This document shows positions 1-43,843 of a DNA stretch of 43,843 nucleotides, piece by piece. The translations under genes and the position numbers were made by a program. Location of the stretch: IMG/VR virus record IMGVR_UViG_3300024273_000355, positions 1 through 43,843 of that record. One strand, 5' to 3'. Below the pieces are notes generated by a model, which was not told the DNA's origin, searched no databases, and saw only the letters and a list, made by a program, of their open reading frames with translations. Numbering within the stretch: the stretch's first letter is position 1; every line of letters begins with the position of its first letter. Origin of the DNA: a virus.

Positions 1-340
1 AAGACTTGATACACTTACATATTTGACAAGCATACTAGCTGTACAACTTTAGCAGTACACACGCTATGTCCGTACTACTATTGGTCTACATTGCTTGCCC
101 TTTGCTTGCCCTTTTGAAAAAAAAGAAACCATAACACAGCCTTATGAATACTTTAGTAGCATCATTCTCTAGGTGTCTCGTGGTTTCTGTAGGTCTTTCG
201 TAGCACTATGCCATGATTCCATTGGTTTCTGTAAGTATTTAGTGGTACGTTTGGAAGGCGTATGGGGGCTTCACGGCTGCTATCAATCTATGATACCCAC
301 TGATATTTTTTTAGTATTTTTTAGAACCGCCCTGCCCTCG

Positions 341-403
341 TTAGGTCTCCTGTATATTGCTTACCGATCTTGGACACAGACCCAAGACCTACAGGAAACC
401 TAA
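341..403. repeat. Nested inverted repeat (possible structured RNA or cruciform)
   Basis: The outer arms are TTAGGTCTCCTGTA at 341-354 and TACAGGAAACCTAA at 390-403, which pair at 13 of 14 positions. Inside them TCTTGG (368-373) pairs with CCAAGA (382-387). The transcript from the candidate promoter at 539-561 would cross this element. A processing signal, a terminator without U-run or a concatemer-junction element are all possible; none is shown by the sequence alone. Confidence 0.5.
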
Positions 404-412
404 CCCAGACCT

Positions 413-438
413 AAGAGACCGTAAGAGTCTCTTTTTTT
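413..438 (+). terminator. Hairpin followed by T-run on plus strand
   Basis: AAGAGAC (413-419) pairs with GTCTCTT (427-433) around a 7-base loop, and the plus strand continues in a T-run. The form is that of an intrinsic terminator for plus-strand transcription, although no plus-strand gene is visible. It might stop antisense or end-entering transcripts; on the minus strand there is no downstream U-run, so it is not a normal terminator for the late genes. Confidence 0.35.
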
Positions 439-538
439 CTAAGGATAATAGCAATAATAATAGCAATAATAGCGGGGGCTACTAAAGAGTCTTTAAGATA
501 CTTAAGGATATCTTATAGGAGTTATATCTTCCTGCCCC

Positions 539-561
539 TAGAATGTCTTTTCTTTTGAAGT
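539..561 (-). promoter_or_regulatory. Candidate phage RNA polymerase promoter (phiOR-like)
   Basis: This is one of three copies of a 23-bp element. On the minus strand it reads ACTTCAAAAGAAAAGACA, then TTCTA, followed here by GGGG. It starts 4 bases past the terminase stop codon and points to the gene-free genome end, the position of phiOR in T7. The TCTA-GGG end resembles the CTATA-GGG initiation end of T7 promoters. Identity to the copies at 25256-25278 and 36647-36669 is seen directly; the promoter role is inferred. Confidence 0.65.
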
Positions 562-565
562 AAAC

Positions 566-2263
566 CTATGAATACGCTCGTAACCGTTGCAGGGACTGCT
601 TTGACGTAGGTTTTTTGTGGTTCAAACTTCTAAAGATATTTGCTCTACGCCGCAACTCATCCTCTACCTTCTTTTTCTTGTATCCTTCAAGGGCATCGTC
701 AGAGTTTTGCTTAAGAATACCGTACTCATTCCAGAACTGAACACCAAGTGTCAGGGCATCAAGTCGGTCATCGTGAACCAAAGCACCACGCTCCTTAGTA
801 ATATGAGTCAGTTGGTAAACCATAGAGTAGTAAATACTCTTAGGGTCTCTTAGACCAAACTCAATATCTTTTTTCAGAGCCATATAGTCAATAACTAATC
901 GATGTTGGTTCATTAACGGCTCAAGTGAATCGATCACACGCTTCTCTTTTTGGACGTTGTTCCTAATTTCTTCCACGCCTACTGGGTAGATAGAGTTTAG
1001 AACAGGCATCAAGAGGTTAGTAAACATACCATCACCAAAGTTGCTCTCTGTTACAATCTTGTTTACCTTGTATTCCTTGGCTATTTCCGCAAGCTTTACT
1101 AAGTTTTCTTCTACATAGCCGCCCTGCATACCACCAAAGGCAGGTACAAATACTTTTCCTAGTAGGTGGTTGACCACAGCCCAGCCCATTTCGTCTTGCC
1201 CCCGACCACTTGGGTCAATAGCTAAGACCGAACCTTCGTAGTCCCCATATGCTTCTTGGGATATAGGACGTTGTAAAGAGTCTCCACTAAACCCAATGTT
1301 TGGAAGCTCTGTAATTGACTGGCTATTGTTGGATGACCACACTAATCTAGTAGGTGCTTGTGACGCATCAAGGTCGCTAACGATCAAATCCCTAGTCTTT
1401 AGCGGATACTTTTCAGCATCGCTCAAGGTAGTATCGATCATAAACTGTAATTTAAACCCGCTCCTACCGTAGCTCAACTCACGTTGGTACAGGTCTTCCT
1501 CAGTAAAGCGTTCGTCCGTAGACGTATTCACTAAACTAGGGTCTTTTGCCATATCCTGAATAAGATAATCAGCCAGACAACCTTGGTAACTATTGACATT
1601 ACTAGGGTATCGTGCAGGGTAGATACGAGTTACGTAGCCTTTGTCCCGCAAGCGGCTGTAAATAGACTCAGAAGTCTGGGGCGTACCTAGTACAAGAATC
1701 TGAGCATCGTCTGTTGTCTGGAGAATAGCTTCGTATTCAGCAACTTGTTGTAGCAAATCCTGCCGCCTCTTCTCAGTAGCGGAGTTTTGTTGTCCTTCAA
1801 CGTCATCAGAGATGAGTAAAGAAGCACGGTTACCCTGTAGCTGGGAGGTAATACCCAACGCTTTTACAGATGGTTGAACAGATACATTGCATCCGTTAAC
1901 GTCAAAAGCTACTACAGAGCTTCGCTGGTCAGACCGTGGCTGCAAGTGTGCCAAGATGTCCATTGTGTCAATCAGTTTGCGAATAAAGATTGAAATGTTG
2001 TCTGAGTGGCTACCAGATTGTGATACGATCAGTATCTTTTCATTAGGGTTTCGCAGCAGCCGCCAAGCTACATACGCCCCTGTAATCCATGTCTTACCAA
2101 TACCTCGCAAAGCCTCTAGCTGTGAGCGCTTGTTGCCTTCTTGCAAGTAGTCAGCAATATAGTACTGCATCCTTGTTGGTGGTGGTAGTCGTAAGTGTTT
2201 CCAAGTCAGCCGTAGGAACACTTTAAAGTCCTTAATAGCCAACGCAATTTCATTTTTTTCCAT
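566..2263 (-). CDS. terL: Large terminase subunit (T7 gp19-like)
   Basis: ATP-driven motor and nuclease that packages DNA from concatemers into the prohead through the portal. The 565-residue length is close to T7 gp19. The N-terminal half contains an ATPase core with LEALRGIGKTW (adenine/Walker A-type segment, about residues 49-59) and a Walker B-like LLISDDVEG (about 150-158). The C-terminal half has the nuclease-type segment VLAIDPSGRGQDEMGW and later VHDDRLDALTLG, both typical of terminase nuclease domains. The start is preceded by AAAGGAGAATT. It is the last gene of the late operon, after the small subunit, and is followed at once by a candidate phage promoter. Confidence 0.95.
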   Translation of the reverse strand: MEKNEIALAIKDFKVFLRLTWKHLRLPPPTRMQYYIADYLQEGNKRSQLEALRGIGKTWITGAYVAWRLLRNPNEKILIVSQSGSHSDNISIFIRKLIDTMDILAHLQPRSDQRSSVVAFDVNGCNVSVQPSVKALGITSQLQGNRASLLISDDVEGQQNSATEKRRQDLLQQVAEYEAILQTTDDAQILVLGTPQTSESIYSRLRDKGYVTRIYPARYPSNVNSYQGCLADYLIQDMAKDPSLVNTSTDERFTEEDLYQRELSYGRSGFKLQFMIDTTLSDAEKYPLKTRDLIVSDLDASQAPTRLVWSSNNSQSITELPNIGFSGDSLQRPISQEAYGDYEGSVLAIDPSGRGQDEMGWAVVNHLLGKVFVPAFGGMQGGYVEENLVKLAEIAKEYKVNKIVTESNFGDGMFTNLLMPVLNSIYPVGVEEIRNNVQKEKRVIDSLEPLMNQHRLVIDYMALKKDIEFGLRDPKSIYYSMVYQLTHITKERGALVHDDRLDALTLGVQFWNEYGILKQNSDDALEGYKKKKVEDELRRRANIFRSLNHKKPTSKQSLQRLRAYS

Positions 2264-2284
2264 AATTCTCCTTTATGTTTTAAA

Positions 2285-2298
2285 GCTCTTTAGAGAGC
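2285..2298 (-). other. Small hairpin between small and large terminase genes
   Basis: GCTCT and AGAGC pair around a 4-base loop in the 94-base gap between the two terminase genes. It has no clear U-run. It could be an RNA processing site or a translation-spacing element; the stem is short and support is weak. Confidence 0.25.
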
Positions 2299-2357
2299 CT
2301 ACACGCCCTTCCCCGCCTTTGCAGGTAGGGTAGGGTGGATAGACTCATAAAAAGCTC

Positions 2358-2624
2358 TTAGTGAGCGATAGAAGCCTTCTCAAGCATATCTTCTACGCTA
2401 AAGCTGGCTTCGCCTTTCGACTCGGTTGCAATCCTTCTAATTGAATCAGTCAGACTCATCAGCGACTCAGACTCGACTATGTCGGCAGTAATGTCGTTGT
2501 CCTTAAGAAACTTAATAGCGTGAGCTAGAATCTTAGGGTCTTCAAGGTTGGCAGCAAGTTGATCTGCTACCAGCCCGTGAAGTGAGTTTAACTGAGCCAA
2601 GGATGCTTTATCTTTAGTAGTCAT
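2358..2624 (-). CDS. terS: Small terminase subunit (T7 gp18-like)
   Basis: DNA-recognition partner of the large terminase. At 88 residues it is almost the size of T7 gp18 (89). It is mostly helical and rather acidic, with an N-terminal LNSLHGLVADQLAANL helix and IKFLKDNDITADIVE, a pattern usual in gp18-type subunits. The assignment rests on size, helical pattern and position just upstream of the large subunit, an order that is constant in T7-like phages. The start ATG lies within 4 bases of the preceding gene's stop, with GGAG about 12 bases upstream. Confidence 0.85.
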   Translation of the reverse strand: MTTKDKASLAQLNSLHGLVADQLAANLEDPKILAHAIKFLKDNDITADIVESESLMSLTDSIRRIATESKGEASFSVEDMLEKASIAH

Positions 2625-2627
2625 ATA

Positions 2628-5600
2628 TTAATCTTCTCCAAAAGATTCTGCTAGTTCTGATGTAAGTGCTTTAACACCAATGGCGTTTCCAAGAGGAAGT
2701 GTTCCCAATGCTTTACGTAGCTCGTTTTCGCTTGCAGTAGCAAAAGGAGATACAAATTTACCAAGTGTAATTGCTCCGCTTATTACATCGTTGGCATAGT
2801 CTACTGGTGCAGATGTTAATGTTGGGCTTTGATCGCGTGCATACGTATTAAACACAGGCTCGTCTACAACAGCTTTTGCAGCTATGTCTACAACAGCAGG
2901 AATAAAGGTAGCAAAAGTTGTCATTGAAAAGGTGTTAGCCGCAATCCGCTCAGGCGTAAGGTTCTTTTCTAGCATTTCTGGGTTGTTGGGATACGTAGCA
3001 TATTGTTTGGCAATGTAACCGACTGCTGTAAAAGCGGTTTGATAAGTCCAGTTGCCCAGAGTATCCATCCGCGATTTACCACCTTTGGCAATGTTTACTA
3101 AACCATTGCTTAGTTGTTTGTTGTAAGCAACCAGCATGTAGTTTTTTAAAGACATAGCCAATGAGCCTAGGATAGTATCCCCAGCCATCTTGCCACCAAA
3201 ACTTATTCCAACGTTATCACCAAAGTTACTACGCTGCACAAGCTCGTAAGACTGCCTACGAACGCCGATACTCCAACGGTGACCTAAGTCCCCATCCCAC
3301 TTGTCCAAGTTCAACAGAGGGGCGTTTAAGTCCTTAGAACCGAACTTATTAATGTTGCTGGCAATAGCATCAGCAGTTTCTCTGTCAAAACCGTAAAGGC
3401 CGTAGAAGTCGTATGCTTTTTCGTTCATACCCTTTTGCGCCATTTTCATCATTTTAACACGCGCACCAATAGAATGCATATACTCAAGAATAGCCGTTCC
3501 AGATTTAACACCACCCAAAAGCATTACTGCCTCGTTAGCTGCGTCTCCAAATCGAGCCGCTTTGTCCAACAAACGTTGTTCGCCTTGGGCAACAGCCGAA
3601 CCTAGGGTGTCTTCGTATCTAGCAATAGACACCATTTGATTTAGTTCGCCGCCAAGTGCTTCAAACAGTTGCCCTTCTCGGTATACATCGCTTGTGGCTT
3701 TCCCACGGTAGGCACGAACAAGGTCTCGCAAGGCTGGAATAGTTCTAATCATATTCGCAACACCCACACGATGTGTTACACGAGCGGCTTCAGCGCTCAT
3801 AGCAAACCAAGTACCCCCTAGTTTAGCGGCTCTGACCAAGTTGTTTGCAAGGCGTACTACTTTCCAAGCGTCACCATTAGGGTCACTTTTAGAAGCCATC
3901 CCAAGCAAGTGAGCCACAGTAGCGTCAAAATTGTCAATATAGGCTTGATTTTTCGACGTAAGTTCACCCGCGCCATTACTAAGCTCCTTTATAATTTGGT
4001 TACGTAATTTTTGTAGATCAGCACGGCTTTCAATACCTAGGTTACGCAAAGCGGTATCACCGCTCATGCTTGTTCCGTACCTAGCCCAAACACTTTGAAT
4101 GTTTGTGTCTACAAAATCTTTAAGGTTAATAACATAACCGTCTTTAGTTGTATATGTGCCTTCAAGACTTAAGGGTGTGCGGCTTTTTGTAGCAGAGGCT
4201 GTGCCTTTTGCAGCACCACCCTTAGCTTCTCGCATTTTTTCTGCCACTAGCCCAACTTCATCAGGCGTAAGTTCCAGCAACTCAGTAAGCTCATCAAGAG
4301 CCTTCTTCATTGTGTTTTCTTGTAGAATAAAACCGTTTTCACCGACTTTAATATCTTTTTTGTACATAGTACCAGCAAACTTCTGAGCCGCACGTTTGAC
4401 ACGCCCTGCATCTGCTACTAAGCCAAGCTCTTCAAACTTCTTTACCATGCCGTTGATAACAGCCTTAGTAAAGTCAGCACGTTTAAACCGTCCTTCTTGA
4501 CTTAGAGTTTTAACGTTGTCTCGCAGCCACCGCAAAGGCATATAGTTGTCATCGGGTTTAATCGAGCCGTCTACAAATTTTGTGTGTTTATTGCGTTGAA
4601 GAATGTCAAAAGAATTTTCGCTCATCTTTTGGAAAGAGGCTTCAAGTCTGCCTTTAAACTCTGGTGTGAGTTTGTCAAGCAAAGGGTTAGCTCGGTTGTA
4701 ATACAAGTCGCCAGCTAAGGTGTAAAACTCTTCTTGTTTTGAAGACCGTAAACGGCTAGACAATACAAACGTGTCACCGTACAGCAGTTTAGCGTAGTCA
4801 AGATACAAAGCATCAAAGTTTAAACTAAAAGAACTATCAATTGCCATCTTTACGTTGTCACGAATTTCAATTGCTTTTACGCTTTGTTGAGTACCACCTA
4901 GAACGTCATTAAATAAACGTCCCCCTAATTCTTTCATTGTTGCAGAAGGAGACTGTGCAAAAAAGGATGTAATATTAAACTGAGCATTTTGAACAATCTG
5001 AGTAATTTTACCAGCTTTGTCTAAAGGCACTTGTTTGCCTACAGAATTAACAGTTTCTTGAGTAAGGTCTGTTATTACTTTTACAATTTCAGGGTCAAAT
5101 TTGTTTGGATTATAAATACCGCCAATAATACCTCCCCCAGCTACTGCCAACAGCATGTCCATTTCAGTCCGGTCTCTTGAAGAAGTAATTTGCTTAATTC
5201 CTTCAAAAGCACCTTCAACAGTCCCTGTAAACAACACCCTGCCCGGGTAAGATTTATTTAATTTTGTCAGAAAGTCTGCTGTTTTACCAATACCACGTAC
5301 TTTTTGCACAGCAGAAATAAGAGGCACATCGGCAAACACAGAGGCTATTCGGTAAAGCTGCCCTTCAACGCCAAGTTCGTCTAAATATCCTGCCGTCTTT
5401 GACATTTGCCCATATTTTAAAGCTAATGCCTCAGCGTGTTTATCGCTTTTTGCACTCCGCAATTCGTCCCAATATTCTGAATCAACGTTACTAAATAACT
5501 CTTCACGTTTACTAATGTCAAAGTCTGGGTCGCTGTTATATTGCATAGAAGTGTGTATGTCACTTCCAAAGTTTATCATTGTTCCTAGCAAGTTATCCTC

Positions 5601-5738
5601 AGTAAGCGCCAGTGCAGCGGCATCAATACGATTAGGAGTAAACCCCTCAACCGTAGAGAAATCGCGCTCTGGCGCTTCTGTGGAGCTTGATAGGGGGTCT
5701 GCGTTTTCAACTAAACCGCCAACGCCCATATCTTCCAT
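2628..5738 (-). CDS. Internal virion protein, gp16-like (large ejection protein)
   Basis: This 1036-residue protein occupies the place of T7 gp16, the large core protein that enters the cell envelope and helps pull DNA in. It is long and mainly helical, with several hydrophobic stretches (for example MLLAVAGGGIIGGIY near residue 200 and TFATFIPAVVDIAAKAV near 950). T7 gp16 (about 1318 residues) begins with a lytic transglycosylase; here the muralytic domain is instead in the separate gene just upstream. The start is preceded by AAGGA 6 bases away, and 9 bases separate it from the upstream gene's stop codon, so it is a normal gene and not a frameshift fragment. The role is inferred from position, length and composition. 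Confidence 0.75.
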   Translation of the reverse strand: MEDMGVGGLVENADPLSSSTEAPERDFSTVEGFTPNRIDAAALALTEDNLLGTMINFGSDIHTSMQYNSDPDFDISKREELFSNVDSEYWDELRSAKSDKHAEALALKYGQMSKTAGYLDELGVEGQLYRIASVFADVPLISAVQKVRGIGKTADFLTKLNKSYPGRVLFTGTVEGAFEGIKQITSSRDRTEMDMLLAVAGGGIIGGIYNPNKFDPEIVKVITDLTQETVNSVGKQVPLDKAGKITQIVQNAQFNITSFFAQSPSATMKELGGRLFNDVLGGTQQSVKAIEIRDNVKMAIDSSFSLNFDALYLDYAKLLYGDTFVLSSRLRSSKQEEFYTLAGDLYYNRANPLLDKLTPEFKGRLEASFQKMSENSFDILQRNKHTKFVDGSIKPDDNYMPLRWLRDNVKTLSQEGRFKRADFTKAVINGMVKKFEELGLVADAGRVKRAAQKFAGTMYKKDIKVGENGFILQENTMKKALDELTELLELTPDEVGLVAEKMREAKGGAAKGTASATKSRTPLSLEGTYTTKDGYVINLKDFVDTNIQSVWARYGTSMSGDTALRNLGIESRADLQKLRNQIIKELSNGAGELTSKNQAYIDNFDATVAHLLGMASKSDPNGDAWKVVRLANNLVRAAKLGGTWFAMSAEAARVTHRVGVANMIRTIPALRDLVRAYRGKATSDVYREGQLFEALGGELNQMVSIARYEDTLGSAVAQGEQRLLDKAARFGDAANEAVMLLGGVKSGTAILEYMHSIGARVKMMKMAQKGMNEKAYDFYGLYGFDRETADAIASNINKFGSKDLNAPLLNLDKWDGDLGHRWSIGVRRQSYELVQRSNFGDNVGISFGGKMAGDTILGSLAMSLKNYMLVAYNKQLSNGLVNIAKGGKSRMDTLGNWTYQTAFTAVGYIAKQYATYPNNPEMLEKNLTPERIAANTFSMTTFATFIPAVVDIAAKAVVDEPVFNTYARDQSPTLTSAPVDYANDVISGAITLGKFVSPFATASENELRKALGTLPLGNAIGVKALTSELAESFGED

Positions 5739-5747
5739 AGTATTTCC

Positions 5748-6851
5748 TTATATTTTTAAAACACCTGCTGTTGATTTTTCATGCTTACCGTTTTTTGGAG
5801 CGTAAGCAAAGAATACAGCTTTTCCTTTGTAGTAATTTACTGTGCCGTCTTTTTTTTGTTCAACAGCAGTAATTTTAGAGGTTGTGTTTGCCATGTTGTA
5901 ACTAGCCGCCCTACGCTTGGCAAGTCCTTTAAGAGATTGACCTCCAACGTTTGCAGTATCTAAAAGGTTTTTAAATATTTCTTCTTTGTTACCTGCTTTA
6001 ACTGCTGCTGTAAACATAGGGTAAGACAACATTTCTGTATAGCTTAGATTGTAAGCAGCGTCTAAAATTCCTTTTTGAACTTCGCTATCAAGTTTAGTAA
6101 AACCAGTTAGTTTTTCACTAAAAGTAGAATAAACATCACCTAAATAAAGCTTGCTGGCTTTTTCTTCGCTAATATTAGAACCGTATTTTTTTTTCATACT
6201 AGCATAAGCTGCATCTGTCAAACCACGTTTTCCAGTAGGTGCTGCGCCAGTAGTATCTCCATTGCCTTCTGTAACAGCAAACTCTTCGTAAAGACTGTCA
6301 ATAATTTTATTTTTTTCTTTTGCAACTGGAGAAACAAACCCCTTAGCTACTTTTTTCTTTAAGTCTTCTTCACCAAAAATAGACAAATAATTAGCTACTA
6401 CATTTGTTGTGTTTTTATCCATAACGCCTGTAGCTGGAATACCTAAAACATTCTGAAGTTTCATATTAGATTCTTCAGGAGTTTTTATATTAGCAGATAA
6501 GTCTGTAGCAAAGGTCAACGCTTTTCGAGTGTTCTCTGTGCTTGCTTTAAACATTGGATTGTCAAGAGCCATTGCTTTGTTTAAATATTCGTAAGTTGTT
6601 TCAGGAGTAGAAAAGTTTTTTTTATTTTCTTCTTTACTAAAATACTTAGACATCAAATATGTTTTACCAAAGCTGCCGCCTGACTTGTAATCTAGCATCT
6701 CGGCTCGACCAATTTTTTGATCGGTAATTGCTTTTTTAAAGTTATCAGTAGGAACTAAATTAGCTGACATAACCGCAGACAAGTTTTTATTTTGTCCTTC
6801 GTCCATTCCGTTAGCACTACCCATACCTGTAATAAGATTTAATTCATTCAT
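5748..6851 (-). CDS. Virion-associated lysozyme with peptidoglycan-binding segment
   Basis: This 367-residue protein lies between the gp15- and gp16-like genes. Residues about 131-158 (VLGIPATGVMDKNTTN) match the pattern of a PG_binding_1 domain. Residues about 184-325 look like a GH24-type lysozyme: E195-G196 with D199 as candidate catalytic region, GILDAAYNLS (261-270) like the usual second-lobe helix, and GLAKRRAASYNMA (309-321) like the conserved GL-RR segment. It could cut peptidoglycan during DNA entry and may also serve as endolysin, because no other lysozyme or amidase is visible. The start chosen has AGGA 7 bases upstream; a longer in-frame start would run deep into the gp15-like gene. 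The C-terminal 40 residues are of unknown role. Confidence 0.75.
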   Translation of the reverse strand: MNELNLITGMGSANGMDEGQNKNLSAVMSANLVPTDNFKKAITDQKIGRAEMLDYKSGGSFGKTYLMSKYFSKEENKKNFSTPETTYEYLNKAMALDNPMFKASTENTRKALTFATDLSANIKTPEESNMKLQNVLGIPATGVMDKNTTNVVANYLSIFGEEDLKKKVAKGFVSPVAKEKNKIIDSLYEEFAVTEGNGDTTGAAPTGKRGLTDAAYASMKKKYGSNISEEKASKLYLGDVYSTFSEKLTGFTKLDSEVQKGILDAAYNLSYTEMLSYPMFTAAVKAGNKEEIFKNLLDTANVGGQSLKGLAKRRAASYNMANTTSKITAVEQKKDGTVNYYKGKAVFFAYAPKNGKHEKSTAGVLKI

Positions 6852-6864
6852 ATAATATTCCTTA

Positions 6865-8895
6865 TTATTTCGAGGCAGCAGGAAGCTTGCCAAACTTAGC
6901 CAAAGACTCAATAGCATCAAGAGGATATATTTCAGCAGCGCCTGTTTTTTCATTTATTACTAACCAGTCACCTGTTGGGTCAAAAACATTCATAGGAATT
7001 ACGTTTGACTCTGGAAAGAACTTGATAACAGTCTTAAAAGCATCTTCAGAATTTAAAGCTCCTACTTTTGGCATTAAAACAGAACCCGAACTAAACATAC
7101 CATTGCCTAATTTAACAAAGTTTGCATCAATAACACTTTCAAACAAATTGCCAGCCTCTGAAGGGTCTACGCCTGCTTTAATAAGTGCTCTAATACCGGG
7201 CACTAACGCAGCGCGGTAATGTTTATCGTTTGTTGGTGATAACTCAAAACTAAACACTTCACCTAGACCTGTAATATCTTTATAAGCGTCTTCCACATCT
7301 TTGTCACTTGCTTTAGCAGGATTAAGTTTGTAAGTTTCAAATTTTCCAGCAATGTCTTGTACTCCCAAGCCTACCCAAGATTCAAGCACTAAATAATCAG
7401 CCTGCATATCTTTACGAATAGTAGAATTGTAATCATTTTTACGGGCTTCCCGCATAGTGTTTACAAAAAGTTGTGCGTCTTCTGTACTTCGAATGCCGCC
7501 ATTTTTAGGCATACTTAAAATATTATCAACAGCTTCAAGTTTATTTATATAAATGCCTTGATCTGATAGTCTCTTTGCTTTAGCCATAATTTGCCCAATA
7601 GCTTTGCTAGGCTCTACGTTGTCTGAGTTTACTAAAGAAACTAGTTCTTGTTCTAAGTTTGCTGTAACAATTGTAGAAACCGTGCCTCCTCTTCCATTCC
7701 TTATTAAATTACCAAGAGCTTCTATATCGCCGTCTTGATACGCTTTAACAATTTGAGGTTTAACGTTTTTTTCTACAAGCGTTGCTTTTTTTCTAGAATC
7801 TCCGGCATTGTAGTCTTCTTGCGACAACACACCTCGCGCCAGCAACTTTGCAGAAAGAGTATTAAACTCAGAAAGAGAAGCGCCATCGTCTCCCAACAAG
7901 GAGTTTAAACTTCCTAAATCAGCAGCGTTTACTTTATTTAAAAGAGCATTGGCAGTATTTAAAACACTAGAATACGTATCGCTGCCTTTAACTTTTGGAG
8001 AAATAGCAGCAAAATCTTGAAGCCGTTGGTTTAGTAACTGAGCGCCTGCGTAGGTTGGGTTGTTACCCATTTCTTCTTTTGCTTTTGCTACGATTGAGTA
8101 CAGAATGCTTTCGTCTAGTTTTTGACGTAGGGCAGTCCCATTCTCACTGTAATTAGAAAGCTTACCAAGTTTTTGAGCAACTACAGCGTCATACTGTTCT
8201 TTTGTAATAGTCCCAGAGGTTGAAACTTGTGTTACTACGTTTTCAAGGGCTGCTCCCCATAAAGTTTGATCTGTTGCAGCAATTGCTTCTTTTTTTACAG
8301 CTATTTCAAACTCTGTAAAAGAAGTCTGAGCACTGTCTAAAAGTTTTTTTGAATACTTATCGTTAAAACCGTTTAGTGGGTCAATCTGAGAAGCTTTTAA
8401 ATCTGCAAGAATTTGAGTTTTTTGGTCTGGCGTTGAGCCTACCCATTGTTTTTTAGCGTCTAGAAAAGCTAGGTTTTGAGAAGTTTGGTTGTCCAAGTAC
8501 TCGTATTCTACGCCTTCTGTTTGAAGTCTTTGTGTAACACCGCCTTGAAAAGCAATCTCATTTGCTGAGAGTTGTTTGCCAAAGCGAGAAGTTTCGTCAT
8601 ATAAAGAAGCGTTCTGTTGGTTAAAAGAAGTTACAGCAGCTTTACGCTCTGGGTAATCCATACCAGCAATTTCAGTTTGAAAGGCTTCGTGACGTTTTGA
8701 TTGCTCTAGTGCAGCAGTTTGATAACCTTCTTGCTGTACTTGTTGTTTAATTTGACCGCCTACTTGCATAGCGCCTAGAATGCTTTTTTCAAGCCCTTTA
8801 ATGGCGTTTGAAGCAGCAAGATTAGGTTGAACGTTATACTGAGTAGCTCCTATTTGTACTGAGCCTTGTGCGCCCGTGTAGTTAAATTGTGCCAT
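6865..8895 (-). CDS. Internal virion protein, gp15-like
   Basis: The 676-residue product is similar in length to T7 gp15 (747) and lies between gp14- and gp16/lysozyme-like genes, the order seen in T7. It is rich in Ala, Gln, Leu and Lys and predicted helical, with an N-terminal KSILGAMQVGGQIKQQVQQE region and no enzyme motif. Proteins of this class form part of the internal core and are ejected into the periplasm to build the DNA channel. The start follows AAGGATATTAC. The codon choice is AT-rich compared with the replication genes. Confidence 0.8.
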   Translation of the reverse strand: MAQFNYTGAQGSVQIGATQYNVQPNLAASNAIKGLEKSILGAMQVGGQIKQQVQQEGYQTAALEQSKRHEAFQTEIAGMDYPERKAAVTSFNQQNASLYDETSRFGKQLSANEIAFQGGVTQRLQTEGVEYEYLDNQTSQNLAFLDAKKQWVGSTPDQKTQILADLKASQIDPLNGFNDKYSKKLLDSAQTSFTEFEIAVKKEAIAATDQTLWGAALENVVTQVSTSGTITKEQYDAVVAQKLGKLSNYSENGTALRQKLDESILYSIVAKAKEEMGNNPTYAGAQLLNQRLQDFAAISPKVKGSDTYSSVLNTANALLNKVNAADLGSLNSLLGDDGASLSEFNTLSAKLLARGVLSQEDYNAGDSRKKATLVEKNVKPQIVKAYQDGDIEALGNLIRNGRGGTVSTIVTANLEQELVSLVNSDNVEPSKAIGQIMAKAKRLSDQGIYINKLEAVDNILSMPKNGGIRSTEDAQLFVNTMREARKNDYNSTIRKDMQADYLVLESWVGLGVQDIAGKFETYKLNPAKASDKDVEDAYKDITGLGEVFSFELSPTNDKHYRAALVPGIRALIKAGVDPSEAGNLFESVIDANFVKLGNGMFSSGSVLMPKVGALNSEDAFKTVIKFFPESNVIPMNVFDPTGDWLVINEKTGAAEIYPLDAIESLAKFGKLPAASK

Positions 8896-8907
8896 GTAAT
8901 ATCCTTA

Positions 8908-9456
8908 TTATTGTGCTAGGGTGTAGCCAGCAGAAGCAAACGATACACCTGTGCTGACTGCGCCCGCAAGAATCTCAGTCCCGCTTTGGCGTTGATTTAG
9001 CATGTTGGCAAAATTTTGAGAAGCTCCGTACACACCTGAGTTGTACGAATAGTTTGCTGTAGCAAGCCCTGCTTGAACATCAGACATTGCTGCTTTTCCT
9101 TTTTGCACAATAACGTCTTCTAGCATAGCTGCGTCTTTGTCAGCTTGCGAATTCAGTTTCATTGCTGTAGCGCCGTAAATGTTACGCTCAGTAGTTTTTA
9201 CAGCAGTAGTAGCAGATGCTTTCCGTTGGTCGTAGTTTAGTTGGGTAAGTTGAGAACCTATTTGACGATTTATTTCGTCACCTTGGAACAAAAGGTTTGC
9301 AAAATTAACACCGCGTTGTTGACCCAGTGTTGATAAACTTGCGTTAAAGTTTTGATTTGCTTGTTCTGTAATTGCGGCGTTACGTTCGCCAGCGGCAAGC
9401 ATACTTAATCCTGCGCCTACAATACTCGCACCTGCTGCGGCAGTCAATGGCTCCAT
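8908..9456 (-). CDS. Internal virion protein, gp14-like
   Basis: The 182-residue protein is close to T7 gp14 (196) in size and stands just before the gp15-like gene. An N-terminal small-residue hydrophobic helix (AAAGASIVGAGLSMLAAG, residues 6-23) and a C-terminal one (EILAGAVSTGVSFASAGYTL) flank a long Gln/Asn/Ala-rich helix, as expected for a protein that inserts in the outer membrane during ejection. The start follows AGAGGAATAT. Function is inferred from size, hydrophobic ends and neighbours. Confidence 0.8.
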   Translation of the reverse strand: MEPLTAAAGASIVGAGLSMLAAGERNAAITEQANQNFNASLSTLGQQRGVNFANLLFQGDEINRQIGSQLTQLNYDQRKASATTAVKTTERNIYGATAMKLNSQADKDAAMLEDVIVQKGKAAMSDVQAGLATANYSYNSGVYGASQNFANMLNQRQSGTEILAGAVSTGVSFASAGYTLAQ

Positions 9457-9480
9457 ATATTCCTCTTATAATTTTAGTTG

Positions 9481-9909
9481 TTATTTATCACGAAATAACT
9501 TTATTAATGTGAAAAGCCCACCAAAAAGATAGCTTATACTTCCTTTGATAGCATTTATTAAGCCCCTGTATATTTCCATAGGGCTTGGCAGAATCCAACC
9601 TAGAATAATGAGTAGCAATACCCAAGGTGGCAGGGAATTGATGGTTACATTGGCGGCTTCGATAGCTGTCTCTGCTTGCGAGAGCTTTCCAATTTCTGTT
9701 GCTTCAACGCTGTTTGATTTAACATCGCCTACTTGGACACCTGTTTGATTATTTTCTTTACCAATTTGAGTATTAGCAGCTACGTTTGTGCCGCCTCCGG
9801 GAAGAAAGGCAGAAAGTGCAGAGCACCCGCTCAAAAGCAAAGTTAACATCAATATGGTAAACAAAGACTGACATTTTCTTGCTTTGTTTTGTATATTAAG
9901 ACTAAACAT
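9481..9909 (-). CDS. Lipoprotein with C-terminal membrane segment (candidate u-spanin)
   Basis: The 142-residue protein has a signal peptide ending in a lipobox, LLSGC, with Cys29 as the expected lipidation site. A polar Asn/Gln-rich middle (about 36-92) follows, then a strong transmembrane segment, PPWVLLLIILGWILP (94-108), and a second amphipathic hydrophobic stretch (116-138). An outer-membrane lipoprotein joined to an inner-membrane anchor is the layout of unimolecular spanins such as T1 gp11, which fuse the two membranes at the end of lysis. The next genes upstream encode two further membrane proteins, which supports a lysis group. A virion or exclusion lipoprotein is the alternative. 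AAGGAG lies before the start. Confidence 0.55.
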   Translation of the reverse strand: MFSLNIQNKARKCQSLFTILMLTLLLSGCSALSAFLPGGGTNVAANTQIGKENNQTGVQVGDVKSNSVEATEIGKLSQAETAIEAANVTINSLPPWVLLLIILGWILPSPMEIYRGLINAIKGSISYLFGGLFTLIKLFRDK

Positions 9910-9932
9910 AAATAGTCTCCTTTAGAATAAGT

Positions 9933-9963
9933 GTCCCCTCGGTGAACAGGGACGGTTTAACCG
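9933..9963 (-). other. Two adjacent inverted repeats before lipoprotein gene
   Basis: GTCCC (9933-9937) pairs with GGGAC (9949-9953), and CGGT-TTA-ACCG follows directly at 9953-9963. They lie in the 74-base gap before the lipoprotein gene. On the minus strand the following bases are only moderately T-rich (ACTTATTCT), so a processing site or weak terminator is possible. Confidence 0.3.
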
Positions 9964-9983
9964 ATTAATAAGTTTAAGCATTA

Positions 9984-10460
9984 TTAGGCTTTTAGTTCAA
10001 TAAAGAGTACAACAAACCACCATAGAATACCTATGCATAATGAAATTGCTCCAATAGCAATGGTATTCCACAGTAAATTTTTTCTTCTTTTTGCTTGTCT
10101 ATAAACTGTTACTTCGCGGTCGTGTTTGATTTGCCTACGCATTTGAAGCATTTCTCGATAAGGTTCAATCCCATATCGGATAGTAATCAACTCTCGCAGA
10201 TCGTTTTCCATCTGACGAATTTTTTGTTTATGAACAACAGCTTGAAAAGCTTCTTCTTCCACAGACCCTTTATCTAAAAGTTTACGAAAGAGAGGAGGGT
10301 TTTTTGACTCCTCCTCAGCTTTACTAATATCACTAACTCCCTGAAAGAATTTTCCAAAATAACCAGCGCAATCTTCAATTTCTCTTCCGGCTGCTACAGC
10401 TTTCTTGATCATATTAAATGCGCCAGTTGCTATAGCAAAGGCACTTACAGGGTCAATCAC
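9984..10460 (-). CDS. Conserved phage membrane protein of unknown function
   Basis: The 158-residue product starts with MIDPVSAFAIATGAFNMIKK, has a charged helical middle and ends with one membrane segment (about 131-152, IAIGAISLCIGILWWFVVLF). This layout recalls small proteins found in cyanophages and other marine phages, none with a proven role; that comparison is from memory. The start codon is GTG, overlapping the upstream gene's stop (GTGA), which suggests translational coupling. Its place between a holin-like protein and a spanin-like lipoprotein makes a role in lysis or envelope entry worth considering. Confidence 0.75.
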   Translation of the reverse strand: MIDPVSAFAIATGAFNMIKKAVAAGREIEDCAGYFGKFFQGVSDISKAEEESKNPPLFRKLLDKGSVEEEAFQAVVHKQKIRQMENDLRELITIRYGIEPYREMLQMRRQIKHDREVTVYRQAKRRKNLLWNTIAIGAISLCIGILWWFVVLFIELKA

Positions 10461-10690
10461 AACTTAATCTTTAGTTGAGCATACAAAATGCTCATAGCTG
10501 TGATAATTCCACCAATCCAAAGCAGCGGTTTAGCTACCTTGGCAAGCCACCCTAAAACTGTGAACGCTCCGTCAACTGCTTTAAAAGCATCAACCATTGT
10601 TCTAGTTTCAACGTAAACTTCGTCTACTTTTTTTTCTACGTTTCCAAGTCGGTCTATAATTTCTTTGTGACTAATAAGTTCGTTATCCAT
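10457..10690 (-). CDS. Small membrane protein, candidate holin
   Basis: The 77-residue product has a charged coiled-coil-like N-terminus (SHKEIIDRLGNVEKKVDEVYVE), a moderately hydrophobic stretch around FTVLGWLAKVA and one clear membrane segment, PLLWIGGIITAMSILYAQL (55-73). Size and position just after the tail fibre gene match T7 gp17.5 holin, although the sequence has no diagnostic motif. It is the first of three overlapping or adjacent membrane-protein genes. No good ribosome-binding site is seen before the ATG. Alternative: a structural membrane anchor. Confidence 0.55.
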   Translation of the reverse strand: MDNELISHKEIIDRLGNVEKKVDEVYVETRTMVDAFKAVDGAFTVLGWLAKVAKPLLWIGGIITAMSILYAQLKIKL

Positions 10691-10719
10691 TTTTGTCTTT
10701 ACTCAAGCGTTAATAAGGG

Positions 10720-10749
10720 AAACTAACGAGCTTTTACACTCGTTAGTTT
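10720..10749. terminator. Strong hairpin after the giant tail gene
   Basis: AAACTAACGAG (10720-10730) pairs perfectly with CTCGTTAGTTT (10739-10749) around an 8-base loop. On the plus strand a TTTTTT run follows; on the minus strand the stem is followed by TTTCCCTTATT. It sits 8 bases past the stop codon of the 1738-residue gene, so it probably attenuates or processes late transcripts, and it could also stop plus-strand transcription. Confidence 0.6.
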
Positions 10750-10756
10750 TTTAGTT

Positions 10757-13700
10757 TTAAGCCTGACTTTCAACCCAAGAGATACGGCCAGAAACCGCAA
10801 ACGGTTGCGCGGCTGACACACTTGATGGGTCTTCTGTAAGACGAGCAACAATAGTTAGAACATCAGGGCCATCTGGGTAAGTATTGTTACCACCCAAAAT
10901 AGAATTGCCAAGAGTAGCAACCTCACCCAAATTTTCAGTTGTTGCAATAGGAGTTCGACCAGTTGCGCCTACACCACCCTGAGCACGGAAAGAGTAAATC
11001 TTTGTGCCGCCAGTAATTGCATCTTGTGGTTTATGGTAAACCAGTTGAGACAACGATGGATTAGTTACACGTTCCCACTCAGCATTGTCAATTGAGCCGT
11101 TCAAGATCAAGTAAATCTCGGCGGTGTGTGTTGACAAAATACCAACTTGAGACAATGTCAGTTGCATACGGTTAATGATCTCGCGCTCACCCAACAGACC
11201 AATCGTGTTAGTATCAACAGACGGTGCAAGGCGAACAGAAATCAATGGAATATCGTAAACAACAGGCAAAGCTGCGTTAGACAACGTTACAGTGTAAGTA
11301 CTGTTAGAACCAGCAGTGGCTGTAGGTACACGATCAAGCAACAACAAATTACGCACATCCAAGTTGCTTGGCTGGTAACCTTCTGATGACACAATAGACG
11401 GGAAGTAAGGCTTCGCATCAAATTGATTGTCACGTGGGTTTGCAATCTGAGTGTTAGCTTGGAGGCCAGCACCTGTAATAATTGCACCTTGTGGTATCTG
11501 ATTGTAACTGTTTGATTGGTTAATCAGCAACGCATAGTTCAACGCTCGCAAACGGTTGTTATCCAAACCGTAGTAAATGTTGTTCCGATACGCCACACGC
11601 CCTGTTACGCTAACAGTATTTGAACCCGTCACTTGAATGTCGGGAGACTGCGCGTTAAAGATGTATGCTCTATCGTCATCAAACCCGCCGTCCATAATAA
11701 CAGAAGTACCCCAATGCGCCAATGCTGGCACGTAGGTGGGCTTGCCTATGTTTTGAATGTCATAACGAGCAGGCAAGTTACCAGAGCGCAAGTACGCTTC
11801 AGTTTTCTTGTTGTTGTGGACAAATTGGTGAACATATTTTACATTACCATTTTGATCTTTAAAGCCAAAACGAATTTTACCAGCACCGTACCAACTGTAA
11901 TCTATGTACGCCATTTGAATCTTGTGGATATCTATTGCGTAACCAGTTTTACCAGTACCGTCTACTTTGTCGTTGTTCCAATTTGCTTGTGTTACTTTTT
12001 CAACAGTTGTCTTTGTTCCAATTACGCGACTTGCTGTAACGCCTCGGTAAGAGGGTGCAATGTACAAAGTAACATCATCAGCAATTTTTGTAATCAAATA
12101 AGATTGACCTCGAATAACCAAATATTCACCAACAGCAAGCTGACTAGTAAATTTAGTATCAGTACCAAACACAACGCCTTGACGGAAAGTTACCGTTAGG
12201 TAGCCGCTAATTTGTTGCGTTGAACTCCGGCGGCAAACTGAAAGTTGTTGACCATCGTATTCAAAATACATACCGTTTTGATCGTCAAACAAACCGCAAC
12301 GCAAATTGCTATTAGTCCAGTTATTAACATAGAACTCACCAAACCCGCCTGTAGAAGTTGCCGCAACAACTGTTGCAAGTGTAACTGTAAAAGAATAATC
12401 ATCTACAATAGAAGCAACTGTATGAACGCCGTTAAATACATTAACAGCACCTACAAGAGGAACGCCAGTAAAAGTTAAATCCAAACCAACAGTAAGTCGA
12501 TGTGGGAACTTTGTGTACACAGTAGCTGTAGTCGTGCTGCCGTCTGTTACAATACGTTCCATTGACGTTGTTGGACTAAAGTTTACAGCAAACGACACTT
12601 GAATACCTTTACCAGACTGGTAACGGAAGTATCTACGTGTCTGTCGAATCATTTGACTATCTGGGTTAGAAGAAGGAATCAACTCAACACCACCGTCATA
12701 AGGACGATGTAAAGCAAAACCATCTGCACGAACCAACAAAGATGTGCCTACGGAATATTCCAAACCTCCTGTAGTATTTGCGCTTGCTTCTGCTAATTGA
12801 ATTTTAGAAGCACTCAATACGTTTTCTACTCGGTTTGGCTCTGTAGAACCAATAGTCACAAGACCTTCAAGACTTACGGACGTACCAGCATCAGAAACAG
12901 TAATTCTGTTTAAGTTAGCGTTTGCATCTGCCAAAGTTGGATGAAGCTGCACTGTGTCTGTATCAATTACACGAACATAGTAAAAACTACCAGAAAGCGA
13001 ACCTGTAGGTTGAACCTCGGCTCTCAAAATAACTAACTGACCTGTTGCCCAACCATGAACACCAGAAGTATTCCATTGGGTTGAAGTGGTAATACTAGCC
13101 ACTGCTTTAACAGTATATTCTTCAGCGTGGTAGATGTTAATAGCATCGCCAGTTTTAAAGAATGAAGTAAAGTTAGACCCTGTGCCAGAAAGCAAAGTGC
13201 TCTCTAATTCAGTAGATACAGTACCTGACCCTAAGACTTCGCCAATCAAATTTGCTGTGGACAAAGTTGCCAAGCCGCTACCTGTGCCAGTTAATGGAAT
13301 GTAGATATTGCTTTCGCTATCTTCTAAAGTAGCACATAAACGAAACCAATTGCGAGACACTCGTAAGACAAAGTAAGTTTCTCCAGCAGTTAAGCCAGTA
13401 GGAACTGTACCAACAGTACTAAGGACAACTTCGTAACCATTACGGAAATAATGATCTGGAATTCTAATAGCATCTTCTTCAATGTACACAGATGACGCTG
13501 GGTCAAACTGAATAGTACGAGTAGGAATTTGAGTATTAGTCAACATTTGAAAAGTAGTGTCGTCTACAATAGTACTAACGTTGTACACTCCGTCAGAAGC
13601 ACCATCTACGTTTGCGGTTAACCGTTGTGAACCTGTTCCAGCAGAAGTTAAGTCAACAATAGTGGTTTTGCGGAAACGTGATGTTCCAGACAAAGGTTGC

Positions 13701-15973
13701 GAAAACCAAATCCGATCAGAAGCAGTATTAGTTACAGCACCGTTAGCTGTTCGGTGTACGTAAAAGTTACTACCGTCAACTCTATAAATATAGTAAAACG
13801 CACCATTACGCATACCGCCTATAGGTGTAGAAGATGTATACTGAACACGGTCGCCTGTAACAAACCCGTGGGCTGTTTTAATTATGTAGCGATAAGTTGC
13901 GTGTATATATCCAGTTGCACCAGTGCCCGTAGCAAGGTTGTTTATTGTAATGTTTGGCGTTTCTAAGCCTGATGCAGTTGTTGCCAATTGCAAAGTGTTA
14001 GTAGTGCTTTGTGACACATAGTACGTCAAACCGTTAGTTAGTGCCCCAATAGAAGCACCGCCTTCGTTTGTGTAAACAACAACGTCACCATTGCTTAAGC
14101 CGTGGCTTGGTGCGCTTAAAACATCAGCGCCATCAATGTAAGTATAGCCGCTAATTTCAATAGTAGCAGTTACTGAACCATAAGAGGTGATGTTAAAATC
14201 AGAAGTTGTGTTAAACGTTCGGAAACGTAAACGGTCTGGGGTTACAGCAGTTACATAAAAATAAGTAGCTTTAGTAATTGGTACTGATGTAGACGTTGAA
14301 TCAAAAAACACAACGTCTCCTGTTTTCAAGCCGTGAGCAGGAAAATACAGGGTGTCTGCCAAAGGTGCTGGGTCAATTAAGATTAAAGCGCCAGTTACAG
14401 TAGCCACACTAATGTTTGTTGTAGCTCCGTTTGGAGAAGTAGAAAACTGACAGGTTGTTTGATTAGCTGTTACTTGTACGTTCTTTGTGTACTGAATTTG
14501 AGTGCTTGCAGAAGTGTAAGAATTAAAATCAGTTCCGTTTGCTACAACAGGAATACCGCCCACAGCAGTATACATTATGGCTACGGCTTGATTTCGGTCG
14601 TTAGCAATAAATGGAATTTCTGTTTGAAAACGAACTTTTTCGTCAGCAGGGCCAGTAAACGTTTGAATAGGGTCATAAGCACGTACAAAACATGAGCGAG
14701 TCATGTTGTTTGTTGTGCCAGCGTTTGTAAGATTAACGTAGGAAGTGCTTGTACTGCTTACAGTTGTTAGACGCATTTGTGTCAACGGGTCTGAAAGACC
14801 ATCAGTACGAACCCAATATGGGCGCGTGTCTGTTAAACCGCCTAATGCAGTATTGTCCCAGCCTTCTAGATAAACAACATATTCACCGTCAGTAAATCCG
14901 TGACCGCCATCATTAAACTGAATGTATTCTTGACCTGTTGCAATATTAACTGTGATTGTAGAATTTCCGGCTGTGCCTGCTACAAACCATTTAGTTTCAC
15001 TAGCTTTTGGTTTCCAACGTTGTGCGTAAATACCAGCAAGTGCCCAATCGTCTGTTTCGCCTGTAGCAGTATTAGCTACACGAGATTGCCCAATGTTTTG
15101 AAAGTTTTCGTAAGTAGTTGATGCTGAATTAAAGTTTACAATCTTTTGCCCAACAGAGTTAGTCAAAAAGAAAGAAGTCTCAGGCAAAAAGCCTAGAGGA
15201 TAATCAGTTGTAACCGTCAATGTAGAAGGCGTAAGACCATCTGTTGTAATACCGTTTAAGTTTGAAAGTTTAAATTCAGAACCTTGGTAGATTGAACCTA
15301 AAAACACTTGAGTGTACGTGTCTAAAATATTGCCAGTAAAAGCAGAATTTCGTTTTGCAGTATATTCAAAAGTATTTACGTCAATAATCTTTGTTACAAC
15401 AAACGCACCGTTTGCAGTATTTACCAAAGCACCTTGTACAATAATTGGGTTTCCTTGCACCAAACCGTGAGGGTCAGTAGTTTCTACGTTAATTAAGTTT
15501 GAACCACTCAACGTAGTCATACTAGCAACAGCAATATCACTGTCTCCATTCCGGCTAAAGAACGTAGGAATATTTTTAACCAACTCAAGAGTTTCCCACT
15601 TGGTTGATTGTAGACCATACTCAAAGTCGGTGTCAATCAAGTTTTCAGGTTGAGAGACCCGAAACTTTGACACAGGGTCAGTATACGTTTCGTCAGGGGT
15701 AAAAGATTGACTATCGGTTTCTAAGAAGATTTGAAGTACATCTCCATCTTGCATCGCGGTAGTGTCAAGTACCAAAGACAACGTGGTTGTTTCAGTAACG
15801 GTGTCAATAGAGTAGTTTGACAAACCCAAAGAAGGGTTATTAAAAACATACAATACAACGTTCCGTGTTACGTTTGAAATCATTAACAACCTATCACGCC
15901 CGTGGATACCATCAAGTGTAATAGTTTGCGCTGATGCGTCAAACGTATATTTGTGAATTAATTTTTTACTCAT
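10757..15973 (-). CDS. Giant virion tail protein with HG-type repeats
   Basis: This 1738-residue protein is the largest in the genome. It is Thr/Ser/Gly/Val-rich and clearly beta-structured, with few charged helices. A repeating unit of roughly 75-100 residues is visible, marked by HGL/HGF-x3-GDxV followed by a YYV or FYV strand; the His markers are at residues 169, 358, 547, 624, 702 and 973, with degenerate copies at 841 and 1158. The region near 1358-1405 (YSWYGAGKIRFGF, then AYLRSGNLPARYDI) resembles a segment I recall from virion proteins of aquatic myophages. It is most likely a tail fibre, spike or tail-sheathing protein contacting the host. The start has AGGAGG upstream. A strong hairpin follows the stop. 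Confidence 0.8.
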   Translation of the reverse strand: MSKKLIHKYTFDASAQTITLDGIHGRDRLLMISNVTRNVVLYVFNNPSLGLSNYSIDTVTETTTLSLVLDTTAMQDGDVLQIFLETDSQSFTPDETYTDPVSKFRVSQPENLIDTDFEYGLQSTKWETLELVKNIPTFFSRNGDSDIAVASMTTLSGSNLINVETTDPHGLVQGNPIIVQGALVNTANGAFVVTKIIDVNTFEYTAKRNSAFTGNILDTYTQVFLGSIYQGSEFKLSNLNGITTDGLTPSTLTVTTDYPLGFLPETSFFLTNSVGQKIVNFNSASTTYENFQNIGQSRVANTATGETDDWALAGIYAQRWKPKASETKWFVAGTAGNSTITVNIATGQEYIQFNDGGHGFTDGEYVVYLEGWDNTALGGLTDTRPYWVRTDGLSDPLTQMRLTTVSSTSTSYVNLTNAGTTNNMTRSCFVRAYDPIQTFTGPADEKVRFQTEIPFIANDRNQAVAIMYTAVGGIPVVANGTDFNSYTSASTQIQYTKNVQVTANQTTCQFSTSPNGATTNISVATVTGALILIDPAPLADTLYFPAHGLKTGDVVFFDSTSTSVPITKATYFYVTAVTPDRLRFRTFNTTSDFNITSYGSVTATIEISGYTYIDGADVLSAPSHGLSNGDVVVYTNEGGASIGALTNGLTYYVSQSTTNTLQLATTASGLETPNITINNLATGTGATGYIHATYRYIIKTAHGFVTGDRVQYTSSTPIGGMRNGAFYYIYRVDGSNFYVHRTANGAVTNTASDRIWFSQPLSGTSRFRKTTIVDLTSAGTGSQRLTANVDGASDGVYNVSTIVDDTTFQMLTNTQIPTRTIQFDPASSVYIEEDAIRIPDHYFRNGYEVVLSTVGTVPTGLTAGETYFVLRVSRNWFRLCATLEDSESNIYIPLTGTGSGLATLSTANLIGEVLGSGTVSTELESTLLSGTGSNFTSFFKTGDAINIYHAEEYTVKAVASITTSTQWNTSGVHGWATGQLVILRAEVQPTGSLSGSFYYVRVIDTDTVQLHPTLADANANLNRITVSDAGTSVSLEGLVTIGSTEPNRVENVLSASKIQLAEASANTTGGLEYSVGTSLLVRADGFALHRPYDGGVELIPSSNPDSQMIRQTRRYFRYQSGKGIQVSFAVNFSPTTSMERIVTDGSTTTATVYTKFPHRLTVGLDLTFTGVPLVGAVNVFNGVHTVASIVDDYSFTVTLATVVAATSTGGFGEFYVNNWTNSNLRCGLFDDQNGMYFEYDGQQLSVCRRSSTQQISGYLTVTFRQGVVFGTDTKFTSQLAVGEYLVIRGQSYLITKIADDVTLYIAPSYRGVTASRVIGTKTTVEKVTQANWNNDKVDGTGKTGYAIDIHKIQMAYIDYSWYGAGKIRFGFKDQNGNVKYVHQFVHNNKKTEAYLRSGNLPARYDIQNIGKPTYVPALAHWGTSVIMDGGFDDDRAYIFNAQSPDIQVTGSNTVSVTGRVAYRNNIYYGLDNNRLRALNYALLINQSNSYNQIPQGAIITGAGLQANTQIANPRDNQFDAKPYFPSIVSSEGYQPSNLDVRNLLLLDRVPTATAGSNSTYTVTLSNAALPVVYDIPLISVRLAPSVDTNTIGLLGEREIINRMQLTLSQVGILSTHTAEIYLILNGSIDNAEWERVTNPSLSQLVYHKPQDAITGGTKIYSFRAQGGVGATGRTPIATTENLGEVATLGNSILGGNNTYPDGPDVLTIVARLTEDPSSVSAAQPFAVSGRISWVESQA

Positions 15974-15978
15974 TTATA

Positions 15979-16770
15979 TTAGCCTCCTAGGGCAATGGCA
16001 TACGCAATAGAATACGGACTAGACAGTTTTAATTGCTCAACGCCGCCGGGGTTTATTTTTGTAATTTCAATGTCAGTGCCTGCAACAAATTTAGTTTCAA
16101 GATAATCAACGTTTTGATCTTGACTACTAATAGCAACAATACCACCGCCAGCAGATTGAGCTGCTTCAAGAGCAGATTGAGCGGCTGCGTCAGCACTAAC
16201 GACAGCTTCGCCTGCTCTAGTTGTAGCAGTTGCCGCACTAGTGGTAGCAGATTGTGCTGCGTTAGTAGCTGCTAAAGCGTCTGCCGCAACAGCCGCCTGA
16301 GCGCCTACAGCAGCATTAGAAGCCGTTGTAGCAAGCCCTGCTTGGGTAGTAGCAGTGGAAGCCGCTGAGACCGCTAGAGCAGCCTGTGCCGTTGCTGTAG
16401 TTGCACTAGCTTCAGCAGTTAGGACATCATCAATAGCGGCTGCTACTGCATTTATATCTTCAATTGAAGCGCCAACAGCATTAATCGTTCCAATATTAAT
16501 TGCAACAATGTCAATGTTAGTTGTAATTGCAAGCTGACCAATAGCCTCTTCAGATTGAACAACAAGAATATCTAGTTGACCGCCTGCGGGAACATCGGTT
16601 GTACTAACAAATACAATTGAGTTATTTACAATATCGTATTTAGATCGGTCGTTTAGTATTTCACCATTGACTTCAATCCTACAATAGTTATCTCCTTTAA
16701 TTGGAGACGGTACAGGAAAAACCCTTGTACTGCCATCCAAGTTAAAGGAATGTCGTGATGGAGTTTCCAT
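15979..16770 (-). CDS. Tail fibre, adaptor domain plus Ala-rich shaft
   Basis: The first 75 residues (FNLDGSTRVFPVPSPIKGDN onward) follow the pattern of the N-terminal domain of T7 gp17, which attaches the fibre to the tail: a short beta strand, then xVNGE, YDI and an ILVVQ strand. Residues about 95-205 are an Ala/Thr-rich heptad-like shaft (AQAALAVSAASTATTQAG and similar), and the last 55 residues are a small beta-rich end. At 263 residues it is less than half the length of T7 gp17, and no receptor-binding head is obvious; the next gene may supply it. The two genes are 5 bases apart. Confidence 0.8.
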   Translation of the reverse strand: METPSRHSFNLDGSTRVFPVPSPIKGDNYCRIEVNGEILNDRSKYDIVNNSIVFVSTTDVPAGGQLDILVVQSEEAIGQLAITTNIDIVAINIGTINAVGASIEDINAVAAAIDDVLTAEASATTATAQAALAVSAASTATTQAGLATTASNAAVGAQAAVAADALAATNAAQSATTSAATATTRAGEAVVSADAAAQSALEAAQSAGGGIVAISSQDQNVDYLETKFVAGTDIEITKINPGGVEQLKLSSPYSIAYAIALGG

Positions 16771-16777
16771 AATATCC

Positions 16778-19207
16778 TTATTTCATTTCTTTAGAAGTTG
16801 TAGAAAACAAACCTTCAATAACAATTGAGGTAATTACAAAATCTTTTCTAGTTTCATCAAAGATAGTAACTTCTACGTTACCTACTTTTGAAGCTATATG
16901 CAGATCCAAATCTCTCAAAGAGTTAGTGTGTGATTTTGTGTAAGTTGTTCCGTAGTCTTTACGATAAACAGTAGCATCAAAGTCCCCTGTGCCTTCAACA
17001 GTAATCTTTTTAATAAGCATCTTGTTCATAGGCGTTCTTACAGAAGTTAGCTGCGGGTAATAATCCGGCAGTAAAACACTTGCTCTGTAAGGGTATTCAA
17101 TAATATCTACGTTATTACTAGAGGAATTATCTATATTTGTGTTTGGAATATTGTAATCAAGTTGCAACTGATGATATCTATAGTCAGCGTCTGTTTTACA
17201 AAGAACCAAAGCAGTAGAAGCTAGTAAGAAATATTCGTAAGAATTTGGAAGAACAGGCAAAGTTTCTAACACTGTCCAAGTATTCCAAGCAGATTGAATT
17301 CTTTTTTCCCCATCTTCCTTGTAGTTGTACAAATAAATTGTATTGTCGGCAGCACAGCACAAAACAAAACCTAATACACCATCTGGAATTAATTTCTTAA
17401 TTGGTTTATCTAAGTATGTAGGAGTGCTAATATTTAAATCAATACCTTTAACAGTTAAATTATCAGTTTTAATATATTCGCGTAATTGCTGTCTGTTGTT
17501 TGTTGTTGAAATAAAGTACAAACTATCATTAACAACAACAGGCTCAACATCAATAGCCATTGGGTAGTTAGTTGTATTGCTTAAAGAAACTGAACTTGGA
17601 CTAAAATAACCTTCGTTTAAAAGCTCGTATTGTGCGTACTTAGTGAAAATGTACAAAGAGTTATTAAAAGGCTTGACAAAGTAAATTTTACTTGCTTGAT
17701 TGGTAGCAATTGTAATGTCAACTAAGTCTACGTCAAGAACATCAATAGCCGTAGAAGTGTAAAAGTTTGTGTAATTAGCATTTTCAGAAAGCACAACGCT
17801 ATCAGCAGAAGCCAAGCCTAACCGATTTTTGTAAAAGAACAAATCTTGAATTGTACCATTAACAAAAGAAGGGTCGGGATTATTATCTTCGTTACCAACT
17901 CGCGGTTGTGACCATTCAATTATGTCAAGTGTAAATGTAGCAACACCAGCTACCAAACCTGTTCGGTCACATTTTATGGGCATATTAATAAGCTTGCCCC
18001 TATTAGCCGCTGGGTCAAGACATTCTTCCCACGATGAGCCGTTCCATTTTACAAAATAGTCAGTAAACTTGTTTCCTTCTTCGCCAACAATTCTAACGTA
18101 TACGTTTGAAAAAGGCATGTCTTTAGGAAGCTCAGAAAGTGTATTTACTGACCCTTGCCAGCCTTCAGAAGCTTGGTTTCCCCATGAATCCCATGAAGAA
18201 AAAGTAAAGGCAGCTAAATCGTTTTTACGAATACGCAGTACAGAACCTCTTCGCGTTGCATTAAAATTATTTATAACTGCTTTTGTGTACGTAAAAGTAG
18301 CTACAATATCTTGACTAAAGAAAATTACAACGCCTTCATTGTTTAAACCATTACCTAAACCAGTAGCTATGGTGCTTCCAATTGTAAAAGTATACTTTCC
18401 AGTTAAACTATTGTAGTTATAAGAAACTAAACTTAATGTTTTATTAAAAGTAGGAGCAGTTACACTTAAAAGACCGGGGGAAGTATAAGTACTATACGTT
18501 TGATTTTCTCCGTTTAAACGTACATTAAAATCATATCTTACAGTGCCTTCTGCTGTGGTAGCGTTAATTTTTGCTGCCAACAAAGCAGCCGCTTTATCTG
18601 AGTCTTCAGCACCCGTAGCAGGGTCTGTTGTTGAGTTGCTAGGCTTATCTGGGTCTACAGAAAAAGTTTCTCCATCTAAATACACAGCGTAGTTAAATGG
18701 ATTGTATCGATCTCCGCTTCCTCTTTTTAACCAAAAGTAAGCTTCGTTAGTGTAGTCTTCTCGCAAAGGTTCTGTGTTAGTAGTGTCTAAACCAACAACA
18801 GCAGTTTTTGAAAATATCCAAGTGCGGTCTTGAACAGTTAAGCCTTTTAATTTTCCTTGATTTAAGTATGTTTTTACAGCTTCGCTGGCATACTCAACAA
18901 CCATTGAGTCCCCATTTTTATTAAAAACTTGAACTGGATTTGTTGCCTCACCTGTTTCTAAGAAAATGTATTCTTCGTCATCTTCGCCACGGTCGTAAGT
19001 ATGAAAAGCTTTTGCTGCTTCCATTTCTGGAAAAGTTGCGTAGTCTTTTACAGTTTTAAAAGTAACAGGGGGTCTTTTTTTTAGCCCTGTTACTAAGTCT
19101 GGAATACAATTTTTCATCTCCTTGCACTGACTATCCAAGGTTAACTCAGGGTTTTGCTGAGTTACTCCATTAAAGAACGGAGGATAAACTTTATTAATTT
19201 TAGGCAT
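16778..19207 (-). CDS. Tail tubular protein B, nozzle (T7 gp12-like)
   Basis: The 809-residue product matches T7 gp12 (794) in size, position and start (MPKINKVYPPFFNGVTQQNP is the typical opening, with NGV-Q-P). NCIPDLVTGLKKRPP is a second conserved segment, followed by long beta-rich repeats and the RLGLAS segment near residue 460. It forms the lower part of the short tail and binds the fibres. The start is preceded by AAGGAGGAG. The gene is AT-rich; a sampled 60-base line (17641-17700) has 16 G or C. Confidence 0.93.
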   Translation of the reverse strand: MPKINKVYPPFFNGVTQQNPELTLDSQCKEMKNCIPDLVTGLKKRPPVTFKTVKDYATFPEMEAAKAFHTYDRGEDDEEYIFLETGEATNPVQVFNKNGDSMVVEYASEAVKTYLNQGKLKGLTVQDRTWIFSKTAVVGLDTTNTEPLREDYTNEAYFWLKRGSGDRYNPFNYAVYLDGETFSVDPDKPSNSTTDPATGAEDSDKAAALLAAKINATTAEGTVRYDFNVRLNGENQTYSTYTSPGLLSVTAPTFNKTLSLVSYNYNSLTGKYTFTIGSTIATGLGNGLNNEGVVIFFSQDIVATFTYTKAVINNFNATRRGSVLRIRKNDLAAFTFSSWDSWGNQASEGWQGSVNTLSELPKDMPFSNVYVRIVGEEGNKFTDYFVKWNGSSWEECLDPAANRGKLINMPIKCDRTGLVAGVATFTLDIIEWSQPRVGNEDNNPDPSFVNGTIQDLFFYKNRLGLASADSVVLSENANYTNFYTSTAIDVLDVDLVDITIATNQASKIYFVKPFNNSLYIFTKYAQYELLNEGYFSPSSVSLSNTTNYPMAIDVEPVVVNDSLYFISTTNNRQQLREYIKTDNLTVKGIDLNISTPTYLDKPIKKLIPDGVLGFVLCCAADNTIYLYNYKEDGEKRIQSAWNTWTVLETLPVLPNSYEYFLLASTALVLCKTDADYRYHQLQLDYNIPNTNIDNSSSNNVDIIEYPYRASVLLPDYYPQLTSVRTPMNKMLIKKITVEGTGDFDATVYRKDYGTTYTKSHTNSLRDLDLHIASKVGNVEVTIFDETRKDFVITSIVIEGLFSTTSKEMK

Positions 19208-19217
19208 CTACTCCTCC

Positions 19218-19784
19218 TTAGATTATCGGGGTTGGGTTCGTATTACGATCAATTAAACGGTTGCCTTTAATAAAATTAAATTTAGATTGCTTTAAGTGCT
19301 CACGTTCAACTTTAATACGTTGCAAATTAATTTTGCTTTCAAGTTCTCGTTGTGTTGTTTCATCACCGTTTAGATAAACGTGAAGGTGTTTTGCAGCCGT
19401 CAGGACAACATAAGTACGGAACACATCCGGTATGTTGTCAAAAGTTATTTCAAGGCGTACAGGCAGTTCTACAGGGTCTGTGAAGACCGCTGACAGTTCT
19501 GCTCGGTTATATAAGTTACCGCCTTCTTTAAAATATTCAAGGCTTTCAAAAGCAATTACGTTAGGCGGCAAAGTAATATAGCCGTCTAAATTTGGAATGT
19601 AGGTTACATCAAAGCTGTTAAACCACCATTTGCTTTCTTGTTCTTCTCTTAGCGTTTCTGCTAGAATTGTCCGGGACAAAAGCCCTTCGTGTCCTTCAGG
19701 CAAACTTTCAATAGTTACACCTGATGGGATTGGAAGCTCGCCGATATAGCGGAGCATCCTGTTGATTGCATCAATTTCTGTCAT
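19218..19784 (-). CDS. Tail tubular protein A, adaptor (T7 gp11-like)
   Basis: The 188-residue product fits T7 gp11 (196). It opens with MTEIDAINRMLRYIGELPI, the usual start of this family, and continues with ESKWWFNSFD and a C-terminal helix typical of gatekeeper/adaptor proteins. It joins the portal to the tail nozzle. It lies directly after the capsid terminator and before gp12, as in T7. AAGGAAAATAAAAA precedes the start. Confidence 0.92.
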   Translation of the reverse strand: MTEIDAINRMLRYIGELPIPSGVTIESLPEGHEGLLSRTILAETLREEQESKWWFNSFDVTYIPNLDGYITLPPNVIAFESLEYFKEGGNLYNRAELSAVFTDPVELPVRLEITFDNIPDVFRTYVVLTAAKHLHVYLNGDETTQRELESKINLQRIKVEREHLKQSKFNFIKGNRLIDRNTNPTPII

Positions 19785-19852
19785 TTTTTATTTTCCTTAT
19801 CGGTATAGTTGTAGACACTCCGAATTTAATGACTACAAATATAAAGACAAGA

Positions 19853-19878
19853 AACCCCCAAGATTTCTCAAGGGGGTT
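19853..19878 (-). terminator. Transcription terminator after major capsid gene (Tphi-like)
   Basis: On the minus strand AACCCCC pairs with GGGGGTT around a 12-base loop that can pair further (TTGAGAAATCTT). T-rich sequence (TCTTGTCTTTATATTT) follows. It lies 9 bases past the capsid stop codon, where T7 has Tphi. Partial read-through here would give more capsid than tail protein. Confidence 0.85.
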
Positions 19879-19887
19879 CTCGTTAAC

Positions 19888-20856
19888 TTAGGCTACTGTG
19901 CCGCCAGTGATCACGCATGAACACGCAGGCTTCAGAACACCCATACCGTATGAGTAGTAGGTAGTCATCAAAGTTGCCAGTTGCTCAGGGATGTAATTTA
20001 CTTCAGAAGTAATGTCCATCAATTTAGCAACAGCGACTGCTTCGCTGGTGAACAACAAAGCTTTCAGCTTCTTGTTTACACCGCCAACGCTAATCGTGCT
20101 GTCAATAGGGATGTAGTTAGACTTGTAAATACGAATACCAGCAACTTCCATTACTGTACCCTTGTCCAAACCGCCGTTAGTGCCAGCAGTAATGTCCTTG
20201 TTTACAGCGTTAGACTGAGCCAAGTAAGAGTAGATTTTTGGAGAAACAACCAAGTACTTCTCGCCAGAAACGTCTTTCTCTTCCATAGCTGCCACGGCTT
20301 CGAACACTGCTTCGATCAAAGCATCGCCCTTAGCTTTAGGAGTAGCGCCACTGTCGATTACATCGTTGTTAACTTCAGTACCGTCAGCCTGCACAGCAGA
20401 GCCACCGATTGTACCAGAAGTTTGTGATGCAGTAATCAACGCAGCCGCAACAGCTTTGTCGATCTTAACAGCCAGAGCTTCACCAGCTTGTTTAGCCAGT
20501 TCGCCACGGGTTTCGAAATGCAGTACTTTCTCTTCGAACTTGTCAACTGCCATAGCAAAGTATTCCAGAGCATCGATTGTGATAACACGCTCTTTAACTG
20601 GGATAGTTGCCATTGTCAACTCAGTGCCGGGCACGTGAGTTTGGGTCTGTGAGTCAGAAGACTGACCGATCACAGGGATAGAGATTGAAGAACCGCTATC
20701 GATAGACTTAGTGGTCACCAAGTCAAGGAACAACTGCTTACGGTCAAATGCGGTGAGCACTGTGCCGTAGTAGATTTCCAATGCGTTTGCCATATCGGTA
20801 GGCAAGCCACGTGGGGATGCACTGTTGTTACCGATGTTATTTACTAATAGAGCCAT
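19888..20856 (-). CDS. Major capsid protein (T7 gp10-like)
   Basis: The 322-residue product forms the icosahedral head shell, HK97 fold. It is a little shorter than T7 gp10A (345). Recognisable parts are the N-terminal arm with LEIYYGTVLTAFDRKQLF, the long spine helix region VDKFEEKVLHFETRGELAKQ, and AGIRIYKSNYIP in the P domain. It follows the scaffold gene after a 213-base gap and precedes the terminator. No sign of a gp10B-type frameshift extension is visible, because the downstream bases form the terminator stem. The ribosome-binding site is GAGG with a 9-base spacer. Confidence 0.95.
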   Translation of the reverse strand: MALLVNNIGNNSASPRGLPTDMANALEIYYGTVLTAFDRKQLFLDLVTTKSIDSGSSISIPVIGQSSDSQTQTHVPGTELTMATIPVKERVITIDALEYFAMAVDKFEEKVLHFETRGELAKQAGEALAVKIDKAVAAALITASQTSGTIGGSAVQADGTEVNNDVIDSGATPKAKGDALIEAVFEAVAAMEEKDVSGEKYLVVSPKIYSYLAQSNAVNKDITAGTNGGLDKGTVMEVAGIRIYKSNYIPIDSTISVGGVNKKLKALLFTSEAVAVAKLMDITSEVNYIPEQLATLMTTYYSYGMGVLKPACSCVITGGTVA

Positions 20857-21069
20857 TTTAATTTACCTCGAATGTTTGATTAAGATTGTATTTTGTAATC
20901 TTTGCTGTCTTTATTTTCTTCTTTAAGTTGTCCACTGTGTCCGAACGCATCTTCTACTTAGGGCTTACAGAATACTTATTAATACAAGCATCAGGGTTAC
21001 GGTGTGTCCTTTTGGGAATTGAATGGGGACAAAGGCTAAAGGAGACGAAACGCCAGTGCCCCCAATTAC
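20857..21069 (-). other. 213-base leader of the major capsid gene
   Basis: This gap between scaffold and capsid genes has no convincing gene. A 30-codon reading frame (20858-20950, product starting MRSDTVDN, very Lys-rich) ends 1 base before the capsid start but lacks a good ribosome-binding site. An A-rich stretch, 20904-20928 read on the minus strand, loosely resembles the 23-bp candidate phage promoter but with altered spacing. Since T7 places its strongest promoter here, the gap may hold a diverged promoter; that is speculation. Confidence 0.35.
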
Positions 21070-21897
21070 TTACAAGATTCCGCGCTTACGAGCCGCGAGG
21101 TATCGCTGGTCTACCATATTGGTATACTTAGCGTCCTTGCCGTATAAGCGATCAGTTGCAGCTTTTTGCCACTCGTTCTTGTCGGTATAGGGCTGCAAAC
21201 CGCTTGTGGGTGCGTTGCCTTCTAACCGTCTTGTTTCACGTGTTTGTGGTTGTGCTTGATCACGCTTAAACTTCATATACTCAAGTTGTGCGATAACCTT
21301 GTCTTTATCTACAGCGTCAACGGCACTGTTGTATTCTTTAATTGTAGCTGGCGGCATATTTACCGATGCCCAATTAATAATATCAACGTACTCTTGTTGA
21401 CCGCCAACAGATTCGTAGATTGAACCACGAACTGTTTCGGCATAAGCTTGCTGGCCTTGAATGTATTGATCTACCTGTGTACGGGTAAACCCCATCTTTT
21501 CAAGGTTGGCGTAAGAAGTGTCTGAAAGGCTGCCTTTTTCTACAAACTCTTGTTCGTAGGCAGCAACGCTGAGAGAACTAGGTGCTTGCTCTTCTTTTGG
21601 AGCTTCACTTTTACTCTCTTCAGCTTTTGCTTCAGCAGGTTCTTGTTTGGGCTGGCCTATTTTTTTTTCAAGTTCTTGATATGCCTTAAGCAAATCTTCT
21701 TGAGATTTAAATTTACCGCCCAGCATTTCTTCTTGCTTAGTGCCGTCTGGGTTATACCCTTCTGGCATCCCAGTTTCTTTTTCTGATTGGGATTGTTGAG
21801 ATTCGCGGAAACGAGCCAAAGCTTGTTGCTCGACTTGTTCTCGCTCTGAAATAGGAGGAGCGCCTGCCCCGCCTTGTTCGTTGTTATTTTCTTCCAT
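21070..21897 (-). CDS. Capsid assembly scaffolding protein (T7 gp9-like)
   Basis: The 275-residue product is very rich in Glu, Gln, Lys and Ala and low in hydrophobic residues, as scaffolds are. GGKFKSQEDLLKAYQELEKK (about 61-80) is a segment typical of T7-like scaffolds. The C-terminal part ends in a basic helix (MVDQRYLAARKRGIL), the expected capsid-binding end. It lies between portal and capsid genes. Start and upstream stop overlap (TAATG). Confidence 0.92.
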   Translation of the reverse strand: MEENNNEQGGAGAPPISEREQVEQQALARFRESQQSQSEKETGMPEGYNPDGTKQEEMLGGKFKSQEDLLKAYQELEKKIGQPKQEPAEAKAEESKSEAPKEEQAPSSLSVAAYEQEFVEKGSLSDTSYANLEKMGFTRTQVDQYIQGQQAYAETVRGSIYESVGGQQEYVDIINWASVNMPPATIKEYNSAVDAVDKDKVIAQLEYMKFKRDQAQPQTRETRRLEGNAPTSGLQPYTDKNEWQKAATDRLYGKDAKYTNMVDQRYLAARKRGIL

Positions 21898-22085
21898 TAC
21901 TCACCCTTAGCAGTTACTTTTTTAGGAGCTTCTACAGCAGGAGTCATATCAATGCTATTTGGATAGCCCCTTTTAGCTTCTTGCTCTTTATCGCGCAAGT
22001 AGTAATCAGCGTCTGTAATAACATTTGGATTTTTTTTCTTGTATCCCTCTTGTTTGAGTTCGTACAATGATTTTGTTGCAGCCAT
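21897..22085 (-). CDS. Small protein between portal and scaffold genes
   Basis: The 62-residue product is charged and soluble (MAATKSLYELKQEGYKKKNP, then DADYYLRDKEQEAKRGYP). It has a strong ribosome-binding site (AAAGGAGATATAA) and overlaps the scaffold start. No family is recognised. Small proteins at this position in aquatic T7-like phages are usually taken as head-assembly or minor virion proteins; this is by position only. Confidence 0.75.
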   Translation of the reverse strand: MAATKSLYELKQEGYKKKNPNVITDADYYLRDKEQEAKRGYPNSIDMTPAVEAPKKVTAKGE

Positions 22086-22107
22086 TTATATCTCCTTTAA
22101 TAGCTAG

Positions 22108-23670
22108 TTACTGTTGTTGCATCATTTGCTCAGTGCCTTGTTTGGTAACGCCATCTACGACATTGCCCATACCCTGTTGCATCATTTGCTGTTGTTGTGC
22201 TTGTTGTTGTTCTTGTTGTATCTGTTCGTCAGATTTGACCAAATCAGTTACATCTAAGCCCAAGCTGTTTGCTATTTTACTAATGTATACGCCGACATTC
22301 ATTCGGCTTAAAATAATATCAGGACTACCCAACTCTTGTATAAGCTGGTTAAACTGACGAATCTTGTCTAGTTCTACGTTGCGACCAAGCGCCTCAACAC
22401 CTGTTACAATAGCCAGTTCAATACCCAAAGCTTCAACGTTCACATTGGTACGCTGCAACAGCAGGTACGCCAGTGGGCGCTGTAGTTCAAGGGAAAGGAT
22501 ACTGTATACGCCGCCAAGAGATTTCTCAAGGTCAGCCGCCATGTAACGGATTTCGGTAGCAGTGGTACGCTCAGACTCTCTTGCTGCGCTAGAGGCAACC
22601 AAAAAGGCTTGCTCAAGGCGGCGAGTAAGGTCTTGCACCATGTTCATAGGAACTTGTAGGTCATTGCCTTTGTCTACTCGCAACACTGTAATGTCTTGTT
22701 CTAGGTCACCCAGAATACAGACACCGTTCTCAGCGCCGTTAATATCGTCTACGTCAATGACAGAGCCAGCCCTTTTACCAAAGAGAACACGCGACATGAC
22801 TGAAGATGCTTCAAGCAATAACTGGTACAAAGCTTCTAGCGAACGGAAGTCACCAAGATACTGCTCAACCAAGCCACGCCCATAGCTTTCGCCATTGATA
22901 GATGTCCAGCGCAACGGGATGAAAGGTAGCTCTCTATCGTTGCTGTATATAATATCAGAGTCTGGTAACAGTACCTCTTCAATTTCTTGAAACTCGTACC
23001 AAACACCTTCTTTGCGGATAGCGCGTGTGTAAATAGTTACTTTAGTTGCGTCAGCAAGGTCTTTGTCTGCTGCTAGTGCTTCTATAATATCTAAAGGCAA
23101 TGTATTTTTTGTAACAGTTTCTCTGCTGATAATTTCAAAAGGGTTGCCGCTAAAATCACGGGCAACTACGTAGTTATCTAACCTGTAACTTTTAAGACCT
23201 TTTTCAGTCTTATATAAGAGTGCGTTGCCGCCAATAACCAAGGACTTAATTGCCTCGTATATTGGAACACGGAGTGCTTCGCGCTCTATCTGTTTCATCA
23301 TTTCTTGTTCCAGAACAACTAGATTTTTTTCTAGTTCTACTTTACCGTTCTGTTGTTGTTGTTCGACCATGTCTACAACAGAGGCATCCGGAATAAGACG
23401 GAAGAAGCTTGTGTTTGGAGGCAACAAGGCAAGCAATAATTTACTTGACAAATTGTGAACCAGACGGCTTCCTACGGCTTGGTAGGGGGTGTCAATGTCG
23501 TCAGTCTCTGTGTGACCATCTTCAGTTACAACAGAGGGTATAGTGAGTTTTGAACACTCTCTAGCACGATCTAAAACAGCAGAACGGTCAGAATCTAATT
23601 TAGAAAACTTTTGTTTTGAAGTTGAGTACTCATTAATAAGCTCCTCAACTGTAAAAATTTTTGCTGCCAT
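22108..23670 (-). CDS. Portal protein, head-tail connector (T7 gp8-like)
   Basis: The 520-residue product is close to T7 gp8 (536). It forms the dodecameric ring through which DNA passes. Typical segments are an N-terminal helix with the RARECSKLTIP stretch, DTPYQAVGSRLVHNLSSKLLLALLPP (in two parts, about residues 60-85), ESYGRGLVEQYLGDFRSLEAL in the core, and AFLVASSAARESERTTATEIRY near residue 330. The C-terminus is a Gln-rich tract, Gln/Met repeats from about 482 on. AAAGGAAAAAT precedes the start. Confidence 0.95.
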   Translation of the reverse strand: MAAKIFTVEELINEYSTSKQKFSKLDSDRSAVLDRARECSKLTIPSVVTEDGHTETDDIDTPYQAVGSRLVHNLSSKLLLALLPPNTSFFRLIPDASVVDMVEQQQQNGKVELEKNLVVLEQEMMKQIEREALRVPIYEAIKSLVIGGNALLYKTEKGLKSYRLDNYVVARDFSGNPFEIISRETVTKNTLPLDIIEALAADKDLADATKVTIYTRAIRKEGVWYEFQEIEEVLLPDSDIIYSNDRELPFIPLRWTSINGESYGRGLVEQYLGDFRSLEALYQLLLEASSVMSRVLFGKRAGSVIDVDDINGAENGVCILGDLEQDITVLRVDKGNDLQVPMNMVQDLTRRLEQAFLVASSAARESERTTATEIRYMAADLEKSLGGVYSILSLELQRPLAYLLLQRTNVNVEALGIELAIVTGVEALGRNVELDKIRQFNQLIQELGSPDIILSRMNVGVYISKIANSLGLDVTDLVKSDEQIQQEQQQAQQQQMMQQGMGNVVDGVTKQGTEQMMQQQ

Positions 23671-23679
23671 ATTTTTCCT

Positions 23680-24186
23680 TTAGTCTCTTTCTAACCAATT
23701 TAAAGTCCACGCAAGGTCTATTGTAGCGGCAGGTGTTGCGGTATGAGCTACAAGCGCAAACTGACCCCCGTTATGCAATACTAACCCAAGACCTTCTGCG
23801 TCAATTTGGGCTAATGAAGCAGAAGGAGGTGTGTTGCCTAGAGCTACGCTTGCTGTCTCATAAATAGTAATTCCTACTTGTCCTCCAACAATAGAGGTTG
23901 CTGTTGTATTAATATCTAACATGCTTTCTCCCCCAACAGAAACCCACGTGCCTCCAACTGCTTGAACAGTGTTATTAACAAGTTGAAAAGTTACTAGGGT
24001 ATTATCACCTATATTAAGCGCCCTAAACTCTAATCTTTGAAGGATAGCACGTAAGTTAGGAATAGTCGCCTCGTTGCGAAACACAGCAAGAATTACAGGT
24101 GTGTTCCCAATGCCGTTTGTTCTATTAGTTACTATGTCTACTGGATACGTACACGGCGTATCTGGGTGTTGGATTATAGTAGTCAT
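23680..24186 (-). CDS. Unknown beta-rich protein, probably structural
   Basis: The 168-residue product is rich in Thr, Val, Asn and Gly with alternating hydrophobic residues (FQLVNNTVQAVGGTWVSVGG and AQIDAEGLGLVLHNGGQFAL), which suggests a beta-sandwich such as those in decoration or fibre-base proteins. No catalytic motif or signal peptide is seen. It lies just upstream of the portal gene in the late operon, so a minor virion role is likely. The ribosome-binding site is weak (TTAGGG). Confidence 0.75.
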   Translation of the reverse strand: MTTIIQHPDTPCTYPVDIVTNRTNGIGNTPVILAVFRNEATIPNLRAILQRLEFRALNIGDNTLVTFQLVNNTVQAVGGTWVSVGGESMLDINTTATSIVGGQVGITIYETASVALGNTPPSASLAQIDAEGLGLVLHNGGQFALVAHTATPAATIDLAWTLNWLERD

Positions 24187-24195
24187 TTAAAAGCC

Positions 24196-24567
24196 CTAAG
24201 CTTTTGTAGGAGTAGAGCCGCCAGTGCCAACTTGACCTGTTTGACCTATGTCTGCTACGATTGGAATTTGCAAAGACTTAGCACCAATTTTAGTGCCTTC
24301 TTTTTTGCGGCGCATTTCTTCTTCTGGAGTTACCGCAGCTTCTTGGGAAGCAGCAGCTTCAACAGCAGGGGCTGATGGAGGTGGTACATAGGTGGGTTTT
24401 TCAACCACAGTGCCGCCGCCGCCTTTGCCGCCCTTTAGCATAATGTTAGGGTTTTGTTTTTTTTGTTTTGTCTCAACTGGAAAGCTAAATCCATTAGCAG
24501 TTGCAAAAGAGTTCATATCGTTGTCAAAACCCAGCAACTGTCGCAGCATTGCAATAAACTTGTTCAT
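24196..24567 (-). CDS. Small virion or assembly protein, gp7.3-like by position
   Basis: The 123-residue product has an N-terminal helix (MNKFIAMLRQLLGF), a Gly-rich turn (KGGKGGGGTVVEKPT), a Pro/Ala-rich linker and a basic motif RRKKEGTKIGAKSLQIPI at about 85-102. Short proteins with a similar basic motif near the C-terminus stand next to portal genes in many podoviruses and are tail-assembly or virion proteins (T7 gp7.3 is the positional match). Similarity to gp7.3 itself is not established here. AAGGAATTACC precedes the start. Confidence 0.65.
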   Translation of the reverse strand: MNKFIAMLRQLLGFDNDMNSFATANGFSFPVETKQKKQNPNIMLKGGKGGGGTVVEKPTYVPPPSAPAVEAAASQEAAVTPEEEMRRKKEGTKIGAKSLQIPIVADIGQTGQVGTGGSTPTKA

Positions 24568-25043
24568 GGTAATTCCTTAATTTTTAATTTGTTGATTAGT
24601 CTTCCAAAAACTTTTTCTACTTCTTGTGGTTCGTAGATAAAGCATTCGTAGGCTTTTAAGCCTTGCATCTTTCGATCAATTTTAAATGATGCATCAGATG
24701 CGTAATAATTTTCTAGTGGCAAATTGTTTTGCACACTTAATACACCAGATTGAATAGCAAGCATATACATTGCTCTGGTGTTTCTGTTCTCTGGTAGGAC
24801 GTATAGGTATGTAAAACCAACCGTTGGCGGTCTCATACCTGAGTAAGTATTGTAAGCAAAACTTGCGAAACCTATAGCTTTTCCGTCTCGCAACGCTAGG
24901 TAGATGCACCAGTGTGTCGCAACAAAGTCCTCTATACTAGCAGTGCCGTAGCCAAATACTTCCTTGCTGAAATTAAGCAATAAGCTTTCCAGTTCTAGTT
25001 TGTATTTGTCTTCATAGACCACAATTGATACCATTTTACTCAT
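24564..25043 (-). CDS. GNAT-like acetyltransferase
   Basis: The 159-residue product follows the GNAT fold order: an N-terminal helix pair (YKLELESLLLNFSKEVFG), strands WCIYLALRDGKAIGFASFAY, then VGFTYLYVLPENRNTRAMYM, which fits the acetyl-CoA-binding strand-turn-helix although the usual Q/R-x-x-G-x-G/A loop is changed to PENRNTRAM. Substrate is unknown. Similar proteins occur at the start of the late operon in other aquatic T7-like phages, from memory. The start overlaps the stop of the small upstream gene (ATGA). Confidence 0.65.
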   Translation of the reverse strand: MSKMVSIVVYEDKYKLELESLLLNFSKEVFGYGTASIEDFVATHWCIYLALRDGKAIGFASFAYNTYSGMRPPTVGFTYLYVLPENRNTRAMYMLAIQSGVLSVQNNLPLENYYASDASFKIDRKMQGLKAYECFIYEPQEVEKVFGRLINKLKIKELP

Positions 25044-25216
25044 TTCGTTTTCCTATCAAGCGCCTCTATGTGCTGGACAAGATACCTAATAACGTCTTGC
25101 TGACCAATCAACCTGCTAATTTGCTCAGGTGAGACAAGGTCTTTGGGAATTTTATTAGGATATTTCTCTAACAAAACTTCAATAACCTGTTCAAAAGCGT
25201 TACTTGTAAGTTTCAT
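25040..25216 (-). CDS. Small unknown protein, first late gene
   Basis: The 58-residue product starts MKLTSNAFEQVIEVLLEKYP and ends in a helix QDVIRYLVQHIEALDRKTK. It appears soluble and helical; no family is recognised. It has a strong ribosome-binding site (AAGGAGATATAA) and is the first gene after the candidate late promoter at 25256-25278. The end overlaps the next start by ATGA, so translation is probably coupled. It was read directly from the sequence. Confidence 0.75.
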   Translation of the reverse strand: MKLTSNAFEQVIEVLLEKYPNKIPKDLVSPEQISRLIGQQDVIRYLVQHIEALDRKTK

Positions 25217-25231
25217 TTATATCTCCTTTGT

Positions 25232-25247
25232 AGTACTTAAGCGTACT
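25232..25247 (-). other. Leader hairpin after the late promoter
   Basis: AGTAC and GTACT pair around a 6-base loop that contains the CTTAAG motif, 8 bases inside the predicted late transcript. Similar CTTAAG-bearing inverted repeats follow the other two promoter copies. A 5' stabilising or processing element is inferred. Confidence 0.4.
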
Positions 25248-25255
25248 TTGTATCT

Positions 25256-25278
25256 TAGATTGTCTTTTCTTTTGAAGT
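25256..25278 (-). promoter_or_regulatory. Candidate phage RNA polymerase promoter, late operon
   Basis: Second copy of the 23-bp element, identical to the others except for one base (ACAATCTA in place of ACATTCTA on the minus strand). It starts 1 base outside the stop codon of the 5'-3' exonuclease gene and 40 bases before the first late gene. Initiation is expected at the AAG/AGG following TCTA. This is where a T7-like phage needs its class III transcription to begin. Confidence 0.7.
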
Positions 25279-25279
25279 A

Positions 25280-26059
25280 CTACGTAACTTGTTGATTATC
25301 AACAGGTTTTGGAGCTTCCCAATAATTGACTTTTGTACCATCGAATTGCCTCATGTTTGCCAGCCGCATAACCCAGAGGGCATCTTCTTCAGTAAGCCCT
25401 TTTTTTTCATACGCTGCTACAACAGCTTCCCACATTTCCCGCTCAGTCTTAAGACCGTCTAGGAGTTTACCTGCCTTGACTGCGCCAATGCCGGGGCAAC
25501 CTTTGTAACCGTCTGAGGAGTCGCCTACGAGCGTCTGGAAGTAAGCAAAGCGTATAGCGTCTTTCTCCCTGACCTCGACTTCTTCCCCAGTGTGGTAATT
25601 GTAATGTGTGCCCTCCGTCTGGTAAAGCACATCCTTATCAATAGCACAAACAATGTAATCTTCTGGCGCTGACATTTTGAGCCATACAACATAGTCATCA
25701 GCTTCAATACCATGAACTGTTTTAGTGTTGTATGTCTCAATAGCGTAGTCTAAGATTTCTCGATAGCCCGTAGGCTTACGAAAGTCTTTCCTATTCTCTT
25801 TATAAGAGGTAGGAAGACTAAGCCTAAAATTATCTGTACCAGAAAATATAAGGAAACTAGCATCGCAGTCAGTAGCGCAGGTAACATTAGACATAAGCTG
25901 ATCAAAAGTTCTGTAACACTGCTTAATATCTGTATAATAACTTTCATCTTTTTCCAATTCTAAGCCAGCCAGAACTTCCATTTCGTTCCAGATAACTCTT
26001 TCTTCAATTGCAAATCCAACTTTGTACAACAATGAATCTGCGTCTACTAATGCGATCAT
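25280..26059 (-). CDS. 5'-3' exonuclease, FEN-like (T7 gp6-like)
   Basis: The 259-residue product digests host DNA and removes RNA primers in T7-like phages. Metal-binding acidic residues are visible: ALVDADSLLY (residues 3-12), GIEADDYVVW, VCAIDKDVLY, and GDSSDGYKGCPGIGAVKAGK, which combines the last Asp cluster with the helix-hairpin-helix DNA-binding turn. All belong to the 5'-nuclease (PIN-like) superfamily. It is the last gene of the middle cluster; the stop codon abuts the late promoter. Confidence 0.93.
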   Translation of the reverse strand: MIALVDADSLLYKVGFAIEERVIWNEMEVLAGLELEKDESYYTDIKQCYRTFDQLMSNVTCATDCDASFLIFSGTDNFRLSLPTSYKENRKDFRKPTGYREILDYAIETYNTKTVHGIEADDYVVWLKMSAPEDYIVCAIDKDVLYQTEGTHYNYHTGEEVEVREKDAIRFAYFQTLVGDSSDGYKGCPGIGAVKAGKLLDGLKTEREMWEAVVAAYEKKGLTEEDALWVMRLANMRQFDGTKVNYWEAPKPVDNQQVT

Positions 26060-26062
26060 AGT

Positions 26063-26482
26063 TTAGTCCTCTTCGGTTTCTTCTTCAGGCTCTGCGTAAG
26101 ACAATTCGATTTCTGCAATAAACTCCATAACTTTTTCTAGAGTTGTATAGCCGCCGTTGTCCAGTGCGTCTTGTACTACCTTGTCAACCAGTGAGTATCC
26201 AAACTCTCTGTTGTAGTAGTGGACGTTAGCCGCTTTGCATACTTCAGCAATGTAGCTATTCATAAACTTCATGGTGCTTGAAGCGGCAGGCGGCTCATCT
26301 AGCGTAGCTGCGATCTGAGCCATGTAAGCAGCCCCATACTCACCGTAAAGGCGAGAGAGTACTAGCAGGTCTTCTACTTCAATTTGATCGCCTAGCGCCT
26401 CAACGTTCTTGATAAACTCGCTCTTCAATGCCCCCATGTCGCGTGGCTTGGCAGCATTCTTAATTGCTTTTAGTAAACTCAT
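26063..26482 (-). CDS. Unknown protein of the replication cluster
   Basis: The 139-residue product is helical (MSLLKAIKNAAKPRDMGALK at the start) with a strongly acidic end (SYAEPEEETEED). No family is recognised. The chosen start has AAGGAG 6 bases upstream; a longer frame would overlap the nuclease gene by about 90 bases. It lies 3 bases before the 5'-3' exonuclease gene, so it may act with DNA degradation or replication. The acidic tail is like those of phage proteins that contact SSB, polymerase or helicase, which is only a resemblance. Confidence 0.75.
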   Translation of the reverse strand: MSLLKAIKNAAKPRDMGALKSEFIKNVEALGDQIEVEDLLVLSRLYGEYGAAYMAQIAATLDEPPAASSTMKFMNSYIAEVCKAANVHYYNREFGYSLVDKVVQDALDNGGYTTLEKVMEFIAEIELSYAEPEEETEED

Positions 26483-26492
26483 TTGTGTCTCC

Positions 26493-27257
26493 TTATCGAC
26501 TAGCCAAAAGGCTTTTTCGTTTAGTTTTAGTGTTTTCTGTAGTAGTAGCTGATGACCAAGCACCACAACCTTTACAGACATATCGTTGATACTGACCTTT
26601 GTTGGTATAGAAGTAGCCTCGTTTCATAAGGTCTGCTCCACCACACTTGGGACAGCTTTGTTCTTCAGACTCATTGCCTGTTGTAACATTGGGGTGACTG
26701 CTGTACCACGGACGCATACGCAGGTATACCTCTTCTAGTACTTGCACATCCATACAGTTGTACTCACGCATCTCTTCCCACGCCGCATCGTCTTGAGCGA
26801 GGCAAGCAAGCCACAACTCAAACCCCGGATACTTGCCGTGACCAAGCTTACGCGAGGGCACATTAAGTTCAATTGCCAAGTTCTCAAGTGAGTTCTTAAT
26901 GAACCTAAACTCTCTCTTAGCAATCAACAGGGTGTCGATAGTGCGGTAAGGGCTAGGGGGCTTGATACCGTTAACTACCGCTCTTGCGTTAATTACTGGG
27001 ATATCAAATCTCTTGCCGTTGTGGGCAATAGCAAAGTCTGCCGCATCTAACTCTTTAATAATTGACTGTACAATCTCTCTGTCGTTATCACCACGGCTTT
27101 CGTAGTAGCGGATATCATCACCGTATAGGTCTTTCACAGCACAGGACATTATTCGCGTATGGCTTGCTAGTTGCTTCTGACCTATGTTTTGTTTCCACAC
27201 GCCCCAGACGTATGCCAATGAGGGCGCTGTCTCAATGTCTAGTAATATTGTTTTCAT
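26493..27257 (-). CDS. RNase H-fold DEDD exonuclease with C-terminal zinc ribbon
   Basis: The 254-residue product has the three exonuclease motifs of the DnaQ/RNase H-like group: LLDIETAP near residue 5-12 (Exo I), AIAHNGKRFDIPVI (Exo II) and EYNCMDVQVLEEVY (Exo III). A zinc ribbon follows at the C-terminus, CPKCGG and CKGCG about 25 residues apart, which probably binds nucleic acid. It may trim DNA 3' ends or host RNA. T7 itself has no such separate enzyme. The start overlaps the stop of the protease-like gene, and AGGG precedes it. Confidence 0.85.
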   Translation of the reverse strand: MKTILLDIETAPSLAYVWGVWKQNIGQKQLASHTRIMSCAVKDLYGDDIRYYESRGDNDREIVQSIIKELDAADFAIAHNGKRFDIPVINARAVVNGIKPPSPYRTIDTLLIAKREFRFIKNSLENLAIELNVPSRKLGHGKYPGFELWLACLAQDDAAWEEMREYNCMDVQVLEEVYLRMRPWYSSHPNVTTGNESEEQSCPKCGGADLMKRGYFYTNKGQYQRYVCKGCGAWSSATTTENTKTKRKSLLASR

Positions 27258-27835
27258 TCTTTAATCCCTTGTTTATTAGACCAACGAACACGTACATCGT
27301 CAGCAGTTAGCCACATATCTTTACCGCGCAATACGTCAGTAATTTCTTCTGGTGTTAAAAACCCACTATAGATTTCTCTAAATGTATTTTTTAAATCTTT
27401 GTCGTTAAAGTTAATGTAGTCAATAACTTCGTGTCCTTTTCCCTGTGTGCCTGTTGAGTAGTTATGCACCATAAAGTGAGTGTAGTCCTCTACCTCAAGT
27501 CCATCACACTTAAGGGCAATGATTGTACCTGCGCTGGCTACTGTTCCCGCAAGACGGGCAATTACAGTGGCCTTGGTGTGCTTGATGGCAGCAATAATCT
27601 GGAACGCGCTGTCGATCTGACCGCCTCCTGTGTTAATGTTGAGAATGATTTTATTATTAGCAGTCGCCACATTAAGTAAATAACACAGTTCGCTGTACTC
27701 CTCTGGAGCTTCAATGTCTGTTGTAAGATAGCAGTGGTAAGTACTGCCGTGCTTTACAATAGGAACTGGCTTGTCGAATAAACCGGGTTCTTTATTGTTA
27801 AACATTTTTGAAAGGTCAAGTGCATAGTGTTCCAT
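27254..27835 (-). CDS. ClpP-like serine protease
   Basis: The 193-residue product follows the ClpP/crotonase fold: NKIILNINTGGGQIDSAFQI (the oxyanion GG loop), GTVASAGTIIAL with nucleophile Ser101 and FMVHNYSTG with His124. The third residue is not certain. Length equals that of ClpP. In tailed phages such enzymes are usually prohead proteases and lie beside portal genes; here the gene is inside the nucleotide-metabolism cluster, between NrdB and an exonuclease, so degradation of host proteins or interference with host ClpP is a fair alternative. The start has GGAG 5 bases upstream. Confidence 0.85.
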   Translation of the reverse strand: MEHYALDLSKMFNNKEPGLFDKPVPIVKHGSTYHCYLTTDIEAPEEYSELCYLLNVATANNKIILNINTGGGQIDSAFQIIAAIKHTKATVIARLAGTVASAGTIIALKCDGLEVEDYTHFMVHNYSTGTQGKGHEVIDYINFNDKDLKNTFREIYSGFLTPEEITDVLRGKDMWLTADDVRVRWSNKQGIKE

Positions 27836-27845
27836 TTTGTCTCCT

Positions 27846-28781
27846 TTAGTAGTTGTATTCACCGGACATCCCTGCTACAGAATAATCCGTCACCCGCTTC
27901 TCAAAGAAGTTGGCGTGTGAGCTACCGTTGTTAAGTTCGTCCATCCAAGGAAGTGGATTTTCAAAAGAATTAAAATTGGGCTTTAAGCCTAGCTGCGGAA
28001 GTCGCCTATCCGCAATGTACTCAATGTAACTTTTAACCTCGCTTTTAGATAGATTAGGCGGCTGGTATGTACTAAACGCAAAATCGACAAACGCCTGTTC
28101 AAGCCGTACAATCTCCCTTGCCATGTTGTAAATCTGAAGCTTGAAAAGGTCATTAATTTCACTTGGGTTTTCCTTGCACCACGTTCTGAACAACCAAGCG
28201 TTGCCCTCTACGTGTAATGATTCATCGCGTAGTGACCACTCGTTAATGGTACACATACCCATATACTTGCCACGGCGCTCAAAGTTCTTAAGCATCGCAA
28301 AGCTACCGAACAATGAAATGCCTTCAAGCAAAACACCTTTAGCCAGCGCCAGTCCAAAGTTGCCGTTGGATTTGGTTACTGCCATGTACTCATCTTTGGC
28401 TAACGTCTCTTTGTGTTTGAGGAAGTCAGTGTAGTAAGAGTCTGGAAAGCCTAGGCTCTCGTTAAGGTGGGCGTACCCCTCTTGGTGGATAAACTCACGA
28501 GCCATAAAGCTGGTAAGCATTCCACGAACCTCGTTGTTCTGCACCTTGTTAATAAGAGGCAGGTAGCCAGCCGCAACGTTGAAGTCACTTTGTGTAAAGA
28601 TAGAAAGAATATTTTTAATGTACTCTTTCTCTTCTACAGGCGCTAACTTAAAATCTTCTATGTCCTTGGTCATCTCTACCTCTTTTACAATCCAATGAAT
28701 GTCTTCGGATTGCAAGCGGTACTCCTCGGCTTGGGGGTACGCAAGTGGTTTGTATGTTGTGCTTTTTTCAAACAAGCTCAT
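27846..28781 (-). CDS. nrdB: Ribonucleotide reductase class I, small subunit
   Basis: The 311-residue product holds the di-iron centre and tyrosyl radical that start the reductase reaction. Ligands are visible at Asp66, Glu96 and His99 (AREFIHQEGY), Glu153 and Glu187/His190 (RDESLH), with the radical Tyr103 four residues after His99, as in class Ia. The length is shorter than E. coli NrdB (376). It makes dNTPs for phage DNA together with NrdA upstream. The start overlaps the 44-residue membrane peptide's stop (ATGA). Confidence 0.95.
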   Translation of the reverse strand: MSLFEKSTTYKPLAYPQAEEYRLQSEDIHWIVKEVEMTKDIEDFKLAPVEEKEYIKNILSIFTQSDFNVAAGYLPLINKVQNNEVRGMLTSFMAREFIHQEGYAHLNESLGFPDSYYTDFLKHKETLAKDEYMAVTKSNGNFGLALAKGVLLEGISLFGSFAMLKNFERRGKYMGMCTINEWSLRDESLHVEGNAWLFRTWCKENPSEINDLFKLQIYNMAREIVRLEQAFVDFAFSTYQPPNLSKSEVKSYIEYIADRRLPQLGLKPNFNSFENPLPWMDELNNGSSHANFFEKRVTDYSVAGMSGEYNY

Positions 28782-28912
28782 TCTCTACCTTTGTTTATAT
28801 TGTTTTTTGCCATACTGCCGTTCGATCTTTTAATCTCAAGATACCACAGCAGTTGAAGAAGAAAGTTAAAGAGCGCTCCTAGCGCCCCTAGATACAGAAT
28901 TATTTCCATCAT
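28778..28912 (-). CDS. 44-residue membrane peptide between nrdA and nrdB
   Basis: Read directly from the sequence: MMEIILYLGALGALFNFLLQ, then LLWYLEIKRSNGSMAKNN and a short basic end. Residues 3-25 form one membrane segment and the rest is a positive tail, expected in the cytoplasm. Both ends overlap their neighbours by ATGA, so the three genes are translationally coupled and the frame is very likely real. No family is recognised. It could anchor the reductase at the membrane or have an unrelated small-protein role. Confidence 0.7.
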   Translation of the reverse strand: MMEIILYLGALGALFNFLLQLLWYLEIKRSNGSMAKNNINKGRE

Positions 28913-30636
28913 CCCTGACAAGCAATGCACTCGTTTAAATCGCCTTGCACACCGTCTTGCAGTGCGTCCCGTTTAATTTGCACGTTGACTTTCTCAGTCT
29001 TTGTGCTTGACTCAGTGCGTAGATAGTACAGACCCTTGAGCGGCACACCTACATCATCAGCAGGGCGAAACGCACGGCGGTGAACTAAGTTAACAAAGCT
29101 CTTGTCTATACCAGCAGGGAAGAATAGGTTGACTGATTGCCCTTGGCAAATGTAAACCTGTCGCGCCCTTGCGTGTTCTACAACCCAGCGCTGATCAATC
29201 TCAAACGCTGTCTTAAATACTTCTTTGTGATTATCAGTTAGGAAATCCAAGTGGTCTACAGACCCTTCGTTTGCCATAATTGATTTCCAAACTGCTTCAC
29301 TATTGTGCCCCAAATTTTTTAGAACTTTTTCCAAAGAGGGGTTCTTTACCAGATGGCTTCCTACTCGTGTCTTATGCGTATAGCAGTTAGACGCTCGTGG
29401 CTCAATAGTAGGCGACACCCCAAGGATAATACTGCTATTAGCGTTTGGTGCGATTGCCAACAAATGTAAGTTACGAACTTCGTATCCCTCTCCGTCCGGT
29501 GCTTCGCCTCTTGTAATCGCTAGATCACGAGATGCTTCCAGAGCCTTAGACTTCAAGTTTTTAAACATTGTCTTGTTAATACTAATTGCAAGACTAGACT
29601 CAAAAGGAATGTTATGCTCCATCAAGTAGTCATGGAAACCCATAGCCCCCAGACCCAAAGAACGCTCACGTTGCGCTGAGTACTTAGCCTTAGCTAGTTC
29701 GTCAGGTGCATTGTCAATAAAGAACTGAATCACGTTATCCAACAACTCAATCAAATCTCCAACAAACTCTGTATCATATTCCCACTGATCAAACTTTGCC
29801 AAGTTTACACTGGACAAACAGCAAACGGCTGTACGGTCTTCAGACGTAGGCAAGTGAATCTCGTTGCAAAGGTTGCTGCCTTTAATCTCTAAACCCAAAG
29901 CTTTTAAAGCTGGGTGCATACGCTCATTGGCCTCATCAATATAGTTTACGTATGGCTCACCTGTGCGAAAGCGGGTTGTAATTATTTCTTCCCACAAATC
30001 ACGGGCGCGTACTGTCTCTATTACCTCTTTTGTGTGTGGGTCAATCAATTCCCAATCAAGGTCTTCTGCTACTGCGGATAGAAACTTGGTTGTGACATTG
30101 ACACCGTGGTGCAGGTTCAGGTTCTTGCGGTTCAAGTCCCCAGACGGTGTACGCATCTTAATAAACTCAACAACCTCTGGGTGATTGATGTTCAAGTAAG
30201 CCGCATAGCTGCCCCGGCGGGTCTTGCCTTGGCGGTAAGCAACCATGTCTGCGTCTACTGTGTGCAAGAAGCCGTTAACACCGGGGGTCTGATCGCTCAT
30301 ACTGCGAACGTCTGACCAGTGACCGCCTACGCCGCCTCCTTTAACCGAAAGCCAACGCTCTTCAGTAGTATGGTCACACAGACCTTTAATGCTGTCTGGG
30401 ACGTATGTCAAGAAACAACTGATAGGCATTCCCTTAACTGTCTCTCCTGCCGCTGGTGCGTTGCTCAGGATTGGAGAGCTAAACATAAACCACTCTTTTT
30501 TAATGTAGTCTTGTAGCCGTTTGCTGTGGGCAGAATCAGTGCCAAAGCAATCACACGCCCGTTTGAATGCCTCATCGACCGTCTCGTTGGGTCGGCAGTA
30601 ATGGCGTTGTAGTAATTCCTTTGCGAAATCAAGCAT
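28909..30636 (-). CDS. nrdA: Ribonucleotide reductase class I, large subunit
   Basis: The 575-residue product is the catalytic subunit. Active-site residues are visible: Cys74 (PISCF), Asn255-Cys257-Glu259 (SNLCNEIHL), Cys272/273 (AVCCLSSVNL), the radical-path Tyr pair in GLYYLR near the end, and the C-terminal redox pair CIAC. It is much shorter than E. coli NrdA (761) because it begins at the catalytic region and lacks the N-terminal ATP cone, so it should not have normal dATP activity inhibition. AAAGGAC precedes the start. Confidence 0.95.
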   Translation of the reverse strand: MLDFAKELLQRHYCRPNETVDEAFKRACDCFGTDSAHSKRLQDYIKKEWFMFSSPILSNAPAAGETVKGMPISCFLTYVPDSIKGLCDHTTEERWLSVKGGGVGGHWSDVRSMSDQTPGVNGFLHTVDADMVAYRQGKTRRGSYAAYLNINHPEVVEFIKMRTPSGDLNRKNLNLHHGVNVTTKFLSAVAEDLDWELIDPHTKEVIETVRARDLWEEIITTRFRTGEPYVNYIDEANERMHPALKALGLEIKGSNLCNEIHLPTSEDRTAVCCLSSVNLAKFDQWEYDTEFVGDLIELLDNVIQFFIDNAPDELAKAKYSAQRERSLGLGAMGFHDYLMEHNIPFESSLAISINKTMFKNLKSKALEASRDLAITRGEAPDGEGYEVRNLHLLAIAPNANSSIILGVSPTIEPRASNCYTHKTRVGSHLVKNPSLEKVLKNLGHNSEAVWKSIMANEGSVDHLDFLTDNHKEVFKTAFEIDQRWVVEHARARQVYICQGQSVNLFFPAGIDKSFVNLVHRRAFRPADDVGVPLKGLYYLRTESSTKTEKVNVQIKRDALQDGVQGDLNECIACQG

Positions 30637-30669
30637 TGTTGTAGTCCTTTAAAATCATTAAGCGTATCC

Positions 30670-32523
30670 TTAGTGGGTCTCTGCCCAAGTGTTTCCAATA
30701 GAAGCCGTACCCCTTAGTGGTATACGAAACTTCAAATATTTTGTTACGTCATCAAAGGTTGCTTCAGCAATCTGAGCTACCTCTTTTGAAATATCTTCGT
30801 CACATTCAATCTGTACTTCGTCATGGACGTTAAGCACAAACTCATAATTCTTACCTGCTGTAAACTTGACTGACAAGTTACGATCTAAAAAGATCAGGTA
30901 GTACTTCATAACCAAAGCACCTGCCCCTTGAAGCAATGTGTTCAGTGCGCTGTGGGCTGACCGTATGTGGTAGGGGTTGCCATCTATCGCCTTGAGCGTA
31001 CCAGTCTCTTTGTACACCTTAGCAACCAGTTCTACCAAGCTCCGAATAGCAGGCAATTTTTTAAAGAATTTTTCTTTAAGCTTCTTGCCGTCCTCTGCAC
31101 TACCGCCCACAATCTCACCAATCTTCCCGTCACCCGCGCCATACAAGAAAGCGTAGATGAAAGTCTTAGCGGCATCCCTACTTGGCAACCCTGCTGACTT
31201 CTGGTTAAGCGTGTGGATGTCAGTGCCCTCTTCTTTGTTGCCTTCGTCTACAGCCTTCGAGTATTGACCGCCATCAAACCTCGCCATGAAATGCGATAAT
31301 GTCCTCAACTCCAAGCCGTCAGCGTCACAGCCAACCAGCTTCTTGCCCTTGGGTACTCCAAATAGTTGTCTAGCCTCGTGGCCTTTGTAGGCACGTGAGC
31401 TTGGCACTTGCGCCATGTTGGGGGTGCTGTGTGTGCATCTGCGAGAAACAGCACCTAGCGTATTTACCCTGCCATGAATGCGCTGGTTTTTGTCTACCAT
31501 CTTTAGCCAAGCATTCTTGCCTTCTGCCAACTGACCGACCAGCTTAGTCACGTTAAAGTAGTGAGCCAGGATTTTGCCCTCTGGGAAGTCAAGCCTCTCC
31601 AGCACTAAATCGTTAATCACTGCCTGTCCTGTCTCAGTAAGCTCTTCCGGCTTCCACCCATATACTGTCTTAAGCCACAGCCCAATGTGTTGTCTGCTAC
31701 TAGGGTTGAAGTAAATCTCCTTGAAGTAGCCCCACTCATTTTTTTTATTCATGTGGCAACCCAAAGACTCTTGGGTCAAAAGAACTGCTGACTTTTTACC
31801 GTCCTTGTTGTAAGGCTTTAGAGGGTAGGGCTTTCGCGTCCACTGCTTTAAAGGTGTAAACACACTGAACAATGCCGCCTCTGCTAAGTCTACCTCACCC
31901 AACAACTCAACGTGTAGCTTCTTGGCTTTCTCTACGTCAAACCAAACCCCGTACCGCTCCTGTCTAATAATGATCTTGGCAAACTCTTGCTCTAACCACA
32001 ATGCTTCAGGAGGCGTTCCCGGATACTTGGTCAACTTTTCATACAAGGATGCAGTCACCTCTGTGTCTTGTCGGCAGTACTCTATCATTGATGGTGTCAG
32101 CTTCTCCCATTGGTTCTCTTCAGAACCGAACTCGCCTTTTTGCTTACGCAACCGATAACCCCAAGCTTTAAGGCTGTGACTCCCCTTTAGTTTAGGGGGA
32201 ATCGTTTTCCTATTAGCGTCAGTAAGTGCTATATTTGGGTATGCCAATCTACTAAGTATAAGGGTATCGGCTGTCCCGCCATACGTCCACTCAGGGTAGA
32301 GCTTGAGTATAACAGGGATGTCAAAGGCAATAATGTTGTGTCCAACCAGCAAGTCAGCCTTGGATAAAAGAGCTAGTCCTTGCTCGATTGTCCCGGCGAC
32401 TTTTGCCAAGGGTAAGGAGGCGTAAACTTCGGTGGGGGAATCATCCACCTTAATAGAAATGCAATGAATCTTTGTAGCTTGTTCATAAAGTCCGTCCGTT
32501 TCAATATCAAAAATCACTGTCAT
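30670..32523 (-). CDS. DNA polymerase, family A (T7 gp5-like)
   Basis: The 617-residue product is somewhat shorter than T7 gp5 (704). The 3'-5' exonuclease domain is intact: FDIETDGLY (Asp6, Glu8), LVGHNIIAFDIPVI and YCRQDTEVTASLY. Polymerase motif A is GCDADGLELRTLSHFMARFD, motif B DAAKTFIYAFLYGAGDGKIG, and motif C VLNVHDEVQIE. The start chosen has CAGGAG 6 bases upstream and overlaps the primase-helicase gene by 17 bases. A host thioredoxin clamp, as in T7, cannot be judged from sequence alone. Confidence 0.95.
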   Translation of the reverse strand: MTVIFDIETDGLYEQATKIHCISIKVDDSPTEVYASLPLAKVAGTIEQGLALLSKADLLVGHNIIAFDIPVILKLYPEWTYGGTADTLILSRLAYPNIALTDANRKTIPPKLKGSHSLKAWGYRLRKQKGEFGSEENQWEKLTPSMIEYCRQDTEVTASLYEKLTKYPGTPPEALWLEQEFAKIIIRQERYGVWFDVEKAKKLHVELLGEVDLAEAALFSVFTPLKQWTRKPYPLKPYNKDGKKSAVLLTQESLGCHMNKKNEWGYFKEIYFNPSSRQHIGLWLKTVYGWKPEELTETGQAVINDLVLERLDFPEGKILAHYFNVTKLVGQLAEGKNAWLKMVDKNQRIHGRVNTLGAVSRRCTHSTPNMAQVPSSRAYKGHEARQLFGVPKGKKLVGCDADGLELRTLSHFMARFDGGQYSKAVDEGNKEEGTDIHTLNQKSAGLPSRDAAKTFIYAFLYGAGDGKIGEIVGGSAEDGKKLKEKFFKKLPAIRSLVELVAKVYKETGTLKAIDGNPYHIRSAHSALNTLLQGAGALVMKYYLIFLDRNLSVKFTAGKNYEFVLNVHDEVQIECDEDISKEVAQIAEATFDDVTKYLKFRIPLRGTASIGNTWAETH

Positions 32524-34144
32524 TGGGTGCTCCTGTCTGTTCGATTTCAAATTCATCATCCATCTCGTGGACAATGCCTGTGTCTCTATCATATCTGAAG
32601 CCTACTGTGCGCCCTGTAGCGCTACCACTGAACCTATCCTTTAGGATACGCACCAAGCCTTTGTTACGCTCTGCTTCATCTTCATGTAGGGTATTACGTT
32701 CAACACCAAACATTGCGTATGACCACCGCATAATCGCCCGTGAGCCTGTGAACTGACCTTGTTCAGTCTTTCCCCCGGCCTCGTGACTAGCTCCTGATTT
32801 TGGAGGGTTCAAGTGTGACACAAGTAATATCCAAATGTCAAGCTCTCTTGCTATCCCTGCAACCTCTGCCATCAGAGCATCTAGGTTGCGTCTTTCGTCT
32901 TGTGCGTGGGCGTTCAGCGCCGTTAAGTTATCAATATAGAATATGCGGCAACCGTAGTTGTGAAACATATACCGTATCTTGTCACTTATTGTAGTCCAAG
33001 CGTTGCTCCCAAAATTATCAAACATATATAGCTGGTCTTGAAAACTACCTACAGTTTTTAATAACTTTTCTTTGTCAATGGTCACGTTGGGCAAGTGGTA
33101 ATGAATACCATCGATCTTACCGGATGCCCTTAGCAGTGTCTCCTTTGTGCTTTGCTCCAACATAAAGGTAGCTACTTTCCAGCCTTGCTTTAAATCAAAA
33201 GCAAGCTGGCTCATAACAAAGTCTGTCTTTCCCACACTCACGCCTGCTCCGACTGTGACCACCTCACCAAACCTGCGTCCGTACAACAGCTTTGTCAGCT
33301 TGCTGTAGTAGTACGCAAAGCCCATCTCAATTGGCTCGGCTACTGTATCTAAAAGATCGGCAGGCGTTACAATATCATCAGGCTTAAACTTCTCAGCGTT
33401 GTAAAACGTGTTTACTACACCAGCCTTGCCTTTGTAAATTAAAACCTCATTAGCATCTTTGTAATCAGGGTGTCGGATAATACGTACTTTGTCAACAGGC
33501 AGGATGCTTACACATTCTGAAACTGCTTTTCTACCCGGCTCGTCATTGTCGAACCATAAGTAAATTTCTTCGTATCCCGACAGCCAACCTAGGTGCTGAG
33601 AAATTTCTTTCTTAGCGGCAGTGCTACCGTTCTTAATGCTGACCACTGGGTACTTACCGTCAAAGGCTGTCGCTACTGATAAACAGTCGATCTCCCCCTC
33701 AGTGATCACAATCTTCTTGCCTGAGTTGCCCCAAAGTTGCTGGCCAAACATCAGCGCTTCTTTGGCCTCTCCAATAAACTTAAACGTCTTGTCAGAATAC
33801 CGTAGCTTTTGAGCTACAATTTCTTTTTCTTTGTTAAAGTAGTTGGCTACTTGACACAGCGCACCTGAAGCATCGTGACCTAAGCCATATCGAAACTGCT
33901 GTGCAATGTTCTCAGGTATCTTGCGTTTGGTTAATGCTTGGTACTCATAATTCAATAATGCCATCGGCTTGCCTTTGTAAGCAGGTCTGAGACTTTGACT
34001 TTCGCCTTCCTCCCTACTCCACTTAGAGCAAGCAAAGCAAAACGAACTTCCAGAAGAATATACAGCACGTGCATCTGAGCTACCGCAATCACCACAGGCA
34101 GTGTGGTGTAGAAACTCTCCGCTATCGGCGTTATCATTCGTCAT
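32507..34144 (-). CDS. DNA primase-helicase (T7 gp4-like)
   Basis: The 545-residue product unwinds DNA and makes primers. The N-terminal zinc site is Cys17/Cys20/Cys36/Cys39. The TOPRIM primase centre is KKIVITEGEIDCLS (143-156) and WFDNDEPG (197-204). The RecA-type helicase Walker A is GAGVSVGKT (299-307), followed by FYIDNLTAL (Walker B-like) and LLVSHLNPP. The tail is acidic and ends in DSDF; an acidic tail with terminal Phe is the polymerase contact in T7 gp4. It overlaps the 54-residue gene upstream by 11 bases. Confidence 0.95.
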   Translation of the reverse strand: MTNDNADSGEFLHHTACGDCGSSDARAVYSSGSSFCFACSKWSREEGESQSLRPAYKGKPMALLNYEYQALTKRKIPENIAQQFRYGLGHDASGALCQVANYFNKEKEIVAQKLRYSDKTFKFIGEAKEALMFGQQLWGNSGKKIVITEGEIDCLSVATAFDGKYPVVSIKNGSTAAKKEISQHLGWLSGYEEIYLWFDNDEPGRKAVSECVSILPVDKVRIIRHPDYKDANEVLIYKGKAGVVNTFYNAEKFKPDDIVTPADLLDTVAEPIEMGFAYYYSKLTKLLYGRRFGEVVTVGAGVSVGKTDFVMSQLAFDLKQGWKVATFMLEQSTKETLLRASGKIDGIHYHLPNVTIDKEKLLKTVGSFQDQLYMFDNFGSNAWTTISDKIRYMFHNYGCRIFYIDNLTALNAHAQDERRNLDALMAEVAGIARELDIWILLVSHLNPPKSGASHEAGGKTEQGQFTGSRAIMRWSYAMFGVERNTLHEDEAERNKGLVRILKDRFSGSATGRTVGFRYDRDTGIVHEMDDEFEIEQTGAPNDSDF

Positions 34145-34298
34145 CCTCGTTCCTTGTGTTTGAAATATATAAGAATGTCCGTTCTTTTAAAAAGTGGGCT
34201 TGCTCTAAGGCTTCAGCGTAGGACAGGTGTTCATCCTCATACATCATGTCGCTTACTGTCTGGTTTATGTCGAACAGGTCTATTTCGTTTGTTCTCAT
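34134..34298 (-). CDS. 54-residue acidic protein before primase-helicase
   Basis: Read directly from the sequence: MRTNEIDLFDINQTVSDMMY, then EDEHLSYAEALEQAHFLKER and a short acidic end. Its start overlaps the upstream stop (TAATG) and its end overlaps the primase-helicase start. AGGGCAAGTA precedes the ATG. It is helical and acidic; no family is recognised. Tight overlap on both sides favours a real gene. Confidence 0.7.
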   Translation of the reverse strand: MRTNEIDLFDINQTVSDMMYEDEHLSYAEALEQAHFLKERTFLYISNTRNEDDE

Positions 34299-34567
34299 TA
34301 CTTGCCCTTCTCTAGCTCAAGCTCTACCAGTTTAGCATAGCCGCCTACGTCATGCCAACTGTCATCATAGAACGGGTCACCGTTAGCAATACGTGCCAGC
34401 TTGTTGGCTATCAAGTCCAAGCTCTCTTGCATATAAGCTTCCATTACATCCCAACTATGCCCACGGCGCAGGATATCTTTTAAGTCCTGTGCTGTTGCCG
34501 CTACGTGAACGTACTCGCCATAGCGATTCTCACGTTGTTCTAGCGTATCTGTTACATCTTTAATCAT
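34298..34567 (-). CDS. DUF6378-type small phage protein
   Basis: The 89-residue product has the pattern LEQRENRYGEYVHVA, then MQESLDLIANKLARIANGDP and SWHDVGGYAKL, which I recognise as DUF6378, a small helical family found in many phages. The arrangement of Glu/Asp and a DxxGYA helix resembles MazG-type all-helical NTP pyrophosphohydrolases, but the metal motif is not complete, so activity is not claimed. The start is chosen because of AGGA 5 bases upstream. Confidence 0.75.
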   Translation of the reverse strand: MIKDVTDTLEQRENRYGEYVHVAATAQDLKDILRRGHSWDVMEAYMQESLDLIANKLARIANGDPFYDDSWHDVGGYAKLVELELEKGK

Positions 34568-34970
34568 ACATTTCCTTTGGTTTAGCACCTGACAACTCAG
34601 CCATTCTAGCCAATAAATTGTTAAGTGGTTCTGTCATCATCGCCCTACAGCAACTAACAACGATTGGGTTAAACATCTTACCGCCGTCACTCTCCTCTGT
34701 GCGGTTTAAATACTTCTCAAAGAACTCTTTAACACAGGCTTCTAGCTCTGTCTCCGTGTCGTTAAGCTCCTCAATTGCTTGTTTAAGCTCTTCATCAGGA
34801 TTTAGGCACTCAGCTTCCGCAATTCCCGCCTGTATAGCGGTTAAGATGCCTAGCCTAGTCAGTGCAGCCAGCGCTTCTGGTGAGAAGTTGAATTGAAAGT
34901 CTGAACTACCATCTTCATTCTCACGTATCAATGATACAGAGCCTTCACCCTTGATTGTTTCATCTGTCAT
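34560..34970 (-). CDS. Unknown acidic protein of the replication cluster
   Basis: The 136-residue product is acidic and helical, with a beta-like start (SVSLIRENEDGSSDFQFNF) and a long Glu-rich helix (EELKQAIEELNDTETELEAC). No catalytic motif is seen. It overlaps both neighbours, which supports translation. No family is recognised. Confidence 0.75.
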   Translation of the reverse strand: MTDETIKGEGSVSLIRENEDGSSDFQFNFSPEALAALTRLGILTAIQAGIAEAECLNPDEELKQAIEELNDTETELEACVKEFFEKYLNRTEESDGGKMFNPIVVSCCRAMMTEPLNNLLARMAELSGAKPKEMYD

Positions 34971-35218
34971 TTATTAACTCCAAAGTAATCTTGTAACGTC
35001 TCAACCTGTTCATTGATACAGTTGTTATACTCACAAGCAAACACATCACCTGTGTACATATCACCCCTATAGTTTACGTCCATCAGTGCAATACATTTAC
35101 TGACGATTAACTCAGCAAACTTTTCCTGTGCCGTTGACAAGCGTGTTGGGTCAAAACCATTCGGCGCTTCTGCAAGCAGCCTAGCCTTAACAGCCAGTTC
35201 TTTAATTCGTTCGTTCAT
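34967..35218 (-). CDS. Unknown small protein (MNERIKEL-type)
   Basis: The 83-residue product starts MNERIKELAVKARLLAEAP and contains KFAELIVSKCIALMD. Short phage proteins that start with MNERI/KELA and continue with F-ELIV-C are common in T7-like and other phages, all without known role. The start overlaps the upstream secreted-protein gene by 17 bases; a longer frame from 35362 is rejected because it would cover half of that gene. Confidence 0.7.
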   Translation of the reverse strand: MNERIKELAVKARLLAEAPNGFDPTRLSTAQEKFAELIVSKCIALMDVNYRGDMYTGDVFACEYNNCINEQVETLQDYFGVNK

Positions 35219-35507
35219 ATTCTTTGTCCGCTGTTGTCTTATATGCGTATAGCATACACATCCCATCTTCAAAGAGTAAGAACACAACACCATACCCAGT
35301 CTTCTCGTTGAGAAACTTTGTTGTCCACACCTCACCCAAGGCTTCGAGGTAAATCTTTTCAACCCCTAAGTTTTTATTATACCCTAAGCTGTCCACTTTT
35401 CGCTTAGTTTCCTCTTGACTTGTACAAGTAATAGGTACGGGCAGTGTAGCCGCCATAGCTGACACACTAGCTACCCATAACGCTATTCCTAAAAATAATT
35501 TTTTCAT
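35202..35507 (-). CDS. Small protein with signal peptide, unknown function
   Basis: The 101-residue product begins MKKLFLGIALWVASVSAMAA, a clear Sec signal peptide with likely cleavage after AMA (residue 19). The mature part (about 82 residues) has two Cys (CTSQEETKRK and DGMCMLYAY) that could form a disulfide. The start lies 1 base past the stop of the RusA-like gene. A secreted protein is unexpected within a replication cluster; an envelope or superinfection role is possible but unproven. No family is recognised. Confidence 0.7.
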   Translation of the reverse strand: MKKLFLGIALWVASVSAMAATLPVPITCTSQEETKRKVDSLGYNKNLGVEKIYLEALGEVWTTKFLNEKTGYGVVFLLFEDGMCMLYAYKTTADKEYERTN

Positions 35508-35508
35508 T

Positions 35509-35910
35509 TTAATCATCTTGCTCAATAATAACCACATCACACCTTGGGTTGTCCTTGTCAACACCCCCAAATTTGTAAGAAATCTCGTTTACAAAATTGT
35601 AGTTGTCGTCCTCAAGAATCTCAAACTCTACCAAAGCGTCATGTGTAAACTTTGTAATCACACTACCTATGTTGTCGATATCGAAAGCCCTCTTGGTCGG
35701 GTAGTAAATTGTGTAAGTCACCTTGCACACGTTATCTACCCGCGAAAGCTTTCGAATATCTTCAGCAACCACAATCTTAAACATCTTCTTAAGTTGGTTA
35801 TTCAACTGAAAATGCCAGTTGCGGTAGCCGTTAAGGTTGAGGTAGTACTTTTTCTTAGTATGTCCCCCAACCTCCAACATGATAGGCACACTGAATGCCT
35901 GCTCTGTCAT
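35509..35910 (-). CDS. RusA-like Holliday junction resolvase
   Basis: The 133-residue product has the RusA layout: RAFDIDNIGSVITKFTHDAL with Asp77, Asp79 and Asp91, then EDDNYNFVNEISY with Asp101/102. These acidic residues bind the metal in RusA. It probably resolves branched DNA before packaging, the job done in T7 by endonuclease I (gp3), for which no homologue is seen here. The start overlaps the SSB stop (TGATG). Confidence 0.85.
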   Translation of the reverse strand: MTEQAFSVPIMLEVGGHTKKKYYLNLNGYRNWHFQLNNQLKKMFKIVVAEDIRKLSRVDNVCKVTYTIYYPTKRAFDIDNIGSVITKFTHDALVEFEILEDDNYNFVNEISYKFGGVDKDNPRCDVVIIEQDD

Positions 35911-36548
35911 CAGAAATCTACGTCTGAGAACTCTTCTTCTGTCTTGGCTGGTGCGACTTCAGTTGAATCGAAACCCTCTTCTTCATCGAAATCGTCAGAA
36001 GCGCCTCCGAATGAGACCAGTTCGATAACCTGCATCTTAGTCCAGATCAACGTCACACCGACCTCTTTGGTGTTGGGCATGGTGTAAGGGTTAGCAAACG
36101 CCACACAACGCACCACTGAGCCGTTTCCAATCAAAGGTACAGGGCTGACTACCTGTTTCTTAGTATCGACCACTACGATGCCGCCCTGCTTGCCCTCTGC
36201 CTTGCGGTCATCTACGTCCTTAAGCGTAAACTTAAAGATCACGTTGCCTGACTCCTGCCCGTCTTTGGTGTACTCTTGCGTAAACACTGGGCGGGGCTTG
36301 TACATAGCACCCTTAGCACCCAAAGTTTCTTTGGTCTCTGCCAGCGCAATGTCGCGTAGCTCCTCTAGCTTGGTGATAAAAACCTGTACTGTAGGGTCAT
36401 CAGGGTTACATACAAGTGAGGTGGATAATACACCCTTGTCGTTATACATCCGATCAGGCTCAGTGACTTTACACCACAAAGCTTTTCCCTTTGGCGAGGT
36501 CATGTTGAACCCCTTTACCGCGAACGGTTTTACTGATTTTGTAGCCAT
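35910..36548 (-). CDS. Single-stranded DNA-binding protein (T7 gp2.5-like)
   Basis: The 212-residue product is close to T7 gp2.5 (232). It has an OB-fold-like beta core (about 10-165) and an acidic tail, EEEFSDVDF, ending in Phe, the feature by which gp2.5 contacts polymerase and helicase. It is the first gene after the candidate middle promoter and has AAGGAG upstream. Its position directly downstream of the RNA polymerase gene also matches T7-like organisation. Confidence 0.9.
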   Translation of the reverse strand: MATKSVKPFAVKGFNMTSPKGKALWCKVTEPDRMYNDKGVLSTSLVCNPDDPTVQVFITKLEELRDIALAETKETLGAKGAMYKPRPVFTQEYTKDGQESGNVIFKFTLKDVDDRKAEGKQGGIVVVDTKKQVVSPVPLIGNGSVVRCVAFANPYTMPNTKEVGVTLIWTKMQVIELVSFGGASDDFDEEEGFDSTEVAPAKTEEEFSDVDF

Positions 36549-36583
36549 AATTTTTCTCCTTTTTTACAGCGTTACTTAAGATA

Positions 36584-36621
36584 CTTTAAGATACTTAAGA
36601 GTAACTATTATAGTTATTCTT
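36584..36621 (-). repeat. Leader repeat and inverted repeat before SSB gene
   Basis: CTTTAAGATACTTAAG (36584-36599) occurs identically at 491-506, behind the promoter copy at the genome end. Next to it AAGAGTAACTA (36597-36607) and TAGTTATTCTT (36611-36621) form an inverted repeat with one imperfect pair. Both lie in the first 65 bases of the predicted transcript. A processing or stabilising role is inferred. Confidence 0.5.
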
Positions 36622-36646
36622 ATAGAGTTCTTAAAGAGGTTTTCCT

Positions 36647-36669
36647 TAGAATGTCTTTTCTTTTGAAGT
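36647..36669 (-). promoter_or_regulatory. Candidate phage RNA polymerase promoter, middle operon
   Basis: Third copy of the 23-bp element, identical over all 23 bases to the copy at 539-561. On the minus strand it ends TCTA followed by AGGAAAACC. It touches the stop codon of the RNA polymerase gene and lies about 100 bases before the SSB gene, so the polymerase would transcribe everything downstream of itself. Confidence 0.7.
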
Positions 36670-39194
36670 CAACTGAAAATATAACCACTATTGATCACAT
36701 CCTCCAAATCCAAGGTGTTGATCATAACATCTTCTGCTTGCTTCGCATACTCTGGATGCACCTGCTTCACCCAACGTTCTAGGGGCTTGTCTTCGAAAAG
36801 CTCTTTGAACGCCTGTCGAACCCTTAGATTCAAGTTGTGAACCTGATTAACAGGCACACCGTAGCTGTCATGGATAAGGTGAAAGTTAGTACACCCATCT
36901 TCTTTCAGCTTCAACACAGTCATAGCAAGCAAGGTTGCATCAAGGCTGTGTACAAAATTAGGTGCAATCCCGTTGACCATCTTGGTAGGGTTTATCTCTA
37001 GTGTTGCCTTTCTGATAGACAACTTGCCAATTGGCGTGACAACCCTTTCCATAACCGTCTTGTGAATCTTTTGCAACACTGGGAACTTGGTTATAGGTGT
37101 GGTATAGAACACCCAGTTGCCTGCTTTCACAATGTCGCCTGTCACCTCTTTCAAAAACCCCTGCCCTACCCTAGCCCCTTTAACAGTCTCAGCAATAGCC
37201 CTGTCGTTAAGGTCAGTGAGTAGCTTTGCTACTATCCAAACGTCCCCAACCCAGAACTTCTTGTTGCTGTTCTCCAACTCCTGAAGCTCACCTTTCAACT
37301 GTTCGTACATACCATAACGAGTAACCGAATACGGCTGAGTCATGGTGTTGCGCTTAGTAAGCTGTCTAGTGATCTTGCCTTTTAAGCTGTCTGCAAGAGC
37401 CTTGGTGCATTCCTCGTGTACTTTACCATCACTTGTCTTGTATGTCAAGTACTTTGGGTAATCTCCTTTGTCCAAGTACTCATTTACCTTGTCTGCAACC
37501 TCTTGGTAGATATCGTTTCTGGTATCTCCCACCACGTTCACAGCTTCAGCCCCACTCTTGTCTCTGAGTAGCCCTGAGTATATCTGAATCCCACTACAAG
37601 TTGCGTCTAAAGCAACTGGGATATGAGAAACAAAAGACTCAGGAAAATCGAGATAGTTGCTGTACTCAAAACACCAAGCCAGATATAGGTAAGGCTCATC
37701 CGCGTCTTTCCAGTATTGTCGGTTTCCCAACGGGTCTTGTGCAATCGCCTGTATCTCCTTTGTTTTTGCTCTGATTTTATCGACTCTGTCTGCATACAAC
37801 TCCTTATCATAACCGTAACAATTAGCCCCGTGAACTAAGAACCAGAACAACTGGTCATCATTCTCAATCTTGCACCCGTTCTTAAACTCAATTAATGCCT
37901 TGACCTCACCTTTTCCTTGCGGCTGTAGGTGCTGTTGGATAGGATAAATTCTACCCCTGAAGTCATACTGATAGCTGAAATAAAACTCCTCCTCCTGCAA
38001 GTACTCTTTAGCATTGTACAGCACTAGGTTTAGCATGATTGCCTTGCCAGTGTTCGCTATGACAATGTCGCGTTGCGTCTCAATATCCTTGAAATACTTA
38101 CGCATCATTGTCTTCTCTTTTGGAAGCCCTTTGTACTTGCCCTCAGTATTTATCTCGCCATAATTATGGATATTGATAAAGTCTTCTGCTTCCATCTGCC
38201 CGTTGTAGGGAATCTTACCCAGTAGGTACGGGTTGTTGTTACTCGACTCGTGATCAACTACGTTGTTTTGAAATACGTAATCCATCACATCGAACACACG
38301 CTTGTTAACGCGCCAAGAGGTACTCTGTAGCGTGTTTAGAGTATCGAACAATGCCTGTACATCACCTCGCTCAAAAAACTGCCTGAGAAGCTTCTTAGAG
38401 CCTGTTCTGGCCTTGATCAACGACACCTTGTACAACTCGCTGTTGTGATACCCGCCACTACCATCGAAACTAACCCACTCAACTGGCTTTGCCAATAGAA
38501 TTGGAAACTTCCTGTACTCTGTCAACAACCTCTCTCGTGACTGCAATACCATTCTGAAACACTCCTCTGTGTACACCACGTACTGAGTACGTCTGCCTTT
38601 GTTATACACGATTTTTGTCTCAATGATATTGATACCACTCTTGATCACCAAGTCCAACAGAACGCCACCTAGATAAGTGGTTATATCGCTCAGGTCTGGG
38701 TCACTCAGACTTGCTTGGCGCTTGACGATCTTGAGCTTCTCGCGGTTGCGGAAAGCCTCGCTACGGTTTTTAAAACGCTTGTCAACAAAAGCCCCAAAGG
38801 TACTATCATCTTTATCTAACCTACGCACCAAAATGCTGTCATAAATAGACCTGTTCAGTTGCTTGATCAGGGATATCGTAGGCACATGAATGTCCTTGCT
38901 GATACTCCTTACAATCGTAGCCAATACAATAAACGCAAGGTCTTTTGGTGTGTCGTAGAACTCAATAGCTATGATGTCTCTGGCGGCTTTCATCTTGCCC
39001 CGTATATCTTGGTCAAAGTACTCCATGATCTTAGCCGACAACGTGTCGATACTGTGAACTAAGATCATTTTGCCCTCTACTAGCTCATCAGCCTGCCCTG
39101 CGTTGACACGGCTGTTGACTTCTTTCATCAAGCGGTTGTAGCTGTAATCATTGGCAAGGCGTTCGATCTCTAATTGTCGGGCAATTACATCCAT
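36669..39194 (-). CDS. Single-subunit DNA-dependent RNA polymerase (T7 gp1-like)
   Basis: The 841-residue product is close to T7 RNA polymerase (883) and transcribes the middle and late genes. Catalytic residues match: Asp530 in ALDATCSGIQ (T7 D537), Lys614 in RQLTKRNTMTQPY (K631), Tyr622 (Y639) and Asp776 in LIHDSYGVP (D812). YDFRGRIYP and APNFVHSLDA are further family segments, and the end INSGYIFS resembles the T7 C-terminal foot. The start chosen has AGGAG 9-10 bases upstream; a longer frame from 39374 would cover most of the preceding gene. The specificity region is diverged, in agreement with a promoter unlike that of T7. Confidence 0.97.
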   Translation of the reverse strand: MDVIARQLEIERLANDYSYNRLMKEVNSRVNAGQADELVEGKMILVHSIDTLSAKIMEYFDQDIRGKMKAARDIIAIEFYDTPKDLAFIVLATIVRSISKDIHVPTISLIKQLNRSIYDSILVRRLDKDDSTFGAFVDKRFKNRSEAFRNREKLKIVKRQASLSDPDLSDITTYLGGVLLDLVIKSGINIIETKIVYNKGRRTQYVVYTEECFRMVLQSRERLLTEYRKFPILLAKPVEWVSFDGSGGYHNSELYKVSLIKARTGSKKLLRQFFERGDVQALFDTLNTLQSTSWRVNKRVFDVMDYVFQNNVVDHESSNNNPYLLGKIPYNGQMEAEDFINIHNYGEINTEGKYKGLPKEKTMMRKYFKDIETQRDIVIANTGKAIMLNLVLYNAKEYLQEEEFYFSYQYDFRGRIYPIQQHLQPQGKGEVKALIEFKNGCKIENDDQLFWFLVHGANCYGYDKELYADRVDKIRAKTKEIQAIAQDPLGNRQYWKDADEPYLYLAWCFEYSNYLDFPESFVSHIPVALDATCSGIQIYSGLLRDKSGAEAVNVVGDTRNDIYQEVADKVNEYLDKGDYPKYLTYKTSDGKVHEECTKALADSLKGKITRQLTKRNTMTQPYSVTRYGMYEQLKGELQELENSNKKFWVGDVWIVAKLLTDLNDRAIAETVKGARVGQGFLKEVTGDIVKAGNWVFYTTPITKFPVLQKIHKTVMERVVTPIGKLSIRKATLEINPTKMVNGIAPNFVHSLDATLLAMTVLKLKEDGCTNFHLIHDSYGVPVNQVHNLNLRVRQAFKELFEDKPLERWVKQVHPEYAKQAEDVMINTLDLEDVINSGYIFS

Positions 39195-39207
39195 CTTGTC
39201 TGTCTCC

Positions 39208-39414
39208 TTAAAGGTACTCAGCGATATCGATTTCCCACCCGTATTCTGCAAAAGCGTTTTCGAGGTTTCGGATGTGTTGTATAACCGCATCGATTTCTTC
39301 TGCAAAGGCATCTTCGCAAGCCTCGTAGTCTTCACGCAAGCTCTTGTCATAAGCTTCGTCTTGGTTTGCGTCATCGATCAACTCTTGATCGCGTTGGTAG
39401 TCTTCGTCATTCAT
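39208..39414 (-). CDS. Small very acidic protein before RNA polymerase
   Basis: The 68-residue product is extremely acidic (MNDEDYQRDQELIDDANQDE at the start) and helical. AAGGAAATTAAGC precedes the ATG, and the gene fits between PhoH and RNA polymerase with 10-15 base gaps. Acidic early proteins of T7-like phages often bind host nucleic-acid enzymes, for example as DNA mimics; this is a suggestion from charge only. No family is recognised. Confidence 0.7.
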   Translation of the reverse strand: MNDEDYQRDQELIDDANQDEAYDKSLREDYEACEDAFAEEIDAVIQHIRNLENAFAEYGWEIDIAEYL

Positions 39415-39425
39415 GCTTAATTTCC

Positions 39426-40127
39426 TTATTCAAACCCATTTGGGAACTTACGGTGTTTGGTCTTGATGTAGCTTCCCACAAGACCGCTTCGGACTACGTC
39501 ATCCTCATTGAAAAAGTTAAAATCGAAATCATTAGGCATGGCTTGTACAACCTGCAAGAATTTCTCAATGTTTTTCTCTGAGGGTTTTGTAAAGTCTCGC
39601 TGTAGTATATCACCACAGATAAGAATTTTACAACTTTTTCCAACCCTTGTCAACACAGAATCTGCCTCGTGTGCTGTCATGTTTTGGAATTCATCTACTA
39701 TAACAATACAATTCTCTAATGTCAAGCCCCTAATAAAACTTGTCAGCATAAAATCGATGCCGTTGTTTTTACGCAATATCTCGTAGGCATCACCCCGTCC
39801 AAACAACTCGCTACACACACTCTTGTACGGTAGCTCGTAGACCGCGCCTTTCTCCTGTTCAGTGCCTTTTAAGAACCCAATCTCCCTTGTTGGCACAGCA
39901 CTACGCACGATAACAACCCGTTTGTACTCATCACTAGCGGCAATGTCCTTAAACGCCTTGTAGCAAGCCATAAAGGTTTTGCCAGTGCCTGAGTAGCCCA
40001 ACAATAGCTGGCTCTTGCCTGACTTGTAATGATCAAAAAACTTAGCTTGGTTGTCTGTCAGCGGCGAGATATTTGCTAGTGCAAGGTTGTTGCTTGTCAG
40101 CGCGTTTTTGGGTTTGCGTTTAGTCAT
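39426..40127 (-). CDS. phoH: PhoH-like ATPase
   Basis: The 233-residue product has Walker A GYSGTGKT (44-51) and Walker B IVIVDEFQN (141-149) in the order of PhoH proteins, with VRSAVPTREIGFLKGT (74-89) the typical PhoH segment. PhoH-like genes are common in marine phages; the biochemical role is unsettled (RNA-linked NTPase/helicase activity is reported for some bacterial relatives). It follows ThyX in the early region. The Shine-Dalgarno-like AGGAG is 12 bases from the ATG, a longer spacer than usual. Confidence 0.92.
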   Translation of the reverse strand: MTKRKPKNALTSNNLALANISPLTDNQAKFFDHYKSGKSQLLLGYSGTGKTFMACYKAFKDIAASDEYKRVVIVRSAVPTREIGFLKGTEQEKGAVYELPYKSVCSELFGRGDAYEILRKNNGIDFMLTSFIRGLTLENCIVIVDEFQNMTAHEADSVLTRVGKSCKILICGDILQRDFTKPSEKNIEKFLQVVQAMPNDFDFNFFNEDDVVRSGLVGSYIKTKHRKFPNGFE

Positions 40128-40136
40128 TGTTTTTAA

Positions 40137-40772
40137 TTACTCCTGAGTCAGTGATGCCCAGCTTTTGGGAAAGTGGTGATGGATAACAGCGTTTAAACTG
40201 CTTGCAAAAATACGAGCTTCTTCCTGTGCGTTTGGTGCGATACGCTCGTTGTAAACATGGGCAAAGGACAAAAGGTTTCCTGTCCAATACCACTCAGTCA
40301 ACATCGACATAGGCAAAACCATACGCGCCATTTCTGGGGCTACTCCTTGGTCAATCATTTTCGAATACAGATGCACCACATCTTTTAGTTGTGTTGCGTA
40401 CTTTGCTGTCCAGTCGGCTGAGTGCTCGTGAACTGAGCCACTTCCCTGCTTGACCGACCCTTGTGGACGCGCTCGCCACTCAGCGGGAACAAAAAACTCA
40501 GGCTCACTATCAACATAGCGGCGTGACACTTCGTTCCAACTGAGACCTGCTTGGTGCTTCCCAAGTTGTCGAGCCAAAAAGATAGGTGCTTTACAACGAA
40601 TCTGGATTGCCGTGTGACGAAAAGGAGTCAGGTGCTTGTGGTCAGCCAGATACTTGATCAGCTTTTCGTCCCCCAAGTCCATAACCTCTTTTCGCTTGTC
40701 AAAAGACACTCTCGCGCTGTTGACCACAGACAGATCACTGCCCATCTTATCGACCATAGAGATACTAATCAT
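40137..40772 (-). CDS. thyX: Flavin-dependent thymidylate synthase
   Basis: The 211-residue product methylates dUMP to dTMP using FAD, NADPH and methylene-tetrahydrofolate. HLTPFRHTAI (47-56) and the signature ARQLGKHQAGLSWNEVSRRY (67-86) are visible, as is ARMVLPMSM. The canonical RHR-x7-S signature is changed to KHQ-x8-S, a change I remember from other phage ThyX proteins. It supports the NrdAB module in supplying dNTPs although it is placed in the early operon. The start overlaps the upstream gene by 8 bases. Confidence 0.95.
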   Translation of the reverse strand: MISISMVDKMGSDLSVVNSARVSFDKRKEVMDLGDEKLIKYLADHKHLTPFRHTAIQIRCKAPIFLARQLGKHQAGLSWNEVSRRYVDSEPEFFVPAEWRARPQGSVKQGSGSVHEHSADWTAKYATQLKDVVHLYSKMIDQGVAPEMARMVLPMSMLTEWYWTGNLLSFAHVYNERIAPNAQEEARIFASSLNAVIHHHFPKSWASLTQE

Positions 40773-40959
40773 TGCGCCCGTCCATCAAAAATTGTCCAAA
40801 CAAGTCAATGACCTCACTTGCCGCAGTGACCACGAACTTTTCTTCGCATATCCACTTGTCTTCTGCTTTGTAGCCATTGATCGACAACACAAACCCATTA
40901 GCAACACGCTCGACCCTAAAGTCTTTGCCTGTGCTTTCAAAATGATCTCTTAAGTACAT
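40765..40959 (-). CDS. Small unknown early protein
   Basis: The 64-residue product starts MYLRDHFESTGKDFRVERVA and is a mixed beta/helix sequence with two Trp-Cys-like hydrophobic strands (FVLSINGYKAEDKWICEEKF). The start has GGAG 7 bases upstream, better than a frame that begins 27 bases earlier. It overlaps ThyX downstream. No family is recognised. Confidence 0.7.
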   Translation of the reverse strand: MYLRDHFESTGKDFRVERVANGFVLSINGYKAEDKWICEEKFVVTAASEVIDLFGQFLMDGRND

Positions 40960-41165
40960 ACCCACTCTCCTTTGTTGAAAGAACACACCTCTACCACATA
41001 ATCGTCAATTGTCTCACCCTCTACTACGTATTCGTCAAGCAAGTCGCCAGAGCCTTCTAAAACCAGCTTCTCAGCTTCGTCTACGTTTGTAGCTTCTACC
41101 TCGTAGACCTCTTTAACCACTGCGTAGGAAAGGCGAGCCTCCACTGTTACAAAATATTTAGCCAT
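40950..41165 (-). CDS. Small unknown early protein
   Basis: The 71-residue product starts MAKYFVTVEARLSYAVVKEV, a beta-helix pattern, with VDEAEKLVLEG helix and acidic later part. There are two adjacent ATG codons (41168 and 41165); the second has the better 7-base spacing from GAGGAG. It overlaps the next gene by 10 bases. No family is recognised. Confidence 0.7.
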   Translation of the reverse strand: MAKYFVTVEARLSYAVVKEVYEVEATNVDEAEKLVLEGSGDLLDEYVVEGETIDDYVVEVCSFNKGEWVCT

Positions 41166-41169
41166 CATC

Positions 41170-41346
41170 TTACTCCTCAAATACTGTTTCGGTTGTTTTC
41201 TCAAAATCAATGAACGTCTCAAGGTCATTGCATAAAATACCATCTCTTCCGGTGTGAAATATCTTGAACAGCCGTAGCTTGTTCGAGCCTTGAAATTTCA
41301 CTATAACTCGGTCTTCGTCTAATACTTCATAGAATTGTACGCTCAT
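41170..41346 (-). CDS. Small unknown early protein
   Basis: Read directly: the 58-residue product starts MSVQFYEVLDEDRVIVKFQG and ends DFEKTTETVFEE. It looks like a small beta protein (SNKLRLFKIFHTGRDGILC). It fills the space between two other early genes, with its stop overlapping the next gene's ribosome-binding site. No family is recognised, and no strong Shine-Dalgarno sequence is visible. Confidence 0.65.
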   Translation of the reverse strand: MSVQFYEVLDEDRVIVKFQGSNKLRLFKIFHTGRDGILCNDLETFIDFEKTTETVFEE

Positions 41347-41356
41347 TTTTAGCCCC

Positions 41357-41605
41357 TTAACGTGTTGTAATGCGTAAATTTAAACCATTTACCATAGTGA
41401 TCGACTTGCGATTGACTTTACGGTAACCCTTGACAAAATCAAAAAACATGATGTACTTTTCGTCTTGCTCTGTTCGCTTGGTCAAGTTGGCGTACTTTTT
41501 AACGCCTGTTCGACCGTGAACAACACCAGTTGTGCCGTCCTGCTTGATAAAGTGTACTTTGCAGATTTTACCATTTTCGATTATGGCGTTGAGTATTTTA
41601 TTCAT
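41357..41605 (-). CDS. SH3-like (WYL_2/DUF2693-type) small protein
   Basis: The 82-residue product starts MNKILNAIIENGKICKVHFI and continues with KQDGTTGVVHGRTGVKKY and a closing KGYRKVNRKSITMVNG. The pattern VxFxKxDGT...GRxGVxK...RxI is that of Sm-like SH3-barrel phage proteins (DUF2693/WYL_2). The start is set by AAGGAG 8 bases upstream and by a host-type promoter just before it. An in-frame ATG at 41704 overlaps the preceding small frame by TAATG; it would add 33 residues encoded across the promoter, so it is less likely but not excluded. Confidence 0.75.
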   Translation of the reverse strand: MNKILNAIIENGKICKVHFIKQDGTTGVVHGRTGVKKYANLTKRTEQDEKYIMFFDFVKGYRKVNRKSITMVNGLNLRITTR

Positions 41606-41639
41606 GTCGTTTGCTCCTTGTGTTGATGACATGGTTGAA

Positions 41640-41668
41640 AGTGTAGCATCATTTGCTGGTGTTGTCAA
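41640..41668 (-). promoter_or_regulatory. Host sigma-70 promoter, internal early
   Basis: TTGACA (41663-41668) and TACACT (41640-41645) are separated by 17 bases. The block AAAAAAGACTTGACA, upstream of and including the -35 box, also occurs at the two right-end promoters. The leader that follows, ACAAGGAGCAAACGACATG, resembles that of the first early gene. It would drive the SH3-like gene and those behind it. Confidence 0.8.
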
Positions 41669-41703
41669 GTCTTTTTTGAAAAAACTTACTATCTTTTTAA
41701 ACA

Positions 41704-41787
41704 TTATGTATAGTCCTGAAAAAACCTAAGCACTTGCGCCATCCACAGCGCAATAGCCAGTAAGAATGAAAAGAAAAAATCAGCCAC
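41704..41787 (-). CDS. Possible 27-residue membrane peptide
   Basis: A GTG-started frame, MADFFFSFLLAIALWMAQVL followed by RFFQDYT, has AGGGG 5 bases upstream and one membrane segment. It starts 1 base past the stop of the preceding gene and ends in TAATG. It fills the only unexplained piece between early genes. The short length and the GTG start keep confidence low. Confidence 0.35.
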   Translation of the reverse strand: MADFFFSFLLAIALWMAQVLRFFQDYT

Positions 41788-41788
41788 A

Positions 41789-42031
41789 TCATCCCCTTGA
41801 CGCGAGAATATCGCGAGTCAGTGCCACTTTTAAAGGGTCGGTGTCAAGGCGTGTTGTGGTGTCGTACCAGTAAGCCATAAACGCCCCCAAAATTGTCGCA
41901 AAGTCAACTGAAACCCCACGATCATGCTCATGGTTTACAAAATCAGCAATGCTTTTGGCACAGTCAACTGAAATATAATCCTCAAAAATGTCTCTAATTA
42001 CCACTTTTTGAAACTTTTCGTTATCTAGCAT
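41789..42031 (-). CDS. Small unknown early protein
   Basis: The 80-residue product starts MLDNEKFQKVVIRDIFEDYI, is helical and contains DFATILGAFMAYWYDTTTRL. AAGGGGAAATTATT precedes the start. No family is recognised; size and place fit the host-takeover genes of T7-like phages. Confidence 0.7.
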   Translation of the reverse strand: MLDNEKFQKVVIRDIFEDYISVDCAKSIADFVNHEHDRGVSVDFATILGAFMAYWYDTTTRLDTDPLKVALTRDILASRG

Positions 42032-42043
42032 AATAATTTCCCC

Positions 42044-42262
42044 TTATAAAGCACTACGTGCCTCTGAAACTTTTAAAAGTGCTTGACCAGTCAAGGTAAG
42101 CTCGCGAATATCAGCCAACTGAGCGTCTTTGCTAAGGTACGAGTGCGCCAGTCTACCATGCACAAACCAATAGTCATTATCTAAAAGACTGTATGCTTTT
42201 CGCAACAGCGCGTCCACTTTTTCTTTGGTGTCCATTGTGGTGTCGTCCATGATATTATCCAT
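42044..42262 (-). CDS. Small unknown early protein
   Basis: The 72-residue product starts MDNIMDDTTMDTKEKVDALL and is helical and soluble. Its start overlaps the upstream stop (TAATG); inner Met codons at residues 5 and 10 are alternative starts. No family is recognised. Confidence 0.65.
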   Translation of the reverse strand: MDNIMDDTTMDTKEKVDALLRKAYSLLDNDYWFVHGRLAHSYLSKDAQLADIRELTLTGQALLKVSEARSAL

Positions 42263-42468
42263 TATTTTACAGCCTTAATAAGCCCATTTTCCATTGTGAC
42301 ATTAGCAAAAAACTCGCGCCCTCTGCCCGTTATCCGTGGGCGGTTTGCGCCCGTCAAAACACCATCACGTGAATACTCAGCCCCAAAAAACGAGGTCTCA
42401 ATATAGTCGAGCGGTTTGCCGATATTTTCTTTTAGCTCTTTTTTGCTTAGGTAATTGAATACTAACAT
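42262..42468 (-). CDS. Small unknown early protein
   Basis: The 68-residue product starts MLVFNYLSKKELKENIGKPL and ends in a short beta-like stretch (REFFANVTMENGLIKAVK). GYxxTSxFGAE-like and GANRPRITGRGREF segments make it basic in the middle. AAGGAAAATTATC precedes the ATG, which overlaps the upstream gene by 7 bases. No family is recognised. Confidence 0.7.
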   Translation of the reverse strand: MLVFNYLSKKELKENIGKPLDYIETSFFGAEYSRDGVLTGANRPRITGRGREFFANVTMENGLIKAVK

Positions 42469-42650
42469 GATAATTTTCCTTTTGATAAAATGTGATCTAG
42501 CTCATCCTCAACACGGTTGACATAACGACAGCTTAAGCCGTTCGGTTCTAGCAACTCATCAGCAACAAAAACGAATTTGTCTTGTGTTGCCTCGTATGCT
42601 TTGGCTTGCTCTATGGTCAAGCTCGCAATCAATTCGCTAATAGTTAACAT
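42462..42650 (-). CDS. Small unknown early protein
   Basis: The 62-residue product starts MLTISELIASLTIEQAKAYE and is helical and acidic. AAGGGAAACCAAACC lies before the start. No family is recognised. Confidence 0.7.
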   Translation of the reverse strand: MLTISELIASLTIEQAKAYEATQDKFVFVADELLEPNGLSCRYVNRVEDELDHILSKGKLSC

Positions 42651-42669
42651 GGTTTGGTTTCCCTTTTGA

Positions 42670-42834
42670 TTAATAACCGAGCCAGTCTAACACATCTTGT
42701 GCGTTATAACTAGATTTTCGCCCATATTCTTTGAAAAAGTCAACAAGGTCAGGCGTAGCACCATGTCGTTCTATTTCATCCAAGGCTCGCGCCCTTGAAA
42801 TTTCCATGTCTTCTGCTGATTCATAATAGCTCAT
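42670..42834 (-). CDS. Small unknown early protein
   Basis: The 54-residue product starts MSYYESAEDMEISRARALDE and ends SSYNAQDVLDWLGY. It is helical and acidic. The ATG at 42834 has AAGGTG 5-6 bases upstream; a GTG 24 bases earlier without such a site is the alternative. No family is recognised. Confidence 0.65.
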   Translation of the reverse strand: MSYYESAEDMEISRARALDEIERHGATPDLVDFFKEYGRKSSYNAQDVLDWLGY

Positions 42835-42873
42835 AATTTCACCTTCAAATGTTACCACAATTACACCCCAATT

Positions 42874-43542
42874 TCAGTTAGCAAAGCCTGATTCGATTGC
42901 AAGCGCTTTGATTGCGTTTGTGCCCTTAAGTTTCAAGCCCACAATGTGCCCCTTATCGTCTTCAAAACGCCTGTCGTGCTTGTCACCGTCAATCACTGGT
43001 ATACCCTTGAACATTGAAGGCACTTTATCTTTGAATACTACCGCTACATTGTGCCCACGGTCAAGCATTTTTTGCATGGTTTCCGTCTTGGTTCGTTCAG
43101 TGTAGCTAAAAGTGAAATGAACATTTGCAAAAGTAGCCATTTTGAGGGCTAAATCAGGGCGCTTTGTATATTCATAAAATTGTACAGTAGGAAACGCAAG
43201 ATACATTTGCGACCAGTCAAGATCACTTGTGCCATTTAACCGCATAGCGAGCTTTTTACCCTGTTTTGTCGCTTTTTTGAGCAACAAGCCAATTTCCGCA
43301 TACAATTGTGCAAAAAAGCCCTGTTCGTCTTTATACAAAAAGTCGGTTCTATTGAAACGAGCCGCTACCGCATTTTGCATAATCATACGCCCACTATTGA
43401 CAAGGCATGACGCTCTACAGCCCTTAGAAGCCGCTATGCATACTTTCGCATTATAGCTTGGTTCTAAATACAATATAGCATTTAAGTATTCATCATTTTG
43501 CGACTTGTCAATTTTGGTTGACATGGTAGTTAATAATTTCAT
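42874..43542 (-). CDS. GP88/DUF7227-type early protein
   Basis: The 222-residue product is the first gene after the host promoters. It has the pattern of the phage family called gene product 88 or DUF7227: an opening KLLTTMSTKIDKSQNDEYLN, YLEPSYNAKVCIAASKGCRA with a Cys cluster (CIAASKGC-x3-C), a middle RLNGTSDLDW and FPTVQFYEYTKRPD. The three Cys suggest metal binding, but no activity is established. It is widespread in unrelated phages. The promoter 37 bases before the start makes it a very early gene. The leader has GCACAAGGCAAACGACA before the ATG. Confidence 0.75.
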   Translation of the reverse strand: MKLLTTMSTKIDKSQNDEYLNAILYLEPSYNAKVCIAASKGCRASCLVNSGRMIMQNAVAARFNRTDFLYKDEQGFFAQLYAEIGLLLKKATKQGKKLAMRLNGTSDLDWSQMYLAFPTVQFYEYTKRPDLALKMATFANVHFTFSYTERTKTETMQKMLDRGHNVAVVFKDKVPSMFKGIPVIDGDKHDRRFEDDKGHIVGLKLKGTNAIKALAIESGFAN

Positions 43543-43578
43543 TGTCGTTTGCCTTGTGCAAGTTGTTTAAGTGACTCT

Positions 43579-43607
43579 ACTGTAACCGATCTTTTCGAGC
43601 TTGTCAA
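43579..43607 (-). promoter_or_regulatory. Host sigma-70 early promoter, proximal
   Basis: TTGACA (43602-43607), 17-base spacer, TACAGT (43579-43584) on the minus strand, with an A-rich upstream stretch AAAAAAGAC. It lies 37 bases from the start of the first early gene. The spacer and flanks are nearly the same as in the copy at 43759-43787. Confidence 0.85.
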
Positions 43608-43613
43608 GTCTTT

Positions 43614-43641
43614 TTTACAGTTATTTTACAGTTTACAGTAT
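43614..43641. repeat. Three TTTACAGT repeats
   Basis: TTTACAGT occurs three times within 28 bases (about 43614-43641) directly upstream of the proximal early promoter. The spacing is irregular. It may be a protein-binding site or a simple AT-rich upstream element. Confidence 0.5.
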
Positions 43642-43758
43642 TTTGCTACTTTTGAGCATTTTGCCCTATTTTCGCAAGTTGAAGCTTTTTTGATCCCGTG
43701 GGTTTTAACGTCTTTTATTCCGTGACTTTGAACCGTTTGCTTCGTTTACCGTGACTCT

Positions 43759-43787
43759 AATGTAACCGATCTTTTTAAGCTTGTCAA
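43759..43787 (-). promoter_or_regulatory. Host sigma-70 early promoter, distal
   Basis: TTGACA (43782-43787), 17-base spacer, TACATT (43759-43764) on the minus strand. The sequence from the poly-A block through the spacer to GAGTCAC matches the proximal promoter at nearly every base. It is 217 bases from the first gene, so it makes a long leader. Confidence 0.8.
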
Positions 43788-43843
43788 GTCTTTTTTTGAT
43801 CTTTTATCAATTCTTTTTGTTTCCCTGTTTCCTGAACCGATAA

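Follow-up and report, generated by a model that had tools for sequence, protein, structure and literature searches.

A 23-bp element that stands in three places on the gene strand of this phage genome, and would span about -23 to -1, very probably serves as promoter for the single-subunit, T7-type RNA polymerase (RNAP) that the phage itself encodes. A sequence-only reading had already proposed that the element is a promoter of the phage polymerase, and the proposal is supported by the position and strand of the copies, their presence in relatives, their concerted change within genomes, the purine at the presumed +1 and the parallel with the cultured roseophage CRP-143. This offers a testable polymerase/promoter pair from an uncultured clade of marine phages, whose closest RNAP in the phage collection is 31% identical. 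It also offers a natural data set: across genomes whose polymerases diverge, the promoter copies of each genome change together. Phage polymerases with orthogonal specificity serve as tools, and the joint change of a promoter and its reader is a standing question.

Genome setting and the 23-bp element

The window, that is the whole stretch of 43,843 nucleotides that was analysed, is one IMG/VR virus record. Its genes lie on the minus strand and keep the order known from T7. The early genes, with thyX and phoH after them, are followed by the genes for RNAP, ssb, a RusA-type resolvase, primase-helicase and DNA polymerase, then by nrdA, nrdB, a clpP-like gene, exonuclease, connector, scaffold and capsid, and lastly by tail tube A and B, a large internal virion protein, terS and terL. 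Judged by its RNAP gene and its T7 gene order, the genome belongs to the Autographiviridae (T7-like genomes). A second exonuclease-type gene (26493-27257, minus strand) matches phrog_403, DNA polymerase exonuclease subunit, and the genome carries a full DNA polymerase (30670-32592) alongside it. In the early region 26 sigma70-like matches were found compared with 12 expected, and good matches (TTGACA-17-TATAGT and others) lie at 39604-39725, upstream of the RNAP gene, and at 43579-43787, at the early end (minus strand). These matches are candidate host promoters for the early genes.

The element reads ACTTCAAAAGAAAAGACA(T/A)TCTA on the minus strand, and its three copies (Table 1) differ by a single T/A over 23 bp. 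Three minus-strand copies with a one-base difference had been reported at these coordinates from the sequence alone, and all were recovered. No further match with up to 3 mismatches was found in the window, and 100 dinucleotide-preserving shuffles of the window gave 0 matches (chance expectation 0). When the three copies are aligned, identity is confined to the 23 bp and to a single G that lies two bases further downstream. Copy 1 begins 5 bp past the terL stop, copy 2 begins 2 bp past the exonuclease ORF and upstream of the head-gene operon, whilst copy 3 overlaps the final base of the RNAP stop codon and lies upstream of ssb. The G-rich start described in the sequence-only reading holds for copy 1 (GGGGCAGG) and not for copies 2 (AGATACAA) and 3 (AGGAAAAC). 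In the non-coding end beyond terL, a hairpin, AAGAGACCGTAAGAGTCTCTT, followed by T5, was observed on the plus strand at 413-433.

Table 1. Coordinates of the element, its landmarks and associated features (window positions unless stated).
Feature	Coordinates	Strand	Details
Putative promoter copy 1 (phiOR position), ACTTCAAAAGAAAAGACATTCTA	539..561	-	Presumed +1 = G at 538, start GGGGCAGG (GGGG)
terL, landmark upstream of copy 1	566..2263	-	phrog_38, E 2e-100
Terminator-like GC hairpin with T-rich tail, just past capsid gene (T7 Tphi position)	19855..19874	-	
Late transcription unit putatively served by copy 2: small ORFs, head-tail connector, scaffold, major capsid	19888..25216	-	PHROGs
Putative promoter copy 2 (phi6.5 position), ACTTCAAAAGAAAAGACAATCTA	25256..25278	-	Presumed +1 = A at 25255, start AGATACAA (AGAT)
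Exonuclease (T7 gene 6 type), landmark upstream of copy 2	25280..26059	-	phrog_107, E 9e-56
Candidate weaker fourth promoter, TTTTTAAAAGAACGGACATTCTT	34171..34193	-	Leave-one-out PWM, 23.3 bits
AT-rich leader with CTTAAR repeats, downstream of copy 3	36549..36646	-	
Putative promoter copy 3 (phi1.1A position), ACTTCAAAAGAAAAGACATTCTA	36647..36669	-	Presumed +1 = A at 36646, start AGGAAAAC (AGGA)
Single-subunit (T7-type) RNAP, 841 aa, presumed reader	36669..39194	-	phrog_414, E 1.6e-175
Predicted promoters of CRP-143 (L054), TATGTGTCAAGTCTACGCTATA type	5115; 7591; 17388; 41816 (CRP-143 positions)		Before RNAP; after RNAP; before head genes; after terL

A weaker, candidate fourth site (Table 1) was overlooked in the sequence-only reading, whose three copies otherwise stand. 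It lies 49 bp ahead of the primase-helicase match and inside a 54-aa ORF. An element like it is found at the homologous place in three relatives (G005, G006 and G008), to which the C-terminal peptide of the ORF, FLxExTFL, is also common, and the conservation of the site may possibly have a coding origin. We keep the site as a candidate only, because the ORF around it is small and its peptide recurs in these relatives, and because a weak sigma70-like match overlaps the site. In two other relatives (G001 and G002) a strong extra site stands beside the DNA polymerase start instead.

Conservation and concerted change in related genomes

Absence of the element from these positions in close relatives had been named beforehand as evidence that would count against a promoter; we looked, and the element is present. 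Each of the 21 RNAP relatives from IMG/VR has a version of it directly behind the RNAP stop, one of them (L015) after a 43-bp spacer, and a diverged element stands at matching places in 12 of 12 longer related IMG/VR contigs. Versions after terL are found in 7 contigs (G002, G003, G005, G007, G010, G011 and G012) and versions after the exonuclease in 8 (G001, G002, G003, G004, G008, G009, G011 and G012). Moreover, when ~390 kb were scanned at a threshold of at least 16 bits with a weight matrix whose training left out the tested clade, the gene strand gave 27 matches and the opposite strand 0, compared with means of 0.7 and 0.29 matches for 100 column-permuted matrices. A chance repeat is ruled out by this strand bias (27 vs 0) and by the shuffles. 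The held-out matrix recovers most of the relatives' copies as the top match of their own contig; the after-RNAP copies of G011 and G012 and both copies of G007 fell below significance. The G007 copies are the most diverged, and the two agree with each other at 22/24 bases. An exact 19-mer match in L025/G016, whose surroundings look like unrelated sequence, was taken as chance.

Within a genome the copies change together: those of G003 all read CATTTGAAYGGACATT, those of the window CAAAAGAAAAGACA and those of G007 CTAGCRAGGACTG. Copies within a genome were compared with copies that had been reshuffled between genomes inside each position class. Over -17 to -10 there were 1.52 mismatches within a genome compared with 2.88 after reshuffling (P about 1e-4), and the corresponding values were 1.1 and 2.1 over -9 to -2 and 2.2 and 3.2 over -23 to -16. 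No concerted-change signal was found in the flanks from -71 to -24 or from +1 on. The position classes are present across the clade and are therefore likely to be older than these genomes; if so, the concerted change within genomes suggests that the copies track one shared, sequence-specific reader. The extent of the change would give this reader a footprint of about -20 to -1, which is what a T7-type polymerase should cover.

Against this drift some bases are fixed. All 31 sites (28 distinct sequences) have G-14 and, from -9 to -7, GAC, and the presumed +1 is a purine (G or A) in every one of them; G011 and G012 carry the core variant GAC(A/C)CTATA. Three features of a T7-family promoter are found here: a single-subunit RNAP with intact catalytic residues, a repeated, near-identical element on the gene strand that is intergenic and ahead of middle and late genes, and a conserved block of ~17-23 bp that ends at -1 and is followed by a purine at +1.

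The RNA polymerase and a proposed transcription programme

The presumed reader of the element matches T7 RNAP with an E value of 2.4e-62 over the catalytic half, and equivalents of all four catalytic residues checked (D537, K631, Y639 and D812) are present. Its ORF has 901 codons; an ATG preceded by a Shine-Dalgarno sequence is codon 61, and homology starts nearby, so that the 841 residues given in the sequence-only reading are right. The nearest annotated phages by RNAP are Lauvirus lau218 and roseophage CRP-143, at 30-31% identity. The AlphaFold model of the polymerase (mean pLDDT 50) is too poor for placing loops.

In T7 RNAP, N748 contacts -10 and -11, R756 contacts -9 and Q758 contacts -8, and no change is tolerated at -9 to -7 of the T7 promoter (PMC5937735, PMC7948468). 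Across the clade the equivalents of 756 and 758 are S/T and R, and that of 746 is R in nearly all members. The equivalent of N748 varies, as do bases -10 and -11, and no clear rule for a one-to-one code between the two emerged across the clade. Since S/T and R align with T7 R756 and Q758, and GAC replaces CTC, the polymerase likely differs in specificity from those of T7 and SP6. The specificity loop would read the invariant GAC at -9 to -7, with an AT-rich recognition loop acting further upstream.

We propose that host RNA polymerase would transcribe the early genes, including that of the phage polymerase. The phage polymerase would then fire from the copy behind its own gene into the middle and replication genes, and from the copy behind the exonuclease into the genes for head and tail, among which a Tphi-like terminator would follow the capsid gene; transcription would start at the purine following TCTA. 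By eye, a hairpin also stands at the corresponding place after the capsid gene in G001, G002, G003, G008 and G012. Close to the genome end, the copy that follows terL may play the part of phiOR in replication or concatemer processing.

In its AT content the leader behind copy 3 ranks in the top percentile over its first 90 bp, and likewise in most relatives. CTTAAR repeats are found in the relatives as well, whilst in G011 and G012 the densest CTTAAR cluster follows the exonuclease-side promoter instead of the RNAP-side one. By analogy with the T7 primary origin, this AT-rich leader is a candidate primary replication origin. A broader proposal, for which we judge the case only a little better than even, would join a specificity class that is both new and orthogonal (G-14 with GAC, an S/T-R loop, and bases -17 to -10 drifting in concert) to a post-RNAP copy whose CTTAAR leader is the primary origin. 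If this is true, the natural polymerase/promoter variants of the clade record a drift in specificity without breakage of the system.

Alternative explanations

A host promoter, either of the sigma70 type or controlled by a phage activator, gains a little from copy 3, which starts TTGACT if the bases just before the copy are included. However, TTGAC is missing from the other copies and from the relatives, no sigma70-like match (-35/-10 hexamers with 16-18 bp spacing) was found over the three copies, and the conserved block is continuous and not two hexamers. That the phage encodes a T7-type polymerase also argues against a host promoter, which we regard as very improbable. We give equally little credence to a site for another phage DNA-binding protein, or to a replication or packaging signal that is not a promoter. 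One copy does lie near the genome end, the sequence that follows the post-RNAP copy is very AT-rich, and the concerted change is compatible with any trans-acting DNA-binding protein. Yet all copies are oriented along the genes, a purine follows every site, the core resembles SP6 and T7 promoters, and the copies occupy the positions of T7 promoters, which argues against a non-promoter signal. T7 promoters themselves have origin and packaging roles, and because they do both, a role in replication or packaging would be a second role of the element rather than a true rival.

The sites are intergenic, and this is compatible with an element acting at the RNA level, namely an RNase III processing site, a terminator or a leader structure. 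No conserved structure was found in the leader alignment, no match in Rfam and no evident inverted repeat in the 23-mer, and the concerted change ends at -1, outside the presumed transcript. We therefore consider an RNA-level element the least probable of these explanations, its likelihood being close to negligible.

Comparison with known promoters

As a putative promoter of the phage polymerase, the element can be set against T7 (TAATACGACTCACTATAG), where phi1.1A follows the RNAP gene, phi6.5 follows the exonuclease before the head genes and phiOR follows terL, as in the window. According to the T7 record, phi1.1A is 26 bp downstream of the RNAP gene and phiOR about 100 bp downstream of terL, whilst phi6.5 comes past the exonuclease and gene 6.3 and ahead of the connector block; the T7-like positions claimed in the sequence-only reading (after terL, before the late operon and after RNAP) agree with it. 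Strand, purine start, C-7, A-6, T-4, T-2 and A-1 are common to the T7 promoter and the element. The upstream halves differ (AAAGAAAAGA in the element, TAATACGACT in T7), the element has C at -3, and with three to four sites per genome it is less frequent than the T7 promoter. The T7 promoter class proper has CTC at -9 to -7, where all 31 sites have GAC.

The element core GACAnTnTA (-9 to -1) agrees with T7 CTCACTATA at 5/9 positions and with SP6 GACACTATA at 7/9. An earlier description of the element as unlike the T7 consensus is therefore true mainly upstream of -7, whereas the core from -9 to -1 resembles both SP6 and T7. A copy of GACACTATAG lies downstream of the SP6 RNAP gene, as a copy of the element does after RNAP here. 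The SP6 promoter sequence is ATTTAGGTGACACTATAG (PMC9596486, Table 2). Bases -17 to -10 of the element differ from it, and the residues at T7 positions 756/758 are K/S in SP6 compared with S/R here. Likeness to the SP6 class proper, which combines the ATTTAGGTGACACTATAG block with a matching specificity loop, is thus limited to the -9 to -1 core.

Few short promoters read by a divergent single-subunit RNAP are also known from the cyanophage Syn5 (ATTGGGCACCCGTAA, PMC3950665) and from KP34 (PMC6834552), and in both the promoter sequence is unlike the element. In Lau218, where the RNAP is annotated on the opposite strand, no clear post-RNAP or post-terL element emerged. The kind of system is known, then, and the specificity class appears new in a comparison that covered the promoters of T7, SP6, Syn5, KP34 and CRP-143 and did not extend to the large survey of T7-like promoters by Zhu et al. 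2025 (NAR).

CRP-143, likewise a marine member of the Autographiviridae, has the same gene order as the window and a repeated element of its own, TATGTGTCAAGTCTACGCTATA and variants, of unrelated sequence. The paper describing CRP-143 leaves promoters unmentioned (PMC11092137). The predicted promoters of CRP-143 (Table 1) occupy the same three places as in the window, with an additional copy before RNAP, and its RNAP is only 30% identical. The same places, a different sequence and a different polymerase are what a promoter/polymerase pair predicts.
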